From IMG/VR virus record IMGVR_UViG_3300042876_000338, positions 1-59,156 of that record: 59,156 bases of DNA. One strand, 5' to 3'. This document shows positions 1-59,156 of the stretch, piece by piece (the stretch's first letter is position 1; the number at the start of each line of letters is the position of its first letter). Made by a program: the position numbers and the translations under genes. This DNA is from a virus. The notes under the pieces were generated by a model. The model saw nothing but the letters and a program-made list of their open reading frames with translations, was not told the DNA's origin and made no database searches.

Positions 1-73
1 ATCGAGGCGGCGGCGAAAGTGGCCGACTCCGGGACCAAGAGCGGCACCAGCTACGCGCCCTACGCGCGTCGGC
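1..73. repeat. Terminal direct repeat, left copy (circularisation overlap)
   Basis: These 73 bases are identical to 59084-59156. The gene that starts at 58673 reads in frame through the right copy and continues through the left copy to a stop at 145-147, so the two ends belong to one continuous sequence. The odd, k-mer-like length makes an assembly overlap of a circular or permuted genome more likely than a true short terminal repeat on linear DNA. Confidence 0.95.
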
Positions 74-147
74 TCGCAACCTCGATCCGCGCTGTCCGTG
101 CCCCCGCCCCGTCCGCTCCCACGACGGCGCCGGAGGACGAATGTTGA
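1..147 (+). CDS. C-terminal part of the junction-spanning gene
   Basis: This is the continuation of the gene that begins with GTG at 58673; with the overlap merged it is 185 aa. This part ends in a Pro/Ala-rich tail (APAPSAPTTAPEDEC) and a TGA at 145-147. It overlaps the next start (ATG at 141) by seven bases, like its neighbours. The upstream half carries one CPRC pair. Function unknown. Confidence 0.8.
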   Translation: MEAAAKVADSGTKSGTSYAPYARRLATSIRAVRAPAPSAPTTAPEDEC

Positions 148-428
148 TCCTTCAGCCCGACGGGTACTTCACATCAGGTACGCCACCGATCTTCGTCGAG
201 GCCGACCGACTCTGCGAGGACTGTGGGAAGCGCCACAACTTCGAGAAGTGCCCGAAGTGCGGTGCGTGGATCCACATCTGGTACGGCCTCGGCGGGCTCA
301 AGCACGTTTGCGACGCCGGTTGCGGCTGGTACTTCACCCGCCACGACTCAGATATGTCGGCCGATCTGACGGGCCCCTGCGGCCGCGCCCACAACGCCCC
401 GCCCGCCGACGAAGGGACCGACGAATGA
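141..428 (+). CDS. Small zinc-ribbon-like protein, 95 aa
   Basis: The protein has three Cys pairs: CEDCGKRH near residue 26, CPKCG near 37 and a later C-x3-C (CDAGCG), rich in aromatic residues, which suggests one or two structural zinc sites. It has no signal peptide or membrane span. The ATG overlaps the stop of the preceding gene, and its own stop overlaps the next start (ATGA), so it is translated as part of a tight operon of small proteins. No specific function can be assigned; DNA or protein binding is an inference from the zinc ribbon. Confidence 0.8.
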   Translation: MLILQPDGYFTSGTPPIFVEADRLCEDCGKRHNFEKCPKCGAWIHIWYGLGGLKHVCDAGCGWYFTRHDSDMSADLTGPCGRAHNAPPADEGTDE

Positions 429-853
429 CGCGCGAGGAAGCCGAGGAGATGATCTGTGATTTGGAGTACGCCCGAGGGCGTGACTGGACGGAGGACTACG
501 CCGCCGCCCGCAAAACCATCGTGGACGCTTTGTGCGGCGCCGCCCCCACGACGGGAGGCGCGGCGCCGGACTCACTGTCGGCACGGATGCGCGCGGCAGG
601 TGTGCGGCTGGAACCCGAGGCAACCGAGCCCACGCATGTCGTGGCCCCCGCGTCCCCCGGGGAGAGCATCGGCCCGCTCATTGCGAAGTGGGAGCCGCTG
701 CTGCAACGGCTGGCCGACGGCGCGTCCCCCGGGGAGAGCGCGGCGCCGTGCACTAAGTGCCACGGCAATGGGTGGATTTGGCCCAACAGCAGCGGGGTCG
801 TGAAGTGCTCGGCCTGCGGTGGCACCGGGCGCGCGGGAGGGAGCCATGGCTGA
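425..853 (+). CDS. Protein with C-terminal DnaJ-type Cys-rich motif, 142 aa
   Basis: The start at 425 is chosen for the ATGA overlap with the previous stop; an in-frame start at 98 would run back through two upstream genes. The N-terminal half is acidic and helical, and a linker contains two copies of a short ASPGES element (about residues 76 and 100). The C-terminus has CTKCHGNGW and CSACGGTG, the CxxCxGxG repeat of DnaJ-type zinc domains, usually a protein-binding module. The stop overlaps the next ATG (846). Function unknown. Confidence 0.78.
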   Translation: MTREEAEEMICDLEYARGRDWTEDYAAARKTIVDALCGAAPTTGGAAPDSLSARMRAAGVRLEPEATEPTHVVAPASPGESIGPLIAKWEPLLQRLADGASPGESAAPCTKCHGNGWIWPNSSGVVKCSACGGTGRAGGSHG

Positions 854-977
854 GTGGAAGATCATCCGCCCGATGTGTCCGATCTGCGGCAAGGCGCCAG
901 CAACGTGGGCGCACGTGTTGATCTGCATAACACACGCCGAGGGGCGCGCGGACGCGAAGGAGGGGCGAGATGGCTAA
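846..977 (+). CDS. 43-aa zinc-knuckle-like protein
   Basis: A short gene with ATG at 846 inside the tail of the upstream gene. It contains CPICGK and, about 15 residues later, CITH, a CCCH-like zinc-binding arrangement. Its stop (TAA at 975-977) overlaps the ATG of the next gene at 970. The tight overlaps on both sides are the main support. Function unknown. Confidence 0.6.
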   Translation: MAEWKIIRPMCPICGKAPATWAHVLICITHAEGRADAKEGRDG

Positions 978-1212
978 GGGGATCACTGCGAAGTGGCGAT
1001 CGTGGCAAGAGTTTACGGCGCGCTGGCGGCGCTACGAGATGACCGTGTTCCTGCGTGGCGGCCGGTGGGTCTACGTCGTCGCGCGTCGGGCGACACGCGT
1101 GCCGGATAGCATCGTGACGCAGGACGACGGCTTCCCGACGTTCGAGGCCGCGATGGTCGCCGCGGAGCTTGCGGCCCGCAACGACTTCGCGAAGCGGCGA
1201 AAGGCGCGGTAG
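970..1212 (+). CDS. Hypothetical basic protein, 80 aa
   Basis: A small basic protein rich in Trp and Arg at the N-terminus (WRSWQEFTARWRRYE), followed by a predicted beta segment (VFLRGGRWVYVVARR) and an alanine-rich helix. The ATG lies in the stop of the upstream gene. It has no cysteines and no membrane segment. I do not recognise a family; position suggests an early phage accessory protein. Confidence 0.7.
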   Translation: MAKGITAKWRSWQEFTARWRRYEMTVFLRGGRWVYVVARRATRVPDSIVTQDDGFPTFEAAMVAAELAARNDFAKRRKAR

Positions 1213-1217
1213 CTTGG

Positions 1218-1460
1218 ATGGCAAACGGATACGTACCTAAGATGCACTTTGACTTCGGCGATTACTGGGGCGCGCCGAAGTGCAGCTTGTATGGGCCGGT
1301 AACGACCACGCCACGGGACGTAGCTTGTCGCGCTTGCCGTCGCGTTCTGGCACGTGACTTTCGCGATTTGGGAGAACGACTATCTCCGCTAGCTACCCCT
1401 GCGATCGTACGTAGTTTCGACGATCGGCTCCGCGACTACTTCGACGCCACATCACGATGA
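1218..1460 (+). CDS. Hypothetical Cys-containing protein, 80 aa
   Basis: It starts five bases after the preceding stop and overlaps the polymerase gene start (1457) by four bases. Cysteines occur as a single C near residue 22 and as CRAC near 37, so a partial zinc site is possible. The C-terminus is charged and helical. Direct coupling to the DNA polymerase gene suggests a replication-linked role, but no homology is recognised. Confidence 0.68.
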   Translation: MANGYVPKMHFDFGDYWGAPKCSLYGPVTTTPRDVACRACRRVLARDFRDLGERLSPLATPAIVRSFDDRLRDYFDATSR

Positions 1461-4096
1461 CCTACGATCCCCAAATCTGCGGCGCGGAGTGCCAGTTCTG
1501 CCCGCTCCGCGGCTCGCCCGTCGTTCCTCCTGCGATCAATCCCTCTGCGGCTGCGATCCTCGTCGGCGAGGCACCCGGCAAGGAGGAGATCGAGCAAGCC
1601 CGGCCGTTCGTCGGCGCGAGCGGGCTCGAACTCAACCGCGGGCTACGCGCGCTCGGGATCGATCGCCGCACGTTGCACGTCACGAACACGCTCCTCTGCC
1701 AGCCGCCTGAAAACAACTTCGCGAAGCTGGAAAAGCAGACCGCGAAGAAGATCAAGAAGGGCGCCGTCGATCTCAAGCTCGCGACCGACTGCTGCCGTCC
1801 GCGTCTTCTGTGTGAACTGGCCGAGCACGCCTGCCCGAACGTGATCACGCTAGGCGGAACGGCGCTGAAGGCCGTGACCGGCTCCGAGTCGTCGATCATG
1901 GCCGTTCGCGGCGGCCCCCGCGAAATCTTCATCGGCGACGCGATCACTGCGAAGCGCCTGCTGCCGACGCTGCACCCCGCGTTCGTGCTCCGCGCGCGCC
2001 GTTGGACCCGCGCCTTTACCGCGGACCTCGGCCGCGCGTTCCGCTGGTTCTCTTCCGGTTTGAAGTGGAACGACCCAACGGTCACGATCGCGCCCCGCCC
2101 CGCAGAGCTTCGCGCGTGGATCGCGCGACACGCGCGCGACGTCTACATCGTCAGCGACTTGGAGACGATCCCCGGGCTCGAAGGGGAGAACTTCCGGCAC
2201 TTCGATCCGCTCTACGACAAGATCACCGTGGTCGGGCTCGGGAGCGCGGACGGGCGCGAGGCCGTCGTCATCCCGATTCGGCTGAAGGATGGCGGGAGCG
2301 TGTACGGCGGCGCCGAGAAGGCCGAGATCGCCGCCATTCTCGTCGACTTGTTCTCGTCCGACACGATCCGCAAGGCTGGGCACAACTTCGGCTACTACGA
2401 CCGGATGGTGATCGAGTCGCGGATGCGGATCACGATGCGCAAGATCGTGGATTCGATCGGGCTGCACAAGATGGTCGAGCCTGAGCTTCCGCACCGGCTG
2501 GGCTACCTAGGTAGCGTCTACACCGACGCGCCGTCGTGGAAGGAAGATCACACCGCGACGAACTATCGAACTGACGAGGAGCTTTGGAAATACAACGCGC
2601 TCGACTTGTCGATCACCGCGCTCGCGCTCCAGCAGATTAGTCACGCGGTCGTCGAGCGGGATCAGGTTCGCGCGGCGAAGTTCTGGCCGAAGGTGCAGGA
2701 GACGTGCGTCGGGCTGCATCGCAACGGGATGCGCGTCGATCAGAAGCGCCGCGCGGAGTACGACCGTGACCTGCTCGCCGAGGCGATCCGGCTTCGCAAG
2801 GAGATTCGCGAGCGCGTTGGGATCGCCAGCTTCAACCCGAACTCCGGGCCGCAGCTTCAGGATCTCCTCTTCGAGCGCTGGGAGCTTCTCCCGTCGTTCT
2901 ACACGGAGACCGGCGATCCTTCGACGAACGACGACTCGCTTCGATCGTTCCTGATGCAGCCGACGCTGTCCGACGATCGCAAGGCGGTGATCAAGCTACT
3001 TCGCGCGTACCGCGTCGCGGTGAAGCTGCGCGGTACGTACGTCACGAAGCTCTCGCCAATCAACGAACCGATCCCACTCCCCGAACTCGCGTGGGACGAA
3101 GACGAGTCGCCCGAGGAGCGCGCCGATCGGATCAAGAAGAACGCGAAGAGGTACGGGATCTGCCTGCCCGACGGAAGAATCCACGGGAATTATAGCGCGC
3201 ATGGCACGGTTGGGTGGCGCCTTTCATCGTCTGGGCCGAATTGCCAGAACTTCCCAGACGATCTTCGCGACATGATCATTCCGGCCGAGGGAATGATCCT
3301 CGTCGGCTGTGACGAGGCACAACTCGAACTGCGGATGGTGGCCGCGCTCTCGAAGGCCGCGATGTATTGCGAGGCGTTCCGCACGGGCGGGGATCCGCAC
3401 CTTGACCTCTCGCTCGCGTTCTTCGGCGAGGTGTTCGAGCGAGCGTCGAAGGACGGAAAGAAGAAGTTGCGGCGGCTGATCAAGGAGTTCACGTACGCAG
3501 GCGCGTACCGCGCCGGGCCGCACACGATCTGGGAGGTGCTCACCTCGGGTGAAGAGTACGTCTGTCCCGCGTGCCGTACGCCGCTGAAGCGCAAGACGGA
3601 TCGCTGCCCGACGCACCCGGCCGCGTACCCCGAGAAGGCGTTGATCTTCCCTGACCTGACGATCCGAGAGACGACGGCGCTTCACGAGACGTGGCTCGGC
3701 CGCAACCCCGAGATCCCCGAGTGGTGGGAGCGCGACCTCGCCGAATTCAAGAAACAAGGGTTCCTCGCGGAGCCAGTCTTCGGGTTGAAACGCGACTTCC
3801 TCGACGGCGAGGAGATCAACGAACTCGCGAACTATAAGGCGCAGTCGGGGGGAAGCGCGCTCGTTCACATCGCGACGGAACGCGTGAAGGACGCGATCCC
3901 GTTCGAGAAGTGGGGTCCGGCGACGGGGCTGATCCAGCAAGGCCACGACTCGTTGGTAGTCGAGTGCCCGGGAAGTGAAGCGGAGAACGTGAAGTCGATC
4001 CTCGAAGAGTCGATGAAAGAGGATGGGACGAAGTATGGGCTGCCCGTCCCGTTCATCGGTGAGGGGAAGATCGGCATGACGTGGCGCGACGTGTAG
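1457..4096 (+). CDS. Uracil-DNA glycosylase / family A DNA polymerase fusion, 879 aa
   Basis: Predicted replicative DNA polymerase. Residues 1-200 resemble a family 4/5 uracil-DNA glycosylase: N-terminal cysteines (C8, C12, C15) and a later CC pair for an Fe-S cluster, GEAPGKEE near 36, and LHPAFVLR near 175. Residues about 220-400 form a 3'-5' exonuclease with SDLET, HNFGYYD and YNALD motifs, so proofreading looks intact. The polymerase follows: motif A CDEAQLELR, motif B with K and F in KEFTYAGAYR, and motif C GHDSLV, where the usual HDE is HDS. Between motifs B and C is an unusual insertion with CPAC and a second Cys group (DRCPTHP), probably zinc-binding. Fusion of a glycosylase to PolA is known in some phages. 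It overlaps the upstream small gene by four bases. Confidence 0.95.
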   Translation: MTYDPQICGAECQFCPLRGSPVVPPAINPSAAAILVGEAPGKEEIEQARPFVGASGLELNRGLRALGIDRRTLHVTNTLLCQPPENNFAKLEKQTAKKIKKGAVDLKLATDCCRPRLLCELAEHACPNVITLGGTALKAVTGSESSIMAVRGGPREIFIGDAITAKRLLPTLHPAFVLRARRWTRAFTADLGRAFRWFSSGLKWNDPTVTIAPRPAELRAWIARHARDVYIVSDLETIPGLEGENFRHFDPLYDKITVVGLGSADGREAVVIPIRLKDGGSVYGGAEKAEIAAILVDLFSSDTIRKAGHNFGYYDRMVIESRMRITMRKIVDSIGLHKMVEPELPHRLGYLGSVYTDAPSWKEDHTATNYRTDEELWKYNALDLSITALALQQISHAVVERDQVRAAKFWPKVQETCVGLHRNGMRVDQKRRAEYDRDLLAEAIRLRKEIRERVGIASFNPNSGPQLQDLLFERWELLPSFYTETGDPSTNDDSLRSFLMQPTLSDDRKAVIKLLRAYRVAVKLRGTYVTKLSPINEPIPLPELAWDEDESPEERADRIKKNAKRYGICLPDGRIHGNYSAHGTVGWRLSSSGPNCQNFPDDLRDMIIPAEGMILVGCDEAQLELRMVAALSKAAMYCEAFRTGGDPHLDLSLAFFGEVFERASKDGKKKLRRLIKEFTYAGAYRAGPHTIWEVLTSGEEYVCPACRTPLKRKTDRCPTHPAAYPEKALIFPDLTIRETTALHETWLGRNPEIPEWWERDLAEFKKQGFLAEPVFGLKRDFLDGEEINELANYKAQSGGSALVHIATERVKDAIPFEKWGPATGLIQQGHDSLVVECPGSEAENVKSILEESMKEDGTKYGLPVPFIGEGKIGMTWRDV

Positions 4097-4100
4097 GTAG

Positions 4101-4129
4101 TTGACGATCGTGGATGAGTAGCGTAGAAA
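4101..4129 (+). promoter_or_regulatory. Promoter TTGACG-N17-TAGAAA
   Basis: TTGACG at 4101-4106 and TAGAAA at 4124-4129 are separated by 17 bases, right after the polymerase stop. The same form (TTGACG, 17-base spacer, TAGnnn) occurs before genes at 46394 (minus), 46534 and 52569. Its position rules out the in-frame ATG at 4114 as the start of the next gene and favours ATG 4150, which has a GGGAGG ribosome site. Confidence 0.7.
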
Positions 4130-4149
4130 GCGATTTACGGGAGGCTGAC

Positions 4150-5589
4150 ATGGTGACGATGAAGCAGATCGACGATGCGCGAGCGAACGCTACTGCGTGG
4201 GTGAGCGCGCTACAACTAGACCCGCGGGAGATCAACGTCGCCGCGCTTGCTACCGCGCGCGCCAACGTCGAGGCCCTTCTCCACGAGTGGTGGGCGCAGA
4301 GCTGCAAGGAGGTCGAGGCGCCGCTGTCGACTGAGGTGGACACGTACGTCGTGCAGCCCGGAGACACACTCTCGCAGCTTGCGGAGCGTTTCGATACGAC
4401 CACCGAAGCGCTGGCCGAGATGAACGGGATCGAGGATCCCAACATCATCGTGGCGGGGGAGCGGCTCCACCTTCCGCCCGCGTGGAAGAAGCGCTGTGCT
4501 CGACTCGGGGCCGAAGTGGCGCGGCTGACCCGCGAGGCGAACCTTCGGCGCGAGAACATCGTGGCCGTACGGCTCGAACTCAGGGCTGGGACGGACGAGG
4601 CGACGATCGACGCCGTGAAGCGGTTGAAGACGGCGTGCAGGAGCGCCGAGGACGAGGGCGCGCAGTTGCGCGCCGCGCTCGCTCAGGCGTCGACCGCCAA
4701 CCTGTCCATGCTGGGCCGAGCCCGTGAGGCGTGCGGCGCGAAGGAGGGCGCGGTGCCTTCTGCGCCGAACGATTGGGTCGACGAACTGATCGGGCTCCTT
4801 CGCGTGATGCGCGGGCAGCGCGACGACGCCGAGGGGTGGGCCGAGAAGGCGGACGCGCGGCTGATGCGGGAGCGGCGTGAACACGCCGACAAGATCAAGG
4901 CACTCGAAGTCGACGTGAAGAACATCGACGAGGTGAACCGGAAGATCCACGCCGACCGCGTTCGGCTCGCCACCGCGATCCGGGACGCGCTGGAACGGCT
5001 CAACTCGCCGGGCGTGGCCTACGGACAGGCGATCGAGATTCTCAACAGCGCACTCGCGCAGCACGAGAAGATCGGACCGTGCGGGGTGGTGTCCAGTGAC
5101 GTTCGCGTCACTCAGTTCCTCACCGGAATTCGCGCACGGCTCGACAAGCTACTCGACGCCGAGTGGATGAGCAGTGGCGGTGTGGCCGAGATCAAGAAGA
5201 TCGTCGATTCGATCACGTTCGTCATCGGCGGTCAGAAGACGACGACTGGCGCGATGACGGACTCCGTGGGGTCGGTGCAGGATCTTCCGCGGGTCGAGCC
5301 CGTGCCGCTCGGCGTGCTTCGATCTATCTGCGCGTGTGGGGCTCACCTTCTACCGCCGTCGGGCTACGTTGACGACCATCGCGGTCACCACAAGGCGAAG
5401 CGCTGTAACCTGACCTTCACGCGTGGACAGCTTCCGCTCTCGCCGCTCGTCGAGAAGACGATCCAGCAGATGATCGACAGGGCGATCGAGATGCTCTCCA
5501 TGTCCGTCGATGATCGGATCAAGCGGGCGATCTACATGTACGCGACCGATCCGAAGTCCACCTTCGTCGGACACCTTCGTACCAAGTAG
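4150..5589 (+). CDS. Coiled-coil protein with a LysM domain, 479 aa
   Basis: ATG 4150 follows GGGAGG at a good distance and lies downstream of the 4101-4129 promoter. Around residues 66-109 there is a clear LysM module (YVVQPGDTLSQLAERFDTT ... IVAGERLHLPP), which normally binds peptidoglycan or chitin. The rest is long alpha-helical, probably coiled-coil. A late Cys/His group (CACGAH ... HRGHH ... C) near residue 395 may bind zinc. There is no signal peptide or membrane span, and the gene sits among DNA-replication genes. It is therefore unclear whether the LysM meets cell wall (virion or lysis) or is used as a different ligand-binding fold. Confidence 0.85.
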   Translation: MVTMKQIDDARANATAWVSALQLDPREINVAALATARANVEALLHEWWAQSCKEVEAPLSTEVDTYVVQPGDTLSQLAERFDTTTEALAEMNGIEDPNIIVAGERLHLPPAWKKRCARLGAEVARLTREANLRRENIVAVRLELRAGTDEATIDAVKRLKTACRSAEDEGAQLRAALAQASTANLSMLGRAREACGAKEGAVPSAPNDWVDELIGLLRVMRGQRDDAEGWAEKADARLMRERREHADKIKALEVDVKNIDEVNRKIHADRVRLATAIRDALERLNSPGVAYGQAIEILNSALAQHEKIGPCGVVSSDVRVTQFLTGIRARLDKLLDAEWMSSGGVAEIKKIVDSITFVIGGQKTTTGAMTDSVGSVQDLPRVEPVPLGVLRSICACGAHLLPPSGYVDDHRGHHKAKRCNLTFTRGQLPLSPLVEKTIQQMIDRAIEMLSMSVDDRIKRAIYMYATDPKSTFVGHLRTK

Positions 5590-5607
5590 CAACCAACGGG
5601 AGACCAC

Positions 5608-5697
5608 ATGGATTCGCACGCAACCGCACTCGTCAGCATCGTCGGTATCGTCGTTGTCGGCTGGATCATCACGACGCTGATCAAGCGCATCTTCTAG
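5608..5697 (+). CDS. 29-aa single-span membrane peptide
   Basis: ATG at 5608 is preceded by CGGGAG. The peptide is a short polar N-terminus, a hydrophobic span of about 17 residues (ALVSIVGIVVVGWIITT) and a basic end (LIKRIF), so it probably inserts with the C-terminus in the cytoplasm. It lies between the LysM gene and the SMC-like gene with 10-18 bases on each side. Possible membrane-modifying or toxin-like microprotein; function unknown. Confidence 0.6.
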   Translation: MDSHATALVSIVGIVVVGWIITTLIKRIF

Positions 5698-5711
5698 GGA
5701 GACCACACGAA

Positions 5712-7544
5712 ATGCGACACGTCACGAAGATCGAAGCAAACCTGAAGTGCGGCGTTAGCGCCGTGCTCTCGCCGAAGACGTTGATCGTCGGACCCAACGC
5801 GAGCGGCAAGTCGGCGATCGTCAACGCCGTCGAGCTTGCCACGTCGGGGACCGCGAGCGATGTGCAAGGGCGACTCACCGCGACCGCGGACGGCATGCTG
5901 CGGATGCTCGTTCCGCCCGGCGTCGACTCCGGCCGGGCGCACGCCGCGCTCGACGACGCGACCACGGCCGAGTGGGTCATCGGCGGCGGCCGTGCCACGC
6001 GCACGGGCGCCGAGGCCCACTTCCCGCTCCGCGAGGTCTACGAGAACCTTCTCGGCACCCCGGAGACGGCGCGGAAGTGGCTGCTCCGGCTGATCGGGAA
6101 GGCCGATCTACCGACGATCGTCGAGTCGCTGAAGCGGCAGGCGAAGGGCGCGCAGGATCAGGCGAAGACGCTCCGCAACGCGGCCACGGCGCAGGCGCAG
6201 GGCCTCCCCCCCGAGCCCACCGAGGGCGAGATCGCCACGGCGAAGGCGCAGAGCACGGCGAAGCTCCTCGCCGACGCCGAGGCGGCGCTCACGGCCATGG
6301 AGGCGGCGCTTTCGGCGGCCGACGCCAAGATGAAGTCGACGGCTGCTGCCCTCGCCACTGCCCCCGTGATCGACGGCTCGACGGTCGAGACGGGGACCGC
6401 GATGGTGAAGATCCTCAACGCGCAGGTCGCCGCGGGCGCCGTGGCGAAGTGCGGCCTCTGCCTCTCGCCGACTTCGCGAGAGAAGCTCGTCGAGCGCAGC
6501 GGGGTCATCGCCGGGCGGATCGAGGGAACGCGCGCGGCGCTCGCGCAGCGGGCCGACCTCGACGCGGCGGCGAAGGAGGCGTGGTACGAGTTCAACGTCG
6601 CCAAGGCCGATGCGGAGCGCGCGCTGGAGACGCGCAACGCGCTGCGGAAGGTCGGCGAGTCCGTTGGGATCCCCGAGGACATCGTGCGGAGGCAGGCCGC
6701 GTGGGTCAGCGTGCGGAAGCTCCGCGCGCAGGCCGAACAGGCCGAGATCGACGCGGCCACGATGGCAGCGAAGCTGAAGACCGAGGCCGAGAACATGGAG
6801 CGCGCCGCGTCCGACGCGCTTCAGGTGTTCGTCGACACCGTGCAGGCGTACCTCCCGCCCGGGGACGAGTTCGCGATGACGCTCGACCCCGTTCGCTTCG
6901 GGCTGAAGGTGAACGGCGGCCTCCGCTGCGCGCTCTCCGGCGCGGAGTGGGCGCGCGTCACCGCCGCGCTCGCCAGCGCGGTCGCCGTCGCGCGGCCCAA
7001 CGACTTCTCGATCGTCGTCCCCGAGGAGCGCGCCTTCGATCCGGTGACGCTGGAAAAGGTGCTGCGCGCGTTCTCCGGCGTGCCGTGTCAGGTGCTCCTC
7101 GCCAGCCCGATCGAGCCGGTGAGCGTTCCCGAGGGCTGGACCGTCGTCCGCGTCGGCGTGCCGGTCGAGATCGTGGTGAAGGAGCCGGAGTCGAAGGAAG
7201 AGCCCGAGGGCGCGGTGAAGATCGAGTTGAAACTGGAGAACCCGGCGCTCGATCCCGTCGTCGAGCCCGTCGTCGAGGATCCGCCGAAGAAGAAGCGTGG
7301 TCGGCCCTCGAACGCGGAGAAGGCGGCACGCGCGACCGAGTCTCCCGAGTCCCCGCCTCCGGCCGACGTGCCGCCGGTCGTCCACAACGGGCACGTGACG
7401 ACGGCCGACATGATCGTCTACGCTCGCGAGCACCCGAAGGCGAAGGGCTCCGATCTCCAGAAGGTCTTTCCGGGCGTCGCGTACAACCGGGCGTGCGAGG
7501 CTGTCGAGGCGGCGAAGAAGGATCCGGCTACGCTGTACGACTAG
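5712..7544 (+). CDS. SMC/SbcC-like ATPase, 610 aa
   Basis: An N-terminal P-loop GPNASGKS (residues 27-34) begins an ABC/SMC-type head. Two long Ala/Glu/Lys-rich helical stretches flank CGLC near residue 247, a zinc-hook-like turn that dimerises SbcC/Rad50 proteins. Near residue 440 FSIVVPEERAFD resembles a Walker B strand. The C-terminal third carries a Pro/Glu-rich linker and an AT-hook-like KKRGRPSNAEKA near 530. Shorter than typical SbcC. It is likely a DNA-end or recombination factor working with the downstream UvrD-like helicase. No SbcD-type nuclease is adjacent. Confidence 0.85.
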   Translation: MRHVTKIEANLKCGVSAVLSPKTLIVGPNASGKSAIVNAVELATSGTASDVQGRLTATADGMLRMLVPPGVDSGRAHAALDDATTAEWVIGGGRATRTGAEAHFPLREVYENLLGTPETARKWLLRLIGKADLPTIVESLKRQAKGAQDQAKTLRNAATAQAQGLPPEPTEGEIATAKAQSTAKLLADAEAALTAMEAALSAADAKMKSTAAALATAPVIDGSTVETGTAMVKILNAQVAAGAVAKCGLCLSPTSREKLVERSGVIAGRIEGTRAALAQRADLDAAAKEAWYEFNVAKADAERALETRNALRKVGESVGIPEDIVRRQAAWVSVRKLRAQAEQAEIDAATMAAKLKTEAENMERAASDALQVFVDTVQAYLPPGDEFAMTLDPVRFGLKVNGGLRCALSGAEWARVTAALASAVAVARPNDFSIVVPEERAFDPVTLEKVLRAFSGVPCQVLLASPIEPVSVPEGWTVVRVGVPVEIVVKEPESKEEPEGAVKIELKLENPALDPVVEPVVEDPPKKKRGRPSNAEKAARATESPESPPPADVPPVVHNGHVTTADMIVYAREHPKAKGSDLQKVFPGVAYNRACEAVEAAKKDPATLYD

Positions 7545-7618
7545 AGCAGCAAAGGAGGTGAGCAGCGCAGGGTCGGCCCGCGAGGGGAAAAGACACGGCG
7601 GGCGGATGCGCTCGTGAA

Positions 7619-7650
7619 GGAAGGACGTCAGGGTCCGTCCTTCCGCCTTT
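7619..7650 (+). terminator. Hairpin, possible terminator after the SMC-like gene
   Basis: A perfect 9-bp stem pairs 7619-7627 (GGAAGGACG) with 7636-7644 (CGTCCTTCC) over an 8-base loop, followed by GCCTTT. It lies in the 283-base noncoding stretch 7545-7827. This stretch also holds a strong SD-like AAAGGAGGTGAGC directly after the stop, with no convincing gene behind it. Confidence 0.45.
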
Positions 7651-7710
7651 CCCGGCCCACGAACCGATCAGACCCCGTGTCGCTGTCGTCGGACGCGCGG
7701 TTCATCTCCC

Positions 7711-7755
7711 GAGGGGCCTCCGACGTCGGAAGTCGGAGGCCCCTCACCTTTTCTA
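7711..7755 (+). terminator. Rho-independent terminator
   Basis: A perfect 14-bp stem pairs 7711-7724 with 7732-7745 (GAGGGGCCTCCGAC and its complement) over a 7-base loop, followed by ACCTTTTCT. It separates the SMC-like gene from the helicase gene and makes the helicase depend on its own promoter. Confidence 0.8.
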
Positions 7756-7756
7756 C

Positions 7757-7785
7757 TTGACAGGGGGGGCATACTCCCCTTCAAG
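7757..7785 (+). promoter_or_regulatory. Candidate promoter for the UvrD-like helicase gene
   Basis: TTGACA at 7757-7762 is a consensus -35 box placed just after the terminator and 66 bases before the GTG start. The hexamer at 17 bases spacing (TTCAAG, 7780-7785) is a poor -10, so only the -35 half is convincing. Confidence 0.4.
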
Positions 7786-7827
7786 ATCCTTCTCGCGACG
7801 GCAACTACTGCCCGGAGGGACAACACG

Positions 7828-10212
7828 GTGAGCACCTACTACGACGACGGCGACGGATTCGGCGGCACGAAGCGGTTTCCCGCGAAGTTCACCTCGAAGT
7901 GCCCGATCTGCAGCGAGACGGTGCGCGAGGGCACGATGGTCGAGATGACCCCGCCCGACGAGTCGCCGACGGGGAAGTGGCAAATGGTCGGCCACCCCGG
8001 GTGCAAGGGCAAGAAGGCGGCGGCGCCGACGCCCGCGGAGCCCGCAGCGCCGAAGCCGCGGAAGCCACGCGCGAAGAAGGGCGTCGAGGTCGAGATCCCT
8101 CCGGGCCACGTGCCCGAGCCCAAGCCGCTCCCGGTCGCCGCGGTGCAGGCGCGTGCGAACGCCGAGGTGCTCTGGAACGGAGACGGGAAGAAGTCGCACG
8201 CGCTCGACTCCGATCAGGACCGGATCTCGCGCTGGCGTCCCGCGGACGGGAACGTTCGCGTGCTCGCGGCGGCCGGATCGGGCAAGACCCGCACCACGGT
8301 CGCGCTGATCTCCCGGCTGATCTGGGACGAGGTCTTCAAGCCCGGCCAGATCGTCTGCACCACGTTCACGAAGAAGGCGGGCCTCGAACTCGTCAAGCGG
8401 TTCACGCCCGTCCTGCCCCCCGGCGCGCTCGACGCGATGCGCGTCGGCACGTTCCACTCGATCGCGGGCAAGGCCGCCGCGGCGGCGTACCCCGCGCGCT
8501 TCAAGTGGGGCCGCAACATCGACGTGGCGGGCGGGGCGATCCGCGCGCACACGCTCTGGCGGCAGATTTTCGGCTACGTGTCGAAGCGGGAGAGCGAGAG
8601 CGGCTACGTCCGCGGCACCGACAAGCGCTCGCTCGAACTGCGGGACGATGAGGGGCGCATGGTGAACGTCCGCGCCTATGCCCTCGCGGTCGACGTCGCG
8701 CGCTCCGCGCCCGGGGACGAGGACGCGGTTGCGCGGCGGCTCGAAGCAGTCGAAGACTCCTTCCCGGGCATCATCGACGGCTGGCGGATCTTCTGCGAAG
8801 CGAAGCGGAATCAGGGGTGGTGGGACTTCGCCGACACGCTTCAGGCGTACGAGGCTGGGCTACGCGCCGGGGAGATCCGCGACGGCGTCAAGCTGATCGT
8901 GATCGACGAGGCGCAGGACAACAACCCGATCCAGTTCGCAATCGGTCAGCACCTCGCGAAGCGTGGCGCGGGCAACATCATCCTTGTGGGGGACGTTCGG
9001 CAGTCGATCTACTCGTGGCGTGGGGCCGAGCCCGAGATCATGATCGGCGCCGACGAGACGATCGGGGCGAAGACGCTGGAGATCCCGACCAACTACCGCT
9101 CCGTGCGGAAGGTCGTCGAGTTGGGTAACCGGATCTGCGAAGGCGAGCCGTGGGCGATCGGCTCCCCCGCGACGCCGAAGAGCAAGGAGGACGGGATCCT
9201 GACGGTTCGCGGGTCCGACACCGCCGCGATCGAGGCGGCGTACATCGCGAACGAGATCGCCGTCGCGGTGTCCTCCGGCGCGCGCAAGGACTACTCTGAG
9301 GTCGCAATCTTGACGCGAACCAACGCGCAGGGCGCGTCGATGGAAGCCGCGCTCGTCGCCCGTCGGATCCCCGCAGTCGTGGTGGGCGGTACGCCGTTCT
9401 TCTCACGGGTCGAGCCGAAGGCCGTGCTCGCGTGGCTCCGGCTTCTCGACGGTGTGTTCGTCGCCGACGACGTGTCCCGCGCGGTCGGCTTCCCGGCCAC
9501 GGGGCTGGGCGAGGCGTACGCTACCGACCTCTGGAACGCGGTCGAGCGCGGCGCATCGCTCTACGACGCCGTCGATCAGGCCGTGTCGCGGCTGGGGCAC
9601 CGGGATCCGCGGCGCGCGAAGGCATCCGACTTCGCCGCGCGGGTGCAAGGGCTCCTGACGACGTCTGACGAAGACGACGCGCGACGCTGGCGGATGCGGA
9701 TCGACGCGCTCGCCGGGATGTTCGCGGGCGAGGCCGAGGACAAGATCGAGGACGAGGATGGTGACGACGAAGGCGCGCTCGCCTCCGCGGTGCTCGACCT
9801 CGCCAAGACCTTCGACCACCCCGAGGAGTTCTTCCAGTTCGCGCGGCAGTGCGCTGGGGAGGAGATCGACCCGAAGACCGGCGAGCCGGTCGTGCGCGAG
9901 GTCGAGTACGAGAAGGATCCCGACACCGGGCGCGCGATGCTCAACGCGCCGATCCTCCCGCCGGGCCGCGTGGTGGTCTCGACGATCCACAAGGCGAAGG
10001 GGTTGGAGTGGCCCGTCGTCTACGTCAGCGCGACGCGCGGCCTCTTCCCCCACCGCCGGAGCGACAACGTTGCCGAGGAGCAACGGCTCTTCTACGTCGC
10101 CGTGACCCGCGCCGAGAAGGAGTGCCACCTGACGTTCCACGTCGAGTCGGAACTGAAGAGCACGGGCGGCCCGTCGAGCTTCCTGCGGTACGCCGCCGGC
10201 CTCGCGGAGTAG
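7828..10212 (+). CDS. UvrD/Rep-type SF1 DNA helicase, 794 aa
   Basis: The GTG start follows GGAGGG. An N-terminal zinc knuckle (CPIC at 25-28, HPGC at 56-59) precedes a Pro/Lys-rich linker. The helicase core shows motif I AAGSGKTRTT near residue 150, Ia CTTFTKKAGLEL, II VIDEAQD, III GDVRQSIYSWRG, IV-like region NYRS, V STIHKAKGLEW and VI FYVAVTRAEKE, all intact. It should be an ATP-driven 3'-5' translocase for replication or recombination. It sits between its own promoter and a hairpin terminator, so it is probably monocistronic. Confidence 0.93.
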   Translation: MSTYYDDGDGFGGTKRFPAKFTSKCPICSETVREGTMVEMTPPDESPTGKWQMVGHPGCKGKKAAAPTPAEPAAPKPRKPRAKKGVEVEIPPGHVPEPKPLPVAAVQARANAEVLWNGDGKKSHALDSDQDRISRWRPADGNVRVLAAAGSGKTRTTVALISRLIWDEVFKPGQIVCTTFTKKAGLELVKRFTPVLPPGALDAMRVGTFHSIAGKAAAAAYPARFKWGRNIDVAGGAIRAHTLWRQIFGYVSKRESESGYVRGTDKRSLELRDDEGRMVNVRAYALAVDVARSAPGDEDAVARRLEAVEDSFPGIIDGWRIFCEAKRNQGWWDFADTLQAYEAGLRAGEIRDGVKLIVIDEAQDNNPIQFAIGQHLAKRGAGNIILVGDVRQSIYSWRGAEPEIMIGADETIGAKTLEIPTNYRSVRKVVELGNRICEGEPWAIGSPATPKSKEDGILTVRGSDTAAIEAAYIANEIAVAVSSGARKDYSEVAILTRTNAQGASMEAALVARRIPAVVVGGTPFFSRVEPKAVLAWLRLLDGVFVADDVSRAVGFPATGLGEAYATDLWNAVERGASLYDAVDQAVSRLGHRDPRRAKASDFAARVQGLLTTSDEDDARRWRMRIDALAGMFAGEAEDKIEDEDGDDEGALASAVLDLAKTFDHPEEFFQFARQCAGEEIDPKTGEPVVREVEYEKDPDTGRAMLNAPILPPGRVVVSTIHKAKGLEWPVVYVSATRGLFPHRRSDNVAEEQRLFYVAVTRAEKECHLTFHVESELKSTGGPSSFLRYAAGLAE

Positions 10213-10231
10213 TCGAGTTGAAACAAGAGAA

Positions 10232-10262
10232 GGGCGCCGAGAGAGACATCCTCTCGGCGCCC
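10232..10262. terminator. Hairpin between convergent genes
   Basis: A perfect 12-bp stem pairs 10232-10243 (GGGCGCCGAGAG) with 10251-10262 over a 7-base loop. It lies between the end of the helicase gene (plus) and the end of the 10319-10567 gene (minus), so it can serve both directions. There is no long T run. Confidence 0.6.
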
Positions 10263-10318
10263 TTCGTGCGTCTACTCCTCGCGAGGGCGCACGGCCGGAG
10301 CCGGAGGCGCGCGAGGAA

Positions 10319-10567
10319 CTACAGGATCGAGTGGACCTGCTGGACTTCGAGGTCGAAGTTCATCAGGGAGGCGAGGGGGGCGCCGATCGTGACGATGTTC
10401 GTGCCCACGGTGCCGACGACGAGCGGCGTGGTCACGCCGACGACTCCGGTGTGCACGATCGGTCGAACGACGAGGAGCGACGGGGTGATCGAGAGGCTGT
10501 GGGTGAAGGTGACGAAGGCGCCTCCGGTGAACGTGAGGCCGGTCATGCAGGTGTAGTACGCGCTCAT
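10319..10567 (-). CDS. Isolated small beta-rich protein, 82 aa
   Basis: The only minus-strand gene inside the left plus-strand block. ATG at 10567 has AAGGAG at a good distance; an in-frame start at 10765 would cross the promoter region of the divergent gene. The protein is all beta-like and hydrophobic: GLTFTGGAFVTFTHSL, then SITPSLLVVRP, Val/Thr-rich strands and an ending FDLEVQQVHSIL. The THSL-x3-P and final HSI pattern recalls short beta-sandwich spike or fibre modules of phages (inference). It has no signal peptide or cysteine pairs. Probably a structural or receptor-binding protein moved away from the late operon. Confidence 0.75.
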   Translation of the reverse strand: MSAYYTCMTGLTFTGGAFVTFTHSLSITPSLLVVRPIVHTGVVGVTTPLVVGTVGTNIVTIGAPLASLMNFDLEVQQVHSIL

Positions 10568-10711
10568 TTCGATGTTCTCCTTGGGGAAGGACGTGGACGG
10601 GAGTCCCGCCGCGTCGAGTAGGCTCCACCGTACCCCAGCGCTCCGAGCGGCCGTAGCATCCGCGCCCGATTTAGTCGGATCTGATACCAATCGGTCCCTA
10701 GGAGGGCGTCC

Positions 10712-10918
10712 ATGGCGACGACCAAACGAAGGAAGGCTCAAACCGACGCCGTGCGTGAGATTCACGCACGGTTGTTCGAGGACGACGTGAAGACGATCCA
10801 GCGGATCGCGAAGGAGAAAGGACTGCCGTGGCAGATCGAGCTTCGCCTGCTGGTTCGGCGCACGTTGAAGAACGAGGTGCAGAAGGTGCTCGTGCTCGAC
10901 GAGGAGCCGACCCGATGA
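10712..10918 (+). CDS. Ribbon-helix-helix-like protein, 68 aa
   Basis: ATG 10712 follows AGGAGG. The protein has a basic N-terminus, a short strand (HARLFEDDVKTI) and two helices (RIAKEKGLPWQIELRLLVRRTLKN), the outline of CopG/MetJ-type ribbon-helix-helix DNA-binding proteins. It heads the methyltransferase/glycosyltransferase cassette with an ATGA overlap, so it may regulate that unit or the divergent 10567 gene. No partner toxin is seen. Confidence 0.65.
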   Translation: MATTKRRKAQTDAVREIHARLFEDDVKTIQRIAKEKGLPWQIELRLLVRRTLKNEVQKVLVLDEEPTR

Positions 10919-11484
10919 CGCTCGAAGACCTGTTTCGCTCGGCGTGCGACACGCCGTCGGACATCAACGAGCACCTCCCGCGGCTCCGCGAGCTTGCGGC
11001 CGAGTGCGAGCACGTCACGGAGTTCGGGATGCGCGGTGGCGTCTCGACGGTCGCGTTCCTCGCGGCGCAGCCGCAAACGCTCGTGTCGTGGGACATCAAC
11101 CCCTACGCGGTGATCTCCCAGCGAAGCGCGGATCTGCTCTCGCTTGCCGGGCGAACGACGTTCCAGCCGCGCGTCGGCGACACGTTGCAGATCACGATCG
11201 AGCCGACCGACCTGCTCTTCATCGACACGTGGCACGTCGCACGGCAGTTGAAGGCCGAGTTGGAGCGCCACGTCGACCCGGAATGTCGGCCATTCTCCGT
11301 GCGGAAGTATCTCGCGTTCCACGACACGGCGACGTTCGGGATGGTGGGAGAGGACGGCACTACGCCGGGGCTGCGCGCGGCGATCCGCTGGTTCCAGCGG
11401 TGTCACAGCTTTCCGCAGTGGGAGCTGCTCGAAGATCGGCAGAACAACAACGGACTCGTAGTTCTCAGGAGAGTGACGCCATGA
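10915..11484 (+). CDS. Class I SAM-dependent methyltransferase-like protein, 189 aa
   Basis: ATG 10915 overlaps the upstream stop. EFGMRGGVSTVAFL (about residues 38-51) resembles the SAM-binding loop of class I methyltransferases. DLLFIDTWHV near 101 matches the motif after strand 4, as in the Methyltransf_24/cephalosporin-hydroxylase-like group common in glycan clusters. Gene order (methyltransferase then double glycosyltransferase, four-base overlap) suggests joint modification of a sugar on DNA, protein or the cell surface. The substrate is unknown. Confidence 0.7.
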   Translation: MTLEDLFRSACDTPSDINEHLPRLRELAAECEHVTEFGMRGGVSTVAFLAAQPQTLVSWDINPYAVISQRSADLLSLAGRTTFQPRVGDTLQITIEPTDLLFIDTWHVARQLKAELERHVDPECRPFSVRKYLAFHDTATFGMVGEDGTTPGLRAAIRWFQRCHSFPQWELLEDRQNNNGLVVLRRVTP

Positions 11485-12824
11485 ACATGCTGGACGTGAA
11501 GAAGGAACCGCTGCTCGACATCGTGATGCTGGTTCACGATCAGGCGCCGTGGGCGGATCTCGCGATTCGCGCCGTGGAGCACCACACGAAGAACCCCTAC
11601 CGGCTGATCGTCGTGAACATGGCGAGCGAGAAGCCTGAGACGCTGGCGATGCTGCTCGAAGTCGAGCGGCGCGGCCACTTCGTCATCCACCTCGCGGAGA
11701 ACCGGAGCTTCTCGCACGGCTGCAACGTCGGCGCGGGGCTCGGCTCGGCGCCGTTCATCTGCTTCCTCAACGACGATGCGATCGTGACGGAGGGCTGGGA
11801 CACGGCGATGCTTCAGGACGCTTCGTCGAAGCACGTCGGGCTCGTCGGCGCACGCTCGAACTACGCAGCGGGCGCGCAGGGCGGCGCTCCGTTCGCCGGG
11901 AAGAACCCGCCCTTCCTCGTCTTCGTCTGCGTCGCACTGCGCCGTACGGTCTGGGATCTCGTCGGCCAAATGGACGAGGTCACATTCGACGGCTTCTCTT
12001 CCGAGGATCTCGACTACTCATGGCGTGTCGTGAAGGCCGGGCTCGAACTGAAGCTGTCGACGGCGTACGTGCTCCACGCCGGAAGCCGTACGCTTCCCGT
12101 CGATCCGCGCGCGCGGATGGCGAATGACGCGATCTACAACGCGCGGCTCGTCGAGAAGTGGGGCAAGGAGTGGATCGCCGACCACTCGAAGATGATCGGG
12201 CGCGTGCTCGTCGCGACGTACCACGCCGAGGAGTGGACGCGCGTGAAGTTCATGGGCGCGCTGATGGGGCTGAAGCGGAGCGACGGCGTGACCTTCTCGT
12301 TCTTCAACGCAACGCGGATGCCGATCCACCACGCGCGGCAGGCCGTGGCCGACTACGCGACGGATCAGGGCTTCGACTGGCTCGTCCAGTTGGACGACGA
12401 TGCCGTGTTCCCCGAGGACGTGATCCGGCGGCTGCTCTCACACGGCAAGGAGATCGTCACCGCGCTCGCGTACCAGCGGAAGCCGCCACACCTCCCGTGC
12501 ATCTTCGAGGTCGGCGACGACGGGATGCTGGGCCGCCCGCTGGAAGGGATCGAGGGGACGGGACTGCGGAAGGTCGACGTGAGTGGCTACCACTGCTCCG
12601 TGCTGTCGACGAACGTGATCAAGAAGATGAGGAAGGAAGGCATCCGGCAATACTTCGGCGGCTTCGAGAACAAGGTGGGCGAGGACTTCGCGTTCTCGCT
12701 CAACTGCAAGAAGGTCGGGATCCCGATCTACTGCGACACGGATCTGATCAGCGGGCACATCGGAGCCGAGATCGTGGTCGACGGCGCGTACGTGCAGCGC
12801 TTCAAGGCCGGGCAGACTGGATAG
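11481..12824 (+). CDS. Tandem two-domain glycosyltransferase (GT-A fold), 447 aa
   Basis: Two GT2-like domains lie in a row. The first (residues 12-230) has IVMLVHD, ENRSFSHGCNVGAG and the metal/sugar motif FLNDDA at 96-100; SEDLDYSWRV serves as the later acidic motif. The second (about 240-447) has VLVATYHAEEW, QLDDDAVFPED near 303-312 and a late GEDFAFSLNCKK. No signal peptide or membrane helix is present, so it acts in the cytoplasm. It may glycosylate phage DNA bases, virion proteins or host surface precursors. It is followed by a terminator. Confidence 0.85.
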   Translation: MNMLDVKKEPLLDIVMLVHDQAPWADLAIRAVEHHTKNPYRLIVVNMASEKPETLAMLLEVERRGHFVIHLAENRSFSHGCNVGAGLGSAPFICFLNDDAIVTEGWDTAMLQDASSKHVGLVGARSNYAAGAQGGAPFAGKNPPFLVFVCVALRRTVWDLVGQMDEVTFDGFSSEDLDYSWRVVKAGLELKLSTAYVLHAGSRTLPVDPRARMANDAIYNARLVEKWGKEWIADHSKMIGRVLVATYHAEEWTRVKFMGALMGLKRSDGVTFSFFNATRMPIHHARQAVADYATDQGFDWLVQLDDDAVFPEDVIRRLLSHGKEIVTALAYQRKPPHLPCIFEVGDDGMLGRPLEGIEGTGLRKVDVSGYHCSVLSTNVIKKMRKEGIRQYFGGFENKVGEDFAFSLNCKKVGIPIYCDTDLISGHIGAEIVVDGAYVQRFKAGQTG

Positions 12825-12877
12825 ATCGCGGTGAGACAGGACGTCCGCGCTAACGGACGGGCATGCATGGTCGGATC

Positions 12878-12912
12878 GAGGCTCCGGGGCAACCCGGGGC
12901 CTCGCTTCTTTT
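12878..12912 (+). terminator. Terminator after the glycosyltransferase gene
   Basis: A GC-rich stem formed by GAGGC-T-CCGGG (12878-12889 region) and CCCGG-GGCCTC (ending 12903), with a small bulge and a short loop, is followed by GCTTCTTTTC. It ends the 10712-12824 unit. Confidence 0.65.
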
Positions 12913-12979
12913 CGGGGGGTATCCGGGGGTATGGCTAAGTGCTTGATATGCCTAGCTGAAAAAAGTTCGTGTGCCTTGT

Positions 12980-13008
12980 TGACAGCCCTATCGGCCTGTG
13001 AGAGTATG
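12980..13008 (+). promoter_or_regulatory. Candidate promoter for the SprT-like operon
   Basis: TTGACA at 12980-12985 is a consensus -35 box. At 17 bases spacing the -10 reads GAGTAT (13003-13008), with AGTATG one base further. It lies between the terminator and the ATG at 13053, which has CGGGAGG. Just upstream, 12936-12946 (TAAGTGCTTGA) is repeated in inverted orientation at 19073-19083 near the integrase. Confidence 0.45.
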
Positions 13009-13052
13009 ACCGTGTTGATGCTGTTTGAACTCGAACCCGCCGGGAGGCCCAC

Positions 13053-13730
13053 ATGACCGAGACGCAGAAGACCGAGAAGAAGATCGCCGCCATCGACCTC
13101 AACGCCGCCCGCGTCGTCCGCGCGGTCACGATCAAGGCCCCGAACCTCTGCCACGGCTACGTCTCCCCGACGACGATGAAGTGGCTGAACGACCACGCTC
13201 GGATGCTCGCCGACGAGATCGTGAAGCCCCTAATCGGGCACGCGGTCCCCGAAGTCGTCATCTCGGCCGACATCAACAACCGGCGCCAGCTTGGGCACTA
13301 CAAGATCGGCCGCGACGGCCTCGGGCTCAACTGGCGGATCAGCATGAACGTCGTTCACCTCGGGCGCCCCCGCGGCGAGGTGCTCGGGACGCTGCTCCAC
13401 GAGATCCTCCACGCTGTCCAGCACGCGCACGGCGAGCCGGGCAAGGGCAACTTCCACAACAAGGAGTTCATCGGGTGGTGCGAGCGCGCGGGCATCCCGA
13501 CGAACTCGAAGGGCCACGACCTCGGGATCGTGAAGACCGGCGTGTTCGACTCCTACCTGACGCGCCACGGCGTCACCGGCCACGAATACCTGATCCCGAA
13601 GGCCGACCTGCCGAAGCCCGCGGGCTCGAAGATGAAGAAGTGGACGTGCGGCTGCGGCATCAACATCCGCGCCGCGGTCGAGATCGACGTGACGTGCAAC
13701 GCCTGCGGCGAGAAGTTCGAGCGGGCCTAG
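13053..13730 (+). CDS. SprT-like zinc metalloprotease, 225 aa
   Basis: HEILHAVQHA near residues 116-125 is the HExxH zinc-protease signature of the SprT-like family; a downstream acidic/His patch (HNKEF) fits a third ligand. The C-terminus has a zinc ribbon, CGCG ... CNACGEKF. SprT/Spartan relatives bind DNA and act on DNA-protein crosslinks. In phages the role is not established. It has no signal peptide. First gene of a plus-strand operon after a terminator. Confidence 0.88.
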   Translation: MTETQKTEKKIAAIDLNAARVVRAVTIKAPNLCHGYVSPTTMKWLNDHARMLADEIVKPLIGHAVPEVVISADINNRRQLGHYKIGRDGLGLNWRISMNVVHLGRPRGEVLGTLLHEILHAVQHAHGEPGKGNFHNKEFIGWCERAGIPTNSKGHDLGIVKTGVFDSYLTRHGVTGHEYLIPKADLPKPAGSKMKKWTCGCGINIRAAVEIDVTCNACGEKFERA

Positions 13731-13755
13731 TTCCTCTTCCCTCAAGGAGATCACC

Positions 13756-14631
13756 ATGACTTCTGCCGAACTCGTCGCCGCTGTCGAAGCTGGCATCAAC
13801 CTCGTTCTTTCCGAAGACGTCACGAACCCCGAGCCCGACCACCGGTCGCCGCGCGACTGGCGCTGCGCGCCGGTCATCCCGAAGGGCACAAGGTTCTTCG
13901 CCGTGCGCGAGACCCTCGACATGCGGGGCATCCGCCTCTACAGAACGGGCGACTACGGTCACAACGCGGTGATGTTCATGCCCGACGGCACCGTGCATCC
14001 GATCATGGCGCCGCTCGCGCGGGCGTTGCTCCCGGCCCTCTCGGCTGGCGTGCGGACGCTGGCGGAGATCGAGAAGTCGGGCGCGACGTACACGGGTCCG
14101 GCAGCGACGATTACGGGGAGTCGTGTGCTCGTCACCGGCTTTCGCGAGATTCGGAGCGATCGGCGGGCCGCGCTCGTCCGGCTGGCAGACGACCGAGAGG
14201 TGTGGGTAAAGACCTCTCGGCTCGACGTCGAGGTCGCCGACGCGCCGCACGCCGACGAGGCGACGGACGCCGCGACGCCGGATGAGGCGATCGCTCGCAG
14301 TTTCAAGACGTGGACGCCCACCGCAGACGCTCCCTGCCCGGAGGCAGGCAGCGCGAAGGCCGAAGGCGCATCCGTCATCCGCGACGAGCGCCTCGACGTG
14401 GCGCTCGCACGACAGTCCGCTGGGCTCGACCCGATTGCACCGTTCATCCCCCCTCCGTCCCCGTGGGCCGACGAGGCACTGAGCCTCGGCGAGCTTCTCG
14501 CCGCGATCGACGTGACGATCGAGCGCGACGCGGCTGGCGACCACGGCGCCACGGCCGCGGCGCTCCCGATCATCCGCGAGGTCGTCGAGGCGATGCGGGC
14601 CAACGCAGTCGCGCACGCGGAGGGGAAGTAG
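13756..14631 (+). CDS. Hypothetical protein, 291 aa
   Basis: ATG 13756 follows AAGGAG. The first half has beta-rich segments (CAPVIPKGTRFFAVRET, RAALVRLADDREVWVKTSRL) that could form small SH3-like barrels. The middle is Ala/Asp/Pro-rich and probably disordered, and the C-terminal 50 residues are helical and acidic. No membrane segment or known motif. It ends one base before the next gene starts. Confidence 0.75.
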   Translation: MTSAELVAAVEAGINLVLSEDVTNPEPDHRSPRDWRCAPVIPKGTRFFAVRETLDMRGIRLYRTGDYGHNAVMFMPDGTVHPIMAPLARALLPALSAGVRTLAEIEKSGATYTGPAATITGSRVLVTGFREIRSDRRAALVRLADDREVWVKTSRLDVEVADAPHADEATDAATPDEAIARSFKTWTPTADAPCPEAGSAKAEGASVIRDERLDVALARQSAGLDPIAPFIPPPSPWADEALSLGELLAAIDVTIERDAAGDHGATAAALPIIREVVEAMRANAVAHAEGK

Positions 14632-14632
14632 C

Positions 14633-15013
14633 ATGGACTTGTTCAAGGATCTCGCGGTCAGCGGGAACGTAAAGGGCAAAAAGAAGGTGGAGCGGGCCGT
14701 TGTCCTGATCGGCCCGGTCGACACACGGATCATCTACGGCGTTGGCGGTTGGATCGAGTCGGACCTCGACGCCGGGCTTTCGACGGACGAGGCAGGCCCG
14801 GTAGGCAGCGCACCGAAGGATCAGGGGCGAGGCTTGTGGATCTGGGAGGGCATCCCGCGCGCCATCCGCAGCGGTGGCTTCGAGGTCGACGAAGGCTTCG
14901 AGCCGGACTACAGCGGCGGGACGTGGCGCCGTCCGACGACGGAAGAGATCGCCAAGATCGTCGCCGGAGACTTCACGTTCTTCGGCCCGGCGCATCTCGG
15001 CGAGGAATCTTGA
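14633..15013 (+). CDS. Hypothetical acidic protein, 126 aa
   Basis: It has a Lys-rich N-terminus (GNVKGKKKVERA), a strand (VVLIGPVDTRIIYGVGGWI) and an acidic, Gly/Trp-rich remainder including GGTWRRPTTEEI. No motif recognised. It ends 90 bases before the XRE gene; that short gap has a TTGACG at 15010 but no matching -10 box. Confidence 0.72.
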   Translation: MDLFKDLAVSGNVKGKKKVERAVVLIGPVDTRIIYGVGGWIESDLDAGLSTDEAGPVGSAPKDQGRGLWIWEGIPRAIRSGGFEVDEGFEPDYSGGTWRRPTTEEIAKIVAGDFTFFGPAHLGEES

Positions 15014-15103
15014 CGGCAGGATTCTACTCTGTCATCCTGACGTAGCTTTCTAGCCGACAGGTACACCACGCAGTTCTAGTTCAAACGGAACGGAGATCAT
15101 CAC

Positions 15104-15382
15104 ATGACGAAGAAGTCCAAGTCGAAGCCGACCTCAAAGCCCAAGTCGAAGTCCCCCTCGCCCGCGCACTCCCCGCTCGCGACGCTGCTGGGGTCGAACG
15201 TCCACGACCGGCGCACGCAGATCGGCATGACGCAGGAGACGCTCGCGAGCACGCTCGACGTGACCCCGCTCTACGTCAGCGCGATCGAGAACGGGCGGCG
15301 GCTGCCGTCGCTGCCACTCCTGATCAAGCTCGCCAGCGCGATCGGCTCCTCCCTCAACGCGCTCGTGGAAAGCAAGGAGTAG
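15104..15382 (+). CDS. XRE-family helix-turn-helix protein, 92 aa
   Basis: After a Lys/Ser/Pro-rich tail of about 24 residues comes a standard XRE domain: RRTQIGMTQETLASTLDVTPLY... with the recognition helix PLYVSAIENGRR, then LPSLPLLIKLASAIG. It is a candidate phage repressor or Cro-like regulator. The AT-richer upstream gap (15014-15103) may hold its control sites. The basic N-terminal tail is unusual for this family and may add DNA affinity. It is followed by a GTG-start gene two bases later. Confidence 0.88.
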   Translation: MTKKSKSKPTSKPKSKSPSPAHSPLATLLGSNVHDRRTQIGMTQETLASTLDVTPLYVSAIENGRRLPSLPLLIKLASAIGSSLNALVESKE

Positions 15383-15384
15383 CC

Positions 15385-15597
15385 GTGCACACGACAAAGA
15401 TCGGCGGTGTGACCTTCGCACACAACGGAGACTTCTCCGGCGACGTGATCATCCTGTCTGGCGCCGAGATGACGACGAGCGGCGTCGTGATCCCGTTTGC
15501 GGCGATGAAGGGCCTCGTCGCGGAGTACGTACGCCACATTCGCATCGTCGAGATGGAGACGCGCAACTACGACGAGGTTCTCGGAGGTACGTGGTGA
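15385..15597 (+). CDS. Hypothetical protein, 70 aa
   Basis: The GTG start lies three bases after the XRE stop. The predicted fold is strand-rich at the N-terminus (KIGGVTFAHNGDFSGDVIIL), then a helix (GLVAEYVRHIRIVEME). The stop overlaps the next start. Coupling to the XRE gene suggests an accessory role, but nothing is recognised. Confidence 0.68.
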   Translation: MHTTKIGGVTFAHNGDFSGDVIILSGAEMTTSGVVIPFAAMKGLVAEYVRHIRIVEMETRNYDEVLGGTW

Positions 15598-15893
15598 ACG
15601 CGCTTCACGAGACGCTCCCCGAGGCCCTTCCCATCCGCGCCGAAGCGGAACTCTGGATCGCGGTCATCGCGCAGGCGATCAACGATCTCGTTCACGTCGA
15701 AGAGCACGTTCGTATCGCGGCGACGTCGTGGATCTTCGGCGCCGACGAGAACTTCGACTTCCGGCAGGCGTGCGAGTTCGCCGGGTTCTCGACGACGTGG
15801 GTCCGCGCGAAGGCGCGGAAGTTCAAGCTGAGCACGCCGATCCGCAAGGCGACCGCCAAGCAGGCCGCGAAGCTCGCGGCGAAGGAGGGGTAG
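15591..15893 (+). CDS. Hypothetical DNA-binding-like protein, 100 aa
   Basis: The start is GTG at 15591 or 15594, inside the upstream stop region. Helical throughout; DFRQACEFAGFSTTWVRAKARKFK resembles a helix-turn-helix, and the C-terminus is Lys/Ala-rich (KATAKQAAKLAAKEG). This is the pattern of small phage regulators. Assignment is by pattern only. Confidence 0.65.
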   Translation: MVNALHETLPEALPIRAEAELWIAVIAQAINDLVHVEEHVRIAATSWIFGADENFDFRQACEFAGFSTTWVRAKARKFKLSTPIRKATAKQAAKLAAKEG

Positions 15894-16181
15894 ATGACGC
15901 GCGAAGAGATCGAGAAGGAGTACCGCGTGGTCGGGGCGACGATCATCTCCCCGGGCAAGTTCGAGGGCTGTCCGGTCTACACTCCGGCCTTCTGGGATCT
16001 CGGCATCGGGGGCACGGCCGACGAGGCGGATACGGTCGAACTGGACGGCGACACGCGCGCTTTCGTGTTCCACATCGACGCTTCCGACGTCGAGCGCTGG
16101 CCGGAGCTTCAGGGCGTCCGCAAGCTGCGGCTCGTCGAGGACGGCAACGGGTTCGTCCACGTGTTCAAGGAAAACTACTAG
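15894..16181 (+). CDS. Hypothetical protein, 95 aa
   Basis: ATG directly follows the upstream stop (TAGATG). Mixed alpha/beta, acidic, with EADTVELDGDTRAFVFHID in the middle. No cysteine pairs or membrane span. Not recognised. Confidence 0.68.
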   Translation: MTREEIEKEYRVVGATIISPGKFEGCPVYTPAFWDLGIGGTADEADTVELDGDTRAFVFHIDASDVERWPELQGVRKLRLVEDGNGFVHVFKENY

Positions 16182-16200
16182 GACTCCCGGGAGGGATCTC

Positions 16201-17142
16201 ATGGCGCTCGAACGCTTCAGGAACATCCGCTTCTCCGCGCAGTCGCAGTCGCGCATCGACGCTTGCAACGAGGTGATCGATCGGTATCAGGCTGCGGGGC
16301 TGAAGCTCACCCTTCGCCAGTTGTATTACCAGTTGGTCACGCAGAACGTGATCACGAACGAAGAGAAGAGCTACAAGAACCTTGGTTCGTTGATCGCCGA
16401 CGCGCGCATGGCCGGACTTGTCGACTGGAGCGCGATCGAAGATCGCGTCCGCCAGCCGCGAAAGCAGTCCGAGTGGACATCGATCCAGTCGCTCGTCCGC
16501 GGCGCCGTGCGCGCCTTCCGGCTCCCGCGCTGGGCGGGGCAGACCTACTACGCCGAGTTGTGGGTCGAGAAGGACGCGCTCGCCGGAGTGCTGGAGCCAC
16601 TCGCGTCGCAGTTCCACGTGACGCTCATGGTCAACCGCGGCTACTCGTCGGCGTCGGCGATGTACGAGAGCGCGCGGCGCTTCGTCGAGAACTGCCGGGC
16701 CGAGAGCGGCTATGACGCCACCGCTGGCGTTGCGCAGTACGACGGCGACGAAGTCGACCTCGCCAAGCACCCCGTGCTCTTCTACCTTGGAGACCACGAC
16801 CCCAGCGGTGAGGACATGGTGCGGGACGTGCGCGATCGGCTTTCCACCTTCGGGGTCAACGTGGACGTGGTCAAGGTCGCGCTGACCACGGCGCAGGTGA
16901 AGCAGTACCGTCCGCCGCCCAACCCGGCGAAGATGAGCGACAGCCGCGCGGCGGCCTACGTCGCGAAGCACGGCCACTCGTCGTGGGAAGTGGACGCGCT
17001 CCCCCCCGACGTGCTCGCCAAGATCGTGAGCGACTCTTTCGCTTCGATCCTCGACGTCAGGAAGATGCAGCGAGTCATCGCGCAGGAGAAGCTCGACACG
17101 GCTCGACTCGTGAAGGCGGCCGAAGCGCTGGGGGGCGAGTAG
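16201..17142 (+). CDS. TOPRIM-domain protein, Spo11/Topo VI A-like, 313 aa
   Basis: ATG 16201 follows GGGAGG. The N-terminal half (LTLRQLYYQLVTQNVI, ...DWSAIEDR) is the winged-helix region found in stand-alone TOPRIM proteins. The TOPRIM signature is visible as LWVEKDAL (Glu near 121) and YLGDHDPSGEDM near 197-208 (DxD with a following Glu), then WEVDALPP. The catalytic Tyr of a true topoisomerase is not obvious, although QLYYQL holds candidates. Such proteins act on nucleic-acid phosphodiesters; the precise reaction here is unknown. Confidence 0.82.
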   Translation: MALERFRNIRFSAQSQSRIDACNEVIDRYQAAGLKLTLRQLYYQLVTQNVITNEEKSYKNLGSLIADARMAGLVDWSAIEDRVRQPRKQSEWTSIQSLVRGAVRAFRLPRWAGQTYYAELWVEKDALAGVLEPLASQFHVTLMVNRGYSSASAMYESARRFVENCRAESGYDATAGVAQYDGDEVDLAKHPVLFYLGDHDPSGEDMVRDVRDRLSTFGVNVDVVKVALTTAQVKQYRPPPNPAKMSDSRAAAYVAKHGHSSWEVDALPPDVLAKIVSDSFASILDVRKMQRVIAQEKLDTARLVKAAEALGGE

Positions 17143-17144
17143 CC

Positions 17145-17696
17145 ATGAAGCCGCGCGCCTTGATCGTTCTCCTTCCCCTCCTCGCGCTGGGCTGTAGCCC
17201 GATGTACGTGTGCGACGGATCCGAGACCTACTGTGTCGACGAGACGCCGGTCATCTTCGACAAGACGATCCCCGACGCCTACCGCGGCGACGCGCTGATC
17301 GAAGCGCGAATCGGCGCGCAGCTTGGCGCGTCGCTCGCCTACTGGCGCGTCGCGCACGCGCAGCTTTCCGGGTGGCGCATCGTCTACACCGCGGGGCTGA
17401 TCACGTGCGCGGGCGATCCGGCCACGGGGTGCTTCTCGGCCGACGATCGCACGATCACGCTGACCTTCTACGCACCGCAGTTCGCGCCCGGGTGCGTCGA
17501 GGACTCCGCGCTTCCGCATGAGATCGGGCACTTCGTTTCCGACCATGAAGGTGCGGCGTGGTGCGACTTCTCCGGCCCGTGGGCCGAGATGCTCGCGCAG
17601 CCCGAGTGCGCGCCGCTGGCGCATGCGGAGCCGTACGCGAACCCCTTGTTTCTCTGGTACTCGATCCCCTGCCGTGCGACGTGGAGGACACCATGA
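17145..17696 (+). CDS. Lipoprotein with HExxH zinc-protease motif, 183 aa
   Basis: The N-terminus is a lipoprotein signal (MKPRALIVLLPLLALGC, lipobox LALGC, Cys 17). HEIGH near 125-129 is a gluzincin/metzincin-type zinc site (HEIGHFVSDHEG), followed by several Cys that could form disulfides in the periplasm. It may be an exported peptidase that modifies the envelope during infection or lysogeny. Four-base overlap with the next small membrane gene. Confidence 0.82.
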   Translation: MKPRALIVLLPLLALGCSPMYVCDGSETYCVDETPVIFDKTIPDAYRGDALIEARIGAQLGASLAYWRVAHAQLSGWRIVYTAGLITCAGDPATGCFSADDRTITLTFYAPQFAPGCVEDSALPHEIGHFVSDHEGAAWCDFSGPWAEMLAQPECAPLAHAEPYANPLFLWYSIPCRATWRTP

Positions 17697-17848
17697 GTCG
17701 CCTCCGCATGGCGTTCGTCGGCACGATCACGCTGGCCGGTGCCATCATCTTCGGCGACCTCGGGCTGGGCGGGGTCATGCTCGGCGCCGGGCTTGCTGGG
17801 CTCGGCGCGATGGCCGCATCGATGGACGACCGCCCGGAGACGCCGTGA
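17693..17848 (+). CDS. Small hydrophobic membrane protein, 51 aa
   Basis: ATGA overlap with the lipoprotein stop fixes the start at 17693. The protein is almost all hydrophobic and Gly-rich between residues 7 and 43, enough for one long or two short spans, with a short acidic tail (DDRPETP). Holin- or pore-like size; function unknown. Confidence 0.65.
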   Translation: MSRLRMAFVGTITLAGAIIFGDLGLGGVMLGAGLAGLGAMAASMDDRPETP

Positions 17849-18093
17849 TCCCCACCGTCCCGCCCGCGTGCTCCGAGCCGTGCCCCGACGGATGCGACCT
17901 CGCGTGCGAGAGGAAGGCAACGTGGCACCCCGCGCCGGGTGCCGCGCTCATCCTCGGGAAGATGAGCGCGCACGGCGTGCGCTTCGTGGTCGACGCCACG
18001 GGCGGTGGCGTGCTCTTCGGTCAGGCGAAAGGAAAGTTCAACCAGAAGATCAACCGCCGCGTCGGATCGGTGCGGCCGTGGAGGGGCGAATGA
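17845..18093 (+). CDS. Cys-rich small protein, 82 aa
   Basis: The GTG start overlaps the upstream stop (GTGA). The N-terminus has four cysteines in CSEPCPDGCDLAC, a tight metal- or disulfide-type cluster, followed by a beta segment and a basic C-terminus. No signal peptide. Unknown function. Confidence 0.62.
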   Translation: MIPTVPPACSEPCPDGCDLACERKATWHPAPGAALILGKMSAHGVRFVVDATGGGVLFGQAKGKFNQKINRRVGSVRPWRGE

Positions 18094-18293
18094 AGCGGGT
18101 GGAGTGCGCGGAGAGGAAGGCAGCACTGGCCGAGCGCCGTGTCGTCCGCACGGCGCGGGCGTGGTTCGCCTCCTTCGGACGGAACTCGATCGAGGGTGAG
18201 ATGGAACGCCTGAAGCGGAACAACCGCTTCCTCTTCGCCCTCGGGCTCGACCACGCCGCGGCGATCGTGCGGCGCCGGGAGATCAAGCGATGA
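18090..18293 (+). CDS. Small basic helical protein, 67 aa
   Basis: ATG at 18090 overlaps the upstream stop. Strongly Arg/Lys- and Ala-rich helices (AERRVVRTARAWFASF, ERLKRNNRFLF). Possibly nucleic-acid binding. ATGA overlap with the next gene. Confidence 0.62.
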   Translation: MKRVECAERKAALAERRVVRTARAWFASFGRNSIEGEMERLKRNNRFLFALGLDHAAAIVRRREIKR

Positions 18294-18748
18294 CGACGAA
18301 CACGCCGAAGATCGGTCGGATCGTGCCCAAAGGGCGCATTCACGGCTGGCAGACGAGTCCGCGCACCGGAGAGTACGGGCCGCTCTGCCAAGGCGGTGAT
18401 CTCCATTACGCCGGTATGAAGGCCAGCGTCGCGCCCGAGTTAGTTACGCAAGCCGCCGAGATCACCTGTGGCAAGTGCCTATCCACGATCCGCGCAGACG
18501 CGAAGCTGCCCGGATCGATGCAGGCAACGACGCTGCGTCAGCGCTTCGGCTACCTCACCGGGATCAGCGCGGGCGTGCCGATGTTCGTCGCCGAGGAGAT
18601 CGATGCGGAGGTGAATCGACGCCGCGTCCTTGGCTACAAGGGCCACGCTGGAAAGCAGCCGGTCGTCGGCGATGTCGTGCGTGAAGTGCTGATCTCGTGG
18701 GCTCGCCACGTCCGAGCGGCGCGCGAGAAACGAACGGAGACACCATGA
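18290..18748 (+). CDS. Hypothetical protein, 152 aa
   Basis: The N-terminus contains HGWQTSPRTGEYGPLCQ, and ITCGKCLS is near residue 60, with Cys and His that could bind zinc. The C-terminal part is helical and basic (WARHVRAAREKRTE). The first 65 residues look like a small treble-clef module. Not otherwise recognised. Confidence 0.7.
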   Translation: MTTNTPKIGRIVPKGRIHGWQTSPRTGEYGPLCQGGDLHYAGMKASVAPELVTQAAEITCGKCLSTIRADAKLPGSMQATTLRQRFGYLTGISAGVPMFVAEEIDAEVNRRRVLGYKGHAGKQPVVGDVVREVLISWARHVRAAREKRTETP

Positions 18749-19047
18749 GCCCGACCGTGACCTCTCCTAGCTACAACGAGGCGGTTCGCGCCTGCGACGC
18801 GGCGCGCGATGCCACGGACGCGGCGCGGATCGAGTGGCAGCAAAAGTTCTACCGCTTCACCCGGCTGATCGGCATCTTCTACGCCCACCCGGCGTGGCTG
18901 CGGTACGGCCGCGCGATGGCCGCGTACGATCGCGCCTTCGATCGCTACCTCGCGGCCTACGCCGCGGAGGTGGCATCGTGGGCAGCCCTGAGCCCGGTCC
19001 CTAGCCCCTCGGCGAGCGCCCGGCCGCCAGTCTACTATGTCAATTAG
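18745..19047 (+). CDS. Helical protein, 100 aa
   Basis: ATGA overlap with the previous gene. Ala/Asp/Arg-rich helices with many aromatic residues (FYRFTRLIGIFYAHPAWLRYG) and a Pro/Ser tail. The end of the gene and its stop fall in an AT-rich repeat region just before the integrase. Confidence 0.65.
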   Translation: MSPTVTSPSYNEAVRACDAARDATDAARIEWQQKFYRFTRLIGIFYAHPAWLRYGRAMAAYDRAFDRYLAAYAAEVASWAALSPVPSPSASARPPVYYVN

Positions 19048-19118
19048 GCATAGTCTACTTTCCCCAATGATTTCAAGCACTTACCCCATCTGTTAAGACG
19101 CATTAACGGAACCATGGT
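19029..19118. promoter_or_regulatory. AT-rich repeat region before the integrase (candidate attP or operator)
   Basis: Direct repeat AGTCTACT occurs at 19029-19036 and 19052-19059. An inverted repeat ACTATG...CATAGT spans 19034-19054 around TCAATTAGG. TCAAGCACTTA at 19073-19083 is the inverted copy of TAAGTGCTTGA at 12936-12946. Arm-type repeats next to a tyrosine recombinase start are typical of attachment or control sites, but no core can be proven from one sequence. Confidence 0.45.
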
Positions 19119-20123
19119 ATGACCCCCCGCATGGCCGACCTCACCCGAGTCCCAGCACCCGATCCGCTCGCCGTTCTCACGCCTGACGAGGCGGCGCGCG
19201 TGCGCGCGGCCGTGAATGAAGCGTGGTCCCCGGAGACCCGGCGGGCCTACGGCTGGGGCTGGCGCGTGTGGTCGGGCTGGGCCGCGGAGCACGAGAAGAT
19301 CGACTTCCCGGCCGACCCGGGCGCCGTGGCACTGTGGCTCACCGATCAGCCGACCGTCGCCACGGCGATGACCGTGATCGCGGCGATCCGCTGGCGCCAC
19401 CACGCCGCCCGCGTGTTCTCCCCGACCGACGCCGAGGAGGTGAAGATGGCGTTGAAGGCGCTGCGCCGCACGAAGGGAACGGCGCCGCGGGGCAGGAAGG
19501 CGGCGGTGACGCTCGACGACCTCGCTCGGCTGCTCGATCAGGTCGACCGCGCGACGTGCATGGGGGCGCGCGACGCCGCGCTCCTCCTCGTCGGCTGGCA
19601 CGCGGCGCTGCGGCGCTCCGAGCTTGTCGGTTTGAACTGGAACGACGTCGAGCCGTCGCCCGGCGGGATCACGCTGCGGATCCGCCGCTCGAAGACGGAT
19701 CAGGAGGGCGCCGGGCAGGTTGTTGGCGTCGGTCCCGTGGAAGACTCCGCACTCTGCGCCATCCGCGCGCTCGAAGCGTGGCGGAAGGAGAGCCTGATCG
19801 GCCAGATCGGCGACGGGCCAATCTTCCGCGCCTGCGACGCGCACGGCGCCTTGCTGAACACCCGACTCTCGGCGAAGAGCGCGGCCGAAGTCGTGAAGCG
19901 CTGCGGCGCCGCCTCGGGGCTCGACCCCGCGCGGCTGGGCGGGCACTCTCTCCGCTCCGGCTTCGTGACCGAAGCGTACCGACGCGGCGCGAGCGACGCC
20001 GAGATCATGGGGACGACGCGGCATGAAAACTCGACGATGCTGAAGCGGTACAAGCGTGAGGCAGATCCCGTGGCGCAAGGGGCGTCGCGGCGAATGAACC
20101 GGAAACCAACGGAGGAAAAATGA
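19119..20123 (+). CDS. int: Tyrosine recombinase / integrase, 334 aa
   Basis: The N-terminal SAM-like core-binding domain covers about residues 20-120 (NEAWSPETRRAYGWGWRVW). The catalytic domain has the first Arg in HAALRRSELVGLNW near 165, GGHSLRSGF (H-x-x-R) near 275, a later His in TTRHENS, and the nucleophile Tyr in MLKRYKRE near 310. All catalytic residues are present, so it should be active in site-specific integration and excision. ATG 19119 is used; an in-frame ATG 12 bases later is the alternative. The start lies beside the repeat region described above. Confidence 0.93.
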   Translation: MTPRMADLTRVPAPDPLAVLTPDEAARVRAAVNEAWSPETRRAYGWGWRVWSGWAAEHEKIDFPADPGAVALWLTDQPTVATAMTVIAAIRWRHHAARVFSPTDAEEVKMALKALRRTKGTAPRGRKAAVTLDDLARLLDQVDRATCMGARDAALLLVGWHAALRRSELVGLNWNDVEPSPGGITLRIRRSKTDQEGAGQVVGVGPVEDSALCAIRALEAWRKESLIGQIGDGPIFRACDAHGALLNTRLSAKSAAEVVKRCGAASGLDPARLGGHSLRSGFVTEAYRRGASDAEIMGTTRHENSTMLKRYKREADPVAQGASRRMNRKPTEEK

Positions 20124-20338
20124 AGCGGTGGATCGTGGTGGCGGAAGAGAACGACGGGAGCGAGGTGAAGCGGCAGGCAGTTGCGACCTGCACGTGCCCC
20201 GAGGACGCGGATCACTTCATCCTGACGTGCGTCGCGGACGACCTCTCGGCGTACGTGCTGGAGGTCGAGACCGACGAGTGGGTTCACCCGGCGTTTGGCG
20301 AGGTCGCCAGCGTCGAAGAGGACGGGGAGGAGGGGTAG
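20120..20338 (+). CDS. Small acidic protein, 72 aa
   Basis: ATGA overlap with the integrase stop; located where an excisionase is often found. However, the protein is acidic and beta-rich (KRWIVVAEENDGSEVK, SAYVLEVETDEWVH) with CTCPEDADHFILTC in the middle and no helix-turn-helix, so it is not an obvious Xis. Confidence 0.68.
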   Translation: MKRWIVVAEENDGSEVKRQAVATCTCPEDADHFILTCVADDLSAYVLEVETDEWVHPAFGEVASVEEDGEEG

Positions 20339-20506
20339 ATGAGCGCAGAGAAGCAGTACGAACGGCTAACGCAGCAGTTTCTAGCCGACATGGCGCGCGT
20401 GAAGGCCCCGGTCGCCGACTACTTGGCGGCGCTGAAGGCCGCACGGGAAGAACTGGACATGGTGATCGACGCCGCGACGAACGACGCGGCACGGGAGGAA
20501 GGGTAA
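20339..20506 (+). CDS. Small helical protein, 55 aa
   Basis: ATG at 20339 directly overlaps the previous stop (TAGATG) and the TAA at 20504-20506 shares its last base with the next ATG. Entirely helical and charged (EKQYERLTQQFLADMARVK). Function unknown. Confidence 0.6.
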   Translation: MSAEKQYERLTQQFLADMARVKAPVADYLAALKAAREELDMVIDAATNDAAREEG

Positions 20507-20715
20507 TGGCGCGAAAGCCCAAGATGACGTTGGCCGAGTGGATCGTCATCCGCGAGAAGATGAAGCGGAAGAATCTCGATCGGCAGCGAACCATCTACGC
20601 GGAGCGCAACGCCGGGGCCACGTTCGCGTCGCTCGTCGACAAGTACGAAGTGAGTTCGGCACGTATCGCGCAGTTGTACCACAAAGAACGCCGTCGTCTT
20701 GGGGAGGAAGGGTAG
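20506..20715 (+). CDS. Sigma region-4-like helix-turn-helix protein, 69 aa
   Basis: TAATG coupling to the previous gene. Residues about 38-65 (ATFASLVDKYEVSSARIAQLYHKE) match the spacing of a sigma-70 region 4 or LuxR-type helix-turn-helix, where the second helix contacts a -35 element. The N-terminus is basic. A stand-alone region-4-like protein could redirect or inhibit host RNA polymerase. This is pattern-based inference. Confidence 0.65.
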   Translation: MARKPKMTLAEWIVIREKMKRKNLDRQRTIYAERNAGATFASLVDKYEVSSARIAQLYHKERRRLGEEG

Positions 20716-21015
20716 ATGAGCCACTATAGCGACAACGAAGGAGCCGTTCGCGTAGACTTCTTCCGCGAGTCCGGGAAGTGGATCGCGACGGAGTCGATCG
20801 ACATGACGGGGTTCTACTTCGGCCGCGTCGAAAGCGTGCAAGGCCGGAAGGAGAAGGCGCATCTTCTTCCTGCCGCGATCATCGAAGCGATCCGGTCCGA
20901 CGAGACGATGCACGCCCGAGACGGATCGCTGCGTTACGCTGGGTCGTGGGCGGTGTGCCTCGATCCGTACCACGAGTTCTCCTACCCGCAGATGTTCAAG
21001 CTGCCCGAGAGGTGA
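20716..21015 (+). CDS. Hypothetical protein, 99 aa
   Basis: ATG directly follows the preceding TAG, with GGAGGAAGG upstream. Mixed alpha/beta with aromatic-rich parts (DMTGFYFGRVES, DPYHEFSYPQMF). No motif recognised. Confidence 0.68.
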   Translation: MSHYSDNEGAVRVDFFRESGKWIATESIDMTGFYFGRVESVQGRKEKAHLLPAAIIEAIRSDETMHARDGSLRYAGSWAVCLDPYHEFSYPQMFKLPER

Positions 21016-21020
21016 GCCCC

Positions 21021-21209
21021 ATGCCGATCTACGAGTTCCAGTGCAAGAAGTGCAACGGCGTGATCGAGGAGATCCGGTGCGTCACCGATCGCTCGCGCCC
21101 GGCCGAGTGCCCGGCGTGCTCGCCGCGGCTCGGCTACACCGTGTCAGCCGAGCCGATCATGTCGGCGCCCGCACCGCAGTTCCCGGGCGCCTCGGGGTGG
21201 CAGCGATGA
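21021..21209 (+). CDS. FmdB-type zinc ribbon protein, 62 aa
   Basis: MPIYEFQCKKCNGVIEE at the start and CPAC near residue 37 are the hallmark of the FmdB/putative regulatory zinc-ribbon family (YEFxCxxCG ... CPxC). This family is widespread in bacteria and phages with no firm role. The stop overlaps the next ATG. Confidence 0.85.
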   Translation: MPIYEFQCKKCNGVIEEIRCVTDRSRPAECPACSPRLGYTVSAEPIMSAPAPQFPGASGWQR

Positions 21210-21655
21210 CCGCGCGCGAGAAGATCAAGGCTGCGCTCGCCGCGCTGGAGCGCGAAGCGCGGCTCGACACGGGCGGCGGGATGGGCAATCCGGAAGGCGC
21301 ACTCGACGCCGTCGAAAAGGCGGTCGACGAGGCAATCGCGGAGGCCGTGGCGGCCACGCGGACGCGAAGCGTGGCGAGCTGGGAACGCGTCGAGGACAAG
21401 ATCAGCGCGTTCCGAGATGTCGTCACCGCGCGAGTGACGGGGCAGGGGGCCTGCATGGCCGACCTGAGCCGCGCGCGGACCGCGATCCTCGACGCCGTGC
21501 GAGCGCTCCCTGACCGCCGAGAGCGCATCGCCGTGGCCGCGATGCAGGGGCTACTCGCGTCCGACCACGACTGGGATCACCCGGCGAGGGAGATCGCCAC
21601 CGTCGCCGTCGATCAGGCCGACGCGCTGATCGCCAAGCTCGACGGGTCACCATGA
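21206..21655 (+). CDS. Helical hypothetical protein, 149 aa
   Basis: Nearly all alpha-helical, Ala/Glu/Arg-rich, with a short Gly-rich break (DTGGGMGNP). No conserved motif. Tight overlaps with both neighbours. Unknown. Confidence 0.7.
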   Translation: MTAREKIKAALAALEREARLDTGGGMGNPEGALDAVEKAVDEAIAEAVAATRTRSVASWERVEDKISAFRDVVTARVTGQGACMADLSRARTAILDAVRALPDRRERIAVAAMQGLLASDHDWDHPAREIATVAVDQADALIAKLDGSP

Positions 21656-21906
21656 GGTTCGTCGATCCCGCGCTGGCAGACAGCAACGCCAAGGCAGAGA
21701 ACGCAGACGCGGTGGCACGCGTCGAGCGCGCGCGGGCACGAATGGAGATCGCAGAGCGGCAGGCACGCCGAGAGATCGCCACTCGGGTATTGCTCGTGCT
21801 CGTCGAGAGTCACGACAACGATCGCGCGTTCAACCGGACGCTCGCGGGGCGCGCCGTCGCCTACGCCGACGACCTGATCAAGACGCTCGTGGAGCGCAAG
21901 CCGTGA
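21652..21906 (+). CDS. Helical hypothetical protein, 84 aa
   Basis: A single long basic/acidic helix (residues 15-50, ARVERARARMEIAERQARRE) followed by a second helix. Overlaps both neighbours by four bases. It may form a coiled coil. Unknown. Confidence 0.66.
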   Translation: MRFVDPALADSNAKAENADAVARVERARARMEIAERQARREIATRVLLVLVESHDNDRAFNRTLAGRAVAYADDLIKTLVERKP

Positions 21907-22127
21907 TCTTCGACGCCCCCGCCCGCCCGCGCGCGTGCTGCAACTGCATCCACTTCCGGCGCCCTGCGATGGATCTCCCACAGGGCGCCGGGACGTGCGT
22001 CGGGCCGGGGGGCGTCGCGGTGCAGTCGCTACCGGATCACCGGGGCCGTGCGTGGATGGGACGGCTGACGCACCCCGATCACGTCGCGGAGTGCTTCGTC
22101 AGCGACGAACAAGGTCGACGGCGGTGA
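21903..22127 (+). CDS. Cys-containing small protein, 74 aa; last gene of the left plus block
   Basis: GTG start overlapping the upstream stop. CCNCIHFRRP near residue 12, GTCVGP near 30 and a later Cys suggest a compact metal site. It ends inside the 3' end of the convergent lipoprotein gene (29-base overlap, 22099-22127), which marks the junction of the early (plus) and late (minus) transcription units. Confidence 0.68.
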   Translation: MIFDAPARPRACCNCIHFRRPAMDLPQGAGTCVGPGGVAVQSLPDHRGRAWMGRLTHPDHVAECFVSDEQGRRR

Positions 22128-22530
22128 GCCGCGCTTTGACCGCCGCCGCGCACGACTTCGCGGGCGGCTCGGTGTAGTCCTTCTCGCAGATCGAGAGCCC
22201 GACGTGACACGCCTCCTCGGGGAGCGCGCCGTCGCGGGCGAACGGCGAGTAGACGATCCCGATCTGATGGTCGCCGCCCGTGTCCCCCCAGACCACTCGA
22301 CCGTCAGGGATCACGTAGGGCGCGGCGTGGACCGCGATCGTCCCGCCCCACTGCCCCGTAACGGCGCACGACGCCTGCGCCCGTGCCGCAGCCATGACGT
22401 CCTGCCACCCGGCGGGCTCCGCGACGCCGTCGAGTAGCTCGACGCGCCACGAGCGCGGATGATGCGCGCAGGCCGTGAGCGCGAGCGCGGCCGAGATCGC
22501 GATTAAACCGGAGTGGGTCCGAGGCCGCAC
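22099..22530 (-). CDS. Lipoprotein, 143 aa; last gene of the late operon
   Basis: The N-terminus is a lipoprotein signal (GLIAISAALALTAC, lipobox LTAC, Cys 21). The remainder has four Cys, predicted beta strands (TIAVHAAPYVIPDGRVVWG) and no known domain. It lies at the 3' end of the minus operon beyond a strong terminator, so expression is probably low. Candidates are outer-membrane lysis factor or superinfection-exclusion lipoprotein. Confidence 0.75.
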   Translation of the reverse strand: MRPRTHSGLIAISAALALTACAHHPRSWRVELLDGVAEPAGWQDVMAAARAQASCAVTGQWGGTIAVHAAPYVIPDGRVVWGDTGGDHQIGIVYSPFARDGALPEEACHVGLSICEKDYTEPPAKSCAAAVKARLTAVDLVRR

Positions 22531-22534
22531 GGGG

Positions 22535-22879
22535 TCACCGCCGCCGGGCAGCGTGCGCCGCGACGATCAGCACAACGGCGCCGATCGCGCCGTACTTGAT
22601 CAGCGGCCACTTCGAGGGGCGTGGGTCACCGTAGGGCGACCACGTGATCGGGTTGCCGCCCCCGAGTTGGATCTCGATCCGCGGCTTCAGGTAGTCGGCC
22701 GCGGTCTTCTGGCCCGGCGCCTTCGGCGGGGAGGGCTCGAACGGCCGCGGGATGAAGATGTCGGGGCCGTAGGCGGTCTGGATGCGGATCGACTTGACCT
22801 GCGCGTTGAGTGTGTCTTCGACGAGTCCGTCGAAGTCGAAGCTGTTGGGGTTGAAACCCTCGAAGACGGCGAGTCTCAT
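22535..22879 (-). CDS. C-terminally membrane-anchored protein, 114 aa
   Basis: It begins MRLAVFEGFNPN, matching MRLAIFEGY at the start of the 36611-37255 protein. A Pro-rich middle is followed by one span near residues 90-109 (IKYGAIGAVVLIVAAHAA) and a basic end RRR. AGGAG lies upstream. The tail-anchor layout recurs in the late operon, so this is a candidate virion membrane protein. It starts only 32 bases past a strong terminator. Confidence 0.78.
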   Translation of the reverse strand: MRLAVFEGFNPNSFDFDGLVEDTLNAQVKSIRIQTAYGPDIFIPRPFEPSPPKAPGQKTAADYLKPRIEIQLGGGNPITWSPYGDPRPSKWPLIKYGAIGAVVLIVAAHAARRR

Positions 22880-22910
22880 AGCGTTCTCCTAAGCGTGATC
22901 CGCTGCCAGT

Positions 22911-22946
22911 AAAAAAGGCCCGCCCGAGAGCAATCTCGGGCGGGCC
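22911..22946 (-). terminator. Strong rho-independent terminator (minus strand)
   Basis: A perfect 13-bp stem GGCCCGCCCGAGA with its complement over a 4-base loop, followed on the minus strand by TTTTTT (22916-22911). It ends most late transcription after the transglycosylase gene; the two genes beyond it must rely on readthrough or on an unseen promoter. Confidence 0.9.
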
Positions 22947-23020
22947 ACGGTTCACGCCGGGAGGGGGCGCGAGAACGGAGTAGGAACCCCGTCGAAACCG
23001 ATGGTGCCCGAGATGCCCGG

Positions 23021-23731
23021 CTACGTCAACTTTGCTGCGGCCTGCGCGCCGCGGTTGGACACGTCCGCGACGTAGTCCCCCTTGGCCGTGGTGAACTGCG
23101 CGGGCTTGCCCGCGACGAGCGACATGAGCACGTTCCCCTCCCCGGTGTTGTAGGCCGCGATGGCGGCCTCCCAGAGCGCCTTGCCGGTGAGCGGCCGGGG
23201 ATCGGGGTACTTGCCCGGGGGCACGCCGCGCCGCTCAGCAGCCGCGGCCGAGAGCGTCACGTACTGCCCGTCGGTGAGCCCCTTGGCCGCACTCCGGCCC
23301 GTGAAGAACGCGAGCTTCGCCTTCAGGATCTTCGCGCCCTTCTTCACGTTGACGTAGGGGTTCGTCCAGTCGTTCGAGACGAGCCACGGCCCGAACGACC
23401 CGTCGTCGATCTGCATGAGGCCGTGGCCGTGACCGCTGTCCCCGGTGCCCGCCGGACCGCGAGGGCTCAGCGCGTCGCCCCAGAGCGACTCACGATCGCC
23501 GAGGGCGAAGATGAGGTAGGGATCCAGCGCCTCCTCGCGCGCAACCTGAAGCATCGTGTCCGAAAAGGAGCGAGCGCGCTCAGGCAGCGACGCCTTGAAC
23601 GCGAGTTCCTTGCCAGCAGTCACGACCTTGCCAAAGAGATTCACGATTGACCTCCGCGCGAAGAACAACGTGGTGACACCGACCACGCCGAACAACGCGA
23701 GAAGCAGGTTGCGGCGAGAAGGAAGAGGCAT
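23021..23731 (-). CDS. Membrane-anchored lytic transglycosylase (SLT-like), 236 aa
   Basis: One N-terminal span (residues 8-26, LLLALFGVVGVTTLFFA) precedes a lysozyme-like domain. The catalytic Glu is E81 in ALGDRESLWG, followed by GHGLMQIDDG near 103-111 and AAIAAYNTGEGN near 195, the classic SLT layout. It should cleave peptidoglycan. In membrane-containing phages a membrane-bound transglycosylase of this kind sits in the virion and opens the wall during DNA entry; a lysis role is also possible. It is the last gene before the strong terminator. Confidence 0.9.
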   Translation of the reverse strand: MPLPSRRNLLLALFGVVGVTTLFFARRSIVNLFGKVVTAGKELAFKASLPERARSFSDTMLQVAREEALDPYLIFALGDRESLWGDALSPRGPAGTGDSGHGHGLMQIDDGSFGPWLVSNDWTNPYVNVKKGAKILKAKLAFFTGRSAAKGLTDGQYVTLSAAAAERRGVPPGKYPDPRPLTGKALWEAAIAAYNTGEGNVLMSLVAGKPAQFTTAKGDYVADVSNRGAQAAAKLT

Positions 23732-23749
23732 AGAGATCCTCGAAGGGAC

Positions 23750-23839
23750 CTACCGGCGGTGGGTCCGCTTCTTCTTGCAGCGGCCCTTGCGGGGGCCCGA
23801 CTTCACGATGCCCTTGGGGCACTTGCGGTGCTTCGCCAT
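23750..23839 (-). CDS. 29-aa Lys/Arg-rich peptide
   Basis: ATG at 23839 has GGAGAAGCAC upstream. The peptide (MAKHRKCPKGIVKSG...) is about half Lys/Arg/His with two Cys, similar to the 35-aa and 64-aa basic peptides at 37591 and 37709. Probably a DNA-condensing virion peptide. Short, so support is the ribosome site and position. Confidence 0.6.
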   Translation of the reverse strand: MAKHRKCPKGIVKSGPRKGRCKKKRTHRR

Positions 23840-23859
23840 TGTGCTTCTCCTTTTGCTAT

Positions 23860-23904
23860 GCGGTGTCTAGAACACCGCGGTTGAGGATCGAGAAGTCTCG
23901 ATCC
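23860..23904 (-). terminator. Tandem hairpins (possible attenuator)
   Basis: Two small perfect hairpins: 23860-23866 with 23872-23878 (GCGGTGT/ACACCGC) and 23885-23893 with 23896-23904 (GGATCGAGA/TCTCGATCC). They sit between the 23910 gene and the 29-aa peptide gene. There is no T run, so they may slow polymerase or protect mRNA ends rather than terminate fully. Confidence 0.4.
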
Positions 23905-23909
23905 AGTTG

Positions 23910-24194
23910 CTAGCAGGACCGCAGCATCGACGCGACGCGGCGATAGATGCGAGTGAACTCGGGCTGTGGATAGTCGCGAGCGATCGACGACATGAACGCG
24001 GCCAGCGACCGGCGCGTGTACGACATGCCGCCGATCCTGATCGTCTTGTCGGCACGGAGCAACTCCTGCGCTCCCCGCAGATCGTTGCGCGTGCCCGAAC
24101 TCGGGCCGAAGGTCTTGACTGCCTTCTTGATCGACGCTGAGAGGTAGCGTCGATCTACGGCGCTCACCTTGCACGTCTTTCGCCTCGTCGCCAT
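23910..24194 (-). CDS. Small basic late protein, 94 aa
   Basis: Begins MATRRKTCKVSAVDRR, helical and basic throughout, with two Cys (near residue 8 and at the end, LRSC). ATG at 24194 lies right at the end of the previous gene. Part of a run of small basic genes 23750-25674. Likely a virion or DNA-packing protein by context only. Confidence 0.72.
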   Translation of the reverse strand: MATRRKTCKVSAVDRRYLSASIKKAVKTFGPSSGTRNDLRGAQELLRADKTIRIGGMSYTRRSLAAFMSSIARDYPQPEFTRIYRRVASMLRSC

Positions 24195-24196
24195 GG

Positions 24197-24553
24197 CTAC
24201 CTCACCTTCCTGCGAGATGACGGAAAACAGACGGTCTTGAACTGACGCGTAACCTCGCGCAGCGCCCCGGCGAGCGGCCCATGAACTCGCGTAGCCTCCG
24301 TCGACTTGGGATACGTCCAGCGCACGGCCGCCTTCGTGGACGCGGCGAAGCGTGATCCGGTATAAATCCCGCTCTCCTGCGCCGCGACGAGAAGGTGTCC
24401 CATCGCCCACGCGCAGCGGGACGCGCGGCTGCCCTTCTTCCCCGGCGTGAGCGCAGCCTTCGCCGCCTTCAGCGCCGAGATCGCCGGGCCGCGGTTCCAG
24501 CGAAGATGCTCACGCAGCGCCGTGTCTCCGAAGTTCTTTCGTCGCTTTGCCAT
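24197..24553 (-). CDS. Small basic late protein, 118 aa
   Basis: Starts MAKRRKNFGD; contains RWNRGPAISALKAAKAAL and SRCAWAMGHLLVAA, and ends KTVCFPSSRRKVR. The WN-x4-SAL element also appears in the 25393-25674 protein (GWNNCHSALDSLL), so the two may be related. Unknown function; late-operon position suggests a structural role. Confidence 0.74.
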   Translation of the reverse strand: MAKRRKNFGDTALREHLRWNRGPAISALKAAKAALTPGKKGSRASRCAWAMGHLLVAAQESGIYTGSRFAASTKAAVRWTYPKSTEATRVHGPLAGALREVTRQFKTVCFPSSRRKVR

Positions 24554-24554
24554 G

Positions 24555-25202
24555 TCATTTCTCCTTCTTGTACGCCGCGGGGTTACGGCAGAGGTGGTCG
24601 CGCGCGATCTGCTTCGCCGTCTTCTTCGAGAACTCCGGGTGCTCTCGGTGCTCGATCCGAGCGCCCTTCGCAAGCTGGCGAACGTTGATCTTGCCGCACC
24701 GGATCTTCCCGCGGTAGCCGTCGAGCGCGACGATCGGCTCTCCGTTCTTGATCGCGAGCCGCCGCAGCGGGGGACCGCGCGTGATCCCGGTCGTCTTCGA
24801 GACGGGCGCGGTGCGATAGGGCACCTTATCCCCCTTCATGAAGCACGTCGGCTTGGCCTCCCACCGCTTCGAGTCGAAGACGCAGACCGCTTCCTTCTTC
24901 TTGAAGGAAAGCTGTCGCGCCGCGGCGAGCGCTTCGGATTCCTTCTCGACGATCTCCGTCGTCCATGACGACTTCGCGGACTTCTCCGCGGAGCGGACGA
25001 TGAAGGCGCCGTAGCCGCGCGCACCCCGACTGCCCAGCCGAGCGCCGCCGGAGCCGATCGCGCAGAGTTCCTCGACACGGCCCGACTCGTAGTCCTGCGC
25101 GACGCCGGGCGTCATCCGATCGACGGCGCGCTTCGCCGCGCCACAGTCGCCCTTGCGGGCGAGGTCAGCGGGAATCCCGTTGAAACGAGAATGACGCTTC
25201 AT
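24555..25202 (-). CDS. DUF5661-like late protein, 215 aa
   Basis: ATG at 25202 has CGGAGGAACG upstream; an in-frame start 81 bases earlier would cross the next gene. The C-terminus (IEHREHPEFSKKTAKQIARDHL then a Pro-Ala-Tyr end) fits the DUF5661 pattern seen in many phage proteins (EH...A..IA.DHL.E.P.YY). The middle has FMKGDKVPYRTAP and GYRGKIRCGKINV. Role unknown. Confidence 0.8.
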   Translation of the reverse strand: MKRHSRFNGIPADLARKGDCGAAKRAVDRMTPGVAQDYESGRVEELCAIGSGGARLGSRGARGYGAFIVRSAEKSAKSSWTTEIVEKESEALAAARQLSFKKKEAVCVFDSKRWEAKPTCFMKGDKVPYRTAPVSKTTGITRGPPLRRLAIKNGEPIVALDGYRGKIRCGKINVRQLAKGARIEHREHPEFSKKTAKQIARDHLCRNPAAYKKEK

Positions 25203-25390
25203 CCGTTCCTCCGATCGATCGACACCGCGGTCATTCCGACCTTGCAGCGCGTGCGCTTCGACCACTTCCCCCGCGGGCAGCAAACGAACACGCGTGCTCG
25301 GCCGGAGGCGACGGTGCGAACCGAACCGCGAGCGCAGACGCGCTTCCAGTTCTTCAACCGCTTGCGCCGATAGCCCTTGGGGAGTGGCAT
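25199..25390 (-). CDS. Small Arg/Lys-rich Cys protein, 63 aa
   Basis: ATG at 25390 (MPLPKGYRRKRLKNWK). Four Cys (one near 19, CC near 36, one near 47) within very basic sequence. Overlaps the next gene (ATGA). Probable nucleic-acid or capsid-binding mini protein. Confidence 0.68.
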   Translation of the reverse strand: MPLPKGYRRKRLKNWKRVCARGSVRTVASGRARVFVCCPRGKWSKRTRCKVGMTAVSIDRRNG

Positions 25391-25392
25391 GG

Positions 25393-25674
25393 CTACCTCG
25401 TCAGGACGCACTTCAGCCCGAAGCGGTACTTCATCGACTTGAACATCCGCGCCTGCCACCCGCCACGTCCGGTAGCATGCCCGCGCTCGACGGTGGACTG
25501 CGCGCTCATGCGGTTGAACGTCAGCAGGGAGTCAAGCGCCGAGTGGCAGTTGTTCCAGCCGAGTTGCTTGCGGAACTCTTTGGCCCACCACCTCGCCGCC
25601 TTCCCGGCCTCACGCGCCTGAGCGCGGTGCGCCGCCGGAGGGCTGCCGAACGTCTTTCGCTTCGCACGCGCCAT
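25393..25674 (-). CDS. Small basic late protein, 93 aa
   Basis: Starts MARAKRKTFGSPP; helical, with GWNNCHSALDSLLTFNRMSA and a C-terminus FGLKCVLTR. Shares the WN...SAL element with the 24197-24553 protein. Late-operon context only. Confidence 0.7.
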   Translation of the reverse strand: MARAKRKTFGSPPAAHRAQAREAGKAARWWAKEFRKQLGWNNCHSALDSLLTFNRMSAQSTVERGHATGRGGWQARMFKSMKYRFGLKCVLTR

Positions 25675-25676
25675 GG

Positions 25677-26879
25677 CTACCTCCGGCCCTTCGGCATGAA
25701 GAGGAGGACCGCGCCGATCCCGAGCGCAGCCGCGATGCCGATCACCTTCGGATCCTTGAAGTCGATCGACGGCATCTTGAACCCGCCGCCCGACGACCCC
25801 GCGGGCTTCGGCGGGAGCAGCCGCACGGGCTCCATCGGCTTGACCGCCGCGGCCTTCGTCGGCCGTCCGGACCACGCGATGCCGAGCGAGTCGGCGAAGT
25901 CGGCCCACCGCTCGTCGGCGGGGAGCGCCCACGACTTCTCGAACGCCGCGATGCCCGCGCGCGTCTTCGGCCCCAACTTGCCGTCGAGCGGGCCGGGATC
26001 GAAGCCGAGATCCTTCAGCCGCGACTGCGCTGCGGAGAGCGACCCCGAGCCGACCGTGATCAGATCCGCTTCGAGCACGCCGAATCCGGAGACCGGCGTC
26101 TGCGCCGCCTTCTTGCCGAGGAGGAACCCAGCGGCGAGCCCGACGCCTGCGCCGATCGGCCCGGCGACCGCGAAGCCAACCGCGGCCGGGCCGAGCGTCT
26201 TGACGAGCCCGCCGATCCCGCCGCTCGACTTCACGGGAGATCCCGCGCCGCCGGAGGCCGCCGCGACCTGCTGAAGCTCGTCGACCGTCGTGACCTCGCC
26301 GTCGTCGGTCGAGAACGGTGCATCGGTGGGGATGTAGTTGGACCCCGACGTCCCCGACTCGGACCCCGCGGAGATCGCCATCGTCTCGGCGAGCGTCGGA
26401 TCCGCCGCCGCGGCGCTCGCGGCGCCACCGCTCGCCGCAGCCCCGGCGACGCCGAGCGCCGTGGTCCCGACCTCGAACGCGGTCGCCGCGCTCATCGATC
26501 CCGCCGCGCTGGCGATGAGCGGTGCGGCGTAGATCCCGCCGACGACCGCCGCGCCCGCCGCCGCGCCGACCGCGGAGATGTCACGCGCGTCGCGAACGAA
26601 GCTGCTCTTGTAGGCTCGGTTGACCTGCGTGTTGAGCCGCGCCATCGGCTTCGCCCCGGACTTCGCGAGGACGTGCGTGACCGCCTTGGACTGGAACGCA
26701 GCCGCCGCGACGATCGGGGCGACCGCGATCGTGCCAACGGCCTTCACGAACGCCTTGGGGCTCGACACCGACTTCTTCGCGAAGCCCTTGGCCTTCTTCA
26801 CGCCCTTCTTGAGCTTCGAGCCGATTCCGTCGAAGGCGTCGTTCGCTTCCAGCGCTGCCATCGTGTTCAGGTCGTACAT
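25677..26879 (-). CDS. Large membrane protein with a peptidoglycan-binding domain, 400 aa
   Basis: A basic N-terminus (residues 20-45, Lys-rich) is followed by several Ala/Gly-rich hydrophobic stretches (about 46-62, 103-150 and 225-257). Near 275-315 there is a PG_binding_1-type module (SLSAAQSRLKDLGFDPGPLD...KTRAGIAAFEK). The end is a C-terminal span (VIGIAAALGIGAVLLFMP) and KGRR. It has no enzyme motif, and fits an internal-membrane virion protein that meets the cell wall during DNA entry, alongside the transglycosylase. An own promoter in the 90-base gap upstream is possible but not clear. Confidence 0.82.
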   Translation of the reverse strand: MYDLNTMAALEANDAFDGIGSKLKKGVKKAKGFAKKSVSSPKAFVKAVGTIAVAPIVAAAAFQSKAVTHVLAKSGAKPMARLNTQVNRAYKSSFVRDARDISAVGAAAGAAVVGGIYAAPLIASAAGSMSAATAFEVGTTALGVAGAAASGGAASAAAADPTLAETMAISAGSESGTSGSNYIPTDAPFSTDDGEVTTVDELQQVAAASGGAGSPVKSSGGIGGLVKTLGPAAVGFAVAGPIGAGVGLAAGFLLGKKAAQTPVSGFGVLEADLITVGSGSLSAAQSRLKDLGFDPGPLDGKLGPKTRAGIAAFEKSWALPADERWADFADSLGIAWSGRPTKAAAVKPMEPVRLLPPKPAGSSGGGFKMPSIDFKDPKVIGIAAALGIGAVLLFMPKGRR

Positions 26880-26969
26880 GGTCGTCTCCTGTTACTTTTT
26901 TACCGCAGGATAGAAGCCGGGGATAGGGGCAATGTCCGGGGCAAGCATGAACGCGGCACTCGATCTCCC

Positions 26970-27629
26970 TTACTTCGGACAGACTGCGGGCCACGTCTTG
27001 TCGACACCGACTCCATCGAAGCGCGCTACGCACGGTTTCGGCTGACACGCCGCCGATGGCGTAAACATCCGGGCGGAAAGCGTCGTTCCGATCGGAGCGG
27101 CGGTCACGCCGTCGGCCGCTTTGCACAGGCTGCTTAGCGCGCAAGCACAACGCGCGGAAGTGCCGAAGGTCGCGTCGTCGGCACGTGCGATGGCAACTTC
27201 GCACGTCGCATCCACAGGCGAAGGACGAAGCTCGACCTCGTTCCGAATGACGTCGAAGTTCTGAAGGATCAGTCGAGGGTCGAAGGTAGCAGTGTTTGCC
27301 GGTACAGCTTGGATCTCCAACACCCCGTATTGCTCTGTGGCGTCGAGCCACGACGTCGCTCCCGAGGGAAGCGCCATTCCCAACCGCTGTTGCACGGCGA
27401 CCGACATGACCACGACCCCGGCGCGTACGGTCACACTGCCCGGAGCCGCAGATCCCAGCCCGGCGAACTTCACGCAGACCCGAGTCTTGGCCGCGTTGCG
27501 CGTGATCGTACGCGTTCCCGCTTGTACGGCTAGCGCGGTGGAGTAGAGCGTGTTCACCGCCCCGATTTCCTGATCGGTCGCGGCCGGAATGAACTGCGTC
27601 AGCATCGCGGCAAGAAGGAGCGAGTTCAT
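26970..27629 (-). CDS. Exported Cys-containing protein, 219 aa
   Basis: ATG at 27629 gives a signal peptide (MNSLLLAAMLTQFIPAATDQ); a start at 27653 is possible. The mature part is beta-rich, with VTVRAGVVVMSVAVQQRLG and several Cys near the C-terminus (ARCACALSSLC ... CQPKPC) suited to disulfides. It lies in a row of four genes with Sec-type signals. Possibly a periplasm-assembled spike or a host-surface modifier. Confidence 0.72.
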   Translation of the reverse strand: MNSLLLAAMLTQFIPAATDQEIGAVNTLYSTALAVQAGTRTITRNAAKTRVCVKFAGLGSAAPGSVTVRAGVVVMSVAVQQRLGMALPSGATSWLDATEQYGVLEIQAVPANTATFDPRLILQNFDVIRNEVELRPSPVDATCEVAIARADDATFGTSARCACALSSLCKAADGVTAAPIGTTLSARMFTPSAACQPKPCVARFDGVGVDKTWPAVCPK

Positions 27630-27634
27630 ATGAA

Positions 27635-28966
27635 TTACCACGCCTGATCGCAAGTAGTGTTGAAGAGTCGGACGCTTCTGAATGCCAACGATTGTGAAAG
27701 CGCCCCGACCACATTGCCGAAGTCAGATCCCAGAAAGAGCGGGGACTGTGGAGGAGCGACGCCGACGTAGTTTCCCACAGCGCGGACCATACCACCCGCC
27801 CAGATCGACACCCGCGGAGTTGCAAGGCTAAGATCCAAGCCTAGCCGGTATTCGCGCGACGCACGGTCATATGGATCCCACGTAGCCGGAACAACGCCGT
27901 CAATCCAGCCGAGCGCGGTGGTACCCGTTTGCGTCAGGCGCCACGACGTAGCGTTCGCCGTACCCACCGACCACAATGTCTGCGACGGATATTGAGTCGT
28001 TGGGGCTACCGCGTAGGCAGTAACGGCTTTCACGCAGTTCGTCTTACCGGCAAATCCGGTAGTGATTCCAGCGAAGAGATCGGTGCTACGGCTCACGGCC
28101 GTTGTCGTCGTAACGATCCGGCTCATGCCCGGATAGATCGCACCGACGTAGCTATTAGCGGAGCGAACACAGATCGTCATGTTCGCGCCGTACGCGTGAA
28201 CGTACATGCCGAGTCCGGGAGGATCGGGTAGCGTCGAAGTTGCCGTTGCCGCGACGGCGAGACGAACCGGCGTGGTTCCCACCGTTGCCGTCGCAACCAC
28301 GGTATACGTCCCTCCCGCCCCGCTGGCGGTGCATACGCCGTCGTCCGATCGCCAGCAGTACGGAGTTCCCGTGTAAGTTTCCCCCCCGCTAATGGACGCG
28401 AGCAACTGAATCGTCGCCGTGCCAGTTCCCCCCGTAGGCGCGGCGACATCAATCGTCTGAAGAATACGATCCATGTAGTTGGTCGAAACGTCAGTGAAGA
28501 TTCCCGCTGTGCCGGCGCCTGACGTGATTCGATGAAACCCCGCGGGGCAATTCGCCGCGTTCGCCAAATAGGTTGCTGTGCCGCTTGCAGCCCACCCGGC
28601 GGTCGGCGCATCGCCCGTGATGAACGTTTCACTTTGCTTGGCGAAGTTGGTGTTGGCGAGTTCCACCATGACACCACGTGTATCTTCCACGCGAATCTGG
28701 TTCGCCGCGGCCGTGCTCCACGTCTGCGTGGTCCAGTCGGTGACGTACGTAGCGACGGAGGATCGCGTCACGCTGATCGCTGCTGCGGGGGTACAAAGCG
28801 ACGTGGTACCACTCGCGTAGGCGCCCGCCAGCAAGAACGGGCAGGACAGGATCGGAGACGCCCGAGTGTCCGGGTTAGGGATCAACGTACCGAGATTCCC
28901 CCGGATCAACTTGTCACCCGGCGCGGTGAGCGAAAGAGCGATCAGGCTGGCGACGAGGGCGTTCAT
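27635..28966 (-). CDS. Exported spike/fibre-like protein with LamG-like end, 443 aa
   Basis: ATG at 28966 has CTAGGAGCACGC upstream; an in-frame start 108 bases earlier would cross the upstream gene. The N-terminus looks like a signal peptide (MNALVASLIALSLTAPGD). The protein is Thr/Ala/Gly-rich beta structure, and the last 100 residues (LGLDLSLATPRVSIWAGG ... SLAFRSVRLFN) resemble a concanavalin/LamG-type jelly roll. The codon and composition pattern is more Thr/Ser-rich than its neighbours. Likely receptor-binding or spike protein. Confidence 0.75.
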   Translation of the reverse strand: MNALVASLIALSLTAPGDKLIRGNLGTLIPNPDTRASPILSCPFLLAGAYASGTTSLCTPAAAISVTRSSVATYVTDWTTQTWSTAAANQIRVEDTRGVMVELANTNFAKQSETFITGDAPTAGWAASGTATYLANAANCPAGFHRITSGAGTAGIFTDVSTNYMDRILQTIDVAAPTGGTGTATIQLLASISGGETYTGTPYCWRSDDGVCTASGAGGTYTVVATATVGTTPVRLAVAATATSTLPDPPGLGMYVHAYGANMTICVRSANSYVGAIYPGMSRIVTTTTAVSRSTDLFAGITTGFAGKTNCVKAVTAYAVAPTTQYPSQTLWSVGTANATSWRLTQTGTTALGWIDGVVPATWDPYDRASREYRLGLDLSLATPRVSIWAGGMVRAVGNYVGVAPPQSPLFLGSDFGNVVGALSQSLAFRSVRLFNTTCDQAW

Positions 28967-28974
28967 GCGTGCTC

Positions 28975-29391
28975 CTAGCGAAGCTGAGTGACCATCGTGC
29001 ACGCCGCCGTGACCTGTGCGGCCGTAGCAGCAATGCACTTGATCGTGATCGATGCGCCGGCGTCTAGTGACCACACAGAGTCGGCGGCGATCTTACGTCC
29101 GTGCGCCCCGGTCGCAAGCGGCGCGCCCCCGTCCACCGTGCAGTAGATCGGGTTGGGCCCGAGGTTCTGAAGCTCGATCGCCTTCCGGCTTGCAAGGTTC
29201 GTGATCGTCGTACCCCCCGCGGCGTTGGTGACGCAGACTTCGGCCGTGTCGCCCGCGCGGTTTGCGGAGGCGTTCATGCGCCACTCGGCGACCGCCGTCG
29301 AGCCGTTGCCCTGCGAAACCGTCATCTGCGCGGCGGCGGGAATAGCGGTGAAAACGGCGGCGGTGACGATGAGACACCCGATGATCTTCAT
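28975..29391 (-). CDS. Exported small beta-rich protein, 138 aa
   Basis: A clear signal peptide (MKIIGCLIVTAAVFTAIPAAAQ, cleavage after AAA/Q). The mature part is beta-rich with Cys pairs (EVCVTN, IYCTV, IKCIA, AACTM). SD AAGGAGG upstream. Size and fold suggest a periplasmic or surface protein, perhaps part of the spike made with the 443-aa protein. Confidence 0.75.
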   Translation of the reverse strand: MKIIGCLIVTAAVFTAIPAAAQMTVSQGNGSTAVAEWRMNASANRAGDTAEVCVTNAAGGTTITNLASRKAIELQNLGPNPIYCTVDGGAPLATGAHGRKIAADSVWSLDAGASITIKCIAATAAQVTAACTMVTQLR

Positions 29392-29405
29392 AAAGTCCTC
29401 CTTGG

Positions 29406-29762
29406 TTACCTGATCTCGACGCGGCCCGCGCGAGCGTTACGCCACTCTTCCAGCGATCGCACCCGGCCATCAACTCCGATGAGCGCGCCTTCGTGCTTCG
29501 CCTGTTGCAGCGCGACCGGAGCGATCTGCTCCCGAGCGACCTGCGCTACGGCGTCCCGAGAGGCGGCTACGGCCGCGTCCGTCGCGATCTCCGTAACTTC
29601 CCGACGAAGCTGCTCGTTCCACTTCTCGTCGACCACGCGGGCCGCTTCGGCCCGGGTAACCGCGAGAGCCGTCGAAGCGGCAAGGAGGACGGCGACCACG
29701 AAGAGCGCAAGCGTGTACGTGCCGCGCCACACCTTCGGGATCCATTGAGGGTCGAGGTTCAC
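29406..29762 (-). CDS. N-anchored coiled-coil protein, 118 aa (spanin-like candidate)
   Basis: One N-terminal span (residues 16-35, TLALFVVAVLLAASTALAV) followed by an Ala/Glu/Arg-rich coiled coil. Together with the 77-aa exported protein next to it, this resembles an inner/outer spanin pair for outer-membrane disruption, although the gene order is reversed from the usual one. Alternatively a virion membrane protein. Confidence 0.7.
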   Translation of the reverse strand: MNLDPQWIPKVWRGTYTLALFVVAVLLAASTALAVTRAEAARVVDEKWNEQLRREVTEIATDAAVAASRDAVAQVAREQIAPVALQQAKHEGALIGVDGRVRSLEEWRNARAGRVEIR

Positions 29763-29770
29763 ATGCGCTC

Positions 29771-30004
29771 CTATCGATCCTGCTTCGGGCAGCGATCGAG
29801 ATACGTCTGAAGCCGCCGAACGTCGTCGGCGGTAAGACAGGTCATTCCGCCGTCGCGCGCGGGAACGATCCGCACGGTCTTCTGCGTCGTCGTCACGGAT
29901 GCCGGGAGTGGCGCGCCGGCCTCCTCCAGTGCGGGGGAGACGACCGGAACCGGAACGCAGGCAAAGACGGCACCAAGGAGGGAAGCGATGGTGAATCGAA
30001 GCAT
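29771..30004 (-). CDS. Small exported protein / possible lipoprotein, 77 aa
   Basis: N-terminus MLRFTIASLLGAVFACVPVP is a signal with a weak lipobox (VFAC, Cys 16), then a Pro-rich stretch. The C-terminus has two Cys (MTCLTAD ... DRCPKQ). Small Pro-rich lipoproteins are typical o-spanins; its neighbour could be the partner. Lipidation is uncertain. Confidence 0.66.
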   Translation of the reverse strand: MLRFTIASLLGAVFACVPVPVVSPALEEAGAPLPASVTTTQKTVRIVPARDGGMTCLTADDVRRLQTYLDRCPKQDR

Positions 30005-30021
30005 GATCTTCCTCCTATCGA

Positions 30022-30384
30022 CTATCGAAACAACTTGTAGAGCAGGTTGACGCCGAACTCGGCGACGTGCGCGCAGCGATCACAGAGCGGGATCGAGATC
30101 GGTCCGACACGTGCAGTCACGGTCGAGGCGACTTTCCGATGGCACGTCCCGCACTCGATCATCTTCTTACCGCTTCCCCGAGCACTTGCAGCCCGCCGCG
30201 GAACCGGATGGACGCGGAGAACCAGCGGACGTGCCGACGTGGAACCCGATGGGGCGCCGCGCGGTGCCGTCGAATCCGGCGCCACCTCCTGAAACTCCAC
30301 GTCGATCGGCTCCTGCCCGCTGCTCACGGAGCCGCTTGGCGAAGGCGTCGAAGAAGCCGCTTCCGTTTGAACCGGAGTTGCCAT
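30022..30384 (-). CDS. Protein with C-terminal zinc-binding motif, 120 aa
   Basis: A Pro/Ser-rich, probably disordered N-terminal half, then CGTCHRK near 78 and CDRCAHV near 100, a four-Cys zinc ribbon, and a short hydrophobic end (FGVNLLYKLFR). Late operon, unknown role. Confidence 0.74.
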   Translation of the reverse strand: MATPVQTEAASSTPSPSGSVSSGQEPIDVEFQEVAPDSTAPRGAPSGSTSARPLVLRVHPVPRRAASARGSGKKMIECGTCHRKVASTVTARVGPISIPLCDRCAHVAEFGVNLLYKLFR

Positions 30385-30398
30385 TCACGATGATCTCC

Positions 30399-30572
30399 TC
30401 AGACCTTTCGAGTGAGTGCCGAGAGCGCCGCGCGCACCGCGGCCTTTCTCGTACCCCCAACGGCCCACGCACACCCCGACTTGCGCCGCTTACGCCCCAC
30501 GATGCACGCCTCGGCCGTGATCTTCTCCCCGGCTCGCGTCAGCATCTTCACCGTGATCGTCATGGCGGCCAT
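30399..30572 (-). CDS. Small basic paralogue family member, 57 aa
   Basis: ATG at 30572 (TAATG coupling with the upstream gene; AAGGAG eight bases before). The core is strand TITVKMLTR, then AEAC, then CAWAVGGTRKAAVRAALSAL. The Cys...Cys-G-x3-KA-x3-AL pattern matches the proteins at 30572-30916, 31628-31930 and 38137-38457. Confidence 0.7.
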   Translation of the reverse strand: MAAMTITVKMLTRAGEKITAEACIVGRKRRKSGCAWAVGGTRKAAVRAALSALTRKV

Positions 30573-30916
30573 TACCGAAGCTCCTTCTTCTTGCCGAGAG
30601 CGATCAGGGCCTTCTTCGTCGCGGCGGTGGGGGTCTTGCCGAACACGCTGTCGGCGCACCCGCGCTGGCGGTGGGCGCCGAGCGAGTCGAGCCGGGTGCG
30701 ATCACCAGACTTCTCGTGGTGCGCGAGGCACGCCCACGCCCAATATCCCCCGCCGTAGCTGTTGCTCGTCGGGGAGTTCCCGCGCTGAACGTAGACCTTG
30801 ACGCCGAGCTTTCGCACCTTCGCCGAGCCCCCCGGCCCCATCGCGCTGCGCCGGTTGGCCCGCGCGATCTTCGAGGAACGCTTCCTGATCGAGATGTAGC
30901 CGAAACGCTTTGCCAT
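30572..30916 (-). CDS. Small basic paralogue family member, 114 aa
   Basis: Starts MAKRFGYISIRKRSSK; the core is LGVKVYVQRG, GYWAWACLAHHEKSG, a Cys about 22 residues later, then GKTPTAATKKALIALGKKK. It shares this layout with three other late genes (see 30399, 31628, 38137). Candidate repeated virion component binding DNA or capsid. Confidence 0.76.
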   Translation of the reverse strand: MAKRFGYISIRKRSSKIARANRRSAMGPGGSAKVRKLGVKVYVQRGNSPTSNSYGGGYWAWACLAHHEKSGDRTRLDSLGAHRQRGCADSVFGKTPTAATKKALIALGKKKELR

Positions 30917-30925
30917 GTGATCCTC

Positions 30926-31102
30926 CTACTTCTTTTCCTGTCGAGTTGCGCGATGGACTGCGTACATCTTGGGCATGAGCCACACGAGCGCCGCCAGTCC
31001 GATGATCCACGGGCTGATGGAGACGCCCACGGTAGGCTTGTCGTCGTCCGTCTCCGCAGCGCCAAACGCCGCCAACGTCATTCGATCTTCGCGCGTGATC
31101 AT
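30926..31102 (-). CDS. Single-span membrane protein, 58 aa
   Basis: ATG at 31102 with AGGAG upstream. Acidic N-terminus (ETDDDKP), one span near residues 28-45 (ISPWIIGLAALVWLMPKMY) and a basic tail RATRQEKK. Tail-anchor layout like other late proteins. Confidence 0.7.
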   Translation of the reverse strand: MITREDRMTLAAFGAAETDDDKPTVGVSISPWIIGLAALVWLMPKMYAVHRATRQEKK

Positions 31103-31112
31103 CTTCGTTCTC

Positions 31113-31619
31113 CTACTTCTTGAACTTGCTCAGTGCCACGACCGCCGCGATTCCGAGCCCCGCGATGGCGACTATCTTCAGGGTGCCCGTCAGGTCGGGC
31201 CACGGCGACTGCGGCGGCTTCTCACCCGCGTCCACGCCGGGACCGGCCATCCGCGTCCCCGCCTGCTTCGCCTTCGCCTCCCACGTGGGAAGCTGCCGGT
31301 TCGCGATGTCGACAAGCTGGTTGTAGTTTGAACCAGACATGCGCGACGTGTACGACCCCGACATGCGCTTGTAGTAGTCGAGCCAGTTCGTCACGAACGT
31401 ATGCCACTCGTTGCGAAACGAACCCGTCTTCGTGCCTTCGCTCGCCTGAATCTGCGCGTCGAGCCGCGTGATGTCCGCGTTCGTCTGGTTCAGCGCGGAC
31501 GTGAACGCTTCCGGCGTGACGAAGGACGCGTCGGGCACGTAGCCGAAGTTGCCGAACGTGCGGTGGCGCACGCGCAGTTCGTCCGTGTCGAAGGCGAGTC
31601 TCTCGGCGTAGTTCTGCAT
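31113..31619 (-). CDS. C-terminally anchored helical protein, 168 aa
   Basis: A helical domain of about 110 residues (EAFTSALNQTNADITRLDAQ, NEWHTFVTNWLDYYKRM) is followed by a Pro/Gly linker and a C-terminal span near 147-163 (LKIVAIAGLGIAAVVAL) ending SKFKK. Located next to the capsid candidates. Likely virion membrane protein. Confidence 0.78.
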   Translation of the reverse strand: MQNYAERLAFDTDELRVRHRTFGNFGYVPDASFVTPEAFTSALNQTNADITRLDAQIQASEGTKTGSFRNEWHTFVTNWLDYYKRMSGSYTSRMSGSNYNQLVDIANRQLPTWEAKAKQAGTRMAGPGVDAGEKPPQSPWPDLTGTLKIVAIAGLGIAAVVALSKFKK

Positions 31620-31627
31620 GGCGGCTC

Positions 31628-31930
31628 CTACTTACGTACCGGAATACGTGCGAGCGCCGCTCCGAGGTTCGTCAGCGCTTTCCCCGCGGCCTTCGTAGGC
31701 GTAGCCCCCGTGGTGAACTGGCCGCAGTGCTCTGCCTTCCACGAGGGCGCACCGTGCACCTTGGTGCGTGAAGACGTACAGGCGAGGGCCGTGTAGATTC
31801 CCTGTGACGTGCGTCCCAGCTTGACGGTTACGCCAAGCGTGCGATTTGCCGTGCCCCGTACCGACGCGCGGCTCACTTTGTACGTGTCACGTGCCACTTC
31901 TCCGAATCCACGCCGCTTCTTTCGTGCCAT
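31628..31930 (-). CDS. Small basic paralogue family member, 100 aa
   Basis: Starts MARKKRRGFGEVAR; the core is LGVTVKLGRTSQGIYTALAC, a second Cys (EHCGQF), then GATPTKAAGKALTNLGAAL. Same architecture as 30572-30916. It lies directly 3' of the capsid candidate at 31940. Confidence 0.76.
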   Translation of the reverse strand: MARKKRRGFGEVARDTYKVSRASVRGTANRTLGVTVKLGRTSQGIYTALACTSSRTKVHGAPSWKAEHCGQFTTGATPTKAAGKALTNLGAALARIPVRK

Positions 31931-31939
31931 GATCGTCTC

Positions 31940-32773
31940 CTAGATCCTGCCGTAGCGCACCGCGACGCACCAATCGTCGACCGCGAGCGTCGCGTCAGGC
32001 GAGGTAATCGTCACCCCGCCAAGGTTGAGGTCGAGCCGGTCCAACTCGGCCGGGATCGATGTGACGAGCCCGGGGATGATCGCGCCGAGCGCGGGCGCGG
32101 CCCATGCCACGTCCGTCGAGTAGTTCCCCTGCCCCATCTCGTCGGACGTCGTGTCGGTGCGGAAGAAGAGGCGCGCGCCGTAGATGGTACCGGGCACGAT
32201 GCCGCCCGCCTTGCCCGCGGTCGGGAGGAAGAGAAGCGTCCGCGTCGGCTCGACGTGGATCGAGGGCGTGCCGTTCTGGTTCGAGCCCGCGGACGACCCC
32301 GTCGCGTACTCCCACGGGAACTTCGACGGCCAGTTGCGCTTGAGCACGGGGAGCGGGCTCGCGTCAGCCTCGACCTTCAAGATGACACGCCAGTAGGGAA
32401 TCTCGGGCCGCGCCGACGGGATCGAGAAGCGCACGTCCTTCTGGAGCGCGACCTTCAGCATGACGATTCCGCCCCCGGCCCAGCCGAAGGGGAGCCCGTA
32501 CTCGAACGAATCGAACTCGCCGGGGTAGATCGCCTCGCCGGGTCGCAGGATGAACGTCCCCGTCGCCGCATGGCCGAAGAAGGTGATCGCGACGGGCGCC
32601 ATCGACGTCGCCTCATTCACGATTCCGTAGCCGCGACCCGCCGACCACTTCTTCGCGGTCGTCTGAACGACCTGATTCCCCGGGGGCTGCGGAAGGTAGT
32701 AGCCCCCCGTGACGGGTTCGATGTACCGCTGGATCGCGTAGTTCTCGACGATCTGTGCGACGAGGTTGCTCAT
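31940..32773 (-). CDS. Beta-rich capsid/vertex candidate, 277 aa
   Basis: Predicted almost all beta, no cysteine pairs, no membrane span. Typical segments are FILRPGEAIYPGEFD, MLKVALQKDVRFSIP, YWRVILKVEAD and a C-terminal DDWCVAVRYGRI. It is the first of four adjacent beta-rich proteins of 277-365 aa arranged with minimal gaps. Virion structural protein by context; fold assignment needs modelling. Confidence 0.78.
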   Translation of the reverse strand: MSNLVAQIVENYAIQRYIEPVTGGYYLPQPPGNQVVQTTAKKWSAGRGYGIVNEATSMAPVAITFFGHAATGTFILRPGEAIYPGEFDSFEYGLPFGWAGGGIVMLKVALQKDVRFSIPSARPEIPYWRVILKVEADASPLPVLKRNWPSKFPWEYATGSSAGSNQNGTPSIHVEPTRTLLFLPTAGKAGGIVPGTIYGARLFFRTDTTSDEMGQGNYSTDVAWAAPALGAIIPGLVTSIPAELDRLDLNLGGVTITSPDATLAVDDWCVAVRYGRI

Positions 32774-32782
32774 GTCATTCTC

Positions 32783-33646
32783 CTAGGCGATCGTCCGGTA
32801 GCCGAGCATCCCGAGGTAGACACGGAAGGCGTCGCCCGCCGCGACAGCGGACCCCGACAGCGCAGTCTTGATGTAGCCCTTCGAGGGCAGGTTGAAGTTC
32901 ATCGTCCACGACTGCCGCGCCATGTCGAAGAGCGTCGAGAGCGGAGTCGGAACGCGCGTGATCTTCGTGCCGTCGTGGAGTTCGAGATCGCCGAGCACGG
33001 TCGTCATGCGACGATGCTGATACATGAACTCGTCGAGTCCGAGCCGCCCGATCATGCGCTCGACAAGGATCGGCTCGTTGTGCTCGTTGTAGAACTTCCC
33101 GACTGGCACATCCTCCGCGATGGCCGCCGCCGCGGGCGTGATCCGCGACGACTCCCAGCCATAGAGCACGGGGACGCGAATCGTCGCAGGGCGGTCGACG
33201 GGGGAGCACCGGGCGAAGAGGTACGGCTGAATCCCCGCGGAGGGCGCGACGCGGCAGCGGAGCTTGAAGTCGATTCGGTCTCCGGGAGCGAGGTAGACCG
33301 GCTGATCGAACACCGTGAGCGCCGAGGAGAACTCCCCGCCGTGCGGATCCCACGTGGTCGCAGGGACGGGAACCCAGCCGTTCGTGACCTCCGTGGAGCC
33401 GAAACGGATCGCCCACTCGGGTCGCGGGTTCGTCGTGTCGTCGTAATGATCGAGCGACTGAGACGAGACGCCGACAGCCTGCTCACTCGCGCCCCCCGCA
33501 CCGCGCGCGATGGCGCCGACGCCGATCGCGTGGACACGGAGCCACCCCGGCGTCGTGTTTCTGAACACGCGCTCCTCGGGGGTCATCACCTGATCCGCCG
33601 CAGGCGTGGCGAACCGCGCCGACTGCATGATGTACGGGTGAGCCAT
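32783..33646 (-). CDS. Two-lobed beta-sandwich capsid candidate, 287 aa
   Basis: The first lobe contains FDQPVYLAPGDRIDFKLRCRV then PYLFARCSP. The second lobe ends with WTMNFNLPSKGYIKTAL and RVYLGMLGYRTIA. The P-x2-L-x-PG-x5-F-x-V...L-x-G-x-R pattern repeats in the neighbouring 34617 and 35724 proteins, suggesting paralogous double jelly rolls. TAATG coupling with the upstream gene. Confidence 0.78.
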   Translation of the reverse strand: MAHPYIMQSARFATPAADQVMTPEERVFRNTTPGWLRVHAIGVGAIARGAGGASEQAVGVSSQSLDHYDDTTNPRPEWAIRFGSTEVTNGWVPVPATTWDPHGGEFSSALTVFDQPVYLAPGDRIDFKLRCRVAPSAGIQPYLFARCSPVDRPATIRVPVLYGWESSRITPAAAAIAEDVPVGKFYNEHNEPILVERMIGRLGLDEFMYQHRRMTTVLGDLELHDGTKITRVPTPLSTLFDMARQSWTMNFNLPSKGYIKTALSGSAVAAGDAFRVYLGMLGYRTIA

Positions 33647-34617
33647 TACAGCACCTCGGGGCGCGTGCCGAAGAGCGCCAGCAAGAAGTCCACATCCGTT
33701 GCGACGAGGGCGCGGAGCGTTGCGCGAACGCGGGTATTCGGCGAGAGCGTGAACGGATGGACGTAGCTGTGACGTCGGGCGAAGAGCGCCGCCTGCTCGA
33801 CCACGTCGTCGCTATTCAGCAAGTCGCCGTTGGGCCAGCGAAGCTGAAGCCGTGGCGCGGAGATCGCGCCGACCGCGCCGATCGAGTCGACGATGGCGTA
33901 GGCGGCGGTCGCCGTGATCGACGCGGTGATCATGCGATCCACCGCGAGATCGATCGAGAGCGGGTTCCGAAGCTCCTGATCACTGGAGTCGACGGAGAGG
34001 GGAAGCGCGCGGCCCGCGGAGCGCATCGCAATCCTCCCCGACGTCCAGAAGGGGATGCGCTGCACCGTCGGCTTGTGGATTCCCTCGGGCAGCGTCTTGC
34101 CGATCAGCGTCACCGCGATGGTCTGCGCGGCCGTCGCCACGCCCGTTACCGTCGAGGGCGGGTTCCGACGAACGCGCCCGGAGAACCCAACGCCGGGAGC
34201 GAGTCGGATCGGCTGGGGGAATGTGATCACGCGAGTCGTACGCTCCGTGTGCACGCTCGCGTTCCCAGCAGCGGGTTCGATCGACGTGGAGAACGGCGCG
34301 TCGTCCACGTCATTCCATGCGGCAAGCACGGGAAAGGGCACAAACCCGTCGGTCATCTTGTAGCGATGAACCGAAAGGTCGACGTCCACGGCGGCGCCGA
34401 ACTGGCCGAGGACCGGATACGTCGGGCCTGCGGCCTGCGGCGTGCCATGGACGGTCACGATCATCGTCGTGATCTCGATCGGCACGCGCAGCGTGTTCTG
34501 GATCTTTGTGGAGTCGAGCGAGACCGGAACCGTCCCCACGCCACCCGAAGGGATCGTGGCCGTCGTGCGAAGCACGATGGGGGTCGGAACCATGTTCATG
34601 TTGATCGGCGTCGACAT
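33646..34617 (-). CDS. Two-lobed beta-sandwich capsid candidate, 323 aa
   Basis: The N-terminal lobe ends with ITFPQPIRLAPGVGFSGRVRR and QTIAVTLIGKTLPEG. The C-terminal lobe ends with YVHPFTLSPNTRVRATLRAL and DFLLALFGTRPEVL. Each half has the PxxLxPG...V...LxGxR layout, so the protein looks like an internal duplication (two jelly rolls). Hydrophobic beta strands, no membrane helix. Confidence 0.78.
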   Translation of the reverse strand: MSTPINMNMVPTPIVLRTTATIPSGGVGTVPVSLDSTKIQNTLRVPIEITTMIVTVHGTPQAAGPTYPVLGQFGAAVDVDLSVHRYKMTDGFVPFPVLAAWNDVDDAPFSTSIEPAAGNASVHTERTTRVITFPQPIRLAPGVGFSGRVRRNPPSTVTGVATAAQTIAVTLIGKTLPEGIHKPTVQRIPFWTSGRIAMRSAGRALPLSVDSSDQELRNPLSIDLAVDRMITASITATAAYAIVDSIGAVGAISAPRLQLRWPNGDLLNSDDVVEQAALFARRHSYVHPFTLSPNTRVRATLRALVATDVDFLLALFGTRPEVL

Positions 34618-34626
34618 CGTGGACTC

Positions 34627-35724
34627 CTACGAAAGCGCTTCTTCGCGCCAGCCGAGGAAGGACAGGTGGAGGGAGTGCTGATACGTGAGCGGCGTGCCCC
34701 CCGGCCACGTCGGCGCGAGCCCGGAGTCGGGCGCGGAGGTGTAGAACTTCACGGCCGCCTTGTAGAAGTCGCCGGGAGGAAGGAGGTGCGGAACCTCGAT
34801 CGCGCCAGCGACCGCGAACACGTCCCAGATCGGCTGGTAGTCGTTGATGATCGGCCAGTTCCGCGACGTGTGCAGTTTCAACCGCAGGAGGCCCATCGTC
34901 TGCGCCACCCCGGCGCCGTTGCCCTCGTTGGTTCTCCCGTCACTGAAGAGCAGCGCCGAGGCCAGCGGGGTCGCCGTGGTCCCCGAGCAGAGCGAGGCGT
35001 GCCGCGCGAGGATCCGGGTGATGTGCAACGTCTTGCCGAGCGTGTTCGCCAGCGCACGCTCATCGGAGATGTCGGTGTCCGCAACGATCTTCGACTCCTT
35101 CGAGCGCCACGCGAGCACGTAGGGCACCGCAGTCGTCGGCGTGCGATCGTCGGCGAACTTGCCGAGGATGGCGATGCGCCCGATGATCGGGAAGTTCACC
35201 GTGCCGGGATGGGAGAACTTCGCCGTGATCGCGCACCGTGGAGGCAGGACGAGCGGACGCTCCAGCCGCCACACGTACTGCGTGGCAAGCTCGACGCCCG
35301 CGGCGACGTAGCCCTGCGCGGAGAAGTTGTCGAGGCGGCCGAGGTTCCAGAGCGGCACGGGCTCGGACATCACCGGCTTCCCGCCGATCGTGATCGCCGC
35401 GCGAAGGATGCCGCCAAGGTTCGAGAAGGTCGACGAGGTGTTGGGCGCGTCCGCGGTGAACCGGATCTCCCGGACCTCGATCGCGCGACCCGAGTTGTTC
35501 GAGATCGTGCCGGTGGGAACTTCGGCCTCCGTGCCCGGATCGATCGTCGCGTCGCCGTACAGGCACGCGGGGGGCGCGTAGAGATCGGTGGGCTGCTTCT
35601 CGGGAGCCGCGGGCCGGTTGGTCGGCCGCATGGGAACCTGACGCGGCGGAACACCCATGACGCGGGCCACGGTACCCGTACTCTTCGGCGCCCAACGCGA
35701 CGTGACGCGAACGATCTTCTTCAT
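34627..35724 (-). CDS. Two-lobed beta-sandwich capsid candidate, 365 aa
   Basis: A basic, Pro-rich N-terminus of about 50 residues is followed by two similar lobes. Lobe one ends WRLERPLVLPPRCAITAKF...IIGRIAILG; lobe two ends GAIEVPHLLPPGDFYKAAVKF...HLSFLGWREE. The repeated end pattern supports a double jelly roll. It is separated from the 231-aa gene upstream by a hairpin. Confidence 0.8.
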   Translation of the reverse strand: MKKIVRVTSRWAPKSTGTVARVMGVPPRQVPMRPTNRPAAPEKQPTDLYAPPACLYGDATIDPGTEAEVPTGTISNNSGRAIEVREIRFTADAPNTSSTFSNLGGILRAAITIGGKPVMSEPVPLWNLGRLDNFSAQGYVAAGVELATQYVWRLERPLVLPPRCAITAKFSHPGTVNFPIIGRIAILGKFADDRTPTTAVPYVLAWRSKESKIVADTDISDERALANTLGKTLHITRILARHASLCSGTTATPLASALLFSDGRTNEGNGAGVAQTMGLLRLKLHTSRNWPIINDYQPIWDVFAVAGAIEVPHLLPPGDFYKAAVKFYTSAPDSGLAPTWPGGTPLTYQHSLHLSFLGWREEALS

Positions 35725-35781
35725 GTGACTCCTCCAAGCGCCGCGAGCTACTTGGGACTGCTGTTGATGGGGCGGCCGAGG

Positions 35782-35820
35782 GAGCGGTGGAGGCGGGTTT
35801 GATCCCGCAGTCCACCGCTC
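35782..35820 (-). terminator. Long hairpin after the 231-aa gene
   Basis: GAGCGGTGGA (35782-35791) pairs with TCCACCGCTC (35811-35820), with an inner GGCGGG/CCCGC stem and a 6-base loop. No T run. It separates the 231-aa protein gene from the other capsid candidates and may give partial termination, raising the relative yield of the upstream gene. Confidence 0.55.
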
Positions 35821-35838
35821 GACGACTACCTCATCGGG

Positions 35839-36534
35839 CTACCGGACCTCGCGAGCGACGTTCGCGAAGAGAACGCACCAGAAGAGGACCGGCTGCCCGA
35901 CCGTGTCGCTCGTGTTGAAGTCGAGCGTCGCCGTCGGGCTGAACTTCGCGACCGGCGTGTCGTTCTTGCCGATCCCGATGCCGACCTTCAGCTTGCGCCC
36001 GCCGCCGAAGCCGATCTGGGAGTACCCGACGGTCGTCGCGTTCGCGGTCGTGCTGGGACCGGAGTGCGCGGCGGTGCCGAGGTTCGGGTACAGGAAGAGC
36101 GGCCCCATGCTCTTCCGCTTCCGGGTGATCGTCAGCTCGAACCAGACCTTCGAGGTCAGGTCGTTCACCTCGAACGGCGTGGCGCCGTAGGCCGAGTAGA
36201 GGCCGGTCGCCCGGACGATGGACGCCTGATCGACGGTCACGCCGATCGCGCGGATCGAAGCGTCACCCTGCGCCTGCCCGAGCTGTCCGGCCTGCTCCAT
36301 GGAGGTGTGAAGCTCGGTCTGGGCGCCCTTGTAGTGCGTCGGCCACGTCGTGTCGACGATGGTCGCGCCCTTCGAGGTCACCATCGTCTGCCCGATCGGC
36401 ACGGTGAAGAGCGAGAGGGCGTTGGCGGCGCCGTCGGCGAAGACGCCAGCGGAGTAAATGTGATCGTCGACCGCGTCCATGAGGCCGGGCGCGGAGGTGG
36501 GGGAGTGCGGCGAACGGGGAACCATGAACTTCAT
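35839..36534 (-). CDS. Beta-rich structural protein, 231 aa (major capsid candidate)
   Basis: ATG at 36534 has AAAGGAG upstream. Beta-rich with segments SLFTVPIGQTMVTSKG, VWFELTITRKRKS, RKLKVGIGIGKND and LFWCVLFANVAREVR. It lacks the two-lobed pattern of its neighbours. A strong hairpin follows it, and another (36598-36614) precedes it, the arrangement expected for a highly expressed virion protein. Which of the five beta proteins is the true major capsid protein cannot be decided from sequence. Confidence 0.78.
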   Translation of the reverse strand: MKFMVPRSPHSPTSAPGLMDAVDDHIYSAGVFADGAANALSLFTVPIGQTMVTSKGATIVDTTWPTHYKGAQTELHTSMEQAGQLGQAQGDASIRAIGVTVDQASIVRATGLYSAYGATPFEVNDLTSKVWFELTITRKRKSMGPLFLYPNLGTAAHSGPSTTANATTVGYSQIGFGGGRKLKVGIGIGKNDTPVAKFSPTATLDFNTSDTVGQPVLFWCVLFANVAREVR

Positions 36535-36610
36535 TTGCTGTCTCCTTTGTTGCGTTGCGCTGTTGCGCGCGGTTGCTGCGGTGATCGACGTTGCGGGCTA
36601 GCTCAGCGAG

Positions 36611-37255
36611 CTAGAACGCCTCGTCGGAGTCGTAGATCGCGTTGAGGCCGTTGAGCGCCGGGGAGGAGTCCTCGACGAGGACGCCGTACGGCTGCTCCAC
36701 GATCTCGCCGAGACCGGGGACGGTGACGTAGTCGCCGAAGTACGCCGGGAACTGGCGCTTCAGCAGATCCCAGCCGACCGGGACGAGGCCCGCGACCATG
36801 GCGCCGTAGAGCACGCCCTTGGCCTTCGCCATGTTCTTCTTCTTGAGGAAAATGTACCCGCCGATCCCGGCGAGGATCGTCGAGACGGGGCCGATGTTGG
36901 CCGAGATGAAGCCGGGGAGCTTGTCACCGATCCCGGCCTTCTCGATCCCCATCTTCACGACCGCGCCGCCAGCCATGCCGACGCCCGCGCCCATGAGCAG
37001 GTCGTTCATGCGAACGGACTGGCCGAGGGGGTTGAGATCCTTGACGACGCTTCCGATGTTGCCGAGCCCGGGGATCGTGAGGTAGTCCCCGAAGCCACGG
37101 CGCCTGCGACGGCGGTGAGCCATGTGCTTCTCCTTCTGGGGCGACACGCCCCGGTGGTCGCGGCGCCGCGAGCTACCGCGCGAGTTTGAACTGGAACGCC
37201 GAGCGCCAGTACCGGCGCCGGGAACGGTGTAGCCCTCGAAGATCGCGAGCCGCAC
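36611..37255 (-). CDS. Membrane protein with repeated FGDY-PGLG motif, 214 aa (short form 170 aa)
   Basis: GTG at 37255 (after TAGGAG) gives a 44-residue extension beginning MRLAIFEGY, like the 22535-22879 protein. An internal ATG at 37123 (after AAGGAG) gives MAHRRRRRRGFGDY and may be the main start, so two forms are possible. The motif FGDYLTIPGLGNI near the short-form start recurs as FGDYVTVPGLGEI near the end. Between them are two or three spans (MGAGVGMAGGAVV, VSTILAGIGGYIFL, GVLYGAMVAGLVPVG). The 3' end carries a hairpin CTAGCTC/GAGCTAG (36598-36614). Confidence 0.78.
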   Translation of the reverse strand: MRLAIFEGYTVPGAGTGARRSSSNSRGSSRRRDHRGVSPQKEKHMAHRRRRRRGFGDYLTIPGLGNIGSVVKDLNPLGQSVRMNDLLMGAGVGMAGGAVVKMGIEKAGIGDKLPGFISANIGPVSTILAGIGGYIFLKKKNMAKAKGVLYGAMVAGLVPVGWDLLKRQFPAYFGDYVTVPGLGEIVEQPYGVLVEDSSPALNGLNAIYDSDEAF

Positions 37256-37264
37256 GGTGAACTC

Positions 37265-37582
37265 CTACTTCCGCTTGCGGAGGAGCATGAACGCGCCGAG
37301 GCCGAGACCGGCGAGGGCGACGTACATGAGGATCGTGCCGGTGTCGTCTTCCTTCGGCTGGACGAACGAGGGGTCCATCGGGTTCGTCCGCAGCCCGGTG
37401 CCCGCCTTGCCACCCCCGGTGAGCGCCTTCGTGGCGTCGGCCGCGGCGCCCGCGGTGTCCCCCTTCGCCCACTTGCCGACGATCGTGTGCCCGGGGACGA
37501 CGGCCGCGAGACCCGACTTCACGGAGTCGAGCCAGCCGCCGAAGCTCTCGTTGTACTGGTAGACGCTCTGTGGCGAGAACAT
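37265..37582 (-). CDS. C-terminally anchored protein, 105 aa
   Basis: ATG at 37582 follows AGGAGGACCC. A polar N-terminal domain (MFSPQSVYQYNESFGGWLD...) and a Gly/Lys linker lead to one C-terminal span near 84-100 (GTILMYVALAGLGLGAFML) and tail LRKRK. Candidate virion membrane protein. Confidence 0.78.
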   Translation of the reverse strand: MFSPQSVYQYNESFGGWLDSVKSGLAAVVPGHTIVGKWAKGDTAGAAADATKALTGGGKAGTGLRTNPMDPSFVQPKEDDTGTILMYVALAGLGLGAFMLLRKRK

Positions 37583-37590
37583 GGGTCCTC

Positions 37591-37698
37591 CTACCGGCCG
37601 CGCTTCAGCTTCGAGCGCATGCACGCCTTGTGCGCCGTCTTCTTCTTGCCCTTGCACGCCCGAGCCGCCGCCGCGAACCGCTTCTGATGGTGGGTCAT
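37591..37698 (-). CDS. 35-aa basic peptide
   Basis: ATG at 37698 with AAGGAGATCGGC upstream. MTHHQKRFAAAARACKGKKK... has two Cys and is about 40 percent Lys/Arg/His. It resembles the C-terminal part of the 64-aa peptide next door (AARACAG), so the two may share origin. Probable DNA-binding virion peptide. Confidence 0.62.
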   Translation of the reverse strand: MTHHQKRFAAAARACKGKKKTAHKACMRSKLKRGR

Positions 37699-37708
37699 GC
37701 CGATCTCC

Positions 37709-37903
37709 TTAGAAGTGCTTGCGGATGCAGGCGCCGCGGGTCTTCGTGCCGACCTTGCCGACGCCCGCGCAGGCACGAGCCGCACGGGCGAGCGCCTTCT
37801 GCGCCTTCGTCTTCGGCGAGCACTTGTGCGCGGTGAACGACCGGCGACCGATCTTCACGCGGATGGAACGCTTCGCTCCGGCTCTCTTGCAGTTCTTCGC
37901 CAT
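37709..37903 (-). CDS. 64-aa basic peptide
   Basis: ATG at 37903, GGAG upstream. MAKNCKRAGAKRSIRVKIGRR... with four Cys, ending GACIRKHF. Contains ALARAARACAG similar to the neighbouring 35-aa peptide (FAAAARACKG). Likely nucleic-acid or capsid binding. Confidence 0.68.
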   Translation of the reverse strand: MAKNCKRAGAKRSIRVKIGRRSFTAHKCSPKTKAQKALARAARACAGVGKVGTKTRGACIRKHF

Positions 37904-37905
37904 GA

Positions 37906-38133
37906 TCAGCTCCTCTTCGATCCGCGAGTCGCGGCTCGGTACAGCATGAACGCGCCGATCACGGCGCCGAGAACGATGGGATGCGTCGCGTAGAACACCG
38001 CGATCTCGACCTTCGTGGCCTCGCGCGCGGTGACGTTGCCCCCCGCGGGCATGAACTGCCAGCCGCGATTCACGTCCCAGAAGACGCCGCCCGAGACGGG
38101 CGCGACGGTACGTGCGAGGAGCGGAACGGCCAC
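37906..38133 (-). CDS. C-terminally anchored small protein, 75 aa
   Basis: GTG start close behind the previous stop. A short ectodomain-like N-terminus (TVAPVSGGVFWDVNRGW), one span near 52-68 (HPIVLGAVIGAFMLYRA) and a basic tail TRGSKRS. Same topology as 37265 and 22535. Confidence 0.68.
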   Translation of the reverse strand: MAVPLLARTVAPVSGGVFWDVNRGWQFMPAGGNVTAREATKVEIAVFYATHPIVLGAVIGAFMLYRAATRGSKRS

Positions 38134-38136
38134 GAG

Positions 38137-38457
38137 CTAGTACCTCTTCGACGCACGCCGGGTGCGGCGCGATTTGCGGTTGGACTTCGAGTAGCCTGCG
38201 AATCCGGCGAACGCGCCCGACCGCTTCGAGATCGACGAGGCGATCTTGCGGAGCGCGCCGCCGATCGCCTTCCGCGGATTCTTGCCCGACACGCACGCCG
38301 ACGACTTCCATGCGGGGCCGCTCCGACGGTTCAAGCTCTGGTTGACGAAGGCGCACGCGCGGAACGCGCCCGACGCGGTCACGTTGGGGATGATCCTGAC
38401 ACGCACGTCGATCATCCTGATCCGGCCCGTCGTGTCTGTCCGTCTGACCTTCGCCAT
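38137..38457 (-). CDS. Small basic paralogue family member, 106 aa
   Basis: Starts MAKVRRTDTTGR; the core is IDVRVRIIPN, FRACAFVNQSLNRRSG, SACVSGKNPRKAIGGALRKIASSI, then an Arg/Ser/Lys-rich tail. It shares the strand / x-AC / C-x-G-x-NP-x-KA-x3-AL layout with 30399, 30572 and 31628 genes. Confidence 0.76.
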   Translation of the reverse strand: MAKVRRTDTTGRIRMIDVRVRIIPNVTASGAFRACAFVNQSLNRRSGPAWKSSACVSGKNPRKAIGGALRKIASSISKRSGAFAGFAGYSKSNRKSRRTRRASKRY

Positions 38458-38467
38458 TCTCTCGCTC

Positions 38468-39019
38468 CTATTCCGGGGGCCAGTAGGTCATCACGCGGCC
38501 CTTCGGCGGCTCCCAGCCGACGGAGGCCGACGCAACGGTCGTGTCGAGGCCGTGCCCGCCGTAGCTCTTGGGCCACGGCCCGTTCTTCGGCACGGCGGCG
38601 ACGCAGTAGACGTGGGTGTAGTTGCGGGATCCGGCTTTGCCGTACGCGCGAGCGCCGACCTTGAAGCCGATCGACGCGGCGAGCGCGCCGACGAGGATGT
38701 TGTGCTCGTCGCAGTCGCCAGCGCAGGCGCCATCCTCGCACTCTTCGAGGATCTTCTTCGCGCCCTGATACCAGTCGACGCTGCGGGGGTCGCTGACGTA
38801 GCGGAGCCCCTTCTCCAGCCCCGGGATGCGCGGGTCGCCTTCCTTCACCGCGCGGAAGATGGCTTCGAGTTCGCAGAGGTCGTCGCGAGCGGAGCAGTCC
38901 GACGTGATCTGACGCGCGGCCTTGACGACCTTCGGGTCGATCGCGCCCTTCGCGATCAACTCACCGATGATGGTCAACGCTGCCCGTTGGTCTGGGACGT
39001 CCGCAAATCGAAACGGCAC
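38468..39019 (-). CDS. Transglutaminase-like cysteine protein, 183 aa
   Basis: The GTG start at 39019 has GAGGGG upstream. ACAGDCDEHNILVGALAASIGF around C103, a His in YTHVYCVAAVP at 136 and GLDTTVASASVGWEPP with D159 make the Cys-His-Asp triad of the transglutaminase/papain-like superfamily. Phage members crosslink or process capsid or act as peptidases. Placed at the head of the virion-gene block. Confidence 0.8.
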   Translation of the reverse strand: MPFRFADVPDQRAALTIIGELIAKGAIDPKVVKAARQITSDCSARDDLCELEAIFRAVKEGDPRIPGLEKGLRYVSDPRSVDWYQGAKKILEECEDGACAGDCDEHNILVGALAASIGFKVGARAYGKAGSRNYTHVYCVAAVPKNGPWPKSYGGHGLDTTVASASVGWEPPKGRVMTYWPPE

Positions 39020-39027
39020 TCGACCCC

Positions 39028-39056
39028 TCGACAGGGAGAGCGCCTCGCCGAGTCAA
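39028..39056 (-). promoter_or_regulatory. Possible promoter for the virion block
   Basis: TTGACT (39056-39051) and TGTCGA (39033-39028) are 17 bases apart on the minus strand, just before the 39019 start. The terminator upstream (39130-39163) means a promoter is expected here. The -10 box is poor. Confidence 0.35.
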
Positions 39057-39129
39057 TGCTTGCCACGAAGGAGTGGTCGGCGTCAAGCGCGCTTTGTCGT
39101 CGCACCGATCTCCCCGTCCATCGCCCATG

Positions 39130-39163
39130 AAAAAGGCACCCCCGAGGTTCGCTCGGGGGTGCC
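39130..39163 (-). terminator. Strong rho-independent terminator (minus strand)
   Basis: A perfect 12-bp stem (GGCACCCCCGAG and complement, 39135-39146 with 39152-39163) over a 5-base loop, followed by five T on the minus strand. It splits the late region into 44112-39214 and 39019-22946 units. Confidence 0.9.
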
Positions 39164-39213
39164 ACGGGGGGACGGGAGGAGTGCTCGGAGAGAACTCCAA
39201 CGTCGTGATTCTT

Positions 39214-40680
39214 CTATCCCGGTTCCTCGTCGGACGCAAGTCCCGCGGCCTTCGCGAGCGGGGCAAGCTGCGTGAGCAGCGCCGCCGCGTACTGCTGGTT
39301 CGCGGGGTCGTTCGCCCACTCGTTGCCGAGCCGCGACTGGAACATGGTGATGATGTTGCCTCCCGCGGACTCGATCGCGGCCTGCGTCTCCTCGTCGCTC
39401 TGCATGGCGGCGATGATCGCCCCAGCGAGACCGTTGATGTCGGGGTCGCGCTGCGCGATCCGCATGACGATCTGATCGAGCACGGACACCTCGTTCCCCG
39501 CAGCCGCGGGCGGCTGCGCTCCGCTGAACGGCTGCTGCGGCGTCGCCGGAGCGGCTGGGCGCGGAGGCAGCGCAGGCGCCGCAGGCGGCTGCGTCATGCC
39601 GACGGCAACGCGCTCTCCCATCGCCGAGAAGAACGCCTTGGCGATCCCGCTCCATCCCTCCTCTTCCTGCGGCTTCGCGCCGAGACCCATCTCGATCGCG
39701 CTCGTCATCGTCTGGAGCATCGTGCGCGTCATCGTCGCCGACGCCTCGGACATGGCCGCCATGACCTTCGCGACCTCGGCGCCCTGATTGGCGACGCGCT
39801 CCATGAGCGTGTCCTGCCGCTTCTGCGCCTCCGCAGCGCGCGCCTCCTCACGCTGCTGATCCTCGCGACGGCGCGACTCCTCGCGCTCGATCCGCGCCTG
39901 CTCTGCGCGGACGCGCTCGACCTCGGCCGCGGAGCGCGACGTGAGGAGCGGCGCGACGAGCGGCGTGATCGCCGCGACGATCGTGGTGATCGTCTGCGTG
40001 ATGTCGGTCGTCGGAGCCTTCTGCGACGCGACCGTCTTGACGAGGTCACGAAGCTCGGCGAGGTGCGCGTCGCTTCGGCGCTGCGCCTCCTGCGACTCCC
40101 GCCGGATCGCCTCGATCTCGGCCTTGCGGCGGTCCTCGGCGAGCCGCTCGCGCTCCGCGGCAAGCTGCGCGCGGGCGTAGTCGACGTCGGCGCCGGGACG
40201 GTTGGGGTCGAAAGAGGGAACGGGAGGAACCCCGTTGGTTTGTCTTGGCGAGACGCTTCCCGAGGGGGCGCCTCCCGTTCCCATGCTGTTGGGGGTGGGG
40301 TACACGAGAGCCTTCGGCCCCATCCACCCGGGCGAGTCCACCGTCGCCCAATTGATCTTGTCGGAAGCGATCGGGGCGCCCGCGAGCGCGGGGAGCCGGA
40401 TCATCGCGGTCGTGCGGCCCACCTTCCGATCCACGGAGTGCGTGAGGTAGAGCAGGTAGCTCCCGCTCGAACCCGTGCCGCCCATGAGCGGCGGGATCCA
40501 CGAGTCGGCGTTGGCGATCTGCTCGACCGTGGCCGCGTCGAAGGTTGCGAGCGACTCGATCCGCCCGTTCGGCGAGTCCTGCCGCGCGATCTTCACGCGC
40601 CAGTCGTCGCCATCCTGCTGGGCGCGCGCGGCGAGCGCACCCATGATCTCGTCGTTGGTCCTGCCGGTCACGTCGTTCAT
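39214..40680 (-). CDS. Long coiled-coil structural protein, 488 aa
   Basis: An N-terminal globular part (residues 1-150, with YLLYLTHSVDRKVGRTTAMI) is followed by a highly charged coiled coil of Arg/Glu/Ala repeats (about 170-310), a Pro/Ala-rich linker (390-420) and a helical end. No hydrophobic tape-measure core and no enzyme motif. Could be a scaffold or internal virion protein. It is the last gene before the terminator. Confidence 0.75.
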   Translation of the reverse strand: MNDVTGRTNDEIMGALAARAQQDGDDWRVKIARQDSPNGRIESLATFDAATVEQIANADSWIPPLMGGTGSSGSYLLYLTHSVDRKVGRTTAMIRLPALAGAPIASDKINWATVDSPGWMGPKALVYPTPNSMGTGGAPSGSVSPRQTNGVPPVPSFDPNRPGADVDYARAQLAAERERLAEDRRKAEIEAIRRESQEAQRRSDAHLAELRDLVKTVASQKAPTTDITQTITTIVAAITPLVAPLLTSRSAAEVERVRAEQARIEREESRRREDQQREEARAAEAQKRQDTLMERVANQGAEVAKVMAAMSEASATMTRTMLQTMTSAIEMGLGAKPQEEEGWSGIAKAFFSAMGERVAVGMTQPPAAPALPPRPAAPATPQQPFSGAQPPAAAGNEVSVLDQIVMRIAQRDPDINGLAGAIIAAMQSDEETQAAIESAGGNIITMFQSRLGNEWANDPANQQYAAALLTQLAPLAKAAGLASDEEPG

Positions 40681-40689
40681 GGCATCTCC

Positions 40690-40962
40690 CTACTGCGGGG
40701 TTCCCGTGGGCTTGCTGGCGGCGGCCTGCTCACCGTCCGTGCCGTCGGACAGCATCACCGCGGCTTGCGTGCGGAGCGCCTCGGCGATCATGTTCACGGA
40801 GCACACGTTGGCCGGGTGGAAGAAGGCGCACGTGGGACCGAGGCACGGAACGGTCGCGATCTGCTGCGGAACTCCGGGCGCGACGAGCGCGGAAGGCGGC
40901 TGGATCACGGCCATGGTGAGCAGCGGGCAGACGGGAGGCTTGCGCGAAGCGGTAGGCTGCAT
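40690..40962 (-). CDS. Cys-containing small protein, 90 aa
   Basis: PCLGPTCAFFHPANVC near residues 39-54 gives three Cys and a His in a tight cluster, with another Cys at residue 12; zinc or Fe-S binding is possible. Pro-rich N-terminus and Ala/Ser-rich C-terminus. No family recognised. Confidence 0.72.
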   Translation of the reverse strand: MQPTASRKPPVCPLLTMAVIQPPSALVAPGVPQQIATVPCLGPTCAFFHPANVCSVNMIAEALRTQAAVMLSDGTDGEQAAASKPTGTPQ

Positions 40963-40971
40963 GGTGTTCTC

Positions 40972-41313
40972 CTAGTCCAGCGAGGGATCGGTGATGAGGC
41001 CGGTTGCCCGGCCGAGAAGGAAGTTCATCCCGGTCGTGTAGAACGGGAACGCGAGGATCGCGGGCCACGGCAGGACGTTGCAGTTGAACGCGGCGAGCCC
41101 CATCGCGAGGCCGATCCAGAAGCCGAAGCACGCGGGGCACTCCAGCAACGTGACGAACGTCTGCGCCCAGAAGCCGCCGACGTCCCAGAGCGCGAGGCGC
41201 ACGGGGCGCGAGATCCGAGAGTGGCCCACGATGTACGCGAGCCCGAAGGCGGCGACGGTGTAGACGATCCACCCGATGAGAAGTCCAACGTCGGTGCGCA
41301 GAAGCGAGATCAT
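40972..41313 (-). CDS. Multi-span membrane protein, 113 aa
   Basis: Three probable spans (residues 9-29, 48-70 and 75-95). A motif ECPACFGFWIGL resembles DUF1360-type small membrane proteins (CxxCxGFW). Overlaps the thioredoxin-like gene by four bases, which hints at a thiol-linked job. Confidence 0.76.
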   Translation of the reverse strand: MISLLRTDVGLLIGWIVYTVAAFGLAYIVGHSRISRPVRLALWDVGGFWAQTFVTLLECPACFGFWIGLAMGLAAFNCNVLPWPAILAFPFYTTGMNFLLGRATGLITDPSLD

Positions 41314-41612
41314 TCGTGGTCCTCCAGTGACAGGTCAGACTCAGCCTTCGCGATCCATGCCATGACCTGCTCGAACGACATGGTCCCTTCCTTCACGGCT
41401 GCTTTGTCCCCGATGCGGAAGATCCACGTTGGCGTTGCGCGGATCTTCACGCCGACGCGTGCCGCCGGGGCGCCGTTGACGTTCAGTTTCAACGCCATGA
41501 TCAGCGGGTGAGCGCGAGCGACTTCGTCGAAGACGGGTTCCGACTCTTCGCAGGCGCCGCACCCGGGCTGGAATAGGAATAGCAGTCGGCGAGCGCGTAG
41601 ATCGAGCGTCAC
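41310..41612 (-). CDS. Thioredoxin-like protein, 100 aa
   Basis: GTG at 41612 overlaps the upstream stop (GTGA). FLFQPGCGACEESEP (CGAC, residues 18-21) and the cis-Pro loop ATPTWIF near 59-65 are the two thioredoxin-fold signatures. No signal peptide, so cytoplasmic redox chemistry or polymerase/packaging support is likely. It is sandwiched between two membrane-protein genes. Confidence 0.84.
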   Translation of the reverse strand: MTLDLRARRLLFLFQPGCGACEESEPVFDEVARAHPLIMALKLNVNGAPAARVGVKIRATPTWIFRIGDKAAVKEGTMSFEQVMAWIAKAESDLSLEDHE

Positions 41613-41953
41613 GGCGCTGCTCCTTGCGCCCAGCACGTAGCGCCGAAGACCATGCCGAGGACGAACGCGGTGATCGGGGTCCACTTCGAATGGCGCTCGC
41701 CGCGAAGCCGCGTGGCACCGTCGCAGGCGAGTATGACGGCCGCGGCGACGATCAGCGGTATCGGCCGCATCGTGCGCCACGGATACCAGAAGTGCATCCC
41801 GAGCACGCCCCAGCCCCACGGCCAGATCGCCCAGAGTCGTGCGTCGGCGCGGGCCGCGCCGCTGATAGGCCGGTCTCCGCGGAGGAGCGCGATGGCTTCG
41901 ACGACGAGCGCGATCCCGAAGATGACGAGCAGGCTGATCTCGACCCAATCCAT
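41609..41953 (-). CDS. Multi-span membrane protein, 114 aa
   Basis: Three probable spans (residues 5-24, 61-80 and 92-110) with WAIWPWGWGVLG between them; short charged loops. Overlaps the thioredoxin-like gene. Unknown function. Confidence 0.76.
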   Translation of the reverse strand: MDWVEISLLVIFGIALVVEAIALLRGDRPISGAARADARLWAIWPWGWGVLGMHFWYPWRTMRPIPLIVAAAVILACDGATRLRGERHSKWTPITAFVLGMVFGATCWAQGAAP

Positions 41954-41961
41954 CGTGTCTC

Positions 41962-42168
41962 CTACTTGAAGAGGGACTCGACCTTCGACATGACGACGAT
42001 CCGCGCGAGCGGCCCGTAGGCGCGCTTCAACTCCTTCGCGATCCCGGTGAGCCCGAGGAGAAGCGTCATCCCCGCGCCCTTCACGTCGGACGCGTCCATG
42101 AGATCCGCGGCGGCGCGGAGCCGCGCCGCAGCATCGCGCCGCTGCGCTTCCGAGAGGATCTCGCTCAC
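41962..42168 (-). CDS. Small helical protein, 68 aa
   Basis: GTG at 42168 overlaps the stop of the upstream gene. Alanine- and Leu-rich helices (QRRDAAARLRAAADLMD, MTLLLGLTGIAKELKRAYG). Not hydrophobic enough to be a certain span. Unknown. Confidence 0.66.
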   Translation of the reverse strand: MSEILSEAQRRDAAARLRAAADLMDASDVKGAGMTLLLGLTGIAKELKRAYGPLARIVVMSKVESLFK

Positions 42169-42431
42169 GGCGTCGCCATACGCTTTCCCGCTTCCGCGGT
42201 GCACGCGATCAGGAACTCCGAAGTCACCGAGGAGCACACGTTGGCGTTCATGAGCGCCCGCGCGGCGCGAGTCGCCCAGCCCTTTCGTCCCGCGCGGACG
42301 TGCCCCGCTACGATCTCGTACGCACGCGCCATGGACTCGCGCGACTCCGCTTCGCGCTGCTTGCTCGCGGCCTTCGAGTCCCACACGAACGTCTTTCCGG
42401 TCTTCGCGTTCGTCAGCTTCACTCGCGCCAT
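42165..42431 (-). CDS. Small basic protein, 88 aa
   Basis: MARVKLTNAKTGKTFVWDSK at the start, then Ala/Arg-rich helices and two Cys (ANVCSSV, LIACTAE). Overlaps the next gene. Late-operon basic protein of unknown role. Confidence 0.7.
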   Translation of the reverse strand: MARVKLTNAKTGKTFVWDSKAASKQREAESRESMARAYEIVAGHVRAGRKGWATRAARALMNANVCSSVTSEFLIACTAEAGKRMATP

Positions 42432-42653
42432 CTAGAACCTCCACCGCAGGCCCGCGCCCGCATCCCATGATCGATCGGTCAGCACGCCCGCTTCGGCGTA
42501 CGCGCTCCACTTCTTCGAGAACCGCCACGTCGCTTCGAGCGCGGCGCGGCCCAGCACGTCGTTCGTTCCCAGCTTCCCCACGGCGTCGAGGTGAAGGTCG
42601 AGGTACTTGGACCCGACGGGCTCACGCTCGGCGGCCGACAGCCCGGACTCCAC
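42432..42653 (-). CDS. Short outer-membrane-barrel-like protein, 73 aa
   Basis: GTG at 42653 has no good ribosome site, and translation may be coupled to the holin gene. Alternating beta pattern KYLDLHLDAVGKLG, RAALEATWRFSKKWSAYAEAG and a final GAGLRWRF. Ending on Phe after alternating residues is the beta-signal of outer-membrane proteins. Too short for a full barrel and without signal peptide, so it may be a remnant or a virion beta protein. Confidence 0.55.
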   Translation of the reverse strand: MESGLSAAEREPVGSKYLDLHLDAVGKLGTNDVLGRAALEATWRFSKKWSAYAEAGVLTDRSWDAGAGLRWRF

Positions 42654-42682
42654 GCGCTCGTGCGGCGCGTCGAGCCGGGCGG

Positions 42683-43162
42683 CTAAGGGTTTGCCGGAAG
42701 CCCCGCGGGATCCGTGGAGGACACCGTCGGGTCGATCGGCGGAATCCCCCCGCGGAACTTCGTGGACTCGATCGCCGCTTCGAGGTGCGAGCCGATGAAC
42801 GAGTCGACGAGGCCCGGGGCAACGCCGAGGACGGAGACGATCTCCGCGAGGCCCTTCGCGCCGAGGTGCGCCTTGACCTTCGCGATGGCGTGGGCGCGAA
42901 TGATCGCCTTCTCGTCGTCGGTGATCTTGCCGTCCTTCGCGGCGTTGATCATGTCGGCCTTCATGGTGCCGTTCAGGTCGAGCACGACGGTCTGGACGGT
43001 GGAGACGAGGCGCGCGAGCACGCCCGCGAGGACCGCGTTCTTCGTCTTCACGTTGATCAGGTCGATCAGCTTCTTCCCGCCGAAGGTGATCAGCGCGGCG
43101 AGGACGGTGAACGCGGCGGGAACGACGATCTGGAGGAACATTGCCTGAATCTCGGGGCCCAT
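42683..43162 (-). CDS. Holin-like protein (Holin_LLH type), 159 aa
   Basis: ATG at 43162 follows TAAGGAG. One N-terminal span near 9-27 (LQIVVPAAFTVLAALITFG), then a charged region ARLVSTVQTVVLDLNGTMKAD and DGKITDDEKAIIRAHAIAKVKAHLGAKGL in order, the layout of the LLH-type phage holin family, with a Pro-rich end. It should time lysis by permeabilising the inner membrane. Confidence 0.82.
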   Translation of the reverse strand: MGPEIQAMFLQIVVPAAFTVLAALITFGGKKLIDLINVKTKNAVLAGVLARLVSTVQTVVLDLNGTMKADMINAAKDGKITDDEKAIIRAHAIAKVKAHLGAKGLAEIVSVLGVAPGLVDSFIGSHLEAAIESTKFRGGIPPIDPTVSSTDPAGLPANP

Positions 43163-43190
43163 GGTGGATCTCCTTAGAGTTTGAACTGGA

Positions 43191-43775
43191 CTACTTGAAG
43201 CCTTGCGCGGCGCGGAGGATCTTGTCGTAGGCCGCGCTCGACTCGCGCTGCGCGCGGCGGTCCTTCGGGGTGAAGAAGCTGCGCTCCTGCGGGCATCCGC
43301 CGTAGGGCGGGGTCACGGAGAGTTCACGGTCCTCTTCCGTCCACGCAGCGCACACGCCAAGCTCACCGAGGGCGTGCTCGACGTCGTGATCGATCTCGCG
43401 AACGTCGAGCGGAAGCTCGGTGCTCTCGGCGCCGAGGATCTCCGCGCGCATCTTGTTCAGGATGTCGCCGCCTTCGCGATTCGACGGATCGCTGAACTTC
43501 TTTTTGACTGTCAGCCAGTCCTGATTGCGGAAGTGCGCGCAGAGGTGACACAGCGTCGACTGATCGAGCGCCATCTCGTACGCCGTCGTCTCCTGCCCGA
43601 TCCGCGTGAGCTTCTCGGCGACGACCTTGCGTCCCTCGACGGCCTGATTGCCCAGCGCGATCGACACGGGAGCCATCACGACGTGCGTGGCCTTCTCCTC
43701 TTCGGGCTCCGCATGCTGACCGCGCTCGTCCACGCCGCCGCGGTGGATCTCGATCTTCTCATCGGCGATCTGCAT
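43191..43775 (-). CDS. Hypothetical protein with Cys pairs, 194 aa
   Basis: ATG at 43775 follows GGAGGAACCC; it overlaps the upstream gene by 17 bases. CHLCAHFRNQDW near 75-86 and two later Cys (GVCAAW, YGGCPQ) suggest metal binding. The middle is acidic and helical. Unknown role, early in the late operon. Confidence 0.76.
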   Translation of the reverse strand: MQIADEKIEIHRGGVDERGQHAEPEEEKATHVVMAPVSIALGNQAVEGRKVVAEKLTRIGQETTAYEMALDQSTLCHLCAHFRNQDWLTVKKKFSDPSNREGGDILNKMRAEILGAESTELPLDVREIDHDVEHALGELGVCAAWTEEDRELSVTPPYGGCPQERSFFTPKDRRAQRESSAAYDKILRAAQGFK

Positions 43776-44112
43776 CGGGTTCCTCCCATGCCGGATTCGA
43801 GGCGAGGGTGTCGGGATTCGCACGGTGAGCCGCGGGGACGAAGCTCACCGGGTCGCGCTCGAACTCGGCGTACGTGCGGCGCACGATCTCGCGCATCCAC
43901 CCGAAGGCGGCCATTCGCGCCTCGAAAAGCGCGCGCTTGACCGCCCAGAACTGATCACGGTCCTGAGCGACGGGGGCGACCAGCTTCAGCAGGTTCCTGA
44001 CGTGCGCCGCAGGGGGTAGGCCAAGCTCGGCCGCTTGCTCGATCAGCCAGTCCCACTCGGGAGCGGTCATGTCGAGGCGCACTTGACGTGCTGCATAGCG
44101 AGGCGGTGCCAT
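43759..44112 (-). CDS. Ribbon-helix-helix-like protein, 117 aa, first gene of the late operon
   Basis: The N-terminal RQVRLDMTAPEWDWLIEQAAE and the next helix PPAAHVRNLLKLVA follow the strand-helix-helix outline of RHH regulators. A longer helical tail follows. ATG at 44112 falls next to the predicted transcription start, so the mRNA may be leaderless; no SD is visible. A late-gene regulator is a reasonable guess. Confidence 0.72.
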   Translation of the reverse strand: MAPPRYAARQVRLDMTAPEWDWLIEQAAELGLPPAAHVRNLLKLVAPVAQDRDQFWAVKRALFEARMAAFGWMREIVRRTYAEFERDPVSFVPAAHRANPDTLASNPAWEEPDADRR

Positions 44113-44119
44113 GCAACGT

Positions 44120-44147
44120 AACGTAGGGCATCGTATGGCAGGGTCAA
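44120..44147 (-). promoter_or_regulatory. Promoter TTGACC-N16-TACGTT for the late operon
   Basis: On the minus strand TTGACC (44147-44142) is followed after 16 bases by TACGTT (44125-44120). The expected transcription start falls within a base or two of the ATG at 44112. A second TACGTT overlaps at 44120-44115. Confidence 0.5.
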
Positions 44148-44297
44148 AAATGCTACGGCAACCCTACGTACGGGTCAGACGCACCTCCGGGACGCGGGAA
44201 AAGTCAGGCGGGGGTACGGGGAGGAGCGCCGTTGAGGGATCTCTCCCGATAAACGATTTCCCCCGGCCGCGTGAGACCCCCCCTACTCCCAATGAGT

Positions 44298-44326
44298 TTA
44301 TAGGTGAAGGGAAACATTCCTACTAT
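44298..44326 (+). promoter_or_regulatory. Candidate promoter TTATAG-N17-TACTAT
   Basis: TACTAT at 44321-44326 within an AT-rich run is a good -10; the -35 at 17 bases (TTATAG, 44298-44303) is weak. It would drive the gene at 44401, which has AAAGGAG 15 bases ahead of its ATG. Confidence 0.4.
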
Positions 44327-44400
44327 ATAAAAACAGCGATGATGTGCTAATGTAGCTTCCTAGGGTTTCGATTTATTTTATTCGAAAGGAGTTACGTACT

Positions 44401-45078
44401 ATGGACTCTGCGGATCTGCTGAACCAGTTGCTCCCCTTCGAAGAGTACCTTCGTGCAACGAAGACGCCGGTCACCGCGTACCAGTATCGGGCACACGCGG
44501 CCCACATCCTTCGCTTCCTCGGCCCCGCCGTGCAGCAGCTTGACGAAGCTGCGTGGCGGGACATGGAAGCGGCGCCGACGGAGGACGTGCGTCTTCGCGC
44601 CGTTCGTCGCACGGCATGGCGCGCCTTCGTCGAGTGGCTGAAGGCGGAACGCGAGACGACGGGGATCTACGCCCCCGCGATCCGCAAGGCGGGACGGGTG
44701 AAGGCCACAGTCACCTCGCGTGACGTGCTGCTCTACGCGCTCTACGCGAAGGTCGGGATGCCCTCGGCCATCACGCGGCTTCGGTGGGGCAACGTCAAGG
44801 AGGGGCTCGACCGCGCGGAGTTGACCTTGCACGCTGGGCACCCGTCGCAGTTCGCCTTCTGGGTCACGCGGGCGTGGATCATGGCCGTGCGCGAGTCGTC
44901 GTTCCCCTACTCGATCCCCGCACGCAGCGCCCCGGTGTTCCCCGCGGAGCCCGAGGGTGACAAGATGCTCTCCGAGTGGCGGATCCCCGTCATCGCGGAT
45001 CGCGTCGTGGACGCACTGCATCGACGGCTGATTAAGCCGTGGGTCGCCCCGACGAACCTACACGGCCTCGACGTCTAG
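44401..45078 (+). CDS. Degenerate tyrosine-recombinase-like protein, 225 aa
   Basis: The N-terminal 100 residues look like a recombinase core-binding domain (PFEEYLRATKTPVTAYQYRAHAAHILRFLG ... AWRAFVEWLKAER in order). The second half keeps fold-like segments (SAITRLRWGNVKEG) but lacks the HxxR box and the C-terminal catalytic Tyr. It is probably not an active integrase; it may be a DNA-binding regulator or decayed recombinase. The stop overlaps the stop of the convergent ATPase gene in a shared CTAG. Confidence 0.72.
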   Translation: MDSADLLNQLLPFEEYLRATKTPVTAYQYRAHAAHILRFLGPAVQQLDEAAWRDMEAAPTEDVRLRAVRRTAWRAFVEWLKAERETTGIYAPAIRKAGRVKATVTSRDVLLYALYAKVGMPSAITRLRWGNVKEGLDRAELTLHAGHPSQFAFWVTRAWIMAVRESSFPYSIPARSAPVFPAEPEGDKMLSEWRIPVIADRVVDALHRRLIKPWVAPTNLHGLDV

Positions 45079-46394
45079 TCGTAGGCTTCCGGTGGGACTT
45101 CGTCCTCGCCGGGAGGCGGGCCGATCGCGTCGTCGAAGACGGGCTCCGGGGCGGTGTAGAACGCGCCCCGGCGCTCCGTCACGCCGACCCGTACGTAGTA
45201 CGGCTCGCCGTTCACAACGTGCGCCACGCGGATCACGTTCTCCTCGATCAGCGTTTCGAGAAGGTGCGTTCCGTCGCGCTTCGTCATCTTCGCTTCCGTC
45301 CAGAGCGCGCCACGGCGGATCGGCTTCGCGTCGATCAGCGTGAGCAGCCGTCTGCGGTCACGCATCGCCTTGTCGGGCGCGAGCCACTCACCGATCGCGA
45401 GCACGCTTTGCACGTGGAGGTCGACGATCTTCAACGCGGCGGCCATCGCCTCGTCGTCGATCTTCCACGCGAACCCCGTGCGCGCCCGTCCCCAATCCCA
45501 CGCGAGGAGCCCGGCGGCCTTCAGCACCATGCCGCTCGCGCGGCCGATACCGGGGGCGATCTCCTTGTGCTTCACGTCGGCCGCGATCTTCGCGACGTTC
45601 GCCTGCCACTCCGCGCGGAGCTTCGCCGCGCCCGGCGTCAGCCCGTCGCACGGCGCGTAGCCCCCGACTTCGTACGCCGAGGCGCCCGCGGCTAGGAGCC
45701 CTTGCAGGTACTTCACCAACTGCTCTTCCCACGCGACGTTGTTCACCGGAGTTTCGATGTACCGTGCGCGCGACGCGAGGATCGTGAAGTGCCGAGCGAG
45801 GAATCCTTCGCTCCAGTCGACGCCTTCGGTGTGCTTTTCGATGTAGCCCGGCGCGATGCCGCAGAGGAGTGACAACCGTGGCGTTTCAACCGTAACGCCC
45901 TTGCCGTTCGCCTTGCGTCTCGACATGGGCGCGCTGTCGTATGCTTCCGTCAGCTTCGTCTTGATCGCGTTCGCGTAGCCCTTCTCGGCCTGCGCGAGCA
46001 GCGACGAATACTCAGGAAGGAACACGATCTGCTGCGGATTCGCGTGGAGTTCATCGACGATTGACTCGGCGGATCCGAAGGCCGCGCCATGTCGATCAGG
46101 CATCGCGAGCTTCACCATCCGCCGCGCAAGTTCGATCGCCGTAGACTTGCGCGAGTCCGTCGAGTTGCCGACTAGCAGTCCGTAGATCGGCATGTAGATC
46201 GACAAGCCGAATGGCACGCAATAGTCGATCGGAACGCTTTGCGAGAGGACTGTCAGCCCCGCGACTAGGTGGTAGGCGAGGTTCGCGTCGGTCGCCTGAG
46301 ACGCCCACTTCACGTAACCTTTGAGCCAACCCTGTTGAGGGATAGCTGCAATCGCTTGCTCTTCAAGGATCGGCCCCGCATTGATACTCTGCAC
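45075..46394 (-). CDS. DUF3987-like P-loop ATPase (helicase/primase-associated), 439 aa
   Basis: The GTG start at 46394 has GGGAGG six bases upstream and lies 38 bases below a promoter; longer in-frame readings run through that promoter. LLVGNSTDSRKSTAIEL near 74-90 is a variant P-loop and IVFLPEYSSLL near 123 a Walker-B-like strand, followed by LARHFTILASRARY. The pattern resembles DUF3987 proteins of mobile elements, usually linked to replication initiation. The end carries a winged-helix-like part (LLETLIEENVIRVAH). Confidence 0.78.
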   Translation of the reverse strand: MQSINAGPILEEQAIAAIPQQGWLKGYVKWASQATDANLAYHLVAGLTVLSQSVPIDYCVPFGLSIYMPIYGLLVGNSTDSRKSTAIELARRMVKLAMPDRHGAAFGSAESIVDELHANPQQIVFLPEYSSLLAQAEKGYANAIKTKLTEAYDSAPMSRRKANGKGVTVETPRLSLLCGIAPGYIEKHTEGVDWSEGFLARHFTILASRARYIETPVNNVAWEEQLVKYLQGLLAAGASAYEVGGYAPCDGLTPGAAKLRAEWQANVAKIAADVKHKEIAPGIGRASGMVLKAAGLLAWDWGRARTGFAWKIDDEAMAAALKIVDLHVQSVLAIGEWLAPDKAMRDRRRLLTLIDAKPIRRGALWTEAKMTKRDGTHLLETLIEENVIRVAHVVNGEPYYVRVGVTERRGAFYTAPEPVFDDAIGPPPGEDEVPPEAYD

Positions 46395-46431
46395 TCCGCG
46401 CCTCCCGCGCTCGTCCTGCCCCGTGCGTCGC

Positions 46432-46460
46432 AAGCTAGGCGCGTGACGGGTTCCCGTCAA
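46432..46460 (-). promoter_or_regulatory. Promoter TTGACG-N17-TAGCTT (minus strand)
   Basis: TTGACG reads on the minus strand at 46460-46455 and TAGCTT at 46437-46432, 17 bases apart. It faces away from the plus promoter at 46465 with only four bases between the -35 boxes. Confidence 0.7.
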
Positions 46461-46464
46461 GGAG

Positions 46465-46493
46465 TTGACGCGAGCGAGGTGGCCGCGTAGGGT
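46465..46493 (+). promoter_or_regulatory. Promoter TTGACG-N17-TAGGGT (plus strand)
   Basis: TTGACG 46465-46470 and TAGGGT 46488-46493 are 17 bases apart. The back-to-back arrangement with the minus promoter at 46432-46460 couples the ATPase and helicase genes. The box overlaps any start at 46465, so translation must begin downstream. Confidence 0.68.
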
Positions 46494-46533
46494 GCTCTCG
46501 CTGGCAGCAAGCAGCGGTTCCTCGGGAGGGAAC

Positions 46534-48990
46534 TTGGCGGCTCCACTCTGGTATCGGTGTCCTGACTTGCCTGAGCGCGCGTACGACGTGCCCGGCGTGT
46601 ATCGCGGATTCGTTCCCGCGAACGCAGTAGGCGCTATCGCTCGGATCGTTCCCGACGCGCACTTCATTCCGGTTCCCCCGCTCACGGCGGTTCATGCGTC
46701 GTGGGAGCTAGCGCTCTCGCGGGTCTTCGAGTGGGTGCCCGACTTCTTGACGCCGTACCAGAAGATCGGCGTGCCCGCGGTCCTGTCGATGCCCGGCGGA
46801 TCGGGGCACCTGTGGTGGTCAGCGGGGTGCCTCACGGGCGACGCGGAACTCTGCGTGAACCGCGGCGGCAAGGCATTCCGCATTCGCCTCGACGAACTCG
46901 TCCGCAAGCTGGAAGGCGGGGGCTCGAACGGGCGCGCGTGGGATCTCACTACTCCGACGATGGCGCAGTCGATCGACGCCGACGGTTTCTTGCGTTTGAA
47001 CCGGATCGAGCAGGTTCATCGCAACGGGATCAAGCCCGTCTTCGAGGTTGTCACCGCCAGTGGGCAACGGATCAAGGCGACGGCGGAACATCGCTTTCTT
47101 CAGCCCAATGGAGCCTACGTCCGACTCGCCGATCTTGCGGCCGGATCGTCCGTGATGATCGAGTCGTGGCCGACGACGAGCACGCGGGCGCACCGTAAGC
47201 CGCGCTACCGCGAGATCCCAAACATGTGGCGGCATCCCTTCGTTGTCCAGAAGACGAGCCGTCGGAAGGATCGCGCGTCGTTCAAGCGGCAGGCGATCGT
47301 CTGGGAACACCGCGCCGTTGCCGAGGCGCGGGAGAACGGGATCTCACTCGCCGAGTTCGTCGGTCGGATCATCCTCGGGCAACTCGACGGGCTGAAGTTC
47401 CTCGACCCCGAGAAGTTCCACGTCCATCACGTCAACGGCGACTCGCTCGACAACCGTCCGTCGAACCTTGAAGTGATCGAGCGCCGTGAGCACCTTGCGG
47501 GGCACGGGCGAGAGAAGCACTGGCGCCACGTCTCCGGCCGCGTCGTGCCCGACGCGATCACGTCGATCACGCCTTGCGGCATCGAGGAGGTCTTCGACCT
47601 CTCCCTCGCCGATCCGATGAACAACTACGTCGCGAACGGGATCGCTGTCCACAACTCGGGTAAGACGCTCGGCGCGATCCTCTGGGTTCTTGCTTCACGC
47701 GGCCGTGCCGTCACCGTGACGAAGGGCGCCGTGAAGCTCCAATGGGCCGACGAGATCGGGCGCTTCCAAGGCGCGATCCGGCCGACGGTCCTCTCCGGGG
47801 AGAGCGCGCAGCCGATCGGCCCTGAGACGACGTGGATCGTGATCAACTACGAGATCCTTCCCGCGTGGATCGCCGAGATCGAGCGCTGGGCGAAGGGTTT
47901 TCAGATCGCGCCGTCTGTCGTCTTCGACGAGTCGCACAAGGCGAAGTCGTCGAAGCGGTGGGAAGCGACGGCGAAGTCGGACGGGGGCACGAAGATCACG
48001 ATGCGGACCAACGTCGCGTCGTCGTGTATGCGTCTGTCGAAGCTCGCGGGTCGCGTCCTCGACACGACCGCAACGCCCGTCCGCGACCGACCGCGTGACC
48101 TCTGGGCGCCGCTCGATCTCGCGCACCGCGGCGCATGGGGCAAGTACGGCGAGTTCGGGATCCGCTACTGCGCCGCGACGACGAACAAGTACGGGGGGCG
48201 TGACGACACAGGCAAGTCCAACGAGATCGAACTCGCGGAGCGGCTGTCCTACGTCGTTCACCGCGTGAAGCACTCCGAGGCCAACCGGAACCTGCCGCCG
48301 AAGCGACGCCGCGTCACGTACATCCCAGTCGATCAGCAGGTCAAGGCCGTGGACGTCGCGAAGATGCTGAAGGAGGCGCTCGGCCGTGGGACAACCGCGC
48401 TCCTCGAAGCGCGGCTCATGGAGGCCGCCGCTCGGAAGCGGAAGTGGATCGTAGACCGCACCGAGATCGCCTGCACCGAGAACGCGAAGGTGATCATCTT
48501 CACGGGCCGGAAGAAGGATGCCGAGGGACTCCGCGATCAGATCAAGACGCGCCTCGGCGACGGGATCCTTGTTCTCCACGGCGACGGGAGCGACTCGCCC
48601 GCGGATCGCGAGGTCACGCGGCAGACGTACATGGACGCTGATGGACCGTGCGTTCTCATCGGCACGACGGATGCGTGGGGCGAGGGGCTTAACCTACACA
48701 CGACTGATTTGCTTCTCGTCGGACTTCTTCCGTACACGCCGGGGCAGATCATTCAGCTTGAAGGCCGCGTCGCGCGCCTCGGGCAGACACGTCCGGTAGA
48801 GATCGAATACACCGTCGCCGAGGGCACGGTTGACGAGCACGTGGCGGGCATCCTGATCCGCAAGCTGCCCGTCGTCGAGAAGATGATCGAGAGTGACGAG
48901 GTGCGCGGGCTCGCGCGAGAGTTGGGCGGGTTGGACGATCCAAAGCTGGCCGAGGGACTTGCAGCGAAACTTCTGGGAGGCTTGACATGA
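46534..48990 (+). CDS. SNF2-like SF2 helicase interrupted by an intein, 818 aa precursor
   Basis: The TTG start at 46534 has GGGAGGG four bases upstream. After splicing, the P-loop reads WSAGSGKTLGA; motif II is VFDESHKAK, motif III-like DTTATPVRDRP, and motif VI QLEGRVARLGQTRPVE, all typical of SNF2/RapA-type helicases. The spliced protein would be about 542 aa. It should be an ATP-driven DNA translocase involved in replication, paired with the divergent DUF3987-like ATPase. Its stop overlaps the next start. Confidence 0.9.
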   Translation: MAAPLWYRCPDLPERAYDVPGVYRGFVPANAVGAIARIVPDAHFIPVPPLTAVHASWELALSRVFEWVPDFLTPYQKIGVPAVLSMPGGSGHLWWSAGCLTGDAELCVNRGGKAFRIRLDELVRKLEGGGSNGRAWDLTTPTMAQSIDADGFLRLNRIEQVHRNGIKPVFEVVTASGQRIKATAEHRFLQPNGAYVRLADLAAGSSVMIESWPTTSTRAHRKPRYREIPNMWRHPFVVQKTSRRKDRASFKRQAIVWEHRAVAEARENGISLAEFVGRIILGQLDGLKFLDPEKFHVHHVNGDSLDNRPSNLEVIERREHLAGHGREKHWRHVSGRVVPDAITSITPCGIEEVFDLSLADPMNNYVANGIAVHNSGKTLGAILWVLASRGRAVTVTKGAVKLQWADEIGRFQGAIRPTVLSGESAQPIGPETTWIVINYEILPAWIAEIERWAKGFQIAPSVVFDESHKAKSSKRWEATAKSDGGTKITMRTNVASSCMRLSKLAGRVLDTTATPVRDRPRDLWAPLDLAHRGAWGKYGEFGIRYCAATTNKYGGRDDTGKSNEIELAERLSYVVHRVKHSEANRNLPPKRRRVTYIPVDQQVKAVDVAKMLKEALGRGTTALLEARLMEAAARKRKWIVDRTEIACTENAKVIIFTGRKKDAEGLRDQIKTRLGDGILVLHGDGSDSPADREVTRQTYMDADGPCVLIGTTDAWGEGLNLHTTDLLLVGLLPYTPGQIIQLEGRVARLGQTRPVEIEYTVAEGTVDEHVAGILIRKLPVVEKMIESDEVRGLARELGGLDDPKLAEGLAAKLLGGLT
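46828..47655 (+). other. Intein with HNH endonuclease domain, 276 aa
   Basis: It begins with Cys (CLTGDAELCV, block A) directly after SAG and ends with VANGIAVHN before Ser-Gly-Lys-Thr. Removal restores a perfect P-loop AGSGKT. ATAEHRFLQ is block B. HHVNGDSLDNRPSNLEV and the following ERREHLAGHGR form an HNH homing-endonuclease domain. GIEEVFDLSL and the C-terminal HN with a +1 Ser complete the splicing sites. All key splice residues are present, so splicing is expected. Confidence 0.92.
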
Positions 48991-49373
48991 ATTCGACTTT
49001 TCTGATGGCGCTGTGGAACAACGTGCACATGATCGCGATCGTCGGGGCTGTCGTTGCCCTCGTCGGTGCGACGGGAGCGGCTCTCGCGTACTTCATGGCG
49101 CGCGACTTCTTCAAGAGCTACCAACATCAGTCCGACGCCGACAACATGAATCAGGCGTGGCGCGTCTTCTGGCGCTGCGTCGCTGCCGCTGCCGGCTTCG
49201 CCGTGACCATCGCGATGCCCACCTCCGATGACCTCTGGCGCGCTCGCATCGATCTTGTGAAGCTCGAACTCGCCTCGCCCGAGAGCCTCTCGGCGGGCAA
49301 GGAGCGGCTCGACGAGATCGTGGCGGGGCTGGAGTGCAAGTACCTCGGGCAGCGCTGCCCCAAGGAGAAGTGA
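48987..49373 (+). CDS. Membrane protein, 128 aa
   Basis: Two spans (about residues 15-37 and 61-75) separated by a charged loop with FFKSYQHQSDADNMNQAWR; the C-terminus is helical with two Cys (LECKYLGQRC). ATGA overlap with the helicase. Unknown. Confidence 0.76.
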   Translation: MNSTFLMALWNNVHMIAIVGAVVALVGATGAALAYFMARDFFKSYQHQSDADNMNQAWRVFWRCVAAAAGFAVTIAMPTSDDLWRARIDLVKLELASPESLSAGKERLDEIVAGLECKYLGQRCPKEK

Positions 49374-49374
49374 C

Positions 49375-49611
49375 ATGAAGGGCGTTCCGCTGACCGTTCC
49401 GATGCACCCGTTCGTGATCTTCCTTCGCGACCTCTGGTTCCACGCGAAGGGGCTGCTCTGCGTCATCCGGCGCCGCCACGTGGAGCTTGTCCCCGTCGGA
49501 GACCTCACGAAGCGCGGCTTCCGCGGCGTGCCGATGTACCAGTGCCCGCGCTGCGCCTCCTTTTGGATCAAGGAGTCGGGCGCGAAGACGATCGGCGGGA
49601 GGTGCGCATGA
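49375..49611 (+). CDS. Small protein with CPRC motif, 78 aa
   Basis: A hydrophobic/aromatic N-terminus (HPFVIFLRDLWFHAKGLLC) and YQCPRCASFWIKE near 55-67 with a final Cys. Half zinc ribbon. Overlaps the next start. Unknown. Confidence 0.68.
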   Translation: MKGVPLTVPMHPFVIFLRDLWFHAKGLLCVIRRRHVELVPVGDLTKRGFRGVPMYQCPRCASFWIKESGAKTIGGRCA

Positions 49612-49754
49612 CGAAGCAAGAGTGGATCGGAACGATCGGCGCCGCGTTGGTCGGCGGCGGAACTGGCGCCACAGCCGGATGGGCGGGCGCGGCCATCGGC
49701 GTCGCCATCGCCGTCGGTGCCGTGCTGCTGCTCATCGCGATTTCTCAGGATTGA
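49608..49754 (+). CDS. Small hydrophobic protein, 48 aa
   Basis: Gly/Ala-rich double span (residues 7-27 and 29-45) with a short polar N-terminus. Holin-like size; ATG at 49608 overlaps the upstream stop. A second membrane-pore candidate besides the late holin. Confidence 0.62.
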   Translation: MTKQEWIGTIGAALVGGGTGATAGWAGAAIGVAIAVGAVLLLIAISQD

Positions 49755-49757
49755 TCG

Positions 49758-49994
49758 ATGGCGCTCTCGACGATCGACCGCATCCTGATTCAGCGAACCC
49801 AAGAGGTGATGGAAGCGTTCACCCGCGCCGACTTCCGCGCGAGTGACGGTCGACGCGCGACGGACACGTGCCCGGCTCCCGGATGTATCGCCACGACCCG
49901 CGGCGGCCCGTGCAAGAAGCACTGGCGCATGTGGAACAAGAAGGCGGCCCGCGAGGCCCGAGTGTCAGGGGTGGATGGTAGAACCCGGAAGTGA
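49758..49994 (+). CDS. Small Cys/His protein, 78 aa
   Basis: CPAPGCIATTRGGPCKKHW near 38-56 gives C-x4-C-x8-C-x2-H, a possible zinc finger, with a basic C-terminus. No family recognised. Confidence 0.66.
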   Translation: MALSTIDRILIQRTQEVMEAFTRADFRASDGRRATDTCPAPGCIATTRGGPCKKHWRMWNKKAAREARVSGVDGRTRK

Positions 49995-50007
49995 AGGGAG
50001 GATAGAG

Positions 50008-50481
50008 ATGCCGATCAAGGTCGTTCCGGCCGACGCGTTACGATACGCCCCGGAGGTCCGCGGGTTGTGCGTGAAGCCGTACGAATTACACCCGCGCGGG
50101 TGTCCAAATTTTGGCAAGAAGGTCGGGTGTCCTCCCAAGGCGCCGCACCTCCCCGTGCTCTTCGACTTGGCGCAGCCGAGCTACGTCATCTACAACGTCT
50201 TCGACTTCGGCGCGCACGTCGCGAAGATGCGTGCGTTGCACCCGACGTGGTCGAAGCGGCAGGTTGAGTGCTGCCTGTACTGGCAAGGAACCGCGCGCTC
50301 GGCGCTGCGCGCGGAGATCAAGCGATTCACGGATGCAATCCCCGAGTACATCGTCACGTCCTGCCCCGAAGCGATGGGACTGGACGTCACGACGACGATG
50401 CGCGCGCTCGGCGTCGAGTTGGAGTGGCCGCCGCAGACGCGCGCGGTACAAGTCGCCTTCGCTGGGCGGGAGAGACCATGA
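50008..50481 (+). CDS. Cys-rich metal-binding protein, 157 aa
   Basis: ATG 50008 follows GGGAGG. C21, C32 and C41 lie in VKPYELHPRGCPNFGKKVGC-type sequence followed by PPKAPHLPVLFD, with a later CC pair (VECCLYW) and another Cys (TSCPEA). The pattern recalls DUF2284-like predicted Fe-S or metal proteins. It overlaps the Cas4-like nuclease gene, which itself has an Fe-S-like Cys set. Confidence 0.74.
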   Translation: MPIKVVPADALRYAPEVRGLCVKPYELHPRGCPNFGKKVGCPPKAPHLPVLFDLAQPSYVIYNVFDFGAHVAKMRALHPTWSKRQVECCLYWQGTARSALRAEIKRFTDAIPEYIVTSCPEAMGLDVTTTMRALGVELEWPPQTRAVQVAFAGRERP

Positions 50482-51290
50482 CGACCGAGACGCAGGGTGT
50501 GCTGATCGAAGGTGGCGCGAGCGACTTCGGGTGGAGCCGCATCGGAACGTTCCTCCGCTGCCCGACGCTCTACTACGCGCGCTACGTCCGTGGGATCAAG
50601 TCGATGACGCATCCGCTCGCGCGCGGCATCATCGGCCACGCCGGGCTCGCGCAGCACTTCGCAAAGATCGGGTGTGCGCAGAGCGGCCGGGATCCGGCGC
50701 AGTTCGCGGACCCGTACGTCGGCATGGGCGCCGCCGCGCAGACGATCCCCGAGGATCTCCGCATCGCGGCGCTCGACGCGGCGATCACGGCGTACGAGAC
50801 GCACAAGCGTGAATGGCTCGCCGAGACGATGCGCGTGCGCGCCGTCGAGTTCCTGTTGAAAACGGAATTCGAGGGCTACCCGTACACCGCGCGCGCCGAC
50901 CTCATCGCCGAGGATCGTCGCGGCCTGATCTGGGCGATCGATCACAAGATCGTCGCGAAGATCGAGGACAAGGCGTTCACGCGCTACTCCATGTCCGGGC
51001 AGTTTCACGGTCTGCACCATCTCATGCGTGCGAAGTACGGTGAGCAGTTCGGTGGCATCCTGCTCAACGTGATCGGCATCCGCGATCAGCGGGGCGTGCG
51101 GCGCGAGCTTCAACCCGCGCCCTACGCGATGACCCGGCTTCCCGGAGTGGTCGTCGCCGCGGAGCGGCAGATCGCGGCGCTCATGGAGATCGGCGATCCC
51201 GCGGCGTGGCCGATGGCGCTGCATGAGCAGGTCTGCACGTCGGCCTACGGTAACTGCGACATGTTCGAGCGCTGCCGGTGGGGTGAGTAA
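50478..51290 (+). CDS. Cas4/RecB-like PD-(D/E)XK nuclease, 270 aa
   Basis: WSRIGTFLRCPTLYYARYV near residue 18 is the start motif of RecB/Cas4-type nucleases. YTARADLIAED and LIWAIDHKIV near 138-160 supply the D...D-x-K active site, and QVCTSAYGNCDMFERCRW at the end with the N-terminal Cys can hold a 4Fe-4S cluster. It should be a single-strand DNA exonuclease feeding the recombinase downstream. Confidence 0.85.
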   Translation: MTTETQGVLIEGGASDFGWSRIGTFLRCPTLYYARYVRGIKSMTHPLARGIIGHAGLAQHFAKIGCAQSGRDPAQFADPYVGMGAAAQTIPEDLRIAALDAAITAYETHKREWLAETMRVRAVEFLLKTEFEGYPYTARADLIAEDRRGLIWAIDHKIVAKIEDKAFTRYSMSGQFHGLHHLMRAKYGEQFGGILLNVIGIRDQRGVRRELQPAPYAMTRLPGVVVAAERQIAALMEIGDPAAWPMALHEQVCTSAYGNCDMFERCRWGE

Positions 51291-52507
51291 TGGTTCGGAT
51301 CGAGAACGGCGACTCCGCGGAAGTCTTGAAGTCGATCGAATCGAATTCGATCGACGCGCTCGTCACCGACCCGCCAGCCGGGATCGAGTTCATGGGTAAG
51401 GAGTGGGATCGACCCGGCGGGATCGACGACCGCCAGCCAACGGACGACGGCTTCCCTTCCGGCACGGCGCAGTTCGGCCGCGCGAAGGTGCGCCACGGGA
51501 CGACGGCGGGCTACTCGAACGGCTCGCAGCGCGAAGCGTTCATCGACTCGCTCACGCCGATCTTTCGGGAGTGCTTCCGGGCGATGAAGCCCGGCGCGCA
51601 CGGGCTCGTCTGGGCGCTGCCTCGCACGTCGCATTGGACGACGACGGCGCTCGAAGATGCCGGCTTCGAGGTCCGCGACATCGTCATGCACCTCTTCGGC
51701 ACTGGCTTTCCGAAGTCGTTGAACGTCGAGAAAGCCGGAGCGGGGCCGGCGTGGCGTGGCTGGGGAACCGCCCTGAAGCCTGCCGCAGAGCATTGGATTC
51801 TCGTTCGCAAGTCGCTCGCCGGCACGGTCGCAGAGAACGTACAGGAGCACGGTACGGGCGCGCTCAACATCGACGCGAGCCGGATCGGGACGGAGGCTAG
51901 GTTCAACCCCCCGGCTGGTTACCAGCCGGGGGGAAATTCGTACATGATGGGCGTTCACGGCATGCCACAAGACGCCGAGGGACGCCCCGCTGTGGGCCGA
52001 TTCCCCTCGCACCTGATCCTCGACGAAGAGGCGGCGGCGATGCTCGACGCGCAGAGCGGCGAGTCGATTTCTCGGGGTGTGACTGGACGTGGCGCCGGAG
52101 GACAGCACGGGACGTTCCGGCCTCTCGCCGCGCAAGGTACGGTAGCAACGCCATCGGATGCGGGCGGGGCTTCGCGCTTCTTCTACGTCGCCAAGGCGTC
52201 CAAGGCCGACAAGGGCACGGACAACAAGCATCCGACCGTGAAGAACACGGCGCTCATGGACTACCTGATTCGACTAATCACGCCACCGGGCGGCGTTGTG
52301 CTCGATCCGTTCATGGGAAGCGGCTCGACGGGGGTCTCCGCGGTGCGGCTTGGACACTCATTCATCGGGATCGAACGCGAGACGAGCTACTTCGAGATAG
52401 CGGAGCGCCGGATCAGCGCTGTGGCGCCGATCGTCACGTCGATCTCTCCTCAGTCTCCGGCGATGCCAGATCCGTCGTCGCCTGAATACGCAACTTTCTT
52501 CGATTAG
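51290..52507 (+). CDS. DNA methyltransferase (amino-N4/N6, beta-type order), 405 aa
   Basis: Catalytic motif IV DPPAG near residues 27-31 comes first and the SAM motif DPFMGSGSTGVSAVRLGHSF near 338-357 last, the beta-group order of N4-cytosine/N6-adenine methyltransferases; the centre is the target-recognition region. The reading frame contains a perfect 12-bp inverted repeat at 51907-51933. No restriction enzyme is adjacent, so self-protection is likely. TAATG coupling with the nuclease gene. Confidence 0.9.
   Translation: MVRIENGDSAEVLKSIESNSIDALVTDPPAGIEFMGKEWDRPGGIDDRQPTDDGFPSGTAQFGRAKVRHGTTAGYSNGSQREAFIDSLTPIFRECFRAMKPGAHGLVWALPRTSHWTTTALEDAGFEVRDIVMHLFGTGFPKSLNVEKAGAGPAWRGWGTALKPAAEHWILVRKSLAGTVAENVQEHGTGALNIDASRIGTEARFNPPAGYQPGGNSYMMGVHGMPQDAEGRPAVGRFPSHLILDEEAAAMLDAQSGESISRGVTGRGAGGQHGTFRPLAAQGTVATPSDAGGASRFFYVAKASKADKGTDNKHPTVKNTALMDYLIRLITPPGGVVLDPFMGSGSTGVSAVRLGHSFIGIERETSYFEIAERRISAVAPIVTSISPQSPAMPDPSSPEYATFFD
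51907..51933. repeat. Perfect 12-bp hairpin inside the methyltransferase gene
   Basis: CCCCCCGGCTGG (51907-51918), loop TTA, CCAGCCGGGGGG (51922-51933), followed by AAATTCG. It is the strongest hairpin in any coding region I noticed. It codes for an ordinary-looking Pro/Gly turn, so it may be a recoding, RNA-stability or protein-binding site. Confidence 0.85.
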
Positions 52508-52511
52508 CAAC

Positions 52512-52540
52512 TTGACGATTAGCTACGGCTAGGATAGCAA
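52512..52540 (+). promoter_or_regulatory. Promoter TTGACG-N17-TAGCAA
   Basis: TTGACG 52512-52517 and TAGCAA 52535-52540 with a 17-base spacer, after the methyltransferase stop and 28 bases before the ATG at 52569 (GGGAGG 52556-52561). Confidence 0.7.
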
Positions 52541-52568
52541 GTCATTCACGGTCGCTGGGAGGCACCTC

Positions 52569-53516
52569 ATGGCAGAGACGTCAGGCGTCGCGTCACAACC
52601 CGCATTCATTTGCCAGTACGGCCGGGTCAAGGCGGGCAAGTCGGCCGACGACCTCTTCTCGTTCCCACGCGCGTTCTACATCGCGGCGCCGGGCGCGCTG
52701 AAGGCGGCGCTCGGGCTCGTCGGCTACGAGCCGAAAAAGCAGTTCTACGTCGAGATGATCCGCGAAGCGACCGCGTTGGTCGAAGCTGCGCCCAAGGGGC
52801 GCTTCGACGCGATCGTGATCGACGACTTCAGCCTCCTCGTCGAGCGCACCGTCGCCGCGCTCGAACGGCAGGGCGTCAAGGGCTACGATCTCTGGGGCAA
52901 CGTCTACAAGCAAGCGCTTCGACTTCGCGAAGTAGCGCGTGCCTGCGGGATGCACGTCGTTCTCAACGCGCATGAGATGGCGCCGGGCACCGACGAAACC
53001 GGGCGGTATTGGGCCGGGACGATGGCGCTCCCCGGGAAGAAGCTCCCCTACTCGATCCCCGCGGCCTGCGACCTCGTCGTGCGCGCCGTGCCCCTCGGTG
53101 ACGACGAAGAGGCACCGCCCTTCGGCTGGCCCGTGCGCTACCGCTGTGATCCGGCACGTACGGAGTGGATTACAGGCGACCGCCACAACGTCACGCCCGC
53201 GATCTCCCCGATGAACCTCGCCGAGATCCTTCGCCTCGCGGGCCGCGTCGGCGGGAACCCCAACTTCGCGCCGCGTCGCCTCGAAGGGCTGGAGTGGCAA
53301 GAGCCGCTCGTCGAGAAGGGCGCGATGGCAATCGTCGAGCACGGCGTCACCGACATCGACTTCGCGAAGGCGACGCTTCGTATGGTGCTGGATCGCGCGC
53401 TCGACAAGCACACGAAGGACGAGCGGCACGCGCTGTGGGCCGTCCGGGACACGTGGGATCGCGCGACGCTCACCGCGGGACTCTCGGCGCACCGCAGGAA
53501 GTTCTACCAGTTCTAG
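52569..53516 (+). CDS. Sak4-like RecA-fold ATPase, 315 aa
   Basis: Walker A GRVKAGKS (18-25, lacking one typical Gly), Walker B DAIVIDDFSLL near 80-90, and HVVLNAHEMAPGTDETG as the sensor-like segment, matching phage AAA_24/Sak4 single-strand-annealing ATPases. It stands directly before an SSB-like gene, the usual Sak4 partner. Own promoter upstream. Confidence 0.85.
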   Translation: MAETSGVASQPAFICQYGRVKAGKSADDLFSFPRAFYIAAPGALKAALGLVGYEPKKQFYVEMIREATALVEAAPKGRFDAIVIDDFSLLVERTVAALERQGVKGYDLWGNVYKQALRLREVARACGMHVVLNAHEMAPGTDETGRYWAGTMALPGKKLPYSIPAACDLVVRAVPLGDDEEAPPFGWPVRYRCDPARTEWITGDRHNVTPAISPMNLAEILRLAGRVGGNPNFAPRRLEGLEWQEPLVEKGAMAIVEHGVTDIDFAKATLRMVLDRALDKHTKDERHALWAVRDTWDRATLTAGLSAHRRKFYQF

Positions 53517-53585
53517 TTTCACCCGGGAGGTGGCGGGGATTGGCCTCGCTACTTTCTAAACCGCAGCAACAAAGGAGCAACGCAA

Positions 53586-54107
53586 ATGGCGATCAGCATC
53601 GCGATGGACCTCTCGGACGCGAAGGAGAGGAGCGGCTACACCGACATGGAGCCCGGCATCTACGCGGGGAAGACGACCGCGGTCGAGGCGCACAAGGACT
53701 CCTCGATCAAGTTCGTCGTCGACTGCGGCGAGGCGGGCGACGCCGAGATGTACCTCGGCCTCGACCTCACGAAGCAGGGCAACCGCAACTCGTGGTTCGC
53801 GATGCTCGCGTCCCACGGGAAGAACATGGAGAAGATCAAGGAGGCGAAGGGCGCCTTTTCCTTCACGGAGGGCATGGTGCTCGGCAAGCCGTGCTTCGTG
53901 ATGGTCTCGAAGGTCGAGGGGCAGGACGCGCAGGGCCGCCCGAAGCTCAACGACAAGTCCTTCATCTCGAAGGAGCGCTACGAGGCGCTGAAGGCCGCGG
54001 GTGGCAAGACGCCGACCAAGGCCGCCACCCCGGCGGCGAACGGCGCGGCTCCGGCCGCGGGCGCGTCGGCTCCCGCGGGCACCCCGCCCGCCAACCTCTT
54101 CGACTAG
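53586..54107 (+). CDS. ssb: SSB-like DNA-binding protein, 173 aa
   Basis: About 125 residues of beta-rich sequence (MEPGIYAGKTTAVEAH, KFVVDCGEAGDAEMYLGLDL, GKPCFVMVSKVEG) precede a Pro/Ala linker and a short acidic tip NLFD, the architecture of phage SSB proteins. Gene order after a Sak4-like ATPase supports this. The OB fold itself is not proven by sequence. Confidence 0.75.
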   Translation: MAISIAMDLSDAKERSGYTDMEPGIYAGKTTAVEAHKDSSIKFVVDCGEAGDAEMYLGLDLTKQGNRNSWFAMLASHGKNMEKIKEAKGAFSFTEGMVLGKPCFVMVSKVEGQDAQGRPKLNDKSFISKERYEALKAAGGKTPTKAATPAANGAAPAAGASAPAGTPPANLFD

Positions 54108-54137
54108 CCTAGCTAGCCGAAGAAGATCGGAGACAGC

Positions 54138-54398
54138 ATGAGCAGCAAGAAGAAGAGCGAGAAGACGGCGGCGGCGGCGGCGACGGACACGACGCGCGTC
54201 GGCGCCGAAGAGTTCGTCAAGGTGTGGCAGGGCTGCAAGACGCTCGACGAGGCGAAGACGAAGCTCGGCAAGTTCGCGTCGTCGCGCGCCACGCGGTTCC
54301 GCGCCAACAACGTCGACCTCCAGAAGTTCACGGCGGATCGCACGCTCGACTACGCGGCGCTCGCGAAGCTCGCGAAGGCCGAGAAGAAGGGCGAGTAG
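54138..54398 (+). CDS. Small basic helical protein, 86 aa
   Basis: Lys/Ser/Ala-rich N-terminus (SSKKKSEKTAAAAATD) then helices with EEFVKVWQGCKTLDEAKTKL and a Lys-rich end. Resembles small phage DNA-associated proteins; SD GGAG upstream. Confidence 0.7.
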   Translation: MSSKKKSEKTAAAAATDTTRVGAEEFVKVWQGCKTLDEAKTKLGKFASSRATRFRANNVDLQKFTADRTLDYAALAKLAKAEKKGE

Positions 54399-54401
54399 GA
54401 C

Positions 54402-54632
54402 GTGGGAATTCCGTGCGCGGTTTGCGGCGTTGGCGTACGACACGCGGCGTCGAGAGCCGTGCACGGAATTCCGCTTTGCTCGAAGTGCTGCCCAGCATGG
54501 TGGACGAGTGGGGAGAGACGACGAATTCAGCCGCTCCCCGGCTGCCATCCACCGTCGGCCAGCTTTTCGCGGAGAGCAGTCGAGGACTTCGTTCGTAGGA
54601 TCATCGCGGAACGGCGCAACGGGACAACTTAG
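54402..54632 (+). CDS. Zinc-finger protein with duplicated GIPC motif, 76 aa
   Basis: GTG start. MGIPCAVCG and HGIPLCSKCC are two related half-fingers forming one zinc site. The DNA behind them is an inverted repeat, GGAATTCCGTGC (54405-54416) and GCACGGAATTCC (54461-54472). The C-terminus is basic (FVRRIIAERRN). Confidence 0.64.
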   Translation: MGIPCAVCGVGVRHAASRAVHGIPLCSKCCPAWWTSGERRRIQPLPGCHPPSASFSRRAVEDFVRRIIAERRNGTT

Positions 54633-54646
54633 GGGAGAAAACTTCG

Positions 54647-54895
54647 ATGAGCACGTCACTGGGGAAGATGAGCGAGAAGGCGCGGAAGTTCGAGAAGGCG
54701 TGGACGCGGTACGATCGCCGCGCCAAGTTCGCGCGCGAGGGGCGGATCTGCAAGTTCTGCGGGATGATCTGCGGTGACGCCAAGCAGACGATCGCGCACG
54801 AGCAGTCCGTGTTCCACGTCGAGGATCGCGTCGAGGCCGCCCGGATCAGGAAGAACGCCGAGGTCACGGCGCCCGCGCCCGAGGTGGCGGCGTGA
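54647..54895 (+). CDS. C2H2-like zinc-finger protein, 82 aa
   Basis: ICKFCGMICGD near 34-44 with AHEQSVFH following gives C-x2-C...H-x6-H. Basic N-terminal helix (KARKFEKAWTRYDRRAKF). Overlaps the next gene. Likely nucleic-acid binding. Confidence 0.72.
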   Translation: MSTSLGKMSEKARKFEKAWTRYDRRAKFAREGRICKFCGMICGDAKQTIAHEQSVFHVEDRVEAARIRKNAEVTAPAPEVAA

Positions 54896-55347
54896 CCGGC
54901 GAGGGGTTCTTCGCCCGGGTGGCTGGGGGCCTGCCTGCGCCCAAGATCACGCCGATTCTACGGCCGCGCATCGTGGTGATCTCACCGCTCGCGGAGCGCA
55001 CCGTGGGCACGGTCGTCTACTCCCTAAAGGACAATGCCGCCATGGCGCGCGACCTCTGCCGTCACCTCTGCGCGGCGGGGTTCGCGGCGTTCGCGCCGCA
55101 CGGGTTCTACTCCATGTTCCTCGACGATCGGGCCGCCGATCAGCGCGTTGCGGGCATGGAGTCGGGCGCAGCGTGGCTCGCGGCGTCGCAGGGCGCGTTC
55201 GTGGACGTGTCGATCGGGCTGTCGAGTGGGATGTGCCACGATCTCGCGCTCTGCACGCGCCTCGGAATCCCGGCGGTGTTCTACGACCGCGACCGTGACC
55301 GCTTCGAGACCGTGGCGGATTCGCTTCGGCACGTGGTGAAGCCATGA
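54892..55347 (+). CDS. Nucleoside deoxyribosyltransferase-like protein, 151 aa
   Basis: GTG start overlapping the previous stop. FAPHGFYSMFLDD near 69-81 and SIGLSSGMCHDLALCTRLGIPAVFYD near 106-131 follow the layout of NDT-like/DUF4406-type phage proteins with a Rossmann-like fold. Such proteins remodel nucleotides or NAD-like ligands. Catalytic residues are not certain. Confidence 0.72.
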   Translation: MTGEGFFARVAGGLPAPKITPILRPRIVVISPLAERTVGTVVYSLKDNAAMARDLCRHLCAAGFAAFAPHGFYSMFLDDRAADQRVAGMESGAAWLAASQGAFVDVSIGLSSGMCHDLALCTRLGIPAVFYDRDRDRFETVADSLRHVVKP

Positions 55348-56063
55348 ACGATCCGTACGACTTCGATGAGCGAGATCCGATGCTGACGGACGGCGACCCC
55401 GGAGACGAGCACAGCATCGGGGATCCGTCCGCGGCGCCCCCCGCGTCGAGGGCCGCGCCGAAGAAGGCGCGGAAGCCCCGGCGGGCCAACGACGCCTACC
55501 CTACGGTCGACGAACTCGCCACGGCGATCGTGCGCCGCGTCGCCGACGTAGCGTCGCTCCCCGAGCGCGTCGTCGAGCCCACCTCCGGCGACGGTTCGTT
55601 CGTCCGCGCCGTGCGGGCGGTCTACGGCGCGCCGCGCGTCGTCGCGGTCGACATCGAAGAGAAGTATGAGGGATCGAACGTCGCCGCAGGCGCCAAGTTC
55701 GTCCACGCCGACTTCTTGGGGATCGACGACTCCGCGCTCGCTTCTGCCGATCTGATCGTCGGCAACCCGCCGTTCAACATCGCCGCGCAGATCGTCGCGA
55801 AGTGCGTCCGCGCCGCGCCGCGCGCCGTCATCGCCTTCCTTCTTCCCGTCGGCTTCGTCGGCCGCACGAAGGAGCGCGATGGGGCGTACTGGAAGGCGAA
55901 CCCCGTGCGCTACTACGCCGCGCTTCACCCGCGGCCCAGCTTCACCGGGGACGGACGCACCGATCGAATGGAGTACGCGCTGATCGGCTTCGGGCCGCGC
56001 GCGGCGTGGGGCGGTGACGCGACGGACATCTACGGTGAGCCGATCGTCTGGAGGCCCGAGTGA
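55344..56063 (+). CDS. N6-adenine-type DNA methyltransferase, 239 aa
   Basis: A disordered acidic N-terminus of about 50 residues, then VVEPTSGDGSFVRAVR (SAM loop, near 77-90), VDIEEKYEG, and the catalytic NPPF (IVGNPPFNIA, near 138-147), followed by FLLPVGFVGRTKERD. Motif order I then IV. It is the second DNA methyltransferase in the genome. Confidence 0.87.
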   Translation: MNDPYDFDERDPMLTDGDPGDEHSIGDPSAAPPASRAAPKKARKPRRANDAYPTVDELATAIVRRVADVASLPERVVEPTSGDGSFVRAVRAVYGAPRVVAVDIEEKYEGSNVAAGAKFVHADFLGIDDSALASADLIVGNPPFNIAAQIVAKCVRAAPRAVIAFLLPVGFVGRTKERDGAYWKANPVRYYAALHPRPSFTGDGRTDRMEYALIGFGPRAAWGGDATDIYGEPIVWRPE

Positions 56064-56401
56064 CGTGGGCGCGGGGCGTGATGTTCTTCGCGCTTGTAAC
56101 TGGCGGCACGATCCTCGGGCGCGGTATCGCGGATCGACTCTCTTCGCCGCCTTCGGTTCCGGTTAAACTGGACTGCGCGGCGCGTTGCGCTCCGCGCTTC
56201 GTGCTTGCAAGCTCCGCGGCAACCTGCGAGTGTTCTCCCGATGCGTCGTGGGTTGTGTCTACGATCGACGTGTGCGAGAAGAAGTGCGTAGGACTTCCGT
56301 ACGATGTTCGAGCGGAGCGGGACGGATCGATCGAGTGCCGCTGCGGTCGACCCGAGAAGATCCGGCGGGTCTGGGCCGCGGCAGCCGACAAGGAGAACTA
56401 A
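56060..56401 (+). CDS. Exported or anchored Cys-rich protein, 113 aa
   Basis: GTG start. One N-terminal span (MTWARGVMFFALVTGGTILG) followed by a short Cys-rich domain with eight Cys (CAARC, CEC, CEKKC, CRC), suitable for disulfides in the periplasm. May act on the envelope or exclude other phages. Confidence 0.7.
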   Translation: MTWARGVMFFALVTGGTILGRGIADRLSSPPSVPVKLDCAARCAPRFVLASSAATCECSPDASWVVSTIDVCEKKCVGLPYDVRAERDGSIECRCGRPEKIRRVWAAAADKEN

Positions 56402-56617
56402 ATGGCCGACGAGAACGGAACTTCATCGATCCTCCCCGCGGTGAAGCTGACGATGGACGAACTGGACATGATCCAGCGCGGCGAGCGTGCGTGGACTCAG
56501 GTCGAGACGTTCGTGAAGATCGGCGGCGGAACGGAGCGCGACCTCGTCATGGCGCTCGAAGCCGACGCTGGCGCGCTGCTCCTCGCGGCCGAGATGATCC
56601 GCAACCGGATCAGCTAG
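56402..56617 (+). CDS. Small acidic helical protein, 71 aa
   Basis: ATG directly after the upstream stop. Acidic helices (LTMDELDMIQRGERAWTQV, ALEADAGALLLAAEMI). No motif. Unknown. Confidence 0.66.
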   Translation: MADENGTSSILPAVKLTMDELDMIQRGERAWTQVETFVKIGGGTERDLVMALEADAGALLLAAEMIRNRIS

Positions 56618-56626
56618 GAGGACACG

Positions 56627-56914
56627 ATGACACGGGGCATCGCTCTTCTCCTGCTCGCTGGGGGATGCTGCTACCACGAGACGGATCGCAGGGCGGATTG
56701 CGTTAGCGCCCACGAAGATGAACTCTCACAGCGCATCCGCACGACTCCGTTCCACCCGACGTTCACTGTCAACGCGTCGTATGAAAGCTTGACGTGTTCG
56801 CTCGCGCCGGTCGATGAAGTGCCGAGTCGAACGGAAGGGCGCCCCGTCGATCTCGGCGGCTATTGGGCCGTGAACGCGAGCGAGTTCACGCTGCGCTGCT
56901 GGAGGACGCGATGA
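56627..56914 (+). CDS. Small lipoprotein-like protein, 95 aa
   Basis: N-terminus MTRGIALLLLAGGCCYH with Cys 14 as a possible lipidation site (LAGGC, an atypical lipobox). The rest is beta-rich with three more Cys. AGGAGG upstream. Envelope protein of unknown role. Confidence 0.68.
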   Translation: MTRGIALLLLAGGCCYHETDRRADCVSAHEDELSQRIRTTPFHPTFTVNASYESLTCSLAPVDEVPSRTEGRPVDLGGYWAVNASEFTLRCWRTR

Positions 56915-57303
56915 GCACTGCGGAGAAGACGTTGTGCGCGGCGGCGATCAAGGGGCTTCGCGACGAATTCGGCCCTGACCGCAACATCGATCGGGCGGAA
57001 GCCGCCGTGCTCACCCTCCTCGACCGCCTAGAGCGAGCGGAGCGGGAGTTGAAGGAGATCGACCGGATGGCCACCGGGGACATCATCCGCGCGAACGCCG
57101 CCGAGTCCGCCCTCTCCGCCTCCCGGGAGGAGTGCGAGCGGATGCGGGAGGCGCTAGCCGCCACGCGGGAGGCTTACAGGTCTTTGCTCACGAGCATCCG
57201 ATCGTTGCCAGATGCGCCATGGAGCGTCGAAGCAGTACGGGTACTGCGGATCGGGGCCACGGAAGCTATGTGCGCCCTCGCGGAGAAGGGAGACGGCAAG
57301 TGA
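56911..57303 (+). CDS. Coiled-coil protein, 130 aa
   Basis: ATGA overlap with the lipoprotein stop. Long charged helices (RLERAERELKEIDRM, SREECERMREALAATREAYRS). No motif. Likely coiled coil, unknown role. Confidence 0.72.
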   Translation: MSTAEKTLCAAAIKGLRDEFGPDRNIDRAEAAVLTLLDRLERAERELKEIDRMATGDIIRANAAESALSASREECERMREALAATREAYRSLLTSIRSLPDAPWSVEAVRVLRIGATEAMCALAEKGDGK

Positions 57304-57716
57304 CGGACCTGACGAAGAGCCTCGCGGAACGCCGAGAAGAGGAAATCATCCGGCTCCATGCAGAGTTGAGACGAGAACAAGACGATGCCGTTCTCTGGCG
57401 CGCCCGCGCGGAGCAGTCGGCCCGCGACGCCACGATGTACCGCGAGAACCGCGACGAGTTGCACAAGGTGTGGGTGGAGCGTGCCGGCTCGCTAGAGCGC
57501 GCCCTCGTAGCCGAGGGCGAGGTCGCCCGCCTCCGCGCCCGAGTGCAGGAGGTGGAGGAGGCATTGCGGACCTTGCGAGAGGTCGCCGCCGGGATCCCGG
57601 GCGTGCCAGATCCGTGGTACCGCGATCTCATTCACGCGCTGGTTCTCGCCCGCCGCGCCCTCGCCTCCCCCTCGGAGACGCGCCCCGCCGCGACGAAGGA
57701 GGACCACCATGGCTGA
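57300..57716 (+). CDS. Coiled-coil protein, 138 aa
   Basis: The GTG start overlaps the previous stop. Acidic and basic heptads throughout (ERREEEIIRLHAELRREQDD, RLRARVQEVEEALRTLREV). It resembles its upstream neighbour and could pair with it. Confidence 0.7.
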   Translation: MTDLTKSLAERREEEIIRLHAELRREQDDAVLWRARAEQSARDATMYRENRDELHKVWVERAGSLERALVAEGEVARLRARVQEVEEALRTLREVAAGIPGVPDPWYRDLIHALVLARRALASPSETRPAATKEDHHG

Positions 57717-57903
57717 GTCATTCTGCTGCCACCACCGCGCCTACTGCCCCGAGTGCGCTGAGGATCTGGCGCGCATTCGAGCGCAGAATGTCGCGCTGCG
57801 CCGGGTCGCGGGGCAGGCTCTCTGCTACGCCTCTGCCGCGCGCGGGATGCTCTTCTACGCCCCCATGGCGGGCTGCGACTGCGTTACGTGCCGTGCGGTG
57901 TGA
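57709..57903 (+). CDS. Cys-rich small protein, 64 aa
   Basis: CCHHRAYCPECAED near the start and CDCVTC at the end give two zinc-type Cys groups. Overlaps both neighbours. Confidence 0.66.
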   Translation: MAESFCCHHRAYCPECAEDLARIRAQNVALRRVAGQALCYASAARGMLFYAPMAGCDCVTCRAV

Positions 57904-58136
57904 GCGGGCGCAACGGCTGCTGCGTGGACGGGGCCTGCACCGCTGAGACGTGCATGACGCTGCCCTCGGGGATGGTGTGCGGCGACTGCCGCCATCGCGA
58001 GAAGTGCTCTCGGATCTTCGGGATCCGGTTCACCAACGACGCCTGCGACTGGTTCCCTCGCCGCTTCGTAGACCGCAACGCCCCGACCCCGGGCGCCTCC
58101 CCGCGCCCCGACGACAAGGAGACGAATCGTGGCTGA
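57900..58136 (+). CDS. Cys-rich small protein, about 78 aa
   Basis: GTG 57900 (GTGA overlap) is preferred; GTG 57888 would add four residues. Nine Cys in the first half (CCVDGAC, ETC, VCGDCRHREKC, DAC) suggest zinc or Fe-S clusters, with the CGDCRHREKCS...F...DACDWF element often seen in small phage proteins. Confidence 0.68.
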   Translation: MSGRNGCCVDGACTAETCMTLPSGMVCGDCRHREKCSRIFGIRFTNDACDWFPRRFVDRNAPTPGASPRPDDKETNRG

Positions 58137-58431
58137 CCTTCCTACCTATGCCGTTGAGCAGATCGTGTGTGCCATACGGGAGTCGGCTGGTGACGCCTTT
58201 GCCAAGATCGCGGCGATGGGCGAAGACGCGATGGCGTGCCAGACGCGCCCTTCCGTGCTGATGCGCCCCGCCCTTGCGGTTGACGGCGACCACTGGTGCG
58301 CCCTCTACGGCGAGAACTTGCAGGACGGGGTGGCCGGGTTCGGCAAGTCGCCTGCGGAGGCGATGGCAGCCTTCGACATCGCGTGGCACTCGAAGCTGCC
58401 CCCGCGCCCCACCACGGACAAGGAGACCTAG
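58129..58431 (+). CDS. Hypothetical protein with modified-DUF1653-like look, 100 aa
   Basis: GTG start with AAGGAG upstream. Residues 45-90 (ALAVDGDHWCALYGENLQDGVAGFGKSPAEAMAAFDIAW in order) have the pattern of small phage proteins with one alpha/beta domain (strand, GFGxSPxEAxxxFD helix). Function unknown. Confidence 0.72.
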   Translation: MADLPTYAVEQIVCAIRESAGDAFAKIAAMGEDAMACQTRPSVLMRPALAVDGDHWCALYGENLQDGVAGFGKSPAEAMAAFDIAWHSKLPPRPTTDKET

Positions 58432-58433
58432 CG

Positions 58434-58676
58434 ATGGCACGGAAACCGATGCTGCCGGAACTGGAGTACTTCGTAGAACTGATCGAGCGCCCCGCGTCTT
58501 CCTATAACAGCCGCGCTCCGGCGTGCCGCGCCGAACTGGAAGCGGTCAAGCGGGTGCTTCGAATGGCGAGACCCATCGCCGACGACACCCACGGGCTGGT
58601 GGGTCCCTGCGGTGACGCTGCCCACTTGGACCGCGCCCTCGCCCGACTCGACCGCGTGACCGGGAGGAAGCCGTGA
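58434..58676 (+). CDS. Small helical protein, 80 aa
   Basis: ATG 58434, just after the previous stop. Helical, with two Cys (APACRAELE, GPCGDA). GTGA overlap with the junction-spanning gene. Unknown. Confidence 0.66.
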   Translation: MARKPMLPELEYFVELIERPASSYNSRAPACRAELEAVKRVLRMARPIADDTHGLVGPCGDAAHLDRALARLDRVTGRKP

Positions 58677-59156
58677 CCAAGAACGAGAAGATCCGAGAGG
58701 CTCTGCTGGACGCGGTGGATTACGTAGAGTGCAGTCGAGGGGACTGCGTGGAGGCCGAGGAGGACGCGCTGGGTAGGTGGAAAGCCGCTCTGGCGCTCCC
58801 CGAGGACGAGCCCGCGCCGGGTGGTCAGGAGGAGCGGCGCAAGTGGTTCCTGCTCGGGATGGCCGAGGCCGAAGCCGTCGTCCGAAAGCAGCGGGTGGAC
58901 GGGATGACGCCCATTGACCCGGCCAAGGCTCGTCAAGCTGCGGAGATGTGCGCCCTCTCCGTTGAGGCCCGGCGGGGCCCCGCCCCGTCCGCGCAGGGCG
59001 AGGTCAAGATCGAGTGCCCGAGATGCCTCCACGACTTCACGCTTCCCGCTACGGGCGAGCGGGAGCGCGGGTTCCGCGAGGGGATCGAGGCGGCGGCGAA
59101 AGTGGCCGACTCCGGGACCAAGAGCGGCACCAGCTACGCGCCCTACGCGCGTCGGC
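58673..59156 (+). CDS. N-terminal part of the junction-spanning gene
   Basis: GTG start at 58673. Acidic helical N-terminus (EKIREALLDAVDYVEC), then ERRKWFLLGMAEAEAV and CPRCLHDF, half a zinc ribbon. Runs off the right end in frame through the 73-base repeat and continues at 1-147; full length 185 aa. The AEAEAVV...IDPAKAR stretch may be a helical pair. Unknown function. Confidence 0.78.
   Translation, partial: MTKNEKIREALLDAVDYVECSRGDCVEAEEDALGRWKAALALPEDEPAPGGQEERRKWFLLGMAEAEAVVRKQRVDGMTPIDPAKARQAAEMCALSVEARRGPAPSAQGEVKIECPRCLHDFTLPATGERERGFREGIEAAAKVADSGTKSGTSYAPYARR
59084..59156. repeat. Terminal direct repeat, right copy
   Basis: Exact copy of 1-73; see the left copy. Removing one copy gives a circular map of 59,083 bp. 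Confidence 0.95.

Follow-up and report, generated by a model that had tools for sequence, protein, structure and literature searches.

A complete circular phage genome with a predicted tailless, SSIP-1-type virion and a replication module shared with tailed phages

The window analysed here, 59,156 nucleotides comprising the whole of IMG/VR record IMGVR_UViG_3300042876_000338, carries an exact 73-bp direct repeat at its two ends (1-73 = 59,084-59,156, by end comparison). The virus genome is therefore a complete circle of 59,083 bp, which ruled out our first idea of an incomplete contig, and since it is complete, missing genes carry meaning. Its features are collected in Table 1. The early proteins have replication, methylase, integrase and similar functions, with no others among the listed Pfam and PHROGs matches, and the late operon, with 44 called genes, is conserved in three IMG/VR genomes of 57.9, 56.2 and 37.3 kb (G008, G009 and G026), giving four syntenic genomes with the present one. 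Remoter relatives span 52.6-105.7 kb, with circular members up to 105.7 kb. These relatives were recovered through polymerase alignments only; single-protein queries with g60, g61, g62 and g5 found none (8-residue patterns in IMG/VR, and tblastn in phages for g60 and g61).

Table 1. Annotated features of the genome, in order of position.
Feature	Position	Strand	Basis
Terminal direct repeat, left copy	1..73	.	exact 73-bp identity with right copy; circular closure
g5, UDG-PolA fusion DNA polymerase, marker of shared replication module	1457..4096	+	family matches; polymerase alignments
g8, SMC/RecF-like ATPase of replication module	5712..7544	+	Pfam AAA_23; conserved
Late (virion and lysis) operon, g36-g79	22099..44112	-	44 called genes; synteny with G008, G009, G026
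g38, membrane-anchored lytic transglycosylase (SLT), homologue of SSIP-1 gp54	23021..23731	-	Pfam SLT 5e-7
g39-g44, run of very basic proteins, 20-48% K+R	23750..25674	-	gene calls; composition
g45, peptidoglycan-binding membrane protein	25677..26879	-	Pfam PG_binding_1 5e-7; hydrophobic segments
g46-g48, beta-rich, hydrophobic N-termini, possible host-contact proteins	26970..29391	-	sequence
g52-g56, basic proteins and C-terminally anchored proteins	30399..31930	-	gene calls; hydropathy
g57, 277 aa, beta-rich, end of capsid block	31940..32773	-	conserved in G008, G009, G026
g58, 287 aa, paralogue of g60	32783..33646	-	hhalign 98.7% with g60
g59, 323 aa, paralogue of g60	33646..34617	-	hhalign 98% with g60, 96% with g58
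g60, 365 aa, predicted double jelly-roll capsid protein	34627..35724	-	AlphaFold and Foldseek
g61, 231 aa, candidate capsid protein	35839..36534	-	homologues in relatives
g62, membrane protein upstream of capsid block	36611..37255	-	conserved in G008, G009, G026
g63-g67, small membrane-anchored and very basic proteins	37265..38457	-	gene calls; hydropathy
g68, putative transglutaminase-like cysteine protease, homologue of SSIP-1 gp34	38468..39019	-	motif C103-H136-D159
g69, 488 aa, coiled-coil-like protein adjoining protease g68	39214..40680	-	sequence; SSIP-1 gp33 at same position
g72, thioredoxin-like protein	41310..41612	-	Pfam 5.5e-6; homologues, conserved in wider clade
g77, holin-like membrane protein	42683..43162	-	hydrophobic segments
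g81, DUF3987 primase-helicase-like protein, divergent from g82	45075..46394	-	family matches
g82, SNF2-like helicase, interrupted by intein with HNH domain	46534..48990	+	family matches
g88, PD-(D/E)XK nuclease of replication module	50478..51290	+	family matches; conserved
g90, Sak4-like recombination ATPase	52569..53516	+	phrog_124 9e-9; present in tailed sisters
Terminal direct repeat, right copy	59084..59156	.	exact 73-bp identity with left copy

Outside the late operon, the genome has UDG-PolA, Sak4, PD-(D/E)XK nuclease, helicase and SMC-like ATPase genes in common, and in similar order, with the tailed IMG/VR phages G010-G014, G017 and the myovirus G019, the polymerase of which nests among those of the tailless genomes. 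These phages differ in carrying TerL, portal or sheath genes in an unrelated virion module; considered as tailless kin, they share the replication module and proved tailed. Rctr197k, the second-best polymerase match, originates from a culture where a tailless membrane phage had been observed; it was likewise set aside, having terminase-like and head-morphogenesis genes. Judged from gene families and polymerase alignments, tailless and tailed virions alike are accompanied by this replication module.

The original prediction had recognised no terminase, portal, HK97-type capsid or tail gene among the late genes, and this reading stands. In the late proteins PHROGs identified no family of terminase, portal, capsid or tail proteins. 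With PHROGs and Pfam HMMs together, neither the head and packaging genes of Caudoviricetes (large terminase subunit, portal, HK97-fold capsid) nor their tail genes (sheath, tape measure, baseplate) were found in the closed genome. In 42 scanned late proteins, the only meaningful Pfam matches were to PG_binding_1, SLT and thioredoxin. As a positive control, the same PHROGs scan of the sister phages, which carry this replication module, recovered TerL (2e-13), portal (1e-20), a head protease and, in G019, the sheath (2e-177). The single model Terminase_6N had no match in the genome and was equally blind to the TerL of the sisters, and the PHROGs scan is therefore the real test. It is very improbable, in our judgement, that we are dealing with a tailed phage whose head, packaging and tail genes have diverged beyond recognition. 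Hallmark proteins can diverge strongly, and the replication module is one of tailed phages, with the G019 polymerase in the same clade. However, TerL and portal were within reach of the same search in the sisters, the closed circle leaves no TerL-, portal- or tape-measure-like candidate, most of the large proteins fall into other families or into the late set of membrane, coiled-coil and beta proteins, and the late operon contains a predicted double jelly-roll protein together with homologues of SSIP-1 gp34 and gp54, both described below.

Within the late operon lies the capsid block, g57-g61. By profile comparison g58, g59 and g60 are tandem paralogues, to which g57 showed no detectable relation with hhalign. 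The AlphaFold model of g60 (pLDDT 74.5, pTM 0.75, about 80 of 365 residues at pLDDT <50) has 2 x 8 strands, and its best Foldseek matches, at E 1e-7 to 1e-5 overall, are double jelly-roll capsid proteins, namely PBCV-1 MCP (2e-7), SGIV (8e-7) and STIV (3e-5). The fold typical of Varidnaviria/Bamfordvirae is thus predicted in g60 alone, at Foldseek E 2e-7 to 3e-5 and with global TM <0.5: superposition on solved capsid proteins gave TM-scores of about 0.34-0.45 and rmsd 8-13 A. In BFVD the model matched I1ZBI0, a protein of 256 aa (TMt 0.61). Sequence profiles of g61 and of the g58-g60 family against the PDB produced no meaningful match; we attribute the weak Alba matches at E 0.1 to chance. Of the capsid-block proteins, g61 has the widest sequence-detectable spread, with 39-46% identity within the close clade, a homologue in the 104.6-kb genome G031 (5e-7) and, less surely, homologues in G015/G016 (3e-4); from 4 sequences AlphaFold produced no usable model (pLDDT 32), and its beta character is only putative. 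Upstream, g62 starts at 37147 or at 37255, where there is a good RBS. Where five beta-rich proteins had originally been proposed, those of 287, 323 and 365 aa turn out to be paralogues and the largest is modelled with a double jelly-roll capsid likeness, but only one of the five modelled well; neither a TerL, portal or HK97 fold nor a tail-part model emerged to overturn the original reading. Taken with the lack of tailed-phage hallmarks in a complete genome, the double jelly-roll predicted in one of the three paralogues makes a tailless virion well supported.

The double jelly-roll is also found in a known cellular family, the GH172/DUF2961 glycosidases, and these are among the Foldseek matches of g60. 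Along with the integrase genes, this would suit a plasmid or other non-viral element in which the beta proteins acted as such glycosidases or sat on the cell surface, the wall enzymes taking part in conjugation or secretion. We regard this as very improbable, because the top Foldseek matches are viral capsid proteins, no conjugation gene is among the listed Pfam and PHROGs matches, and the residues invariant across the g58-g60 paralogues (M1, N76, P124, P157, P201, N227, G358 and R360) include no acid, unlike those of an enzyme family. Moreover, DUF2961 loci are reported to be free of virus-specific genes (PMC8812541), whereas a homologue of an SSIP-1 virion protein is present here.

SSIP-1, which has a Salisaeta host and has been cultured, is an icosahedral phage of 100 nm and T=49 that contains a membrane and has a circular dsDNA genome of 44 kb (PMC6260650, PMC6356626). 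Among 50,697 phage records, the sole match of g68 at E<=10 was SSIP-1 gp34; the g68 profile matched gp34 at 1.3e-16 (hhalign 98.4%), and PF01841 was matched in relatives of g68. Similarly, g38 matched SSIP-1 gp54 (phmmer 7e-10), as did its relative G009_42 (7e-16), and the genome thus holds homologues of two SSIP-1 virion proteins. Transglutaminase-like and SLT domains are both common in bacteria, and the matches are therefore telling only through their exclusiveness among phages. The 'FG' dipeptide was considered as a protease site and dropped, since it is only modestly enriched in the window (1.6x) and the relatives show no consistent pattern. The two phages further share a circular dsDNA of tens of kb, a coiled-coil-like gene immediately ahead of the protease gene (gp33/g69), a membrane protein followed by beta proteins of capsid type in tandem, small proteins with C-terminal anchors and a tailless membrane virion, known in SSIP-1 and predicted here. 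They differ in genome size (44 kb against 59 kb), in the UDG-PolA module, which is not seen in the SSIP-1 annotation, and in their capsid proteins, which cannot be aligned: the capsid block had no sequence match above noise to SSIP-1 gp44-gp48, and the SSIP-1 capsid, according to reports, may be of single jelly-roll type with two kinds of MCP. SSIP-1 gp47 has 256 aa, as does I1ZBI0, which may be the same protein. For the structural ATPase gp40 of SSIP-1 phmmer found no homologue here, and its giant gp43 has no clear counterpart.

The original prediction had likened the late genes to those of PRD1/PM2/P23-77-like phages, but the gp34 and gp54 homologies bring SSIP-1 nearer. Its proposal of a new group with a much larger genome holds in part: the group is undescribed and has circular members to 105.7 kb. 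Its wider kind, however, already has a cultured representative in the orphan SSIP-1, and PRD1, PM2 and P23-77 are therefore not closest. With the PRD1/PM2/STIV-type viruses (Bamfordvirae) and with Odin and FLiP, the genome has in common the predicted fold of g60, but these usually have one such MCP gene rather than three paralogues in 59 kb. The P23-77/SH1-type viruses (Sphaerolipoviridae, Helvetiavirae) resemble it in being tailless, in having several tandem jelly-roll capsid genes and in an internal membrane, here a predicted one; they have two single jelly-roll MCPs and an FtsK/HerA ATPase, whereas g60 matches double jelly-roll proteins and no such ATPase was found. No sequence link to this group was detected. 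The known prokaryotic double jelly-roll viruses from an MCP search measure 7-18 kb (PMC5894146).

The many membrane and very basic mini proteins noted from the outset are both commoner than in the tailed sisters. Hydrophobic segments occur in 104/293 late proteins of 8 tailless genomes and in 18/174 of 6 tailed sisters (p 6e-10), C-terminal anchors number 40 and 4 (p 2e-5) and small basic proteins 51 and 14 (p 0.005), all by a simple hydropathy cut-off and in related genomes that are not independent. A membrane-anchored transglycosylase and a peptidoglycan-binding membrane protein, also predicted, are present as g38 and g45. Holin families gave weak PHROGs matches only, tied to no particular late protein. 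By analogy, a membrane-containing virion is supported by the g68/gp34 and g38/gp54 homology and by gene style, that is, the anchored late proteins.

As predicted, no FtsK/HerA-superfamily packaging ATPase was found in the genome or its close relatives with PF01935, PF01580 and a Walker-A survey. The idea that packaging would on this account be novel loses weight, as to our knowledge FLiP and the Odin group are also without such an ATPase. We examined g90 for this role and ruled it out as Sak4-like and also present in the tailed sisters. There is a substantial chance, somewhat short of even, that a tailless SSIP-1-like phage packages conventionally with an ordinary, unrecognised ATPase (a repurposed g8 or g90, or a host motor), given that SSIP-1 owns gp40, that G031, a distant relative, has a gene for a HerA/DUF87-like ATPase (6e-9) and that the Pfam FtsK and DUF87 models may overlook P9-type motors. 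Against this, the late genes of the close clade include no P-loop protein in a plausible context, the conserved P-loop proteins of the genome are replication families present in the tailed sisters too, and the ATPase of G031 is absent from the other genomes.

In summary, we very probably have the complete circular genome of a tailless phage with an SSIP-1-type virion, a jelly-roll shell around an internal membrane, and a replication module exchanged with tailed phages. Such a phage may be temperate or once-temperate, and would replicate by the exchanged UDG-PolA/Sak4/helicase module. Its membrane proteins would collect in a membrane patch on which the shell might assemble, an icosahedral shell of g58-g60 plus g57 and g61 enclosing an internal membrane that would bear the many small anchored proteins. 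The very basic mini-proteins may coat the genome, with enclosure or packaging proceeding without a recognisable virus-coded FtsK/HerA motor; g68 would mature virion proteins and, at entry, g38 and g45 would open the cell wall. A bolder proposal, tentative and rather more likely wrong than right, is that large tailless membrane phages of 56-106 kb form a widespread lineage, one that has several double jelly-roll capsid paralogues and packages its DNA with no virus-coded motor. In this lineage tiny basic proteins would condense the DNA, a protease-matured shell would close round a membrane vesicle and whole replication modules would be freely exchanged with tailed phages across realm boundaries.

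SSIP-1 has reportedly been an orphan since 2012. The genomes described here would be its first relatives within the data searched, and would extend its kind to closed genomes of 58-106 kb. They raise the question of how a large dsDNA is packaged with no recognisable motor, and indicate that viruses of this sort escape searches relying on terminase or capsid markers. That tailless and tailed phages have replication modules in common, with polymerases a short distance apart, bears on how isolated virus realms are.

The window is an entire IMG/VR virus record. Its first and last 73 bases are identical, which makes it a closed circle of 59,083 bp or, alternatively, a genome that carries a terminal repeat of 73 bp. 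No large part of the genome is missing, and gene absences can therefore be interpreted. When 42 of its late proteins were scanned against PHROGs and Pfam, the meaningful matches were to an SLT transglycosylase, PG_binding_1 and thioredoxin, and none was to a terminase, portal, capsid or tail family, in agreement with the original prediction that the late genes lack recognizable terminase, portal, capsid and tail genes. As a positive control, PHROGs recovered TerL (2e-13), portal (1e-20), tail sheath (2e-177) and a head protease from sister phages with the same replication genes. The Terminase_6N model gave zero matches in 18 related records, some of them tailed, and is thus insufficient as a sole test. 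Among the families listed for early proteins (the first 25) were DNA polymerase A with UDG, UvrD, an SNF2-like helicase, DUF3987 and PD-(D/E)XK, together with Sak4, N6/N4 methylase, a topoisomerase VI-like protein, glycosyltransferase, SprT-like and integrase. The helicase carries an intein with an HNH domain, and the PolA of the close relative G026 (1176 aa) likewise appears to be intein-interrupted.

Searching IMG/VR with single late or polymerase proteins gave no relatives. The clade was first reached with an alignment of the UDG-PolA polymerase and distant phage relatives, and the clade's own polymerase alignment then yielded 80 contigs, which have in common a module of DUF3987/helicase, PD-(D/E)XK, Sak4, SSB-like, UDG-PolA and SMC-like ATPase genes. 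Complete or long records were compared. G008 and G009 have the late module of the window with gene order kept, and G026 has most of it; the more distant G015, G016 and G031 have protease, SLT, thioredoxin or g61-like genes in common with the window, in part. Sharing with G006 that is detectable by sequence is confined to replication genes, and its late genes contain no tailed hallmark by Pfam or PHROGs. TerL, portal and MCP genes are present in G010-G014 and G017, and G019 is a myovirus, with sheath and Mu-like head protease genes (L207, L208). The clade polymerase was also seen, at 34-39% identity, in two genome-collection contigs, L172 and L173 (a 57,430-bp MAG contig of Proteobacteria bacterium BH10).

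Genomes compared and coordinates of their features
Record	Length	Terminal repeat	Feature	Position
Window	59,156 nt		Early genes, one rightward block	~44.4 kb to 59.1 kb, across the junction, to 22.1 kb
Window			Late genes, one leftward block	44.1 to 22.1 kb
Window			M(R/Q)xAx(F/L)EG(Y/F) sites	in proteins encoded at 22535-22879 and 36611-37255
Window			SNF2-like helicase g82	46534-48990
G008 (close)	57.9 kb	127 bp	M(R/Q)xAx(F/L)EG(Y/F) sites	genes 32 and 40
G009 (close)	56.2 kb		M(R/Q)xAx(F/L)EG(Y/F) site	gene 8
G026 (close)	37.3 kb		PolA (L212)	~3813-7343
G026			Transglutaminase-like protease gene, duplicated in tandem (L213)	25427-26699
G015 (distant)	52.6 kb
G016 (distant)	85.8 kb	127 bp
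G031 (distant)	104.6 kb		HerA/DUF87-like ATPase (L220)	27664-29466
G006 (distant)	105.7 kb	51 bp	Late block (L089)	~41-60 kb

The late protein g68 has the GDCD...HVY...LD motif of transglutaminase-like cysteine proteases, and its relatives reach Pfam Transglut_core. In a search of 50,697 phage records that allowed E values of up to 10, g68 matched nothing but gp34, annotated as a structural protein, in both copies of Salisaeta icosahedral phage 1 (SSIP-1; profile 1.3e-16, hhalign 98.4%). The transglycosylase g38 and its relatives match SSIP-1 gp54, an anchored SLT (7e-10; G009_42 at 7e-16). In two secondary accounts, SSIP-1 is described as an icosahedral phage that contains a membrane and has no tail (T=49, size ~100 nm), and its 44-kb dsDNA is circular (PMC6260650; PMC6356626).

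With one hydropathy cut-off applied to the late blocks of eight tailless genomes and six tailed sisters, hydrophobic segments were commoner in the tailless set (104/293 vs 18/174), as were C-terminal anchors (40 vs 4) and small basic proteins (51 vs 14). At their C-termini, the window proteins g37, g55 and g63 carry an anchor with a short basic tail; lysine plus arginine make up 20-48% of g39-g44, g52, g53, g56, g64, g65 and g67. We conclude that the window is the complete genome of a tailless and very probably membrane-containing phage from an undescribed group related to SSIP-1. The original prediction of a tailless membrane phage holds to that extent; by the tests run the phage does not appear to belong to the PRD1, PM2 or P23-77 families, to which that prediction likened it. 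On several otherwise unlike late proteins an N-terminal motif recurs (Table), possibly a sorting or processing signal. The G006 late block encodes proteins with acidic FG repeats (DDFGDDDYDDFG...) and then Arg/Lys-rich stretches, FG being 1.9 times as frequent as expected.

Candidates for the capsid were found in g58, g59 and g60, tandem paralogues (hhalign 96-99%) of a family with three copies in every close genome. An AlphaFold model of g60 (11 sequences; pLDDT 74.5, pTM 0.75) has two domains of eight strands each behind a disordered N-terminal stretch of 48 residues. The top PDB matches in Foldseek were double jelly-roll capsid proteins (PBCV-1, 2e-7; Singapore grouper iridovirus, 8e-7; STIV, 3e-5; vaccinia D13, 4e-5), along with GH172/DUF2961 enzymes, a recognized cellular double jelly-roll family (PMC8812541). 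TM-scores to those structures were ~0.34-0.45, and g60 is thus a predicted double jelly-roll capsid protein at the level of fold. In a viral structure library the model matched the 256-aa protein I1ZBI0 (TMt 0.61); SSIP-1 gp47 has the same length, which is suggestive only. The neighboring g61, for which AlphaFold gave no usable model, shows good conservation across the close clade, with homologues in G031 (5e-7) and then G015/G016 (3e-4); as the widest-reaching protein of the capsid block it is a candidate main shell protein.

As regards packaging, the late proteins of the close clade contain no P-loop in a plausible context, and weak FtsK matches fell under the curated cut-off, mostly on the SMC-like ATPase, in line with the original observation that no FtsK/HerA-like packaging ATPase was recognized. 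Among the genomes compared, only G031 gave a DUF87/HerA match (~600 aa, 6e-9), a possible motor in that branch. According to published work, FLiP and the Odin group are prokaryotic double jelly-roll viruses without an ATPase (PMC5894146, PMC6260650). These precedents measure only ~7-11 kb, as against 59 kb for the window, so that packaging without a virus-coded ATPase is what we infer here in the face of a serious rival.

Lastly, a maximum-likelihood tree built from 18 polymerases places that of the tailed myovirus G019, whose contig is not closed and may be chimeric, within the close clade of tailless phages; the tree's well-supported branches require virion type to have changed at least three times. 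The replication module must therefore have moved between phages of two realms.
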